Origin: Anaerolineaceae bacterium | GTDB taxonomy: Bacteria; Chloroflexota; Anaerolineae; Anaerolineales; Villigracilaceae | DNA length: 33,534 nt | Assembly (NCBI GenBank): GCA_003598975.1 | Contig: QZIJ01000016.1 | Span: 1 to 33,534, forward strand | Reading direction: 5' to 3' | Shown: in pieces, positions 1 through 33,534 of the stretch | How positions within the stretch are numbered: the first letter of the stretch is position 1 | How the letters are laid out: every line of letters starts with the position of its first letter | Position numbers and translations under genes: made by a program | The notes under the pieces: generated by a model | What the model saw: only the letters and a program-made list of their open reading frames with translations | Told to the model about the DNA's origin: nothing | Databases searched by the model: none

Positions 1-2
1 GC

Positions 3-803
3 ATCCCCTACACCGGCTCGCGCGTCTTGACCAACGCCATCTCGCTTGACAAGACCCTCACCAAACGCATCTGGCGTGACCGTCGTCTGCCGGTCGCACC
101 CTTCCAGGAGTTTAACGCCGGTGACGAGCCTCTCCGCCCCGACCTGAAATACCCCCTCTTCGTCAAACCCGCCCGCGAAGGGACAGGCATGGGCGTGGAC
201 AACAAGGCCATCGTGAAAAACGAGAATGAACTGCGCGAACGCATTAAATACATCATCGGCTCCTATCAGCAACCCGCCCTCGTCGAGACCTTCCTTTCTG
301 GCCGCGAATTCACCGTCGGCGTGATGGGATGCGCCGACGCGAAACTCTACTCGCGCCATCCCGACTGGTACGACGAAAAAGACGGCTTCCACCGCTTCCC
401 CATCCTCGAGTTGGACGCGAGCCGTTCCGTCACGCCGCAGGTTTACAGTCAGGCCGCGAAAGCAAAAGATGTCGGCGAGAAAGGCGCGCCCGATTACATC
501 TGCCCTGCAAACGTGGAGCCTGAACTCGAAAAGAAACTCAAACACTTCGCCTGGCGCGCTCACATCCTGCTCGGCGCGCTTGATGTCTCCCGCACCGACA
601 TTCGTCTCGACGATGAAGGCAACCCGCGCCTGATCGAGATCAACACCCTGCCCGGCCTGACCCCCGATTACAGCGACCTGTGCCTGCAAGCCAAAGCCGA
701 GGGAATCGCCTACAACGACCTTATCCTCGACATCCTCCATCTGGCCGCTGGCCGCTGGGGCTTGCTCGAACCGCGCGAGTTGACGCAAAAGCCGCGGAAA
801 TAA
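3..803 (+). CDS. D-alanine--D-alanine ligase-like ATP-grasp protein (5' partial)
   Basis: The reading frame is open to the left edge, so the N-terminal domain is missing. The first visible residues, IPYTGS, match the motif of D-Ala-D-Ala ligases that precedes the central ATP-grasp domain. Further supporting motifs are YPLFVKPAREGTGMGV (ATP-binding lysine and glycine-rich loop), the ETFLSGREFTVGV segment, and the C-terminal metal and substrate site DIRLDDEGNPRLIEINTLPGLTPDYSD. The family ligates two amino or hydroxy acids using ATP in the cytoplasm; in peptidoglycan synthesis the product is D-Ala-D-Ala. The sequence between the ATP-binding and metal sites is longer than in classical Ddl, so a Ddl-like ligase with another substrate is possible. 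The next gene starts 4 nt after the stop, suggesting co-transcription. Confidence 0.85.
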   Translation: MPYTGSRVLTNAISLDKTLTKRIWRDRRLPVAPFQEFNAGDEPLRPDLKYPLFVKPAREGTGMGVDNKAIVKNENELRERIKYIIGSYQQPALVETFLSGREFTVGVMGCADAKLYSRHPDWYDEKDGFHRFPILELDASRSVTPQVYSQAAKAKDVGEKGAPDYICPANVEPELEKKLKHFAWRAHILLGALDVSRTDIRLDDEGNPRLIEINTLPGLTPDYSDLCLQAKAEGIAYNDLILDILHLAAGRWGLLEPRELTQKPRK

Positions 804-807
804 TTTC

Positions 808-1629
808 ATGCGACCGTCCCTCTCCCAGAAAATGATCCGCTGGTTCATTCCTCTTGCCGCGCTGGCCGCCTTTGCAGGATGGATTTATATCGCCCCACCC
901 GGCATCCTCGGCAAAGCGGACGCGGTCGGCTACGCGGTCTGTCATCGCATTGACGAGCGCTCCTTCCACATCGGAGACCGTCAACTGCCCCTCTGCGCGC
1001 GTTGCTCTGGCACGTTCACATCCGCGGCGATCGGCTTGACCTTCCTCGCCTTCACTGCGCGAAAAAAAAGCGGCATGCCCGACAAAAAATTCTACATCCC
1101 CTTTGCCCTCTTCTTCCTCGCATTCGGAGTGGACGGCGGCAACTCCTACCTCTACCTGCTCAAACAGACAACGGGCGCACTACAACAGATTCCCAACCTC
1201 TACGTCCCCAACAATACCCTGCGATTATTTACAGGGACTGGCATGGGGATGACGATGGCGACATTCCTCTTCCCCGCTTTCAATCAAACGGTCTGGCGGG
1301 ACCTCGACCCGGCTCCCGTTTTCGAGAAGTGGACTCACCTCTTCGCATTGATCGGCATCCTACTCGCGATGGACCTCCTCATCCTGACCGAGTCGCCCAT
1401 CATGCTGTATCCCATCGCCCTGATCGGTCCGCTCGGCACGCTGTCCCTGCTGACGATGATCTTTGCCATGCTCTGGTTGATGCTGATGAAACAGGACAAT
1501 TCATTTGTCTACTTCAGAGAATTGTGGTTACCATTACTCGCGGGTTTCACTTTGGCATTGTTAATGATTCTCGCAATTGACCTGTTTCGATTACAATTGA
1601 CGGGAACGTGGGGAGCCTTTCCCCTTTGA
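808..1629 (+). CDS. DUF2085 family membrane protein
   Basis: This 273-residue protein has about six hydrophobic segments. Near residues 41-70 it carries the hallmark of DUF2085: a Cys-His pair (C45, H46) in CHRIDERSF, followed by LPLCARCSGTF with C63 and C66. These conserved Cys/His residues sit between the first and second membrane segments and look like a metal or redox site, but no function has been established for the family. A second conserved patch (NNTLRLFTGTGMG, about residue 135) matches the family's intramembrane Asn/Arg/Gly region. It starts 4 nt after the preceding ligase stop. The family assignment is strong; the role is unknown. Confidence 0.8.
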   Translation: MRPSLSQKMIRWFIPLAALAAFAGWIYIAPPGILGKADAVGYAVCHRIDERSFHIGDRQLPLCARCSGTFTSAAIGLTFLAFTARKKSGMPDKKFYIPFALFFLAFGVDGGNSYLYLLKQTTGALQQIPNLYVPNNTLRLFTGTGMGMTMATFLFPAFNQTVWRDLDPAPVFEKWTHLFALIGILLAMDLLILTESPIMLYPIALIGPLGTLSLLTMIFAMLWLMLMKQDNSFVYFRELWLPLLAGFTLALLMILAIDLFRLQLTGTWGAFPL

Positions 1630-1634
1630 CCGTT

Positions 1635-1714
1635 CGTCATTGCGAGACAGCGTTCTTCTGTCGAAGCAATCTCCGCCTCGTTTTGGAGATTGTTTCCCGA
1701 AGGTCGCAATGACG
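1635..1714. repeat. GTCATTGCGA-type palindromic repeat
   Basis: The left end CGTCATTGCGA is repeated in inverted form at the right end as TCGCAATGACG. Inside these, AGCAATCTCC and GGAGATTGTT form a second inverted pair. The element therefore folds as a long imperfect hairpin of about 80 nt and sits exactly in the gap between two plus-strand genes. Elements with this GTCATTGCGA end are familiar as dispersed intergenic repeats in several environmental bacterial phyla. It has no coding capacity and ends 17 nt before the start of the next gene, so it would lie in a shared transcript. Confidence 0.75.
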
Positions 1715-1731
1715 GTGAACTAGGAGAATGA

Positions 1732-2304
1732 ATGGAATTACTCACAGGCATCTTTTCCGCCTTCGGCCTCTCGGCCAGTGCGGGACTCAACGCCTACATC
1801 CCCCTGCTGGTCATCGGTGTCATTGACCATTACACCGACCTGATCACCCTCCAAAAACCCTGGGATACCCTCTCCAACCCGTGGATTCTGATCCTGCTTG
1901 GCATCCTGCTCATCATCGAAATGCTCGCCGATAAAATTCCCGCGGTCAACCACATCAACGACGCCATCCAGACGGTCGTCCGCCCTGTGGCGGGAGCGAT
2001 CGCCTTCGCGGCCAGCGCCAATGTCATCACCGACGTGAACCCCGTGCTCGCCCTCGCACTGGGATTGTTCGTGGCTGGCGGAGTCCATGCGGCCAAAGCG
2101 GGCGTGGCGCGACCTGTCGTCACCGCCACCACGGGCGGCGCGGCCAACGTCCCTGTGAGCGTGGCGGAGGATGTCACCGCGACGGGCGTGTCCATCCTCG
2201 CCATCCTCGTCCCGATGGTGGTCGGCGTCCTGCTCATCGTGGCCGTGTCGTTCATCATCTGGTGGCTGTGGAGAAAGTCAACCAAGGCACCAACCAACCC
2301 ATAG
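1732..2304 (+). CDS. DUF4126 domain membrane protein
   Basis: This 190-residue protein has about four to five hydrophobic helices. Near residue 12 it has the DUF4126 signature GLSASAGLNAYIPLL, followed by the family's acidic MLADKIPAVNHINDAIQ segment and Gly/Ala-rich helices. The C-terminal helix ends in WWLWRKS and a short polar tail. An AGGAG Shine-Dalgarno sequence precedes the ATG by about 5 nt. The family is widespread in bacteria and its function is unknown. A short hairpin, GCGGAT with ATCCGC, at 2311-2327 follows the stop. Confidence 0.8.
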   Translation: MELLTGIFSAFGLSASAGLNAYIPLLVIGVIDHYTDLITLQKPWDTLSNPWILILLGILLIIEMLADKIPAVNHINDAIQTVVRPVAGAIAFAASANVITDVNPVLALALGLFVAGGVHAAKAGVARPVVTATTGGAANVPVSVAEDVTATGVSILAILVPMVVGVLLIVAVSFIIWWLWRKSTKAPTNP

Positions 2305-2310
2305 CAATTC

Positions 2311-2327
2311 GCGGATTTTACATCCGC
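2311..2327 (+). other. Short hairpin after DUF4126 gene
   Basis: GCGGAT at 2311-2316 and ATCCGC at 2322-2327 pair around a 5-nt loop. There is no clear U-tract, so it is at best a weak processing or pausing site between two co-directional genes. Confidence 0.35.
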
Positions 2328-2362
2328 CAGTCCATTTTCATTTTTCAAAAGGAGAAGAACCA

Positions 2363-2536
2363 ATGAACGAACCTGTCGGAACCCCTGTCAATCCCATGCC
2401 CGAAGCGCCGAAAAAGAACAATACTGTCCTGATCATCGTGATCGTTCTTGTAGTGTTATGTTGTTGTTGTCTAATTGCAGGCGGCCTGGCCTGGCAGTTC
2501 GGCGACCAACTTCTTTACCAACTCGGCATTTACTAG
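2363..2536 (+). CDS. 57-residue single-pass membrane protein
   Basis: A strong GGAGAAG ribosome-binding site lies 6 nt before this ATG. The protein has a Pro-rich polar N-terminus (about 20 residues, ending in KKNN), one hydrophobic helix (about residues 21-44) and a short C-terminal tail ending LYQLGIY. The middle of the helix holds four consecutive cysteines (C33-C36). The N-terminal proline-rich cytoplasmic face and single helix resemble small membrane proteins found in Anaerolineae-type genomes, but no family is recognised. It is followed immediately by a terminator, which supports it being the last gene of the plus-strand unit. Confidence 0.7.
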   Translation: MNEPVGTPVNPMPEAPKKNNTVLIIVIVLVVLCCCCLIAGGLAWQFGDQLLYQLGIY

Positions 2537-2544
2537 ACCGACCC

Positions 2545-2576
2545 AAAAAGACCCGCGCTAACCCGCGGGTCTTTTT
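2545..2576. terminator. Bidirectional intrinsic terminator between convergent genes
   Basis: A 13-bp perfect stem (2545-2557 with 2564-2576) has a GC-rich core and A5/T5 flanks, so it carries a U-tract in both directions. It ends both the plus-strand unit (57-residue protein) and the minus-strand thiamine operon. One arm lies inside the last codons of the DUF402 gene, whose stop codon is at 2558-2560 in the loop. Confidence 0.9.
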
Positions 2577-3019
2577 GATTTAAACATCACCTGCAACTCC
2601 GTCAGCGCTTCGCGCGCAGAGCGCCGCGTGTCTTCATCCAAATCCACCGCGAGAAATTCGTCCTCATCGAGCACGGTCTGACTGCCGTCCGCGCTGACCC
2701 ACAGGTCGAGAAACAAATCCACATATTCCACGCGCCCGTTCACAAATTTGGATGGGCGCGTGATGTTGCAATACCAGCCCTTCAACGCGCCATCATCACG
2801 GTCATGGATTTCAAAGATGTTGTACCAGTGGTCGGTATAATACGTTTCCAGGAAACGGTCGCCGCGCTTGAGGGTGGTTTCCATGAACGGCACATCGTCG
2901 CGGTCGAAGAAGGCTTCCAGCACGAGACGCTTTTCACCGCGCTCGATGACTTCCCCCGCGTAACTCCACTTCAGCTCTCCCTGTGGACTCAACTTGTCCA
3001 CGACGATTTTTTCACGCAT
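2558..3019 (-). CDS. DUF402 domain protein (Ntdp/FomD-type phosphatase family)
   Basis: This 153-residue protein has the DUF402 core GWYCNITRPS (residues 81-90), followed by YVDLFLDLWVSADG and VLDEDEF (about 99-122). The acidic residues there bind divalent metal in characterised members. Known relatives hydrolyse nucleoside tri- or diphosphates (Ntdp) or a CMP-phosphonate intermediate (FomD). The start ATG overlaps the end of the upstream ATPase gene by 8 nt (ATGCGTGA), so translation is coupled to the thiamine transporter. A phosphatase acting on a thiamine phosphate or a nucleotide would fit this setting, but this is inference from position only. The 3' end of the gene contains the terminator arm. 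Confidence 0.8.
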   Translation of the reverse strand: MREKIVVDKLSPQGELKWSYAGEVIERGEKRLVLEAFFDRDDVPFMETTLKRGDRFLETYYTDHWYNIFEIHDRDDGALKGWYCNITRPSKFVNGRVEYVDLFLDLWVSADGSQTVLDEDEFLAVDLDEDTRRSAREALTELQVMFKSKRPAG

Positions 3020-4085
3020 GGCCGAGACACTCCACGCGGAAGGTCACCAGGATTTTCGATCCGACTTTCGGAGGCCTCACCATCTGGATGACGATCCCGC
3101 CTCCCAACCTGACCTCGAACTGCTCCCGACTAAACAGCACATCCTCCACTGACATTTTGAGGCGCGCCACCCGTCCGCCTTTGCGGCCCTGACGCAACAA
3201 CAAGGCGACGCGCTCCCCAACAACATGGTTGTGTTTGCATAACGGACGTAGGAATCCCAACTCCGTTTCGACCCTGCCATCGCCATTCATCTTCCCTTCG
3301 ATAACATTCCCAACGCCAAGGAAACGCGCCGCCCACGCGGACTGCGGATCGCTCCACACGTCGGCGGGAGTCCCTTCGCGGAGAATGATTCCCTCGTGCA
3401 GGAGAAGAATCCTGTCCGCGATGGCGAAGGCTTCCTCCTGGTCGTGGGTAACGTAGATGGCGGGGATTTGTGTCCGATGCAAGATGGCGCGCAATTCGTG
3501 GAGTAGTTCTTCCTTGAGGGTTCTATCCAGTGCACCGAGAGGTTCGTCGAACATGAGCAATCGAGGATGTGGTGCAAGGGCACGCGCCAGCGCCACGCGT
3601 TGCTGTTCGCCGCCAGAGAGATCGGTGACGCGGCGGTTGCCAAAATCCGTCAGGTTGACCAACTCCAATACTTCCGCCACGCGTTCCGACAATTTAGGAT
3701 TCACCACGAAGGCACCAAGGCTCGAAGACACCAATCTTTTATTTTGCTTCATGTCTTTGTGTTTTTGTGTCTTTGTGTTGGATTTCATCCTCAATCCAAA
3801 CGCGACGTTCTCGAAAACCGTCAGGTGCGGAAAAAGCGCGTAGTCCTGGAAGACCAGCCCAAAGTCACGCACATGAGGCGGGATGGGGGCGAGGTCGGCG
3901 CCATCCCAGAGAACGCGTCCCGCTTCGGGAGGTTCGAGTCCCGCGATGATTCGCAGCAGCGTGGACTTGCCGCTCCCCGACGCGCCCAGCAGGCAAATCG
4001 TCTCGCCCGCGCCGACGGTGAGGGAAACGTCGGTGAGCAGAGGTTGGTTTTCGTAGGTTTTAGAGACGTGAGAAATGGTGAGCAT
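3012..4085 (-). CDS. Thiamine ABC transporter, ATP-binding protein (ThiQ-like) with an in-frame repeat insertion
   Basis: This 357-residue ABC ATPase energises the import of thiamine or a thiamine phosphate. Visible motifs are Walker A GASGSGKST (34-42), Q-loop LVFQDYALFPHLTVFENV (77-94), signature LSGGEQQ (156-162), Walker B LLMFDEPLGALD (176-187) and the H-loop histidine in YVTHDQEEA (211-219). A TOBE-like C-terminal domain follows (about 280-355). Residues 103-129, between the Q-loop and the signature, are encoded by an 81-nt low-complexity inverted repeat (3699-3779) that relatives normally lack. It is in frame and all catalytic motifs survive, so the protein may still work. The start overlaps the permease stop by one base (TGATG). 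Substrate assignment rests on the neighbouring thiamine-binding protein, kinase and riboswitch; by sequence alone it could be called a ferric-iron-type ATPase. Confidence 0.88.
   Translation of the reverse strand: MLTISHVSKTYENQPLLTDVSLTVGAGETICLLGASGSGKSTLLRIIAGLEPPEAGRVLWDGADLAPIPPHVRDFGLVFQDYALFPHLTVFENVAFGLRMKSNTKTQKHKDMKQNKRLVSSSLGAFVVNPKLSERVAEVLELVNLTDFGNRRVTDLSGGEQQRVALARALAPHPRLLMFDEPLGALDRTLKEELLHELRAILHRTQIPAIYVTHDQEEAFAIADRILLLHEGIILREGTPADVWSDPQSAWAARFLGVGNVIEGKMNGDGRVETELGFLRPLCKHNHVVGERVALLLRQGRKGGRVARLKMSVEDVLFSREQFEVRLGGGIVIQMVRPPKVGSKILVTFRVECLGHA
3699..3779. repeat. Inverted 8-nt-period repeat inside the ATPase gene
   Basis: On the plus strand one arm consists of CACGAAGG, CACCAAGG and CTCGAAGA (3705-3728). 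The other consists of GTCTTTGT, GTTTTTGT and GTCTTTGT (3753-3776), which is the inverted version of a similar unit (CACnAAGr). The insert is exactly 27 codons, keeps the reading frame and separates conserved ATPase segments. The same architecture occurs between genes at 31526-31587. Confidence 0.8.
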
Positions 4086-5737
4086 CAGAATTCACCTGTG
4101 CCTGGCAGGCGCATTTTTTCGATGAGAAGAATCCCGACCAGCGTGACAGCCATCAAAATCGTGGACATGGCCATGGCCTGTCCATAGTTGAGGCCGCCTG
4201 GCTGGGAGAGGAAGCGGGCGATGGCGACGGGCAGGGTCGGGTAATCGGGACGAGCAAGGAGGGTAGCCGCGCCGAATTCGCCGAGGGAGACAGTGAAGGC
4301 AAACGTGGACGCGGCAAGGACGGCGCGAGAGAGAATAGGCCAGTCCACGGTCTGCCAGACACGGAAGGGAGAGGCGCCAAGCGCCGCGGCCGCGTGGCGG
4401 AGCCGTTCGGGAATGGAGGCGAGCGCGGGTTGGAGAGTCCGAATCACGAAGGGCAGAGCGATGATGGTATGGGCAAGGGGGACGATGAGAGGAGAAGTGA
4501 GCAGGATCCAGTGAGCAGAGGTCAGTGGTTCGTTGAAGGTGATGATGTAGCCGAGACCGAGGGTGACGGCGGACGCGCCGAGGGGGAGCATGATAAGCGG
4601 GTCGAGCAGTTTCGTCAGGCGGTTGGGATGGACAAGGGCGGAGGCGGCGGGGAATCCCAGCGCGAGGGAAAGGGCGACTGTCGCGGCCGCGTATCCCAGC
4701 GAGTTACGCGCCGCTTCAATGGGAGGGACGTAGAAGACAGAGCCACGGCGATTGATGAAAAGTTCGGTGTAATAGTCGGTGGTGAGGCCGTATTGGATTT
4801 CACCGCGCTGGCCAAGGTCCGCTTCGAGGCGGGTGAGGGAGCGGATGGGGAGGGAAACCAATGGTAAAACGAAAAACATAAAGAGTAAAAAGAACATGCC
4901 AAAGACAAGGATACGTTCGCGGATGGTTTTAGGCAGGCGGGATGAGGAGGGTTTGGGCGTGGTTGGGACGAGAGAACGCGTCACGACGCGGCTGTAGAGC
5001 GCGGAGAAGGCGAGGGTGCAAAGCAATTGGATGAGCGAGAGCAAAGCGGCCATCGGCAGGTTGAGCAGGTGCATGGCCTGAATGTAAATCTCCACTTCGA
5101 GGGTCGAGAACTGCGGTCCGCCCAAGAGGAGGATGACACCGAAACTGGTAAAGTCGAAGAGAAAAACCAACAGTCCCGCGGCAAGGAGGGGAGCACGTAA
5201 CAAAGGCAAAGTCACATTCCACCAAACATGCTTCGAGTCTGCGCCAAGAGTCCGCGCGGCCTGCTCGAGGCGCGGGTCGAGATGAGTCAACGCGTTGCCA
5301 ACGATGCGGATGACAATGGTTGTGTTGTAGAAAATGTGAGCGAGGAGGATGGCTGTGAGAGTGTTGGTAAATTGAAAAGAGTAAAGAGGGAAGAGGAAGG
5401 AAAAGAGTCCGCGCGGACCGAGGAGGGCATTGAAACCTGCGGCGACGACAACCGTGGGAAGCATGAACGGGACGGCGGTGAGGGCTCGCAGGAGGGATTT
5501 GCCGCGGAAGTCGAAGCGGGCGAAGAGAATGGCGGAGGGAAGTCCGAGGAGGAAGGTGAGGATAGTAGAGAGAAATGCCTGGTAAAACGTAAATCGTAAA
5601 ACGGAAAATGCGCGTTGAAGATTCTCGGCGGTGAGGACAGATAAATTGAGGGTGAGGGTGAGGGTGAGGATGCGCGCGAGAGGAAGGAAGAAGAAAACCG
5701 CTAAAAAGAGAACAGCGGGCAGGATGCGAAATTTCAT
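4085..5737 (-). CDS. Thiamine ABC transporter permease, fused two-domain (ThiP-like)
   Basis: This 550-residue protein has about twelve membrane segments and two permease domains. The cytoplasmic EAA loops, which dock onto the ATPase, are visible twice: EQAARTLGADSKHVWWNVTLP in the first half, and RHAAAALGASPFRVWQTVDWP in the second. Such fused permeases are typical of thiamine (ThiP) and ferric-iron (FbpB) importers. Thiamine is favoured here by the operon. Two 7-nt-period tracts (5582-5609 and 4864-4891) encode parts of hydrophobic segments, and a hexamer repeat near 5646 encodes an LTLTLT run in the first helix. The ribosome-binding site is poor, and the 83-nt gap upstream is filled largely by another heptamer array. 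Confidence 0.88.
   Translation of the reverse strand: MKFRILPAVLFLAVFFFLPLARILTLTLTLNLSVLTAENLQRAFSVLRFTFYQAFLSTILTFLLGLPSAILFARFDFRGKSLLRALTAVPFMLPTVVVAAGFNALLGPRGLFSFLFPLYSFQFTNTLTAILLAHIFYNTTIVIRIVGNALTHLDPRLEQAARTLGADSKHVWWNVTLPLLRAPLLAAGLLVFLFDFTSFGVILLLGGPQFSTLEVEIYIQAMHLLNLPMAALLSLIQLLCTLAFSALYSRVVTRSLVPTTPKPSSSRLPKTIRERILVFGMFFLLFMFFVLPLVSLPIRSLTRLEADLGQRGEIQYGLTTDYYTELFINRRGSVFYVPPIEAARNSLGYAAATVALSLALGFPAASALVHPNRLTKLLDPLIMLPLGASAVTLGLGYIITFNEPLTSAHWILLTSPLIVPLAHTIIALPFVIRTLQPALASIPERLRHAAAALGASPFRVWQTVDWPILSRAVLAASTFAFTVSLGEFGAATLLARPDYPTLPVAIARFLSQPGGLNYGQAMAMSTILMAVTLVGILLIEKMRLPGTGEF
4864..4891. repeat. Heptamer tract in permease gene (second half)
   Basis: Plus-strand units GTAAAAC, GAAAAAC, ATAAAGA and GTAAAAA follow each other at a 7-nt spacing. 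On the coding strand they give the Phe/Leu-rich residues of the first helix of the second permease domain (about residues 283-291). The unit family is the same as at 5582-5609 and 33138-33165. Confidence 0.6.
5582..5609. repeat. Heptamer tract in permease gene (first half)
   Basis: Units GTAAAAC, GTAAATC, GTAAAAC and GGAAAAT follow at exact 7-nt spacing. They encode about residues 43-52 of the permease, at the start of a membrane segment. Confidence 0.65.
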
Positions 5738-5758
5738 GGCAGGAGCGATACTCGAGAC

Positions 5759-5821
5759 TCAATATTCAATGTTCGAGGTTCGACCATTCGATGCCAAATA
5801 TCAAGTCTCGAATTATCGAAT
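5759..5821. repeat. Heptamer array between permease and binding-protein genes
   Basis: Nine units of 7 nt can be read, beginning TCAATAT, TCAATGT, TCGAGGT and TCGACCA and ending TCAAGTC, TCGAATT and ATCGAAT. They fill most of the 83-nt gap between the two genes and reach the stop codon of the binding-protein gene. No promoter or terminator is evident, so read-through of the operon is expected. Confidence 0.65.
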
Positions 5822-6933
5822 CAACGAAGCACCGCGTCGGTCCATTCCTGAATCCAGCGTTCGCGATTGGCGGCGATCACATCAGGTGCGAGTGCCGCAG
5901 GCTCGGTGGGGTATTCGTTGAACTGGTAGAACGAATCGGGCAGAATGGCGAGCGGATCCACGGGTAGAACGAACATCTGCAACGGAACATCCTCCTGGAA
6001 GGATAGGCTGAGCATGAAATCCACGAAACGCTCAGCGGCAGCGCGTTGACGGGTCCCCGCGAGGATGCCGACAAACTCGATTTGGCGGAAGCAGGTATCG
6101 GGTCCAACGATCGAGGCGGTGGGCGATTGCTCCAATTGCACGTCCGCGAAGATCACTTCCGCGGCAGGGCTGGTCGCATACGAGACGACCATTGTCTGGG
6201 AGCCGCGTCCCGACGAGGCGCTGAAATTGGTGTAGTAGGCGGTGTTCCAGTCGTTGACGACCACGAGGCCGTTGGCGCGCAGGGAGCGCCAAAAATCGAG
6301 ATAGCCTGGTTCGCCAAAGTGTGCAATGGTGGCCAGCAGAAATGCCAGGCCGGGCGAGGATGTGGCAGGGTTTTCAACCACCAACATGCCGTTGTATTCA
6401 GGCAGGATCAGGTCGCCGAGAGTTTGCGGCACGGCCAGTTCGTTCTTGGCGAAAAAGGCTTTATCGTAATTGATGCAGACATCGCCGTAATCCACAGGGA
6501 TGGCCCGCTTTTCCGCGTCGAGGCGGAACTCGGCGGGCACGTTGACGAGCGCGGGAGACTCGTAAGGCTCGAAGATGCCCGCGTCGAGGGCGCGCGAGAG
6601 GAATGTGTTGTCCACGCCGTAGAGCACATCCGCGAGCGGCGCGTCTTTCGAGAGGATGGCTTTGTTGAGCGCCGCGCCCGTGTCGCCGCTGGCAAGGAAG
6701 GTGACCTTAATGTTGTTTGATTGCTCGAACGCGGCCAGCACCGATTCGCTGATGGCAAACGAGTCGTGCGTCATCACGGTCAACGGGACGGGTTCGCCCG
6801 CGGAGAGCGGCTGGACCGTCTGCCCGGCGGGCGTCACGACAACTTCCATTTCGATGGGTGAGGGCGCGGTCGCCTGCGGCGCGCAGGAGGCGAGCAGAAG
6901 GCAGAAGGCAGTAAGCAGAAGAAGTTTTTTCAT
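5821..6933 (-). CDS. Thiamine ABC transporter substrate-binding lipoprotein (ThiB/TbpA-like)
   Basis: This 370-residue protein has a signal peptide with lipobox LASC (Cys17), so it is lipid-anchored on the outer face of the membrane. After a Thr/Pro-rich linker, features of the ThiB/TbpA family appear: LTVMTHDSFAISESVLAAFEQ, FLASGDTGAALNKAIL, ADVLYGVDNTFLSRAL, and DYGDVCINYDKAFF, which contains the aromatic residues expected to stack on the thiamine ring. It delivers substrate to the fused permease. The start ATG has a GGAAAGGA ribosome-binding site. Four copies of a 7-nt unit (6894-6921) encode most of the hydrophobic core of the signal peptide (about residues 5-14). The gene lies 36 nt after the kinase gene. 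Confidence 0.9.
   Translation of the reverse strand: MKKLLLLTAFCLLLASCAPQATAPSPIEMEVVVTPAGQTVQPLSAGEPVPLTVMTHDSFAISESVLAAFEQSNNIKVTFLASGDTGAALNKAILSKDAPLADVLYGVDNTFLSRALDAGIFEPYESPALVNVPAEFRLDAEKRAIPVDYGDVCINYDKAFFAKNELAVPQTLGDLILPEYNGMLVVENPATSSPGLAFLLATIAHFGEPGYLDFWRSLRANGLVVVNDWNTAYYTNFSASSGRGSQTMVVSYATSPAAEVIFADVQLEQSPTASIVGPDTCFRQIEFVGILAGTRQRAAAERFVDFMLSLSFQEDVPLQMFVLPVDPLAILPDSFYQFNEYPTEPAALAPDVIAANRERWIQEWTDAVLR
6894..6921. repeat. GCAGAAG heptamer tract encoding a signal peptide core
   Basis: Four consecutive 7-nt units on the plus strand read GCAGAAG, GCAGAAG, GCAGTAA and GCAGAAG. On the coding strand they give the Leu-rich core of the lipoprotein signal peptide. The same unit, in opposite sense relative to the gene, occurs inside ligA at 25396-25424. 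Confidence 0.75.
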
Positions 6934-6969
6934 GGGGGTCCTTTCCGTTTTGGGTTTACAATTTCCGAT

Positions 6970-7611
6970 TTACGATTGGCGACGGTGGATGATCAGCAAA
7001 ATTCCAGATTCGATTTCAATGTGCGCGAGATCGCCCGTCATCTCGTTGCTGATGCCGCGCGTCTTGTGCGGGACTAACGTTTCATTGGACAGCGGCCAGC
7101 GCAGGCCCTCGGTGCAAACGCCGCGGACTTCCCCACCCCAGGGAATCAACGAGACGAGGTCGCCGCGTCTCCCCTGGACCTCGGAGCGGGCGCGGCAAAA
7201 GGAGGCGGATTCCACACCGTCATCCAGTTTAAGGTCGAAGGTTGAAAGTCGAAAGTTGGTGAGCAGGGACAAGTTGCCGAGGGTCTGGTCGAGACGTCCA
7301 CCCAGCGCGGCGAGGATGACGATTTCGCGGCAGCCGTGTTCGATGGCGTAGTCCAGTGCGAGTTCAAGGTCGGTTTCGTTTTTGTCACGCGGAAATTCCG
7401 CCATCTCGATTCCATCATCTTTCATCTTTCTTCTTTCTTCTACTGAAATCGAATCGAGATCGCCAATGACGACCGATGGCGTCAGTCCCAACGCAAGGGC
7501 GTGACGCGTACCCCCGTCCGCGCAGATGATGAAGTCGTCGGAGCGGAGGAGTTGGCGGGCGGCGTCGAGGTCGGGAAGAGTCCCGTTGGCGAAGATCAGA
7601 CAGCGTGACAT
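6970..7611 (-). CDS. Thiamine pyrophosphokinase
   Basis: This 213-residue cytoplasmic enzyme transfers pyrophosphate from ATP to thiamine, giving TPP. Family motifs are CADGGTRHAL (30-39), VIGDLDSIS (48-56), FPRDKNETDLELAL (73-86), which carries metal and ATP ligands, and ALGGRLDQTLGN (102-113). The ATG at 7611 is preferred over the TTG one codon upstream, because that codon falls in the terminator U-tract and only the ATG leaves a GAGG ribosome-binding site at about 11 nt. Two heptamer tracts (7416-7443, residues about 57-66; 7231-7258, residues about 118-127) lie in loops outside the catalytic motifs. It is the first gene after the TPP riboswitch, so its product feeds back on its own expression. 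Confidence 0.92.
   Translation of the reverse strand: MSRCLIFANGTLPDLDAARQLLRSDDFIICADGGTRHALALGLTPSVVIGDLDSISVEERRKMKDDGIEMAEFPRDKNETDLELALDYAIEHGCREIVILAALGGRLDQTLGNLSLLTNFRLSTFDLKLDDGVESASFCRARSEVQGRRGDLVSLIPWGGEVRGVCTEGLRWPLSNETLVPHKTRGISNEMTGDLAHIEIESGILLIIHRRQS
7231..7258. repeat. Heptamer tract in thiamine pyrophosphokinase gene (distal)
   Basis: Units AAGGTCG, AAGGTTG, AAAGTCG and AAAGTTG occur at exact 7-nt spacing. They encode a variable loop (about residues 118-127) between the GGRLDQT motif and the C-terminal beta-sandwich. Confidence 0.75.
7416..7443. repeat. Heptamer tract in thiamine pyrophosphokinase gene (proximal)
   Basis: Units CATCTTT, CATCTTT, CTTCTTT and CTTCTAC occur at 7-nt spacing. 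They encode a charged loop (about residues 57-66) right after the GDLDS motif. Confidence 0.7.
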
Positions 7612-7612
7612 C

Positions 7613-7640
7613 AAAAAACCATCCTCAGCGGAGGATGGTT
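7613..7640 (-). terminator. Riboswitch-controlled terminator abutting the kinase start codon
   Basis: On the minus strand a 10-bp stem (7631-7640 with 7617-7626) around a 4-nt loop is followed directly by a U-tract (7613-7618) and then the ATG at 7611. The only Shine-Dalgarno candidate (GAGG) is in the 3' arm of this stem, so the same hairpin would both stop transcription and hide the ribosome-binding site. Confidence 0.88.
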
Positions 7641-7648
7641 GGCGAGAC

Positions 7649-7733
7649 GAGGTTCCCTCCGCTGGTATTAACCAGATCAGGTGTTGCGGGTCGAGCGATC
7701 ACGCTCCTCTCAGCCTGTGAGCCAGGCTCCCCG
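7649..7733 (-). promoter_or_regulatory. TPP riboswitch (THI element)
   Basis: Read on the minus strand, this segment contains the conserved THI-box elements in order: GGGGAGCC, GGCTGAGAGGA, GACCC, ACCTGATCTGGTTAATACCAG and CGGAGGGAA. The CTGAGA and ACCTGATC sequences form the two TPP-sensing arms (pyrimidine and pyrophosphate pockets) in known structures. It lies between the operon promoter and a terminator that abuts the start of the pyrophosphokinase gene. Binding of TPP is expected to favour the terminator and shut off thiamine uptake and activation. Confidence 0.97.
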
Positions 7734-7785
7734 TTCAATTGTGCTGAAGGTTCAATATTGAACGTTGAAGGTCTGTTGCGAGTGT

Positions 7786-7814
7786 ATTGTACCCTGCAAC
7801 CTTCCAACTTTCAA
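7786..7814 (-). promoter_or_regulatory. Promoter of the thiamine operon
   Basis: Minus strand: -35 TTGAAA (7809-7814), 17-bp spacer, -10 TACAAT (7786-7791). Each hexamer matches the sigma-70 consensus at 5 of 6 positions. The predicted start is near 7779, about 45 nt before the riboswitch. The -35 box is part of a heptamer repeat tract. Confidence 0.65.
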
Positions 7815-7826
7815 CCTGCAACATTT
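7798..7826. repeat. Heptamer tract overlapping the thiamine operon promoter
   Basis: Units AACCTTCC, AACTTTC, AACCTGC and AACATTT lie next to each other (7 or 8 nt each) just after the hydrolase gene. A related palindromic stretch, GTTCAATATTGAAC, lies nearby at about 7750-7763 in the leader. Confidence 0.6.
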
Positions 7827-8613
7827 AGCGTACTCTGCGTTTCCACTCCTCTTTGAGTTGCAGTTCCTGCGGACTGACGCCCGAGTCGAGGGCGAGGAAG
7901 TCGATCAGCAGGCGGTTGAATTTCTGGGTTTCATCCATCATGGGGAAATGGCCCGAGCCGTCGAAAATGACGTTGTGCATCATATGCGAAATCGCGGATT
8001 GTTTCTCGGTGGATGGAGGAGGAATGGCAGGATCGTTCTGTCCATAGACAAAGAGGCAGGGCAGGTTGGTCTGACGTGCCGCGCCAAAAAAATTGTTGGC
8101 CTGAAGCGAATCCATTGAGACGGTAATCGCCAATGGATCGGTCTTGCCCGCGTCGGAGAGTGCGGCCACCAATTCGGGCGCGCGGCTGGAGAGCCAATCC
8201 ACCAGTTCTACAGGCTGGGCCGTCCACAGTCTGGTGTGAACAGATTCGTAATCCATCGGGCAGTTGACAGCCATCATGCGATCCACGCTTTTGGGCCAGC
8301 GCCTGGCAAAATTAAGAGCCACCAGCCCGCCCAGCCCATGTCCAACGATGGCGATCTTGCCAATACCCATTTTGTCCATGAAGGCGCTGAGCATGTCTGC
8401 CTGGTGATCCAGATGGTATGCCTGCTGGTTATGGGCGGTCTCGCCAAACCCCCACAAGTCGAGCGCGTAGGCGCGATAGGAGGTGGAAGTCACCTGCATG
8501 GATGGAATCCAGTACTTCCAGGAGCCCACCCATCCGTGCAGGAAGAAGACCGGGCGTCCCTTGCCCAGCACCTCGTAGTGGACGATCGCGTTATCGAGAA
8601 AAACGACGCTCAT
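7825..8613 (-). CDS. Alpha/beta hydrolase homologue lacking the nucleophile serine
   Basis: This 262-residue alpha/beta-hydrolase-fold protein has the oxyanion-side HGWVGSW motif (26-32) and retains the expected acid (Asp194 in YGQNDP) and histidine (His222 in GSGHFP). The nucleophile elbow reads GHGLGG (91-96), with Gly at position 93 instead of Ser. The N-terminal 96 residues align without gaps to the hydrolase at 20433-21266, which has GHSMGG with Ser93, so the two are paralogues. It may be a non-catalytic binding protein or use an unusual mechanism. It is the last minus-strand gene of the large block, 84 nt after the receiver gene, with a hairpin between. No clear ribosome-binding site is seen. 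Confidence 0.85.
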   Translation of the reverse strand: MSVVFLDNAIVHYEVLGKGRPVFFLHGWVGSWKYWIPSMQVTSTSYRAYALDLWGFGETAHNQQAYHLDHQADMLSAFMDKMGIGKIAIVGHGLGGLVALNFARRWPKSVDRMMAVNCPMDYESVHTRLWTAQPVELVDWLSSRAPELVAALSDAGKTDPLAITVSMDSLQANNFFGAARQTNLPCLFVYGQNDPAIPPPSTEKQSAISHMMHNVIFDGSGHFPMMDETQKFNRLLIDFLALDSGVSPQELQLKEEWKRRVR

Positions 8614-8654
8614 TGGGAGTTTGATGGCTTTCTGCTCGCGAGATTTACATAGTA

Positions 8655-8691
8655 CGTGTTGCGTATTACGTAATCAGGTTACGCAACACGC
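8655..8691. repeat. Inverted heptamer hairpin between hydrolase and receiver genes
   Basis: An 11-bp inverted repeat (CGTGTTGCGTA at 8655-8665 with its complement at 8680-8690) is built from 7-nt units TGTTGCG, TATTACG, TAATCAG, GTTACGC and AACACGC. There is no U-tract, so it is a weak terminator candidate at best. Confidence 0.65.
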
Positions 8692-8697
8692 CGCAAT

Positions 8698-9072
8698 CTA
8701 CTTTCCAAATTTTGCCAGAATGGCCTTCACGCGCTCCGTCAGTTGATCGGGAGCAAAGGGCTTGAGCAGGTATTCCTCCGCGCCTACCTCCAACCCGGTC
8801 TGGATTTCGCTTTCCTGTCCCTTGGCAGAGAGGAAAACAATAGGAATGTCCTTCAGCCTCGGTTCAGCCTTAATGATGCGACAGGCGTCGTAACCGGTCA
8901 TGCGCGGCATACGCACATCCATGAGAATCAAATCTGGATTCTCTTTGGGCGCCAATTGCACGGCCTCCTCGCCATTGGAAGCGGCCACCACTTCATGCCC
9001 GGCAAAGCGCAGGGTAAATGCCACCAAGTCTCGAATATCCCGTTCGTCTTCAGCGATTAGTATTTTTGCCAT
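8698..9072 (-). CDS. Single-domain response regulator (CheY-like receiver)
   Basis: This 124-residue protein is a receiver domain only. The acidic pocket is AEDE (7-10), the phospho-acceptor is Asp52 in LILMDVRMP, and the conserved lysine is Lys104 in YLLKPF. The start at 9072 is chosen because MAKILIAEDE matches the usual beginning of receivers and has a GAGG ribosome-binding site; a start 8 codons upstream would add unrelated residues. The gene overlaps the 3' end of the giant kinase gene by 23 nt, so the pair is co-translated and this receiver is its most likely phosphorylation partner. It has no output domain, so it presumably acts by binding another protein. Confidence 0.93.
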   Translation of the reverse strand: MAKILIAEDERDIRDLVAFTLRFAGHEVVAASNGEEAVQLAPKENPDLILMDVRMPRMTGYDACRIIKAEPRLKDIPIVFLSAKGQESEIQTGLEVGAEEYLLKPFAPDQLTERVKAILAKFGK

Positions 9073-12000
9073 TCTTGCCTCGCCCAGATGGGCCAATATG
9101 ATGTGCAGGGAGTGTAAAGGAGAAGGTACTGCCTTCGCCCGGTATGCCTTTGCTGGTCATCCAGATGCGTCCGTGGTGCATCTCGACCAACTGTTTGACA
9201 ATCGGCAATCCCAAGCCGGTACCGGGGGTTGCAAGCACAAGCGGATGCTCGCCGCGGTAGAACCGCTCGAAAACGCGTTCCTGGTCTTCGGGAGAGACAC
9301 CCACGCCAGTGTCCGTCACATCCACCCGGACTTCACCATTCTCGGAATGCAGGCGCACTTGAATCTGTCCATCCACCGGCGTGTAGTGATAGGCATTGTC
9401 CACCAGATTGTCGAGAATCTGGCGTACCCGCTCTGAATCGCCGAAAACGCGCGGCAATTCCTTGGGCGCTTCCAGCGAAATGGCCATGGGTTTGTTCTCT
9501 TCCTGCGAACGGCGGAGAATGTCGGCCAGCACATCCTCGGCAACTTCGCGCAGGTCGAGGGGTTGTGGGGCAAGCGTCACCCGTCCCGCCTCGATGCGGG
9601 AGATGTCCAGCAGGTCGTTCACCAAGATGTTGAGCCGCTCAGTATTGTTCTTGATGATCTGCAGGAAATGCGACTGATTCTCGTTCAATGCACCCGCCGC
9701 GCCCAAAAGCAGGATGTCGGCGTAGCCGCGAATAGATGTCATCGGGGTGCGAAGTTCGTGACTGACAGTCGCGACAAACTCGGACTTGAGGCGGTCCACT
9801 TCGACCTCGTGCGTGATGTCACGGAAGATGGACACCGTGCCGAGGAAGTCGTTCTGCAACATGACGGGTGCGAGATGCACGAGAACAATGCGCTTGTTAT
9901 CCAGCTCGATTTGTTCGGCATAAGAATCACCCGCCTGATAGGAAGCAGAATTTTCCGACCAGCCGCGGATGGTTTGCATCCAGGCGGCCGCGGCCTTGCC
10001 AAACAGCCCGCCAAAGGTATCCAACGATTGGCCGAGGATGTGGCTGGATGGCAGGTCGAGAATATGTTCTGCAGAGTTGTTAATAAACGTGACCCTGTTG
10101 TCGAAACCGGTCACCAAAACGCCATCCGCCACGGCTTCCAGGATGGCCTGTGAACGGCTCGCCTCTTCCTGTTGCTTGCGGAGCATTGTGCCAAGGCGTT
10201 CGGCCTGGTCACGAATGAGTTCATAAAGGTGGGCATTGTTGATGGCAACCGCCACCTGTCCGGCGATGGCTTGCACGAGATTGAGAATTTCGGGACTGAA
10301 GTGCGCTACCTTGCGATGGAAGACCATCAACACGCCGATCACATCCTCGCCCACCAACATGGGCGCGACAATGCCAGACCGATGTTCGCGCGAACCGGCC
10401 GAAACGCGCACCCAACGCGGATCCTGATGCAGGTCTTCGATGAGGACCGCCTGGCGATTTTCCAAAACCCAGCCGGCCAATCCCTCGCCCACGCGCAGAG
10501 TGACGGCCTTGCTTTCCTCCACGGCCTGGCGCGTGAGGTAACCATACCCCGCGCGATAATGAAGCAAATTGTCATCGGGTTGCAACAGCATGATCGTCCC
10601 CTGCTCCGCGCCGATGGCCTCGTTCAAAAGCGCCAGGGTGCGATTCAGGGCGCGATCCAGGTCGAGGCTGGAGGAAACCTCGGTGAGGATGCGCAGGAGG
10701 GTTTCCGTGTTCTGCTGTTCGCGTTGTAATTGGGCAGTGCGTTCCACCACGCGTTGCTCAAGTTCCTCGGCCAGACGCTGGGTCTCGGCAAACAACCGTC
10801 CATTCTGGATGGCAACGATGGCCTGGTTTGCCAAAGTGCTGAGAATCTGCAAATCATCCTGATTGTATACATTCGCCTGGTAGCTCTGCGCGGACAACAC
10901 GCCGATGGTCTCGCCACCCAGCGTCATGGGAACAGCCAGAATGGAGGAGGGCGTGCCCTGCTCCCCATAAGTGACGCCTCCCAATTCGTCCACCTGCTCC
11001 ATGCCGTGGATAAGCAATGGCTCCCCACTTGCAATGATATGTCCGCTCAAGCCTGCACCAAGCGGCAGGCGCTGATTGGGAGAGCGCTGGTCGCCATCAA
11101 TGAGATAGACACCATTAACTTCCTGATTCTCTTTATCGAGCAGGGCAATCGCAAATGCTTCCACAGGCATCAATCGCTGAACGGCCTTGTGAATAAAAAC
11201 GTAAATTTCCTCCGGGTCAAGGCTGGAATTGATCTCGCTACTGACCTGATTAAGAATGGCGAAACGCTCGGCCGTTCGAACTGTGGACTGATATAGACGG
11301 GTATTTTCAAGGGAAATAGATGTCTGATTACCGATTGTGCGCGCCAATTCGATTTCGTTCAGGCCAAAACGTGTATCTTCGCCGCCGTGGACGAGTACCA
11401 ACATACGGGTTTCCGCCGTTCCCACAGGCAAAATGAGCAATCCGCGTGTGTCGCTCCCCAGAAAGTCACGGAGCGGCAGGGTCTCAGTGTCAATGCGCAC
11501 ATCCTCTGTGGTGTAAACTCCCTGCGACTCGAGCAGACGGGTGAAGAGCGGCGCATCGGGAACAGACCTCGACAATGCACGGCGGGAATGCGGCAGGACG
11601 CTCTTTAATGCCCCTTTTCCACGTTCAAAAGCGACAACGGAAACGCGTAACGCGCCAAGGGCTGTCAACAACTCTTGCGCGGATAGTTCCACAATCTGCT
11701 CCGAATCGAGCAAGCCGCCCAGTGCGGAGGAGAAGCGATTGAGCAGGGCCAGGCGCTGGGAGCGTTGATCCAGTTCGGCGGCGCGGTTCAGGCTGTCTTC
11801 AAACAGGCGGGCATTTTCCAACGCCACCGCCGCCTGGCTGGCGAAGGTAGTGGCTACCTGGATATTTTCACTCGTATAAAAATTGGCCTGTGATTTTTCG
11901 AGCGCGATCAGTCCGATCACTTCGCCCTTTGCCATCAGGGGGATGCCCATCCACGAAAGGCGCGGCGCTTCGAGCGGCGGGAAACGCGGATCCTCGCGCA

Positions 12001-15000
12001 CGTCGCCCACAACGAGAGGCTGGCCGGCGCGGATCATCTGCTTGAACAGGGCGCTGTCGGTCAGTTGAACTTTCAGGCCAAGCAATTGCTCCGGGTCCGG
12101 GAATCCGCGGGAGGCGTGGACTGTCAGCTGTTCCTTCTCGCGCATCCACAAGGTGGCGGTATCATACGGCAGAACCGGTGACAACTGATCCAGCAGTGAC
12201 GCGATCAAGTCGCGGCGTTGCAGGCTGGAGGTGATGGTGGCGGCCACATCTGTGAGGGCCTGCAATTGCCCGGCGCGTTCCTCCGTGGCCTGCATCAGGC
12301 GGACGTTTTCAAGCGAGAGTGCCACTTGTTGCGAAAGCGAGATCAACAGGGTCTCATCCACAGGCTTGAAAGCCGCGGGGGTATTGAAGTTATCCAGCAC
12401 CAGCACGCCCAAATTATGCTCGCCCGCAAGAATGGGAACCAGCAGGCTGGAAACCGGCAGGCGGCCGCCGGTAACACGGCGATAGAGCATCAACCCATCC
12501 GTGTTCAATGGGTAATCGCGGGTCAGGTTGAACTCATCCACGCGACGCGGCTTTCCACTGGCAAAAACCACGCCGGGCAGGGCCTCGCCGGCCGCGAAGG
12601 AAATTTCCTTCATGCCTTCGTTGTCAGCATAACCCGAAACGGCGCGCGGCACCAATCGCAGAGACTGGGCATCCCACAACAACACCGACCCGGCATGGGC
12701 GGCGGAGATGACGCGGCGGGCACTGTCCAGAAGGGCGCGCACAATATGATCGGGATTCAGGCCGCTCAACTGGCGGCTGAAGTCGAGCAGGAGATCCACT
12801 TCCTGCAGGCGGCGGCGTGTCTCGCCGAGCAGGGAAATATTCTGCAAAACCACACCCGTCTGGCGGGCGATCTGGTAATACACTTGGCGATCCTCATCGG
12901 TGAGCCCGGCCATGGCTTCCGGCGAGACCGCCAGCACCCCAGCCTCCACGCGATTTTCGATCTTGATGGGCAGGCATACGACGCCCTTGGCACGCAGGCC
13001 GGAAAGAAGGGCGGACTCGCGCCATTCATCGTTTTCTTCGAGATTGGGGATGATGATCGACTCGCCCGTTTGCAAGATGGTGCGCAGAGGATTCCGTTGC
13101 CCAAATAACGCTTCAGGGTTGACAGACTTCGGCACGCTTCCCAGAACCTGGAGCAGGCGCGGCCCATCCGGCGATTCCTCGGCGATCAGCGCCACCGACA
13201 TGCTCAATTGGGTGAGCATCTCGCGGCCAAGCGCCAGAAGCGCGGACGGCGCGTCGATTTGACTGCTGACTTTTTCGGTGATGGCCAGTCCCGCGCGAAT
13301 ACGCTGGACGCGGCGATCCAGGTCGTGAATGGAGATGGTTTGGTCGAGATCCTTGCGCAGAAGCGTGGGGAGATCGTTCTGGGTGACGGAAAGCAGTCGT
13401 TGCTGGCGTTGCAGGCCGGAGGTCAGGGAATCGATGCGGTTCTTCAATTCCTGCGTGCGGCGTTGGGTGAAAATGACCAGTTCGGCCTGCGCGGCAAAGA
13501 CTTCCAGTGTTTCCAGCGTGGCGCGGTCGGGGCGCAGATTGTTGCGCGGCGCGTCCACGCTCAACAGGCCGAGCGGCTGTCCCTGCGGGTCTTCGAGCGG
13601 AAGGAGCAGGAAGTCCTCCGGGTCCCAGGCATTTTCGATCCTGCCCTGATCGGCGGCATGAAGCAAAATGACAGTATGCGCGTCTGCGGGAATCACGGGC
13701 GTCTTGTCGGCGGGGATCAAATAGGAACGCCCGATCTTGAATTCGGGACGGAGTAATTGTTGAATGCTTTGAAGCGGTTGTTTGCGAGAAAGCAATTCCT
13801 GCAGGGTCTCATCCGGCAGGCCCACGCCAGCCATGCGCCGAAGCAACCCGCTTTCAAGTTCGTACATGCTCAGCAGTGCAACCTGGAATGGGGTGGCCTG
13901 CTGGATGGCTGACGCGATGGCAAGCAATGATTTTTCGAGCGGGTATTCAAAATTCGTGGTGGAAGAAATCTCCGCCAGGCGCGTCAGGGCTGTAGCGCGG
14001 TTTTTCAATTGCTCCGCGGCCTGGGTCTGTTCCTGGAAACGACGCGCATTACCTAACGCGATGGCGGCCTGTAATGCCAGGGTCTGCAAGGTATCGAATG
14101 CGGACTGGTCAAAAGCATTCGGGGCGGGTGAATGCAGGTTGATAATGCCAAGAATCCTGCTTTGGTGCACGATCGGTACGACCAGCGCCGAACGGACATC
14201 CTCATGAGGCGGGCGGAGCAGGTCCGATTCGAAATCGGGAAAAACGAGCGGTTCGCGCCGAACGAGGGCTTGACGCGTCAGCGAGGTGAGCGGCTCCTCG
14301 ACCGGGCAACCCAGCCGATACGTTACGCGCGGCTCGAGCGGATCGGAATCGGGGTCGAAAAGCAGGATGGTGCCGCAGTCGGCGCGCGCCATCCGCAGGC
14401 TCTGTTCGTGGATCACCTCAAGCAGGCGGGAGGGGTCCATGGAAGCGTTGAGTTCGCGGGCCACGTGGGTGATGGCGGTCAATTGCTCGACGCGGCGGCG
14501 CAAAGTTTCGTCAGTCTGGTTGAGAAGGGCGGCACCTTCCACGGCCGCGGCCAGCAGGCCGGCCGCGGTGGAAAGCATCTGCATATCATTGGAATTGAAG
14601 AAGTCCGCCACGCGACTGCCGATCATCAATTCGCCCAGACTGCGTTCACGCGCCAGCAACGGGACAAGGATAACTGATTCCACGCGGACCAAATCGAGGA
14701 TGCGGCGATAGACGGGGGAAACGCGTTCATCCACGCTCAAGCGTCCCGAGAGGAAGGAACGCTGAGAACCAGAGACCGTGGCGAGACGCAATTCACGTTC
14801 GCTGGCCTGCATTCGCTCCAGGGAGCGGACTGTCTCGGGCGGAACGCCCCACACAGAGTCGAGGTGGGCGCGCAGTTCGTGGGTTTGCTCGTCCAGCAGA
14901 TAAATGGCGGCAACATCCGCACGCAGGAGTTGGGTCAGGTCCGTCACGGAAAATTGCAGGATTTCATCGAGCGTGGCGGAGGAAGCCACCAGGCTGGCGA

Positions 15001-16501
15001 TGCGTCGCAAAGATTCAGAACGTAACCCGCGCTGGCGCGCATCCTGAACGAGCAGGGCATTGTCAATGATCGTGGCGGCCTGCCCCGCAACAATGTTGGC
15101 CAGTCGCAATTCCTCCACCGAAAACGGCGCGCCGCCGTTGCGATGATTGGATAACTGCAGGTAGCCGATCATCCGCCCGCTGGAAAGCAGGGGCACAAGC
15201 GCGATTTCGCGCACGCTGGCAAGTTGGGCAATATCATTCAGTCCAAGTTGCTGCATGGAAGAATCACCGGGCGCGTCCATGCTGAGAATGGATTGCTGGC
15301 TTTGCAATACCTGTTCGGCCTGACTCTTGGGCTGAATCACAGAACGATAGACCGCCACCACATTCGCAGGCAATCCCTGGAATGGAACCTGTCCCTCAAG
15401 CAGATGTTCCTTCTCATGATAGATCAGGAAGCCGACAATCTCAACATTGAAAAGCGGCGCAACGGTCTCCACCAAGCGCGTGAATAATTCCTTCGACTCC
15501 TGGATGGATCCCGCGGCCTGCGACAGTTTCGCCAGACCGCTTAACTCAGCCACTCGTTCCCGCTCGACCTCGAAACGGTGCGCGTTTCGAATGGCGACCG
15601 CGGCCTGCCCACCGATCAATTGCAATAATTCCAAATCCTGTTTGGTCAATCCACTGGTGACAGTTTGCCCCACCTCCAGCGTACCGAGAAACTCATCCTC
15701 CACAAGGAGCGGAATGCCAATGTAGGATTTAACGAGGGCGGGCGATTCGCTCCCCTCCAGGCGGCCATCCGGCGCAAAGATGGGTCGCCGTTCAGACCGA
15801 AGAAACTCGAAGTAGTGGTCGCCCAATTGACTGCGGCCTGCCTGAACAGCCCGCGGACCGTCCTCGGACTCCTCATAACGATACACTGTAGCAGACTGCG
15901 CCTCGGAATCCTCCAGTTTGATCTCCATCACATCCGCGGATACCAGCCGCCCGACGTTCTGGAAGATGGCACCCAGGGTGGCGTCCAGGTTGAGGCTGGC
16001 GGGAATAGTCTGACCGAACTCGGAAACGATCTTTAAAATGGAGCTGGAGAATTGCCCGCCCTCTGCGCCGCTCAGGGACGCGCCCAGGTCCATGCTCCGC
16101 AGGGAGAGGAGCATGACCGGCCTAAAGCCCGGCACGCGATACGATGCTGCGTCCGCCAGCCGCCCATTGACCGAGAAACGTTTATGGCCCTCGGCCGCAC
16201 ATAATTCCAGGAATTCTTCGGATGGCCGCACACGACGCGCCAGGCGTTCCAGATCGGGGATCTCTCCCTCCTGCAGGCCAAACCACTCGCGCGCCAACTG
16301 GCTGACATACTCCACCCGCCCGCCCGCCTGAATAACAATGACCGCGTCTGAAGATTGGGATTCAAAAAACGGTTCGGTTACAGAGGAAATGCCCCCGGCT
16401 GTTTCCTGGCGCGGCAACAGACGCAACAAGACCCACACCAGGACTGTGATAACCAGCCCGGCCAGGATCCAGCCAAGTCCAAGACCTGCGTCAACAAACA
16501 T
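9050..16501 (-). CDS. Giant membrane-anchored sensor histidine kinase with eleven GAF domains
   Basis: This 2483-residue protein has one N-terminal membrane helix (about 9-30) and a degenerate PAS-like domain (about 50-140). Eleven successive GAF-type domains follow at about 154-321, 322-496, 497-674, 675-836, 837-1015, 1067-1235, 1236-1414, 1415-1584, 1585-1747, 1748-1933 and 1934-2116. Each ends in the usual QAAVALxNARL-like helix. After them come a PAS domain (about 2117-2236), a HisKA domain with phospho-acceptor His2248 in SHELRTP, and an ATPase domain with N-box DNLVDNAYHY, G1 DTGVGV and G2 GTGLGLPIV. Typical hybrid kinases carry one to a few GAF domains. The domains are diverged from each other, so this is not a recent tandem expansion. 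It lies 18 nt after the receiver-GGDEF gene and overlaps the next receiver. Confidence 0.95.
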   Translation of the reverse strand: MFVDAGLGLGWILAGLVITVLVWVLLRLLPRQETAGGISSVTEPFFESQSSDAVIVIQAGGRVEYVSQLAREWFGLQEGEIPDLERLARRVRPSEEFLELCAAEGHKRFSVNGRLADAASYRVPGFRPVMLLSLRSMDLGASLSGAEGGQFSSSILKIVSEFGQTIPASLNLDATLGAIFQNVGRLVSADVMEIKLEDSEAQSATVYRYEESEDGPRAVQAGRSQLGDHYFEFLRSERRPIFAPDGRLEGSESPALVKSYIGIPLLVEDEFLGTLEVGQTVTSGLTKQDLELLQLIGGQAAVAIRNAHRFEVERERVAELSGLAKLSQAAGSIQESKELFTRLVETVAPLFNVEIVGFLIYHEKEHLLEGQVPFQGLPANVVAVYRSVIQPKSQAEQVLQSQQSILSMDAPGDSSMQQLGLNDIAQLASVREIALVPLLSSGRMIGYLQLSNHRNGGAPFSVEELRLANIVAGQAATIIDNALLVQDARQRGLRSESLRRIASLVASSATLDEILQFSVTDLTQLLRADVAAIYLLDEQTHELRAHLDSVWGVPPETVRSLERMQASERELRLATVSGSQRSFLSGRLSVDERVSPVYRRILDLVRVESVILVPLLARERSLGELMIGSRVADFFNSNDMQMLSTAAGLLAAAVEGAALLNQTDETLRRRVEQLTAITHVARELNASMDPSRLLEVIHEQSLRMARADCGTILLFDPDSDPLEPRVTYRLGCPVEEPLTSLTRQALVRREPLVFPDFESDLLRPPHEDVRSALVVPIVHQSRILGIINLHSPAPNAFDQSAFDTLQTLALQAAIALGNARRFQEQTQAAEQLKNRATALTRLAEISSTTNFEYPLEKSLLAIASAIQQATPFQVALLSMYELESGLLRRMAGVGLPDETLQELLSRKQPLQSIQQLLRPEFKIGRSYLIPADKTPVIPADAHTVILLHAADQGRIENAWDPEDFLLLPLEDPQGQPLGLLSVDAPRNNLRPDRATLETLEVFAAQAELVIFTQRRTQELKNRIDSLTSGLQRQQRLLSVTQNDLPTLLRKDLDQTISIHDLDRRVQRIRAGLAITEKVSSQIDAPSALLALGREMLTQLSMSVALIAEESPDGPRLLQVLGSVPKSVNPEALFGQRNPLRTILQTGESIIIPNLEENDEWRESALLSGLRAKGVVCLPIKIENRVEAGVLAVSPEAMAGLTDEDRQVYYQIARQTGVVLQNISLLGETRRRLQEVDLLLDFSRQLSGLNPDHIVRALLDSARRVISAAHAGSVLLWDAQSLRLVPRAVSGYADNEGMKEISFAAGEALPGVVFASGKPRRVDEFNLTRDYPLNTDGLMLYRRVTGGRLPVSSLLVPILAGEHNLGVLVLDNFNTPAAFKPVDETLLISLSQQVALSLENVRLMQATEERAGQLQALTDVAATITSSLQRRDLIASLLDQLSPVLPYDTATLWMREKEQLTVHASRGFPDPEQLLGLKVQLTDSALFKQMIRAGQPLVVGDVREDPRFPPLEAPRLSWMGIPLMAKGEVIGLIALEKSQANFYTSENIQVATTFASQAAVALENARLFEDSLNRAAELDQRSQRLALLNRFSSALGGLLDSEQIVELSAQELLTALGALRVSVVAFERGKGALKSVLPHSRRALSRSVPDAPLFTRLLESQGVYTTEDVRIDTETLPLRDFLGSDTRGLLILPVGTAETRMLVLVHGGEDTRFGLNEIELARTIGNQTSISLENTRLYQSTVRTAERFAILNQVSSEINSSLDPEEIYVFIHKAVQRLMPVEAFAIALLDKENQEVNGVYLIDGDQRSPNQRLPLGAGLSGHIIASGEPLLIHGMEQVDELGGVTYGEQGTPSSILAVPMTLGGETIGVLSAQSYQANVYNQDDLQILSTLANQAIVAIQNGRLFAETQRLAEELEQRVVERTAQLQREQQNTETLLRILTEVSSSLDLDRALNRTLALLNEAIGAEQGTIMLLQPDDNLLHYRAGYGYLTRQAVEESKAVTLRVGEGLAGWVLENRQAVLIEDLHQDPRWVRVSAGSREHRSGIVAPMLVGEDVIGVLMVFHRKVAHFSPEILNLVQAIAGQVAVAINNAHLYELIRDQAERLGTMLRKQQEEASRSQAILEAVADGVLVTGFDNRVTFINNSAEHILDLPSSHILGQSLDTFGGLFGKAAAAWMQTIRGWSENSASYQAGDSYAEQIELDNKRIVLVHLAPVMLQNDFLGTVSIFRDITHEVEVDRLKSEFVATVSHELRTPMTSIRGYADILLLGAAGALNENQSHFLQIIKNNTERLNILVNDLLDISRIEAGRVTLAPQPLDLREVAEDVLADILRRSQEENKPMAISLEAPKELPRVFGDSERVRQILDNLVDNAYHYTPVDGQIQVRLHSENGEVRVDVTDTGVGVSPEDQERVFERFYRGEHPLVLATPGTGLGLPIVKQLVEMHHGRIWMTSKGIPGEGSTFSFTLPAHHIGPSGRGKNGKNTNR

Positions 16502-16519
16502 GATCGCTTATCTCACATC

Positions 16520-17413
16520 TCAGGCAGCGGCATCCAAACGCCGCGCCTCAGCCGCCAGTTCCGTGATCTCGCGAATATCGGAGAAGGATTGTTGTGTGGG
16601 AGAAACCATTCCAATTGCCAAAGTCATGAACGGAACCTGCGCCACGCCCCCTTCTGTCTTGGGAACCTGGATGAATCCCTGCTGGCGATCCATGAAGTTA
16701 TAGTGCGTCTGCACTTCCTCGGCAAAACGCGCCTTAACGCGCTCGCGGATGGCATTCACCGAATCGTATTGGGTGATGATGATGAAATTGTCGCCCCCCG
16801 CGTGACCGATGAAATCGCTCGAGGAGCCGAGTTCATCCACCACCTCGCTCAACAACATGGCAGTAAAGCGCATGACATCATCCCCGGCCACAAACCCATA
16901 CACATCGCGGAACGGGTCGAAGTGATTGACCCGCAGATCGAGCAGAGCCCAGTCCTCCTGTCGGATGATGCGGCGGAGTTGCTCCTCGATCAGCCGCCCG
17001 GCTGGGAGTCCGGAGCGGGGATCGGTGAGGCTCTCGCGTTCCGAGCGTCGGATGGCACCCTGTACACGCAGTTTCAACTCTTCGATATCGAAGGGTTTGG
17101 TGATGTAATCATCTGCGCCCAGTTCCAGCCCTTGCAATTTGTCACTGCGCTCATCCTTTTGGGTCAGAAAGATGACCGGGATGTGGCTGGTGCGTGTGTT
17201 CGTCCGCAGGGTGCGGCAGACCTCGTACCCGTCAATATCGGGGAGCATAATGTCCAGCACAATCAGATGCGGCAGGGCGGTGCGCGTCTTTTCCAACGCC
17301 AGCCCGCCGCGCGGAGCGATGTCCACCTCATAGTCCATACCGCCGAAATAAATCTTCAGCATGTTGGCGATGTCGTTGTCATCTTCGACAACCAAGAGTC
17401 GAGGTTTTCCCAT
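16520..17413 (-). CDS. Response regulator: receiver plus degenerate GGDEF domain
   Basis: This 297-residue protein has an N-terminal receiver (acidic EDD 10-12, phospho-acceptor Asp54 in IVLDIMLPD, Lys106 in ITKPF). A diguanylate-cyclase-fold domain follows from about residue 128 (LTDPRSGLPAGRLIEEQL). The signature loop reads GGDNF (206-210) instead of GGDEF/GGEEF, so the glutamate needed for catalysis is replaced by Asn. The metal-binding DxDxFK segment is also altered (RVNHFDPF). It is therefore probably a catalytically inactive GTP-binding or protein-binding output. A GGAGG ribosome-binding site precedes the start. It sits 18 nt before the giant kinase gene and is a likely second phosphorylation target. 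Confidence 0.9.
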   Translation of the reverse strand: MGKPRLLVVEDDNDIANMLKIYFGGMDYEVDIAPRGGLALEKTRTALPHLIVLDIMLPDIDGYEVCRTLRTNTRTSHIPVIFLTQKDERSDKLQGLELGADDYITKPFDIEELKLRVQGAIRRSERESLTDPRSGLPAGRLIEEQLRRIIRQEDWALLDLRVNHFDPFRDVYGFVAGDDVMRFTAMLLSEVVDELGSSSDFIGHAGGDNFIIITQYDSVNAIRERVKARFAEEVQTHYNFMDRQQGFIQVPKTEGGVAQVPFMTLAIGMVSPTQQSFSDIREITELAAEARRLDAAA

Positions 17414-17428
17414 ACGAGCCTCCCAGAA

Positions 17429-18514
17429 TTAGTTGCGCCCCGCCCGTCTGGCGTTGCGGCGCACGGCTTCGATCTGTTCCAAAGTTACTTCCTTCTCAAA
17501 CGAACGGAATCCGCTCAAGCGGAATCCATGCTTTTTCGCGATGGCAGAGATCTCATCCACGCGTTCTCGCGTGATATGTTTGCCAAGTGTGTAATCTTCA
17601 AAACGGCCTTCCAAAGCCAGTGCCATTGTCTCTGCCATGCAGGCATATGCCTTGCCGGGTGGAAACCCGAAGTTAAAATGGAAATCAACGGGGCCTGGAA
17701 CGTCTACCATTCCGCCGTCAATCACAAATATATCATCTCTTGCCGCCGCGACCATTGCAGAAACATCGCGAGGGCGCGCCACGTCGCAAACCACACTGCC
17801 CGGGCGCAAATGTTCGGGCTGGATGACCGCGTGGATGGCGCTTGTCACCGTCAAAATCAACTCGGATTCAGCCAGCGGCGACATATCCGTGCTGACGACT
17901 ATTTCGCCTCTCGCTCTGACCTTGAGGCGGTCGCGCAGTTCTTCGAGCGCGCCCTCCCTTCGGCCGATCAACGCCAGCCTGCCAGCATCCTCTGCCAGCA
18001 ACTCCGCACAGACCTGACCGATGGCTCCCGTCGCGCCTACCACGGCAACAGTGGCATTCTGCAAGGAAATATCCATCAACTCGGCGGCGTGCTTGAGCGC
18101 ATCCACTGCGACGGCAACCGTGTAGGAATCGCCCGTCGTGACGGGAACCGCCAGACGGTCCGCGATGGAAACGCCCGCGTCGCCCACGACGGAGGTGAAC
18201 GCACCCAATCCCAGAATCTGCGCGCCGAGTTTCTCGGCCATGCGCCCCGTCTGCACGATCTTGTTGTTGACGCGTCGCTCGGGCAATTCCAGCATCTGGC
18301 GCGGCGTGAACGGACAGGCGATCAGCCAGCCTTTGATCTCGCGGCCCGTGGCCGCGGAGGTGATGCCGTTGATTTCGGAGAGGTAAACGGGGGGAAAATG
18401 TTGCGAAAAAAATTCGATCTGGCGTTCGCTCAGGATGCGCCCCAGGAAGGGATATTTTCGTTGCACATCGCGTTTGACGCTGATCGGGTGAATGATGAAG
18501 GCAAAAGAGTCCAT
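17429..18514 (-). CDS. Acyl-ACP reductase (AAR)-like NAD(P)H-dependent protein
   Basis: This 361-residue protein resembles cyanobacterial long-chain acyl-ACP reductase, which makes fatty aldehydes from acyl-ACP. Matching segments are LGLGAFTSVV (101-110), TTGDSYTVAVAVDA (126-139), the Rossmann loop VGATGAIG (159-166), and the C-terminal YACMAETMALALEGR (290-304). Cys292 is at the position of the cyanobacterial catalytic cysteine in its FACFAE motif. The region after it (YTLGKHITRERVDEISAIAKKHGF) also matches. In cyanobacteria AAR works with an aldehyde decarbonylase; none is present here. The ATG at 18514 overlaps the stop of the upstream gene (TGATG). Homology is recalled from the family sequence, not searched; other Rossmann reductases are less likely given the C-terminal match. 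Confidence 0.82.
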   Translation of the reverse strand: MDSFAFIIHPISVKRDVQRKYPFLGRILSERQIEFFSQHFPPVYLSEINGITSAATGREIKGWLIACPFTPRQMLELPERRVNNKIVQTGRMAEKLGAQILGLGAFTSVVGDAGVSIADRLAVPVTTGDSYTVAVAVDALKHAAELMDISLQNATVAVVGATGAIGQVCAELLAEDAGRLALIGRREGALEELRDRLKVRARGEIVVSTDMSPLAESELILTVTSAIHAVIQPEHLRPGSVVCDVARPRDVSAMVAAARDDIFVIDGGMVDVPGPVDFHFNFGFPPGKAYACMAETMALALEGRFEDYTLGKHITRERVDEISAIAKKHGFRLSGFRSFEKEVTLEQIEAVRRNARRAGRN

Positions 18515-19803
18515 CACCAGGATTCCAGCGCCGCACCGTGCGTGTCATCTTCACCGCGCGGGTAGAGTCGCCGATGCAGGCTGGCATTTCGTAACTTATG
18601 GTGGTCGCTATCCTCATATGTGATATCGCGGTCAATCACGCGCCGCTCTTTGGAGGCGAAGAGCACCACGTCTGATTCGACGGTGCGCGCGGGGAATATG
18701 ATCATCCCCGAACCGAGACGACAGTTGTGTCCCACGCACCCACCCATCACGGGACGATTGGAAAAATTGAGTTCGTTGTTGCCGTCGCGGGCGAGAATGG
18801 GCGCGGGGATGAGGTTGTAGTCAGTAAAGGTGCTTCCCGCGCCGATGAAGGTGTTGCGTCCCACCACGCACATTTGCAGGCAGGTGTTCTGTGCGATCAT
18901 GGAATTTTCCATGACGGTGGTCATGAACAGCGATGCACGGAAAGGGAGAAACGCGCCATCGCCAACGACCGAAAGCATCAACTGCACATCCTGCGAGATA
19001 TTGACATTGTTGCCAATGATGCAATTTTCGATGACCGCGCCTGCGTTGATGGTGACGTTATCGCCAATCGTTGTCGGCCCGTGGATGATGGCGCTGGGAT
19101 CAATAACGCAGTTCTTTCCAACGCTCACCAGTTCGGAACATTCCAGCACCTGGCGGCCTTCGTAAAGTGACCTGGAAAGAATCTTCAGTTTGAAGGCCAG
19201 GTCATTGCCAAGACGATCCTCAAAGCGCAGGGCGCGTCCAAAGATTCCGAACACGATATCGGCAATGTAGACATGCACCCATGAGTCGATAGCAAGGAGC
19301 GAGCGGCGCGGCACCTGGTAGGTCAGGTCGCCGCTCTGGTCAGCCATATAAGTGGGAACGTGATAGTAGCCCACTTCTTTGGGAGCCAGGTCCATAACCA
19401 GTGGTTCCACATCCGCTACAGGGCCGTGAGGGTAATACCACAGGTCGGCGAGGTAGAGATTGCCCGCCAGCATATAAGAGGTGGAAAGCGGCAGGGCGTG
19501 CTCGCGAAAGGCCGGGTCCTGTGCGGAGAAGGCGGCGCGGCAGGCACGTCCCTTTTTACGCGCGGCGGTGATGAATGCCTTGATGTATCCCTGATCGAAG
19601 AACAGGTTGTTGCGATGCACGATCATCGGCTCGCGCAGACGGGGCAGGGGTTCACGCGGGGCCAGTTCTATTTCGCGGGTCACGTAGGGCGCGAGGACAT
19701 TCCTCTGCCACAACCAGAGCGGCGTGTTCTGGATGCGCAGGTCGCGTGCCGGTTCATTGAATGGCGGGATGCGATTAGCGGCGGGGAGGATGACTTTCAG
19801 CAT
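18514..19803 (-). CDS. Left-handed beta-helix (hexapeptide-repeat) protein, GlmU-like architecture
   Basis: This 429-residue protein has a C-terminal left-handed beta-helix. Repeated hexapeptides occur from about residue 226 to 385, for example VGKNCVIDPSAIIHG, IGDNVTINAGAVIENCIIG, and VGHNCRLGSGMIIFP. Such helices form trimers and usually transfer acyl groups. The N-terminal 200 residues begin MLKVILPAAN and have the outline of a nucleotidyltransferase, but the GxGTR nucleotide loop is absent, so sugar-nucleotide synthesis is doubtful. A 6-nt gap separates it from the V4R gene upstream, and a one-base overlap joins it to the acyl-ACP reductase gene. In this setting an acyl- or sugar-transfer role in lipid modification is plausible but unproven. 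Confidence 0.8.
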   Translation of the reverse strand: MLKVILPAANRIPPFNEPARDLRIQNTPLWLWQRNVLAPYVTREIELAPREPLPRLREPMIVHRNNLFFDQGYIKAFITAARKKGRACRAAFSAQDPAFREHALPLSTSYMLAGNLYLADLWYYPHGPVADVEPLVMDLAPKEVGYYHVPTYMADQSGDLTYQVPRRSLLAIDSWVHVYIADIVFGIFGRALRFEDRLGNDLAFKLKILSRSLYEGRQVLECSELVSVGKNCVIDPSAIIHGPTTIGDNVTINAGAVIENCIIGNNVNISQDVQLMLSVVGDGAFLPFRASLFMTTVMENSMIAQNTCLQMCVVGRNTFIGAGSTFTDYNLIPAPILARDGNNELNFSNRPVMGGCVGHNCRLGSGMIIFPARTVESDVVLFASKERRVIDRDITYEDSDHHKLRNASLHRRLYPRGEDDTHGAALESW

Positions 19804-19809
19804 GGTGAA

Positions 19810-20436
19810 TCAAGCCAGCGGGGTCTGATTTACTTCAATGGTGCAGGTGGGATCGCCTTTTGCAATACAGAGGGTCTCTTCCACGTTAAATATCTTACCA
19901 CCGCTCAACCAGTAGAGCGATTCCTGCAAAAGTCCCACGGCAAGGTGGCAGGCGGCCTCTTCGGTGTGACGTTCCCAACACAGGGGACAATGCTCGATCA
20001 CCCACAGCAATTTACCTTCCTCCTCCTTAATAGTGACGCGCTGGTCGGTCTCTTTATTGAACAAATCAGCCAGGGCCTGTCCGCCCACGCGAATTTTGGC
20101 GCCGAGCGGGAGAAGACGGAAGGTGGTTTCCATCAGGCCGATCTGCTGGCCGAACTCGCGTATACCGTATTTGAAGGCGACACGCCCAACTCGGATGGCA
20201 AGGCCGCGCCCGCCGCGAGGTCCGTAGGCGTGTTCAAGCTGGGTCTGTAATCCACTGATCGTGGTAAATGGAAAATCAAGTTTGGAATCGGATGGAGGGT
20301 AATTTCCAATCAGGTCGCTTCGGCCAGCCAGATTCAGGACCGCATTCAGGCCGTTCCTGCCGACTACCTCTTCCATCGATTGCAGGATGATGCGCCCCAT
20401 GCGGTTTGGGTAATAAAACGCGGAGGCCGAATTCAT
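19810..20436 (-). CDS. V4R (4-vinyl reductase-like) domain protein
   Basis: This 208-residue protein is essentially one V4R domain. The C-terminal half has the conserved cysteine pattern: Cys150 and Cys153 in HCPLCW, Cys163, then FNVEETLCIAKGDPTC with Cys190 and Cys198. V4R domains bind small hydrophobic or aromatic ligands, and the cysteines can bind metal. They occur in bacteriochlorophyll biosynthesis (BchJ-like), in aromatic-sensing NtrC-type regulators and as stand-alone proteins. No photosynthesis genes are visible here, so a ligand-sensing or carrier role is more likely than vinyl reduction. The ATG overlaps the hydrolase stop by 4 nt (ATGA). Confidence 0.85.
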   Translation of the reverse strand: MNSASAFYYPNRMGRIILQSMEEVVGRNGLNAVLNLAGRSDLIGNYPPSDSKLDFPFTTISGLQTQLEHAYGPRGGRGLAIRVGRVAFKYGIREFGQQIGLMETTFRLLPLGAKIRVGGQALADLFNKETDQRVTIKEEEGKLLWVIEHCPLCWERHTEEAACHLAVGLLQESLYWLSGGKIFNVEETLCIAKGDPTCTIEVNQTPLA

Positions 20437-21266
20437 AATGTGATATTCTCAGGGAGATTTTTTTTCAGGGGGACGGTACGATGCTCATCCAGAAAAGTCC
20501 GCAAGCGTTGGGTAAAGACATCAGGCTCTTCGAGCATGGGAAAGTGTCCCGCGTGTTCAAAGCGGACAATCTGCGCTTGTGGAATGCCTTTCTTCATGGG
20601 TTGCCACTGCAACGGATGAACTACCTTATCCTTATCACCATAGATGCCCAGCGCGGGAACCTTGATCTGCCCGAGCATGGGACGCAGGTCGGTGCGGCGC
20701 AGGGATGCAATACTTCGCAGGAACGATTCGAGCGTGGTCTTTGAGAGGTCGCGATCCATCATCTCGGGGAAACGCGGATCACTGCAGATCACTTTGGAAT
20801 AGTAGTTTTTCATGAAGGAGCGGAAGGGGCCCATCATGTTGAAAAGCAGGAAAGCATTAAAACGATATCCTGCCAGTTTGAGCAGGGGTGCCAGCGAGGA
20901 ACCGACGATGGGCGAACCAACCACCACCACCTTGCTGACGCGTTCGGGATAGCGAATTGCCACCGACAGGCTGACCGTCCCGCCCATGCTATGACCGACC
21001 AGCGGGGCGCGAAAAATCCCCAACTGCTCCATAAACTGTCCCACCAGGCTGACAAAATCCTGCACGGCATAGGTATCGCGTTTCTTGCCCGATTCGCCGA
21101 ACCCCCAAAAGTCCAGCGCGTAGGTGCGGTAATACTGTCCCAAATAGGACATGGTCTCCTGCCATAAACCCCAGGAGCCAAGCCAGCCATGTAACAGGAT
21201 TACAGGTCGTCCACGTCCGTAGACCTCGTAGTGGACAATGCCTTGATCGGTGGTTATCGAGGACAC
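20433..21266 (-). CDS. Alpha/beta hydrolase
   Basis: This 277-residue alpha/beta-hydrolase-fold enzyme has the oxyanion motif HGWLGSW (26-32), the nucleophile elbow GHSMGG with Ser93, an acid in YGDKDKVV (Asp213 or Asp211) and catalytic His241 in HAGHFPM. A cap-like helical insertion lies at about 120-190. Family members are esterases, lipases, lactonases and related enzymes; the substrate cannot be told from sequence. The start codon is GTG at 21264-21266. It sits 21 nt after the GTPase gene and overlaps the V4R gene by 4 nt. Its paralogue at 7825-8613 has lost the serine. Confidence 0.9.
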   Translation of the reverse strand: MSSITTDQGIVHYEVYGRGRPVILLHGWLGSWGLWQETMSYLGQYYRTYALDFWGFGESGKKRDTYAVQDFVSLVGQFMEQLGIFRAPLVGHSMGGTVSLSVAIRYPERVSKVVVVGSPIVGSSLAPLLKLAGYRFNAFLLFNMMGPFRSFMKNYYSKVICSDPRFPEMMDRDLSKTTLESFLRSIASLRRTDLRPMLGQIKVPALGIYGDKDKVVHPLQWQPMKKGIPQAQIVRFEHAGHFPMLEEPDVFTQRLRTFLDEHRTVPLKKNLPENITL

Positions 21267-21287
21267 GGGAACTATAATGGCGAAATA

Positions 21288-21827
21288 CTATCCGCCAGAC
21301 TCCATTTCAGCAAGAATACTATACAACAACTGCAACAACACTTCCTTGACCGATTTACGGTCGGTGGCAGTGCAGGGCAGAAGCTTGGTCCTGGCATCCA
21401 GACGCAGGGCGTGACGCATATCGTCCACTTCCCAGGCATCTTTTTTATCCTGCTTGTTGGCGGCCACCACGTACGGCGTGGGCGCGTAGGCGCGGAAGGT
21501 TTCGAGAATACTGCGAGCCTCGCGGAAAGTCTCGGGGCGGGTGCTGTCCACCAGAACAATGAAGCCAAGCATGCCCTCCGAAAGGATTTCCCACATGAAG
21601 TCAAAGCGTTTCTGCCCGGGCGTGCCGAACAGGTACAGAACCAGGTCCTCATCCACGGTGATGCGGCCAAAGTCCATCGCGACTGTGGTGGAATCCTTGA
21701 CAGAGCGTTCCTCACGACTGCTGATCTTGCGTTCGGTCGAAACCACATCAATCTCGCTGACCGATTGAATGAATTCTGTCTTGCCGGCGCTAAAGGGGCC
21801 TGTTACCACCATTTTGACTGTTTGCAT
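21288..21827 (-). CDS. Small Ras/Arf-superfamily GTPase (MglA/Gtr-like)
   Basis: This 179-residue GTPase has a P-loop GPFSAGKT (10-17), a switch region rich in Ser/Thr/Lys (about 28-50), a G3-like motif LFGTPGQKRF (67-75), where the usual DxxG is replaced by FGTPG as in many prokaryotic Arf/MglA-like proteins, and G4 AANKQD (122-127). It is a soluble molecular switch. Relatives are often encoded next to DUF4388 or roadblock proteins, which act as partners or GAPs; here DUF4388 lies 31 nt upstream. An AAGGA ribosome-binding site precedes the ATG. Its position directly before the hydrolase, V4R and AAR genes suggests it controls localisation or activity of that group. Confidence 0.93.
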   Translation of the reverse strand: MQTVKMVVTGPFSAGKTEFIQSVSEIDVVSTERKISSREERSVKDSTTVAMDFGRITVDEDLVLYLFGTPGQKRFDFMWEILSEGMLGFIVLVDSTRPETFREARSILETFRAYAPTPYVVAANKQDKKDAWEVDDMRHALRLDARTKLLPCTATDRKSVKEVLLQLLYSILAEMESGG

Positions 21828-21858
21828 AATGAATCCTTCTATCCTGTTTTACAGCGAA

Positions 21859-22665
21859 CTACAACGAACGTATGCGTCCGATCAATTTGTTGACCAGCGA
21901 TTTCTGTTCTTCGCGATTCTCGGTCGGGAATGTGCGCGCCGGGACGGGAACATGTACACCCTCCGGGCGGACGATCTCCACCAGCCCGGCCTGTAACAAC
22001 CCATACACAATGCGGCGTACTTCCATTTCATTCATCTTGTTCGCGCTGCCGATTTGGCGCAGGGTATTCTTGGGATTAATGTAAGAAACCACCCGCCATT
22101 CTTCCACGCTCAGGTTGACATTTTTCAGCGGGCGCTCAGTAAACTTCAACGCCATGTCGAGGCTGGGAATTTCATCCTGCAACTGCTCCCACTCGCGCAG
22201 TTGGCGCGAACCCTCGATGATGAGATTTTCCAAATCCAGCCGCACATTGATGCGGTCTTCGGGAGCCAGCAATTCCGCCTCGAAACGAAAGAAACCCTCC
22301 ACCCACGTGAACAAGCGGCGGATGATCTCGGTATAATGACTTTGCAGGTTTTGCAGGACATCCTCCTGCAAAACGTACCCGGCATTGATCAACATCAGGC
22401 CGAGTTCCTTGTCAGTCATCTTTCCCGCACGCTCCATGATGGCGCGATATTGATTCACAGACAACCGATTGGCCTTGTGCAGGATTGTCGCGAGGCGGTT
22501 ATCCTCCTGACCGATGCGAGCGTATGCCAGTTTGCCATCGCGAAACGCCACATGCGCCTGCTCACTCGGCCCATCCACCACCAGCGTACCGGTTTTCTGG
22601 GCCAGGTTGATCAGGTTCAACAATTGGGTGACTGTAAAGTCTCTAAGATTTCCGCGTAATGCCAT
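21859..22665 (-). CDS. DUF4388 (PATAN-type) domain protein
   Basis: This 268-residue protein starts with a DUF4388 domain (about 1-100): GNLRDFTVTQLLNLINLAQKTG, VDGPSEQAHVAFRDGKLAYARIG. It continues with an effector-like helical region and ends with a winged-helix-like segment (EEWRVVSYINPKNTLRQI, EMEVRRIVYGLLQAGLVEI, about 190-240). DUF4388 proteins commonly partner with small GTPases and two-component systems. The ATG has a GAGG ribosome-binding site and is the first gene after a strong promoter, so it opens the large block. No transmembrane helix is seen; it is probably cytoplasmic. Confidence 0.88.
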   Translation of the reverse strand: MALRGNLRDFTVTQLLNLINLAQKTGTLVVDGPSEQAHVAFRDGKLAYARIGQEDNRLATILHKANRLSVNQYRAIMERAGKMTDKELGLMLINAGYVLQEDVLQNLQSHYTEIIRRLFTWVEGFFRFEAELLAPEDRINVRLDLENLIIEGSRQLREWEQLQDEIPSLDMALKFTERPLKNVNLSVEEWRVVSYINPKNTLRQIGSANKMNEMEVRRIVYGLLQAGLVEIVRPEGVHVPVPARTFPTENREEQKSLVNKLIGRIRSL

Positions 22666-22678
22666 TGAGCCTCAAGAA

Positions 22679-22698
22679 ATCCCCACAATAATGGGGAT
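22679..22698 (-). promoter_or_regulatory. 5'-terminal hairpin of the large minus-strand transcript
   Basis: ATCCCCA (22679-22685) and TGGGGAT (22692-22698) form a 7-bp stem. The promoter predicts a start at about 22699, so the mRNA would begin with this hairpin, which could protect the 5' end. The GAGG ribosome-binding site lies just downstream. Confidence 0.55.
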
Positions 22699-22705
22699 GT
22701 GGAAA

Positions 22706-22734
22706 ATTATACTTGCAAGGGAGGGATGAGTCAA
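22706..22734 (-). promoter_or_regulatory. Strong sigma-70-type promoter of the large block
   Basis: Minus strand: -35 TTGACT (22729-22734), exactly 17 bp spacer, -10 TATAAT (22706-22711). Eleven of twelve consensus positions match. It is the only strong promoter seen upstream of the DUF4388-to-kinase gene series; gaps within the series are 31 nt or less up to the receiver gene. Confidence 0.8.
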
Positions 22735-22760
22735 TTAAGCGGCTTATCACAATTGTTATG

Positions 22761-22793
22761 ACAAGCCAGGTTTCTCCGAGAAACCTGGCTTGT
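22761..22793. repeat. Near-perfect palindrome after the LysM lipoprotein gene
   Basis: ACAAGCCAGGTTTCTC and its exact complement meet around a single base, giving up to 16 bp of stem (in practice a stem with a small CTCCGAG loop). It lies 4 nt after the lipoprotein stop. No U-tract follows, so it may be a dispersed palindromic repeat that also serves as a transcript end. Confidence 0.7.
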
Positions 22794-22796
22794 GAC

Positions 22797-23744
22797 TTAG
22801 GGCCGCACCTCCACAAAGACTTCCACACGCGTCACGCGGGACCCGAGGCTGGCCACCGTCAACTGGAACGGGAGACTCGCCCCAGGCTGGAGTCCGCTCC
22901 CCTCCCAGCGGCGGAATCCGACCACGCGGCCCATCTCATCGTACGCCACCGCCGCCACCCAGACCGTCTGCGCGGCCGCGGCATTCGCGGGCAGAGCCAC
23001 CTCCCCGCGGACGCGCGCGGTGCGTCCATCCGCGGCGATTTCGATCAGCGGTGTGCCAAGCGCGGCGGGAAGATAACGCGTATCGTCGGGAGCGAGGCTC
23101 GTGGCTGAGAGAATCTGGGCACGCGGACGTGCGCCGAGGGGCGCGGGAGGCGGGAAGAAAGCCGTCAGCGGCAGGGAGGCGTGCGGCGGAATCACGTTCA
23201 GGGGCGGAAGCGCGTCCTGCGCCGCGACCACCCCTCCGTCCGCGGAAAGAAGCGAGATGCGCGCCGAGAGATTTTCCAGCGCTGAATCGGAGTCATTACG
23301 CGCGAGCGCGAAGCACCACATCCCATTGTCGAGAGTCGGATGGCAATCAATTTGTGAAATGACAAACGGGACAGGCGTAGGCGTGGCTTCGCCTGTGGGA
23401 TTGTTCTGGTCGGAGGGAATGAGCAGGATCGCGCCGACGGGCATGACGTTGGGCGAGATGCTCGGATTCGCGGCGATGAGCGCATCGAGTGACACACCGA
23501 ATTTTTGGGCGAGCGCGCCCATCGTATCGCCCGCCTGAATGATGTAGGTAAAGGGTGTGGATGTGGGGAGTGCGGTTTGCGCACCCTCACCATCCCCCAA
23601 AGGGAGAAGGGTCGCCGTGGCGCTGGCTGTGAGCGTGATGTAGGGAGTGAGCGCGACGAGAGGATCGGATTGCGCGGCAGGCGCGCAATGAGACGTGAGC
23701 AGGAGAAAGAGTACAGCGAGCGCGAGGGAGAGGTTACGAGGCAT
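22797..23744 (-). CDS. LysM-domain lipoprotein
   Basis: This 315-residue secreted lipoprotein has a signal peptide with lipobox LTSHC (Cys20). A Thr-rich linker follows, then one LysM domain (about 66-110: YIIQAGDTMGALAQKFGVSLDALIAANPSI and VGAILLIP) that binds peptidoglycan or related glycans. The C-terminal 180 residues look like beta-sandwich domains rich in Leu, Pro and Ala (FxxxP-type protein-interaction modules). No catalytic motif is seen. The -10 hexamer TATAAT lies exactly 6 nt before the ATG with no ribosome-binding site, predicting a leaderless mRNA. Confidence 0.88.
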   Translation of the reverse strand: MPRNLSLALAVLFLLLTSHCAPAAQSDPLVALTPYITLTASATATLLPLGDGEGAQTALPTSTPFTYIIQAGDTMGALAQKFGVSLDALIAANPSISPNVMPVGAILLIPSDQNNPTGEATPTPVPFVISQIDCHPTLDNGMWCFALARNDSDSALENLSARISLLSADGGVVAAQDALPPLNVIPPHASLPLTAFFPPPAPLGARPRAQILSATSLAPDDTRYLPAALGTPLIEIAADGRTARVRGEVALPANAAAAQTVWVAAVAYDEMGRVVGFRRWEGSGLQPGASLPFQLTVASLGSRVTRVEVFVEVRP

Positions 23745-23750
23745 GGGAAG

Positions 23751-23756
23751 ATTATA
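23751..23756 (-). promoter_or_regulatory. -10 hexamer for a leaderless LysM lipoprotein mRNA
   Basis: TATAAT on the minus strand ends 6 nt before the ATG at 23744, putting the predicted transcription start on the A of the start codon. No good -35 match is seen at 17 nt. Confidence 0.55.
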
Positions 23757-23762
23757 CGAGAT

Positions 23763-24536
23763 CTAGAACATCACCCCGCAATCATACGGGACGAGTATCT
23801 CCTCATTTATATCCACCGAGTGAGGGAATGACCTGCCAATGGTATACGTGCGCCTGGAGAAGCCACCCCATTTGGTGAAGATCACGATGTCCACAATGGC
23901 GCTGTCGTCGGTCAACGTGACAGTGGGTTCGATATCTTTCATCAGGCGGACTTGCGCCTGTTGTTTGAGGTCCATCTTGTAACCGAAATCTGCCGAATTG
24001 ATCCTGTCCACGATTGCCGTCGCTGCCTCTGCATTGCAGACGATCTCTGTGTCATTGTAGTTGGCGTGCCAGACGAGGTAAAACTGTCCAGCCATGATGT
24101 CCATCACAGCATATTCAAAATATCCCTGCACCACATCCTCGGTTTTGAGATGGTCACGGATGTTTCCCAGTTCCACGCTCTCTGGGACTTCTGTCGCGGA
24201 GGCGTATGGAGGCTGGTCCGCGGGACGCGCGTAGAGGTAGGGAAACGCGCCCAAAAAGTCCACGGGGTAGATGTAATCCAACGCGTACCCATCCTGCATG
24301 GATAGATTAGTCAGCACATCGAAATATTCGTTGACATCAAATTCGCCGCCCTGCTTGATGCCTGTTTCCATTAAATGTTCGGGGATGTCTGTTGGCTGGA
24401 TGGCGATCACCCCACTGACAGTTTCCGTGCAATCGAGAATCATCGTCCCCGCGCGCTCGGTGGTTGGGACGAATAGTTGGCAGGCAAGAGAAACCAGAAA
24501 GGTTAACGCGACTAGAGCAATGATTCGATTTTTCAT
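23763..24536 (-). CDS. Hypothetical lipoprotein
   Basis: This 257-residue protein has a short signal peptide with lipobox VSLAC (Cys19) and is therefore likely lipid-anchored outside the membrane. The mature part has no recognised domain: it mixes acidic segments (FDVNEYFDVL, ESVELGNIRDHLKTEDVV), aromatic patches and a C-terminal TYTIGRSFPHSVDINEEI. Three further cysteines (in LDCTE, VCNAE and DCGVMF) may form disulphides. A GGAG ribosome-binding site precedes the ATG. Function unknown. Confidence 0.75.
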   Translation of the reverse strand: MKNRIIALVALTFLVSLACQLFVPTTERAGTMILDCTETVSGVIAIQPTDIPEHLMETGIKQGGEFDVNEYFDVLTNLSMQDGYALDYIYPVDFLGAFPYLYARPADQPPYASATEVPESVELGNIRDHLKTEDVVQGYFEYAVMDIMAGQFYLVWHANYNDTEIVCNAEAATAIVDRINSADFGYKMDLKQQAQVRLMKDIEPTVTLTDDSAIVDIVIFTKWGGFSRRTYTIGRSFPHSVDINEEILVPYDCGVMF

Positions 24537-24554
24537 GGGGAGCTCCTTTCCATA

Positions 24555-25016
24555 TTACTCAATCCACTCGAAGAGATATTTGATATCGTGTTCAATCTCG
24601 AACTTTTTGAGGAAACCAAGATACTCATTCTTGAATGTCTGTTTGGCATGATGCTGTTCTTGATTCAAAATATATTTGTAAACATTTTCGATGGCTGAAT
24701 GGCTGTATGAAAATGCGCCATATCCCTCCTGCCAGCCAAATCTACCTGGTACCCATGGATGCTCATTAATGAAATTGGATGAATTATTCTTTACATCACG
24801 TGCCAGGTCGGAGATCGCCATCGACGGTCTCAAACCAACGAAAACATGAACGTGATCCGAAACGCCATTCACTATGATGGGTTTCTGTCCCTTGTTTTTG
24901 ATAATCCCCGCCATATATTTGAATACATCATCCCGCCATGGCTTTTGCAGCAGATTCTGCCGTCCCTGAACAGCGAAGACAATTTGAATATAAATTTGGG
25001 AATACGTACCTACCAT
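24555..25016 (-). CDS. REP-associated tyrosine transposase (Y1/HUH, TnpA family)
   Basis: This 153-residue protein has the HUH motif DHVHVFVGL (His55 and His57). The C-terminal helix NVYKYILNQEQHH carries the expected Tyr115, with Gln119 four residues later, as in IS200/IS605 TnpA. These enzymes cut and rejoin single-stranded DNA at hairpins. A strong GGAGGAG ribosome-binding site precedes the ATG. There is no partner TnpB and no IS200 end structure. Instead four short REP-type hairpins lie directly upstream (25029-25169), as expected for a RAYT that maintains REP elements. The gene looks intact. Confidence 0.88.
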   Translation of the reverse strand: MVGTYSQIYIQIVFAVQGRQNLLQKPWRDDVFKYMAGIIKNKGQKPIIVNGVSDHVHVFVGLRPSMAISDLARDVKNNSSNFINEHPWVPGRFGWQEGYGAFSYSHSAIENVYKYILNQEQHHAKQTFKNEYLGFLKKFEIEHDIKYLFEWIE

Positions 25017-25028
25017 GTCTCCTCCAGA

Positions 25029-25169
25029 ACCCCGAAGGGGTGGGATGATTATAAGAGCATGAGGGTAGAATGAAAATCCCGAAGGGATGACATATCTCGA
25101 TCCATGACACCCCTTCGGGGTTGCAATGTACGTTCTCCTCGTTCTAAAATAATTTCATCCCTTCGGGAT
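25029..25169. repeat. Cluster of four REP hairpins (BIME-like)
   Basis: Four short palindromes lie between the transposase and ligA. ACCCC-GAA-GGGGT is at 25029-25041, ATCCC-GAA-GGGAT at 25076-25088, ACCCC-TTC-GGGGT at 25109-25121 and ATCCC-TTC-GGGAT at 25157-25169. The first two have GAA loops and the last two TTC loops, so the second pair is the inverted copy of the first pair in type and order. This is the arrangement of bacterial interspersed mosaic elements and fits mobilisation by the adjacent transposase. Confidence 0.85.
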
Positions 25170-25171
25170 TG

Positions 25172-28458
<3,287 letters not shown>

Positions 28459-28482
28459 TGAAGGTGGGTCTCCTTGAAAATG

Positions 28483-28516
28483 AAATTGCCCTTCCGGTCT
28501 CGCGAAAGGGCAATTT
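28483..28516 (-). terminator. Expression-platform hairpin of the SAM riboswitch
   Basis: An 11-bp stem (28506-28516 with 28483-28493) lies between the aptamer and the metK ribosome-binding site. The following sequence is CATTTTC, a weak U-tract, so termination is likely but could be inefficient. Confidence 0.65.
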
Positions 28517-28535
28517 GCACAGAGGCACGGCTGCC

Positions 28536-28698
28536 CTCTCATCTCCCAGAATATCCTGTCGGAATTGGCACCGTTCTCAGTTTTCAGTGTTCAGTTTTCA
28601 GTTTTCAGTGACTGGTCACTGATGACTGATTATCGAATACTGATTGAGTGGTTGTCGAGGCATCACAGGGCCGGTCCCTCCGCCTCTCTGGATAAGAG
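28536..28698 (-). promoter_or_regulatory. SAM-I (S-box) riboswitch with an expanded P3 stem
   Basis: On the minus strand the conserved S-box elements appear in order: P1 arm CTCTTATC, AGAGAGGCGGAGGGA (kink-turn), CCGGCCCTGTGATGCCTC, GACAACC, then after a long insertion GGTGCCAATTCCGACAGG and the P1 closing arm GATGAGAG. The P3 stem, normally short, is replaced by about 70 nt of 7-nt repeats whose halves are inverted, with an apical perfect 8-bp hairpin (28605-28612 with 28615-28622). The aptamer core is intact. It should lower metK expression when SAM is high. Confidence 0.93.
28578..28647. repeat. Ten-unit heptamer array inside the SAM riboswitch
   Basis: Plus-strand units at exact 7-nt spacing are CAGTTTT, CAGTGTT, CAGTTTT, CAGTTTT and CAGTGAC, then TGGTCAC, TGATGAC, TGATTAT, CGAATAC and TGATTGA. 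The first half is rich in CAGT and the second in its complement ACTG, so the array folds back on itself and forms the P3 extension. Confidence 0.85.
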
Positions 28699-28729
28699 TT
28701 GCCGATTGGGGCTTTGAAATTGTGGGCGC

Positions 28730-28758
28730 AGTTTACCACATCAAAATGGATGCGTCAA
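28730..28758 (-). promoter_or_regulatory. Promoter of metK
   Basis: Minus strand: -35 TTGACG (28753-28758), 17-bp spacer, -10 TAAACT (28730-28735). The predicted start near 28723 lies about 25 nt before the riboswitch. The -35 box follows directly after the terminator of the upstream SUMF1 gene. Confidence 0.65.
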
Positions 28759-28764
28759 TTAAGA

Positions 28765-28797
28765 AACAAAAAAGCCGCCGGGCATGTACCCGGCGGC
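28765..28797 (-). terminator. Intrinsic terminator of the SUMF1-domain gene
   Basis: A 9-bp all-GC stem (28789-28797 with 28774-28782) around a 6-nt loop is followed on the minus strand by TTTTTTGTTTC. It lies about 20 nt after the stop codon. Confidence 0.92.
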
Positions 28798-28815
28798 CAA
28801 CAACGAACGAGGAGA

Positions 28816-29781
28816 TTAGTTGTCCGCGGCGCAACGGAAACCAATGCTGGGGGCAGACTCGCCGTACCAGCGATCGGTGCCCACCTGTGCGGCGGGATTG
28901 GGTCCCATCATGGTGGCGCGGGCGGAGACGCGGAGCATCATCCAAGCATCGCCCCAGTGTCCACCGCGCACGACGCGTGAGAAAACGTCCGCGCGGGAAA
29001 CCGGGCCAGTGGGGTTCAGGACGATTCCGAGATCATAGTATTTCGAGTCGAAGAAGTCGTTCACCCATTCGCCCACGTTACCAGCCATATCGAGAACGCC
29101 AAAGGGGCTGGCGCCAGCCGGGTAACTGCCAACCTTCATGGTGTCGCCAACCATCGAGTTGAAGTTGGCATAGGAACCGTCCGGGCGCTGATCGCCCCAC
29201 GGGAAGGTGTTGAGCGAGGGGAAGGCACCGCGCGCCGCATATTCCCATTCGGCCTCAGTTGGCAGGCGGCGTCCAGCCCATGAGCAATAGGCATCCGCAT
29301 CGCCCCAACCCACGTAGACAACCGGATAATCCGCGAATTCCGGGTTGCGGAAGTAGTTCTCGCGGCTTGCAGATTTAAGAACAGCCTGATCAATGGAGTG
29401 AGGCAGTTCACATGCGCCAGCCGTCACGCACAGCATGTACATGCCGTTGGTGACTTCGGTCTTGTCCATCCAGAATCCTGTCATGGTTATCTTGGAATTG
29501 GGCATCTCATTGGTGCGGGCTTCGGAGTCCACGCCGCCGCGCATGAACGTGCCATCCGGGATGTACACCTGCGTCATGCCATCTGCCGCCGCCACTTTCT
29601 CTGTGCCGGCTTCCGCTCCGCCGCCCTGCGGACCGGTGGTCGGGTTTGCGGCCACAGTCGGGCTGGGGATCGCCGTCGCCGCCAGAGGGATGGCCGTTGG
29701 CTGGGCCTGTGAAGCGCCACCCAATTGGCAAGCCGAAGCCATGAGCGCCAAGGCTATCAGAGCAATGTAAAGTTTTTTCAT
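28816..29781 (-). CDS. SUMF1/FGE-sulfatase-domain lipoprotein
   Basis: This 321-residue lipoprotein has lipobox ASAC (Cys18) and a Thr/Ala/Pro-rich linker. A SUMF1 (formylglycine-generating-enzyme-like) domain runs from about residue 70 to the end: YIPDGTFMRGG, ITMTGFWMDKTEVTNGMY, VYVGWGDADAYCSWAGRRLPTEAEWEYAARG, FGVLDMAGNVGEWV, and RVVRGGHWGD ending IGFRCA. The catalytic Cys pair of true formylglycine-generating enzymes, just after the RGGSW motif, is absent (GGHWGDAWMMLRVSARA). So it is probably a non-FGE family member that binds glycans or proteins. The ATG at 29781 is chosen for its AAGGAG ribosome-binding site. Confidence 0.9.
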   Translation of the reverse strand: MKKLYIALIALALMASACQLGGASQAQPTAIPLAATAIPSPTVAANPTTGPQGGGAEAGTEKVAAADGMTQVYIPDGTFMRGGVDSEARTNEMPNSKITMTGFWMDKTEVTNGMYMLCVTAGACELPHSIDQAVLKSASRENYFRNPEFADYPVVYVGWGDADAYCSWAGRRLPTEAEWEYAARGAFPSLNTFPWGDQRPDGSYANFNSMVGDTMKVGSYPAGASPFGVLDMAGNVGEWVNDFFDSKYYDLGIVLNPTGPVSRADVFSRVVRGGHWGDAWMMLRVSARATMMGPNPAAQVGTDRWYGESAPSIGFRCAADN

Positions 29782-29903
29782 CTTTATCTCCTTTTTCAAA
29801 TGTATTCACAGTATAAAAGTTGATGGGGATTTGCCATATCACCCAAAGGTCATATTTTGGTGTTTTTTTGAGACCTATTGTGACCAAAATCGCCATTTCT
29901 GTT

Positions 29904-29909
29904 TATAAT
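29904..29909 (+). promoter_or_regulatory. -10 hexamer for a leaderless regulator mRNA
   Basis: A perfect TATAAT ends exactly 6 nt before the ATG at 29916. The -35 region at 17 nt is poor (TGACCA). No Shine-Dalgarno sequence lies between the hexamer and the start codon. Confidence 0.6.
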
Positions 29910-29915
29910 GACTTT

Positions 29916-30620
29916 ATGCTCAACACCCCCTCCCCCGATAACCACTCTCCGTTGCGCGTGTACGTGGTCTGCGACCAGACCGCCACCGCTCCCATTTGGG
30001 GATATTTGATTCGTGAAAAGGGGTTGGTCGCCATCCTGGAAACCGTGGTCGCGCGCGCCATGAACCATGCACTGGAAGACATCCCTGATCTGATCGTCAT
30101 AGACATCAACGCGCCGCACGCACAGCGCATCGAACTGTGCAAGCGTTACCGCGCCCTGAGTTCCAGCCCCATTCTCCTTTTCCTGCCGGCAAACAATGAA
30201 AACGAAATCCTGGAGGCCTACCAGACCGGGGTGGATGAGTGTGTGGTGAAACCTGTCAGCCCGGCCATTTTCCTGGCGAAGATCCTGGCCTGGGCCCGGC
30301 GCAGTTGGGCGCAACCAATGAGTCCGCTTCGTACCGGACCGTTGAAACTGGACCCGGCCCATCGGTCCGCGGTGGCGGCGACAGGGAGCGAGGTGCATCT
30401 CACCAACCTCGAGTTCCGTCTCCTGCATTTGTTGATGAGTCGCCCGGGGCACGTCTTCAAAGCGGACGAGATCATCCAAACCGTTTGGGGGATGGAAAAA
30501 GCCGACCTAGCACTGTTGAAAAACGTGGTCTATCGCCTGCGCCGAAAACTGGAGGAGGAGACCGGCGAAACATCCCTCATCCAGACCCGACCGGGTGGAT
30601 ACAGTTTTCTCGATCAGTGA
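29916..30620 (+). CDS. OmpR/PhoB-type response regulator with a degenerate receiver
   Basis: This 234-residue protein has an N-terminal receiver-like domain (about 13-128) and a C-terminal winged-helix DNA-binding domain (about 140-233: LTNLEFRLLHLLMSRPGHVF, VVYRLRRKLEEE, IQTRPGGYSFL). The receiver keeps Asp63 in LIVIDIN and Lys112 in VVKPVSP. The usual acidic pair near the N-terminus is reduced to a single Asp20 (VVCDQ), so phosphorylation may be weak or absent. No kinase gene lies beside it. The start at 29916 is chosen because a perfect TATAAT lies 6 nt before it; upstream codons in frame precede the predicted transcription start. Transcribed divergently from the SUMF1 gene. Confidence 0.88.
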   Translation: MLNTPSPDNHSPLRVYVVCDQTATAPIWGYLIREKGLVAILETVVARAMNHALEDIPDLIVIDINAPHAQRIELCKRYRALSSSPILLFLPANNENEILEAYQTGVDECVVKPVSPAIFLAKILAWARRSWAQPMSPLRTGPLKLDPAHRSAVAATGSEVHLTNLEFRLLHLLMSRPGHVFKADEIIQTVWGMEKADLALLKNVVYRLRRKLEEETGETSLIQTRPGGYSFLDQ

Positions 30621-30658
30621 TGGAGCGACTGATCTGTGAAGGCATCCGATGAGGCGGG

Positions 30659-30664
30659 TATAAT
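30659..30664 (+). promoter_or_regulatory. -10 hexamer upstream of the DUF4342 gene
   Basis: TATAAT lies 20 nt before the DUF4342 ATG, leaving room for a short leader with a ribosome-binding site. The -35 region is poor. Co-transcription with the regulator gene is also possible. Confidence 0.45.
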
Positions 30665-30683
30665 TTCCAAAAAAGAGGAATCC

Positions 30684-30938
30684 ATGAGCAAATACCATAC
30701 CGGCACCGAAGAGTTCCGCGTTAACGGTGAAGAACTCGTCGCCAAGATCAAACAACTTTTGCACGAAGGCAATGTCCGCCGCATTATCATCAAGGACAAG
30801 GAGGGGCGCACGCTGATCGAGGTCCCGCTCACGCTGGGGGTGGTAGGCGCACTGCTCGTCCCCGTGTGGGCGGCCATCGGCGCCATCGCCGCGCTGGTGG
30901 CGGAAGCGACCGTCGTTGTGGAGAAAGTGGAGCAATGA
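30684..30938 (+). CDS. DUF4342 domain protein
   Basis: This 84-residue protein matches DUF4342: TEEFRVNGEELVAKIKQLLHEGNVRRIIIKDKEGRTLIEVPLTLGVVGALLVPVWAAIGAIAALVAE. It has an amphipathic N-terminal half and one hydrophobic Gly/Ala-rich helix, and is probably a small membrane-associated protein. The function of the family is unknown. The ATG follows an AGAGGA ribosome-binding site and the stop overlaps the next gene by 4 nt (ATGA), so the two are translated together. Confidence 0.88.
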   Translation: MSKYHTGTEEFRVNGEELVAKIKQLLHEGNVRRIIIKDKEGRTLIEVPLTLGVVGALLVPVWAAIGAIAALVAEATVVVEKVEQ

Positions 30939-31516
30939 CGCGCGACTACGATCTGACATCCCAGCCGCCGACGGCGAATCAACGCCTGCCCGAAACCACG
31001 CGTGACGAGGAGTGGATTCGTTCCTTCCTGCGCTTCGCCCAAATCGGACGCGTTGCTACAACCTGGGACGACCAGCCGTTCGTCACACCGACGACATTCT
31101 GGTACGACGAGGACAACCGGCGCATCATTTTCCATTCCAACCTGGCGGGACGCGTGCGCGCCAACCTCGAGCGCAATCCAAAGGTCTGTCTCGAAGCCAG
31201 CGAGATGGGACGGTTGCTCCCCTCGAACGTGGCGCTGGAATTTTCGTTGCAATATCGGAGCGCGATGGTTTTCGGGACGGTTCGCATCCTCGAATCGGAT
31301 GAGGAAAAACGAGCCGCGCTCTACGGCTTGTTGAAAAAATATTTCCCCGAGATGGAAGCGGGACGCGAGTATCGTCCGATCACGGACAAAGAGTTGAAGC
31401 GGACGTCGGTTTACGAGTTGCGAATCGAATCGTGGAGCGGGAAGGAAAACTGGAACGAGCGTGCCGAGCAATCGGATGAGTGGCCTGCGTTGGATGAGAA
31501 GTGGTTTTCTAGTTAA
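30935..31516 (+). CDS. Pyridoxamine 5'-phosphate oxidase-fold flavin-binding protein
   Basis: This 193-residue protein has the split-barrel fold of the pyridoxamine-phosphate-oxidase-related and NimA-like families: FLRFAQIGRVATTWDDQPFVTPTTFWYDEDNRRIIFHSN, GRVRANLERNPKVCLEASE, SAMVFGTVRILESDEEKRAALYGLLKKYF. Members bind FMN or F420 and catalyse reductions or oxidations of small molecules; the substrate is not evident. The N-terminal 25 residues are polar and probably disordered. The start overlaps the DUF4342 gene by 4 nt. Confidence 0.88.
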   Translation: MTRDYDLTSQPPTANQRLPETTRDEEWIRSFLRFAQIGRVATTWDDQPFVTPTTFWYDEDNRRIIFHSNLAGRVRANLERNPKVCLEASEMGRLLPSNVALEFSLQYRSAMVFGTVRILESDEEKRAALYGLLKKYFPEMEAGREYRPITDKELKRTSVYELRIESWSGKENWNERAEQSDEWPALDEKWFSS

Positions 31517-31525
31517 TCAACTTTT

Positions 31526-31587
31526 TTACCACCAAGATCGCCAAGAAAACCATTAAATCTTTGCGCCCTTTGCGTGCTTCGCGGTAA
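31526..31587. repeat. Inverted short-period repeat between convergent genes
   Basis: Ends TTACC (31526-31530) and GGTAA (31583-31587) pair. The left arm has CACCAAGA-type units and the right arm CTTTGCGC, CCTTTGCG and TGCTTCGC at 8-nt spacing. It fills the gap between two convergent genes and could act as a transcript end. Architecture and unit type match the insert in the thiamine ATPase gene at 3699-3779. Confidence 0.75.
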
Positions 31588-31590
31588 GTT

Positions 31591-33192
31591 TCACTTCGCG
31601 AACTCCCAAAACGCGAGGGCGGATTGTTCGATGGCCGTGACCAGTTTCAGGTCGTTGGTGGGATTTTCCCCAGGGTAGCCGAAGATGAGGATGACGTAGG
31701 CGCGCGAGTCCCATGTCACGATGGCGGCGTCGCCGATGACAAGGCGTCCGTCGGTGATGGTGCCGCGCTTGTTGTAGAATTTTCCATCAGCGGGAAGGAG
31801 CGGACGCAAAACGCCGAGACGTGTGTCGTCGCTGGGAGTGTATTCAGCCATCAAATCAAGGATGATCTGCCGCGCTTGTGGTTGGACAAATTCACCCTGA
31901 TAGAGTCCCGCAAGGAGATGCGCGACCTCGTCTAGGGGCGCGGTGCGGCGGAAGACGTTGACATTGGGCGCGCCCCATTCCGATAGAGTAGCGGTGATGT
32001 CCATACCCGATTGACGGACATATTCCAGCAGGCTCTCTGTGGCCTTCTCGTCCGAGTTGACGAGCATGTCGTGGAGGGCCTGCGAGAGGAGGAATCCGTT
32101 TCCGTGCGATTCGAGGTAGGCAGGAAATTCTTCGGGGGGAATGTTTTTCGCTTCGAGACTTTTGAATAGCAACATCGCGATGGGGACTTTGACCACTGAG
32201 GCGATATGGACCGCGTCCGTGCCGAGACGGTCGTGGACGACGCTCCCCGCCCCGAGGTCCAGGATGACCGAATGCCATTCGCCGCCCGCGTCCGCGAAGA
32301 TGGAGTCCAAATTGTCGGCCAGTTGAATCTCTGCAGAGGAGAAATCCTGCACGGGAGTTTTGAAGCGCCAGATATCGAATCCGCCGTAGCCTGTGAGGCC
32401 GATCCAGTTGTTTTTGGATTCGTCCGTCCACTCGTAGAATTGACCGAGGCCCGGCTGGGCGGGATCGTAGAGCATCACTTCTCGGATGACGTAATAGTAA
32501 TTGGGATAGGGCTGGGTGTTGAGGTTGGTGACGGTGTAGGCGCGGCCCGCCTCGTCCACGCGGGTGACGGTGAGGATGTGCTCGAAGGTGCCGTTATCGC
32601 CCGCGTAGAGGTAGAGGAAATCGCCCGCCTTAAGGGGAAATTGGCTGAAATCAAATTCGCTCGTGGATTGCTTGAAGAAAAAATGCTCGAAGCGGTCTTC
32701 GGGAAATACTTTTAGGAGTAAATCTGCATTTGTGTCGGGACGCATCAGCCAGAAGTCGTGCGGGTCCACGTAGCGGCTGAGGAGGCCTGCGTCGCGCAGT
32801 TGGGAGATGGCGAGCGGCCCGCACATGTTGGAGGGGTCGGGATATATCATGTAGTTGATGCGCTCGGCCATTTGCTGGGCATCCTCCTGCGTGGAGGCGA
32901 GGAAGGTCTGCGCGATCTGGTTAAGGCGGTCTTTTTGGGCGCGGGTCAGGATGTCGGTATCGGGGAGTTCGGTGGATGTGGGCGTTCCAGGTTCCACGTT
33001 CCACGTTTCAAGTGTGGGTGTGGGAGTTTCAAGTTCCACGTGCGGGGTTTCCCCTGCGGGGATGATATCAAGTGTTGGAGTAGCGGATGAAATTGCGGAC
33101 GCGGAAGGAGGGGGAATCGGAGCGCAGGAGGAGAGGAGTAAAACGAAAAACGTAAAACGTAAGATGATGGAGGAAAGTTTGGAGGAGGACAT
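31591..33192 (-). CDS. Lipoprotein: papain-like (C39-type) domain fused to a class A beta-lactamase-fold domain
   Basis: This 533-residue lipoprotein has lipobox LSSC (Cys23) and a Thr/Pro/Glu-rich linker (about 25-80). An N-terminal cysteine-peptidase-like domain follows: NMCGPLAISQL with Cys124, and FEHILTVTRV with His205. The C-terminal serine beta-lactamase/transpeptidase-like domain (about 290-533) has Ser332-x-x-Lys335 in ASVVKVP, an SDE motif (380-382) in place of SDN, and KRG (475-477) in place of KTG. The combination suggests a cell-wall or peptide-processing role outside the cell, not classical beta-lactam resistance. A 56-nt heptamer array (32984-33039) encodes the linker and another (33138-33165) part of the signal peptide. 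A TAAACT -10 lies 6 nt before the ATG. Confidence 0.85.
   Translation of the reverse strand: MSSSKLSSIILRFTFFVLLLSSCAPIPPPSASAISSATPTLDIIPAGETPHVELETPTPTLETWNVEPGTPTSTELPDTDILTRAQKDRLNQIAQTFLASTQEDAQQMAERINYMIYPDPSNMCGPLAISQLRDAGLLSRYVDPHDFWLMRPDTNADLLLKVFPEDRFEHFFFKQSTSEFDFSQFPLKAGDFLYLYAGDNGTFEHILTVTRVDEAGRAYTVTNLNTQPYPNYYYVIREVMLYDPAQPGLGQFYEWTDESKNNWIGLTGYGGFDIWRFKTPVQDFSSAEIQLADNLDSIFADAGGEWHSVILDLGAGSVVHDRLGTDAVHIASVVKVPIAMLLFKSLEAKNIPPEEFPAYLESHGNGFLLSQALHDMLVNSDEKATESLLEYVRQSGMDITATLSEWGAPNVNVFRRTAPLDEVAHLLAGLYQGEFVQPQARQIILDLMAEYTPSDDTRLGVLRPLLPADGKFYNKRGTITDGRLVIGDAAIVTWDSRAYVILIFGYPGENPTNDLKLVTAIEQSALAFWEFAK
32984..33039. repeat. Eight-unit heptamer array encoding a lipoprotein linker
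   Basis: Plus-strand units GTTCCAG, GTTCCAC, GTTCCAC, GTTTCAA, GTGTGGG, TGTGGGA, GTTTCAA and GTTCCAC occur at exact 7-nt spacing. On the coding strand they give residues about 52-69 of the linker (Glu, Thr, Pro and Val-rich). Confidence 0.8.
33138..33165. repeat. Heptamer tract encoding part of a lipoprotein signal peptide
   Basis: Units GTAAAAC, GAAAAAC, GTAAAAC and GTAAGAT occur at 7-nt spacing and encode the ILRFTFFVL core of the signal peptide. The unit family is the same as in the permease gene. Confidence 0.7.
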
Positions 33193-33198
33193 GGGGGG

Positions 33199-33204
33199 AG
33201 TTTA
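33199..33204 (-). promoter_or_regulatory. -10 hexamer for a leaderless fusion-lipoprotein mRNA
   Basis: TAAACT (minus strand) is followed by six C residues and then the ATG at 33192. A GGGACA at 17 nt upstream matches the -35 consensus at four positions. The C6 spacer contains no ribosome-binding site. Confidence 0.5.
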
Positions 33205-33243
33205 ACACGAAGAGAATGATTTGTCCCGCATGAACGGGAGAAC

Positions 33244-33321
33244 AACCGTCCACGAATTTCACACGAATAATCGAATGGACACGCGCCCATATTCGTCATC
33301 GTTCCCCATTCGTGGACGGTT
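33244..33321. repeat. 78-nt element with 14-bp terminal inverted repeats
   Basis: AACCGTCCACGAAT (33244-33257) is exactly complementary to ATTCGTGGACGGTT (33308-33321). The interior has further CGAAT-type repeats. It meets the reverse transcriptase remnant at its 3' end and supplies the last codons and stop of that frame. Confidence 0.65.
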
Positions 33322-33439
33322 TGCGTTCAAAACCCGCCACTTGGGTTTTGCCGCGTTTGCCTTTGCGTGCTTTGTAGTAGGCAATGAGCAGGTTTTCGAA
33401 ACCACATACTTGCGCGTACAGATGTTTGAAAGTTTTCAT
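33296..33439 (-). pseudogene. N-terminal remnant of a reverse transcriptase gene
   Basis: An ATG with an AAAAAGGAG ribosome-binding site opens a 47-codon frame. Its first residues, MKTFKHLYAQVCGFENLLIA followed by YYKARKGKRGK, resemble the N-terminus of bacterial retron/diversity-generating/group II-related reverse transcriptases (FENLxxAxxKARKGKR). The similarity stops where the frame enters a short inverted-repeat element, and no catalytic YxDD region follows before the next gene. It is therefore most likely a stub left by insertion or deletion. A small independent protein is possible but less likely. Confidence 0.6.
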
Positions 33440-33468
33440 AGATTCTCCTTTTTGGAATTTTTTTAAAA

Positions 33469-33486
33469 TCCCGCCTTGCGGCGGGA
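33469..33486 (-). terminator. Hairpin upstream of the reverse transcriptase remnant
   Basis: TCCCGCC and GGCGGGA form a 7-bp GC stem with a 4-nt loop, followed on the minus strand by ATTTT. It could end a transcript entering from beyond the window edge. Confidence 0.5.
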
Positions 33487-33493
33487 GGGCTAC

Positions 33494-33534
33494 GAGCACA
33501 GAGCACAGAACGCAGAAAACAGCAAACAGAAAAC
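33494..33534. repeat. Heptamer array at the right edge
   Basis: Units GAGCACA, GAGCACA, GAACGCA, GAAAACA, GCAAACA and GAAAAC run at 7-nt spacing to the end of the window and may continue beyond it. Confidence 0.75.

Follow-up and report, generated by a model that had tools for sequence, protein, structure and literature searches.

Short seven-nucleotide repeat arrays dispersed through genes and spacers of Anaerolineales

The window (the whole stretch of DNA that was analyzed, 33,534 nt of genome G000) encodes an ABC ATPase, a permease, a solute-binding protein, thiamin pyrophosphokinase, a hydrolase, the ligase LigA and a Beta-lactamase2-like protein, and it carries a SAM riboswitch. The permease is provisionally termed ThiP-like from the thiamin genes that neighbor it. 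Short tracts with a period of 7 nt, and one 8-nt relative, lie within and between these features (Table 1). The closest named relatives of the window are Anaerolineales (Chloroflexota), and its host is not a heterocystous cyanobacterium.

Table 1. Repeat tracts and hairpins in the window, with the evidence for each.
Feature	Positions	Strand	Evidence
8-nt relative (TGTCTTTG), ABC ATPase gene (3012-4085)	3752-3778	-	Lag scan
AAAACGT-class heptamer tract, ThiP-like ABC permease gene (4085-5737), round conserved FTFY	5582-5609	-	Lag-7 signal; relatives
Hairpin with heptamer-like arms, spacer between solute-binding-protein and permease genes	5752-5811		Lag-7 weak
AAGGCAG-class tract close to start of solute-binding protein gene (5821-6933)	6894-6921	-	Lag-7 clear
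AAAGTCG-like tract, thiamin pyrophosphokinase gene (6970-7614)	7231-7258	-	Lag-7 clear
AAAGATG-class tract, thiamin pyrophosphokinase gene (6970-7614)	7415-7443	-	Lag-7 clear
Intergenic hairpin, GCGTGTT/GCGTATT-like units, upstream of hydrolase gene (7825-8613)	8655-8691		Lag-7 weak
AAGGCAG-class tract, ligA (25172-27298), residues about 624-634, variable region	25396-25427	-	Lag-7 moderate
TGATGAC tract, ligA, residues about 193-203, second array-bearing variable region	26691-26721	-	Lag-7 clear
GTTTTCA/TGATGAC arrays, long hairpin lengthening a stem of the SAM riboswitch (28536-28698)	28573-28647	-	Lag-7 clear; folding
GTTCCAC tract, Beta-lactamase2-like gene (31591-33192), Thr/Pro-rich stretch	32984-33039	-	Lag-7 clear
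AAAACGT tract, signal-peptide-like start (ILRFTFFVLLLSSC) of Beta-lactamase2-like gene	33138-33165	-	Lag-7 clear; by reading
GAGCACA/ACAGAAA tract, contig end	33494-33534		Lag-7 clear

Seven-nucleotide periodicity in the window and its genome

The original prediction placed heptamer periodicity at many sites in this stretch. Thirteen of these were checked (12 listed ranges and position 4864), and the lag-7 signal was clear at nine (5582-5609, 6894-6921, 7231-7258, 7416-7443, 26691-26718, 28578-28647, 32984-33039, 33138-33165, and 33494-33534), moderate at 25396-25424 (16/22), and weak at the other three. The weak sites comprise 4864 (15/29, with a best lag of 12), 5759-5821 (28/56), which is chiefly a hairpin, and 8655-8691 (16/30), where GCGTGTT/GCGTATT-like units form an inverted repeat of 11 bp. 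Unit families were also predicted to recur, and they do: AAGGCAG-class units occur at 6894 and 25396, AAAACGT-class units at 5582 and 33138, and TGATGAC at 26691 and near 28613.

A lag scan of the window (score of at least 12) detected seven tracts at lag 7, one each at lags 6 and 8, and none at lags 2-5 and 9-13; lags 14, 16, and 21 yielded one tract each, overlapping 7- or 8-nt tracts. The proposed genome-wide excess held against both other lags and controls. Specifically, 833 kb of G000 contained 53 tracts at lag 7, as compared to 13 and 15 at lags 8 and 9, respectively, and just 0-3 at each of lags 4-6, 10, and 11. An excess at lag 7 was likewise seen in 400 kb of genome G001 and in 80 named loci totaling 1.31 Mb (lag 7, 121 tracts; lag 8, 18; each further lag tried, 1-9). 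A third-order Markov control of 433 kb of G000 (three replicates) contained no tracts at lags 5-10 and 12, while the DNA itself held 25 at lag 7. With 10 tracts in 33.5 kb, as compared to 53 in 833 kb (those 10 counted in), the window is richer in tracts than its genome as a whole. Array edges are fuzzy, and units of 8 and 9 nt also occur, in smaller numbers than those of 7 nt.

Mechanically called ORFs of at least 100 aa, which cover 90% of the DNA, contain 38 of the 53 G000 tracts, indicating that intergenic DNA is enriched in tracts yet is not their main site. Synonymous codon shuffling reduced the number of coding tracts from 53 to 1.0, which argues that the 7-nt rhythm is a property of the DNA and not of the protein. 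Collectively, the tracts are real, carry a DNA-level rhythm, and are patchily spread over lineages.

As had been proposed, tracts are accommodated within open reading frames and one lies within the SAM riboswitch. On inspection of the sequence, those in frames sit in a Thr/Pro linker, in regions of variable length, and in a start that resembles a signal peptide. The accompanying view that tracts colonized these genes fared differently from site to site. Tract-free relatives conserve the permease residues FTFYQA, with no periodic DNA and no gap over them, which at this one site goes part of the way toward the second refuting outcome named in the original prediction; this tract is thus mostly a length-neutral change round conserved codons and not a simple insertion. 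Extra DNA was present in ligA and at a different permease loop. The arrays in the same variable regions of ligA differ from genus to genus, and the counterpart of the 5752-5811 spacer in locus L004 bears clear TATTCGA arrays. Gap lengths at coding tracts were multiples of 7 residues in 8.7% versus 2.2% of cases at 70-80% identity and in 3.7% versus 3.0% at 45-60% identity, a mild enrichment that counts against the explanation preferred below. For annotation, we caution that heptad peptides in proteins of this group (e.g., ITNYQLP and VLRFTFY) can be DNA-made and not protein-made.

Repeat units, flanks, and inverted pairs

The 137 tracts outside the thi region comprised 75 units, as compared to 124 in a letter-shuffled null (minimum of 115 in 500 shuffles). 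Pairs of tracts had the same unit in 73 of 1535 comparisons within genomes and 91 of 7781 between genomes, a difference of about fourfold, and none of 2000 label permutations reached the within-genome count. This sharing leans on G000, which supplied 65 of the 73 pairs; with G000 left out, 8 of 310 remained. Each species was represented by a single genome. Among 41 genomes scanned, AAAACGT x3 matched 142 times in G021 and 47 times in G000, and AATTACC x3 matched 231 times in G023 and 46 times in G000, while the backwards patterns had no matches in G000, G021, or G023. CACTAAT x3, meant as a scrambled control, matched in 10 of the 41 genomes (38 matches in G004, mostly at three places) and was unusable, its backwards form being the same unit in another rotation. 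In viral contigs, (CCAATTA)4 matched two stretches and another scrambled pattern none, numbers too small to use.

No flank match was found among 10 AAAACGT or 7 AATTACC arrays in G000. One (14 nt) was found among 16 arrays in G021, and 17 flank alignments were found among 47 arrays in G023, where the six printed were either one neighboring-array pair or pieces of 15-18 nt. Outside arrays, favored heptamers reached a z of 3.0 at most, as compared to 5-6 for the top heptamers; as lone heptamers, favored units show no clear over-representation, and we rejected the seeding of arrays by abundant single heptamers on this basis. Long arrays found at lag 14 had match values of 0.824, 0.832, 0.811, and 0.779 at lags 7, 14, 21, and 28, respectively. 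These values, which dip slightly at lag 28, are nearer a star model (fixed unit) than growth as a chain copying the last unit, which was also rejected. Small palindromes within units were not clearly in excess, occurring in 77 of 227 tracts (64 under the null) and in 30 of 101 distinct units (33 under the null).

Inverted pairs had one polarity in 13 of the 14 unit families with at least two pairs. In G000 and G001 combined, the purine-rich arm was on the left in 15 inverted pairs and on the right in 0, as compared to 133 to 100 for ordinary hairpins. Opposite polarity was seen at 5 AATTACC loci versus 14, and at 10 AAAACGT loci, only one polarity having been counted for AAAACGT. The polarity of inverted pairs is strong, not absolute.

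Origin of the arrays

That the tracts arose by chance or reflect protein repeats or low-complexity codon use is vanishingly improbable: some are pyrimidine-rich and code for hydrophobic stretches, but the Markov and synonymous-shuffle controls contradict this reading and lag 7 stands out, with lags 8 and 9 minor. Selection for RNA hairpins (terminators, mRNA stabilizers, riboswitch stems) might instead have built the arrays. The hairpins of the SAM riboswitch and of the spacer (5752-5811) form better folds than their shuffled counterparts (z of -4.38 and of -3.10, respectively), and inverted partners are frequent among 8-nt tracts (seen for 17 of the 35 placed in ORFs, at a score of at least 13/16; null 0.3). 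However, a close inverted partner accompanies only 15 of 227 7-nt tracts (at least 12/14; null about 1.3), 166 of the 227 lie in ORFs, and ordinary hairpins are far weaker in polarity; hairpin arms generally match themselves only slightly at lag 7 and were rejected as the source of the rhythm. We consider such selection improbable as the builder of the arrays. If local slippage of the polymerase were the sole process, with its footprint fixing the length of 7 nt (Mrazek and colleagues 2007, as cited in PMC4679880 and PMC4692102), tracts would grow from heptamers already in place, with shared units reflecting biochemical preference. Slippage accounts for the fixed length and for small in-place changes, including the steps of 7 and 14 nt (unit-wise indels) by which loci L013 and L014 differ, and for arrays that blend into conserved codons (e.g., LigA CCAGTG and permease FTFY). 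Units should then track local heptamer frequencies, yet the dominant units are unremarkable when counted as single copies and favored units differ from genome to genome, such that this account is a serious candidate but an unlikely one.

A templating enzyme, either telomerase-like or a DRT10-like reverse transcriptase, could extend 3' ends at breaks, with the joining of two extended ends producing head-to-head arrays. Genome-specific favored units, the absence of shared flanks in G000, and the purine-rich left arm of inverted pairs are consistent with this, and DRT10 yields tandem-repeat cDNA from an RNA template, although passages of the same source describe products of variable length, 9 nt in the main system studied (PMC12632851). 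Templated synthesis would lead one to expect one unit per genome, whereas G000 has 29 units among 50 tracts, and opposite polarity exists (AATTACC, AAAACGT). G000 and G023 have different types of reverse transcriptase, neither best-matching UG17 (DRT10). The tract-bearing genomes G022 and G025 yielded no RVT_1 (Pfam) match, although a divergent reverse transcriptase could be missed, and no DinB was found in G022, G025, and G030, all of which bear tracts; neither is thus a required factor. We regard a templating enzyme as very improbable. Loss of mismatch repair is excluded as a cause, since MutS_I is present in 24 of 25 genomes, including all ten that bear tracts. The mechanism, for which the original prediction had named slippage, reverse transcription, and a templating enzyme, is thereby narrowed, not solved.

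The explanation that we prefer, and to which we give about an even chance, is that error-prone DNA synthesis at 3' ends made arrays that were then dispersed and merely tolerated. The tracts would be a dispersed set of short arrays of 7-nt period (fewer of 8 and 9 nt), of the same general kind as the short tandemly repeated repetitive (STRR) sequences of heterocystous cyanobacteria. Synthesis at a 3' end would copy a 7-nt unit over and over, by slippage or template switching, with repair as the most likely occasion. Short arrays, a few units long, would then be copied to unrelated loci without flanking DNA, leaving each genome with its own favored units. Selection would act as a filter only, sparing arrays in intergenic DNA, in protein linkers and signal peptides, in the variable regions of enzymes, and in one riboswitch stem. 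This explanation, in which we infer 3'-end synthesis, ectopic copying, and a lack of function, builds on the observed unit sharing, the absence of shared flanks in G000, and the biased polarity of inverted pairs; the 7- and 14-nt steps between L013 and L014 and the differing arrays of the ligA regions also speak for it. Counted against it are the unit sharing that plain slippage leaves unexplained, the dependence of within-genome sharing on G000, the opposite-polarity pairs, the flank alignments in G023 and G021, and the 8- and 9-nt units.

A bolder proposal, which we hold to be a long shot, is that Anaerolineales make interstitial telomere-like DNA. A directional, perhaps templated, activity would extend the 3' ends exposed by chromosome breakage with a purine-rich unit of 7-9 nt, end joining would fix single or head-to-head arrays, and the unit of each lineage would change over time, such that arrays would be scars of break repair in genes and gaps. 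Biased inverted-pair polarity separates directional 3'-end synthesis from symmetric models, and the directional reading, if true, would imply an unrecognized DNA-end activity in bacteria.

Comparison with known repeat systems

STRR sequences are degenerate heptamer units arranged in tandem at many loci and are defined as lying mainly outside coding sequence. Anaerolineales tracts likewise consist of degenerate 7-nt tandem units at many loci, but they occur in another phylum, many are in coding DNA, and their head-to-head polarity was measured. The predicted likeness in form is supported by pooled plasmid stretches of Nostoc, Tolypothrix, Dolichospermum, and Planktothrix (chosen from matches of a search for such repeats), which gave the same lag-7 peak. 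The units AATTACC, AATTACG, AAATCGT, AAACAGT, and AACAATT are common to these plasmids and Anaerolineales tracts. This amounts to 5 of 20 distinct cyanobacterial units, as compared to 2.0 expected, with 29 of 1000 shuffles reaching 5 and with plasmids pre-picked for repeats; the cross-phylum identity of units is suggestive only.

Rickettsia palindromic elements and REP/MITE elements are small, tolerated in frame within genes, and often form hairpins. The arrays resemble them in in-frame tolerance and hairpins, but no conserved ends or flanks of the REP/MITE type were found among the 10 AAAACGT and 7 AATTACC arrays of G000, and units are variable. DRT10 and telomerase add short tandem repeats directionally, a possible way of making arrays (passages of PMC12632851), but neither an enzyme of this kind nor a template RNA was found in the present analysis.

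The commonness of 7-nt repeats in bacteria was raised in 2007 together with a proposal (Mrazek and colleagues 2007, as cited in PMC4679880 and PMC4692102), and no later answer was found in the literature searched. The heptanucleotide repeats of that study of prokaryotes are long simple sequence repeats, longer than statistically expected, whereas the Anaerolineales arrays are short, decayed, and dispersed in a genome-specific manner; the citing passages do not name hosts of the Anaerolineales type. According to passages of PMC4679880, the TAACTGA repeats of marine Beggiatoaceae are dispersed heptamers with one favored unit, close to the ACTGATC family here, and are mostly intergenic, often just upstream of a start codon, with one inverted case. 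Within the phylum of the host, Chloroflexus aurantiacus has heptamer-derived (GATAGRA)n satellites (passages of PMC6749651), and the literature searched contained no report of heptamer arrays in Anaerolineae. The Anaerolineales provide material that might settle the 7-nt question, as related genomes with and without the trait exist, related genomes favor different units, and the same gene regions hold different arrays. Heptamer arrays were known before from cyanobacteria, and how they are made and spread is testable in these genomes.

Heptamer periodicity in the window and its genome

The window is one entire 33.5-kb contig of a 3.94-Mb genome (149 contigs, 84% complete). Seven tracts exceeded the score threshold at lag 7 (self-match at a 7-nt shift), compared with a single tract at lag 6, another at lag 8, and zero at lags 2–5 and 9–13. 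Strict heptamer periodicity had been predicted at numerous sites; among 13 checked at lag 7, nine were clear, one was moderate, and three were weak. The predicted placement of tracts inside reading frames and in a riboswitch held: tracts were identified in genes for an ABC permease, a solute-binding protein, thiamin pyrophosphokinase (two), DNA ligase (two), and a Beta-lactamase2-like protein (two), and one stem of a SAM riboswitch is made longer by a hairpin with heptamer arms. The two other non-coding sites, the binding-protein/permease spacer and one gap, are both mainly hairpins. The permease was named ‘ThiP’ from the adjoining thiamin genes, and its closest named relatives are from Anaerolineales MAGs (≤81% identity); the thi operon looks like a thiamin uptake operon.

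The predicted excess at lag 7 was recovered in 833,534 bases of the window’s own genome (G000) where, at a lower score cut-off than in the window scan, lags 4 to 13 yielded 0, 0, 3, 53, 13, 15, 1, 1, 9, and 0 tracts, lags 15, 16, and 17 yielded 13, 8, and 0, and a Markov control sequence yielded none. By simple proportion, the whole genome should contain ~250 tracts. When synonymous codons were shuffled inside each gene separately in the coding DNA of G000 and a second genome, G001 (1.07 Mb), tracts decreased from 53 to 1.0 at lag 7, from 7 to 5.2 at lag 6, from 9 to 0.6 at lag 8, and from 11 to 5.2 at lag 9. Lag-7 tracts thus nearly vanish, and the rhythm, which resides in the DNA, is therefore not a product of protein sequence or codon usage.

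Coordinates of features in the window and in individual loci (L-numbers)
Location	Feature	Remarks
Window 5647-5669	Exact hexamer TGAGGG, 3.8 copies	In permease gene; sole lag-6 tract above score 12 in window
Window 7635-7743	TPP riboswitch	Upstream of thiamin pyrophosphokinase gene; no listed tract within
Window 8655-8691	Non-coding gap
Window 9050-16501	Single 2483-aa open reading frame	More than one fifth of contig
L129:3036-3094	9-nt family (ACACAAAGG and relatives)	Head-to-head array
L129:17133-17260	9-nt family	Head-to-head array
L279:13151-13219	9-nt family	Head-to-head array
L125:10066-10143	8-nt family (GTACACAA, GTAAACAG, GTAGACAG)	Hairpin-forming; family found across genera
L130:9515-9584	8-nt family	Hairpin-forming
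L275:14208-14300	8-nt family	Hairpin-forming
L302:202-1173	323-aa reverse transcriptase	Sole RVT_1 match in this incomplete genome; best match, PADLOC generic RT model

Variation among orthologs and spread among relatives

The heptamer rhythm is real and widespread in the group. Eighty named loci (1.31 Mb) contained 121 tracts at lag 7, 18 at lag 8, and 1–9 at the remaining lags tried, and samples from relatives varied from no tract in 40 kb to six in 20 kb. Tracts are especially dense in the thi operon, a hotspot with 26 per 100 kb vs. 4.4 in the remainder of the named loci. In a permease tree built from the same region as the tract label, with tract columns left in and some loci short, 34 of 81 rows were tract-rich and clustered (13 changes vs. 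a shuffled mean of 26.1); one clade was tract-rich in 15 of 15 rows and another in 6 of 37.

Arrays vary in place. The prediction that tracts colonise genes was only partly upheld at the permease segment FTFYQA, where the residues are conserved in a gap-free alignment and only some species have periodic DNA around them, with a unit (TTTTACG, TTACTCG, or ACGCAAC) that varies by species. At a second permease loop, one locus (L008) is 63 nt longer than another (L009), the extra DNA comprising ACTGATC-like units, and an intergenic hairpin differs in length between L013 and L014 in 7- and 14-nt steps. Among 31 DNA ligase genes, the regions near residues 200 and 629 accounted for 11 of 18 lag-7/8 tracts; units there change between genera and, by reading, several arrays are followed by their own inverse. 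GC-rich CCCCTCTCCC-type hairpins with in-frame read-through occur near ligase residue 200 in two genomes (L239 and L258; G011 and G030). Gap lengths exhibited only a mild bias towards multiples of seven residues.

Shared units and polarity of inverted pairs

Units are dispersed. The 137 tracts outside the thi region reduced to 75 units, compared to 124 in a letter-shuffled null (minimum 115 of 500), and 23 units were common to thi and non-thi tracts where 5 were expected (maximum 13 of 500). Same-unit pairs comprised 73 of 1535 tract pairs within one genome (65 of the 73 from G000) and 91 of 7781 between genomes; 0 of 2000 permutations reached 73. In a search of 41 genomes, allowing ≤2 mismatches and counting overlapping matches in one array separately, three consecutive AAAACGT units matched 142 times in G021, 47 in G000, and not at all in 25 genomes, and three AATTACC units 231 times in G023, 46 in G000, and not at all in 21. 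CACTAAT is also a unit (38 threefold matches in G004). Backwards AAAACGT and AATTACC patterns gave 0–5 matches per genome, except AATTACC in G010 (12, forward 9); they exceeded forward matches for AATTACC in G008, G012, G014, and G019 and for AAAACGT in G017, G022, G024, and G030. Same-unit arrays had no common flanks in G000, one 14-nt flank match in G021, and 17 flank alignments in G023. Counted as single copies outside arrays, the favoured heptamers are unexceptional (z ≤ 3.0; top heptamers 5–6).

Polarity is biased. Among 71 inverted pairs (7-, 8-, or 9-nt units), the left arm was purine-rich in 57, pyrimidine-rich in 11, and neither in 3, and 13 of 14 families with at least two pairs had a single polarity. 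Because a hairpin reads identically from both strands, polarity belongs to the element itself. Within families, the split was 29 to 1 for pairs outside the thi neighbourhood, reached in 1 of 20,000 random draws; in G000 and G001, arrays split 15 to 0 vs. 133 to 100 for ordinary hairpins (even ones left out). Among AAAACGT loci examined individually, exact 10-nt arms gave a split of 8 to 1, with L013 and L014, both among the eight, probably orthologous. An exact-arm search of 41 genomes recovered AATTACC in one polarity at 14 loci, 13 of them in G023, and in the opposite polarity at 5, including 3 in G023, and the minority polarity of AAAACGT at 10 loci in five genomes, so polarity is strong, not absolute. 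The purine-rich arm came first in all three pairs found of the 9-nt ACACAAAGG family.

Possible origins and known heptamer repeats

Mere amplification of heptamers already in place should not yield such unit sharing, nor the flank and single-copy patterns. A templated enzyme making the arrays would explain genome-specific units and polarity, and DRT10, a reverse transcriptase that makes tandem-repeat cDNA, has been described (PMC12632851). However, each genome has many units, RVT_1 was not found in two tract-bearing genomes, and the reverse transcriptases of G000 and G023 are of different type. We suggest instead that DNA synthesis at 3′ ends may proceed in a 7-nt register and that arrays could be copied between loci, most simply in break repair, with selection perhaps acting as a filter only. 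Long arrays were closer to independent decay of one unit than to a copy chain. MutS was identified in 24 of 25 genomes.

Heptamers are the most frequent long repeat unit in many bacteria, and a polymerase footprint has been proposed for them, according to two papers, the first statement citing Mrazek 2007 (PMC4679880, PMC4692102); Chloroflexus aurantiacus is reported to have heptamer satellites (PMC6749651). Seven stretches of cyanobacterial plasmids (334 kb), taken like the Streptomyces stretch from records matched in a plasmid search with the heptad peptide ITNYQLP, likewise peaked at lag 7 (34 tracts vs. 0–7 at other lags tried); the one 50-kb Streptomyces stretch contained no lag-7 tracts. 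Seven of the 18 matching plasmid records were Klebsiella plasmids (53–60% identity), which may therefore likewise carry heptamer-like arrays. We take the STRR of heterocystous cyanobacteria to be the nearest named class. The host of the window is not a cyanobacterium, and we do not claim STRR membership because host group and location differ. The arrays are partly known in kind; what is new is the evidence for dispersal and polarity.
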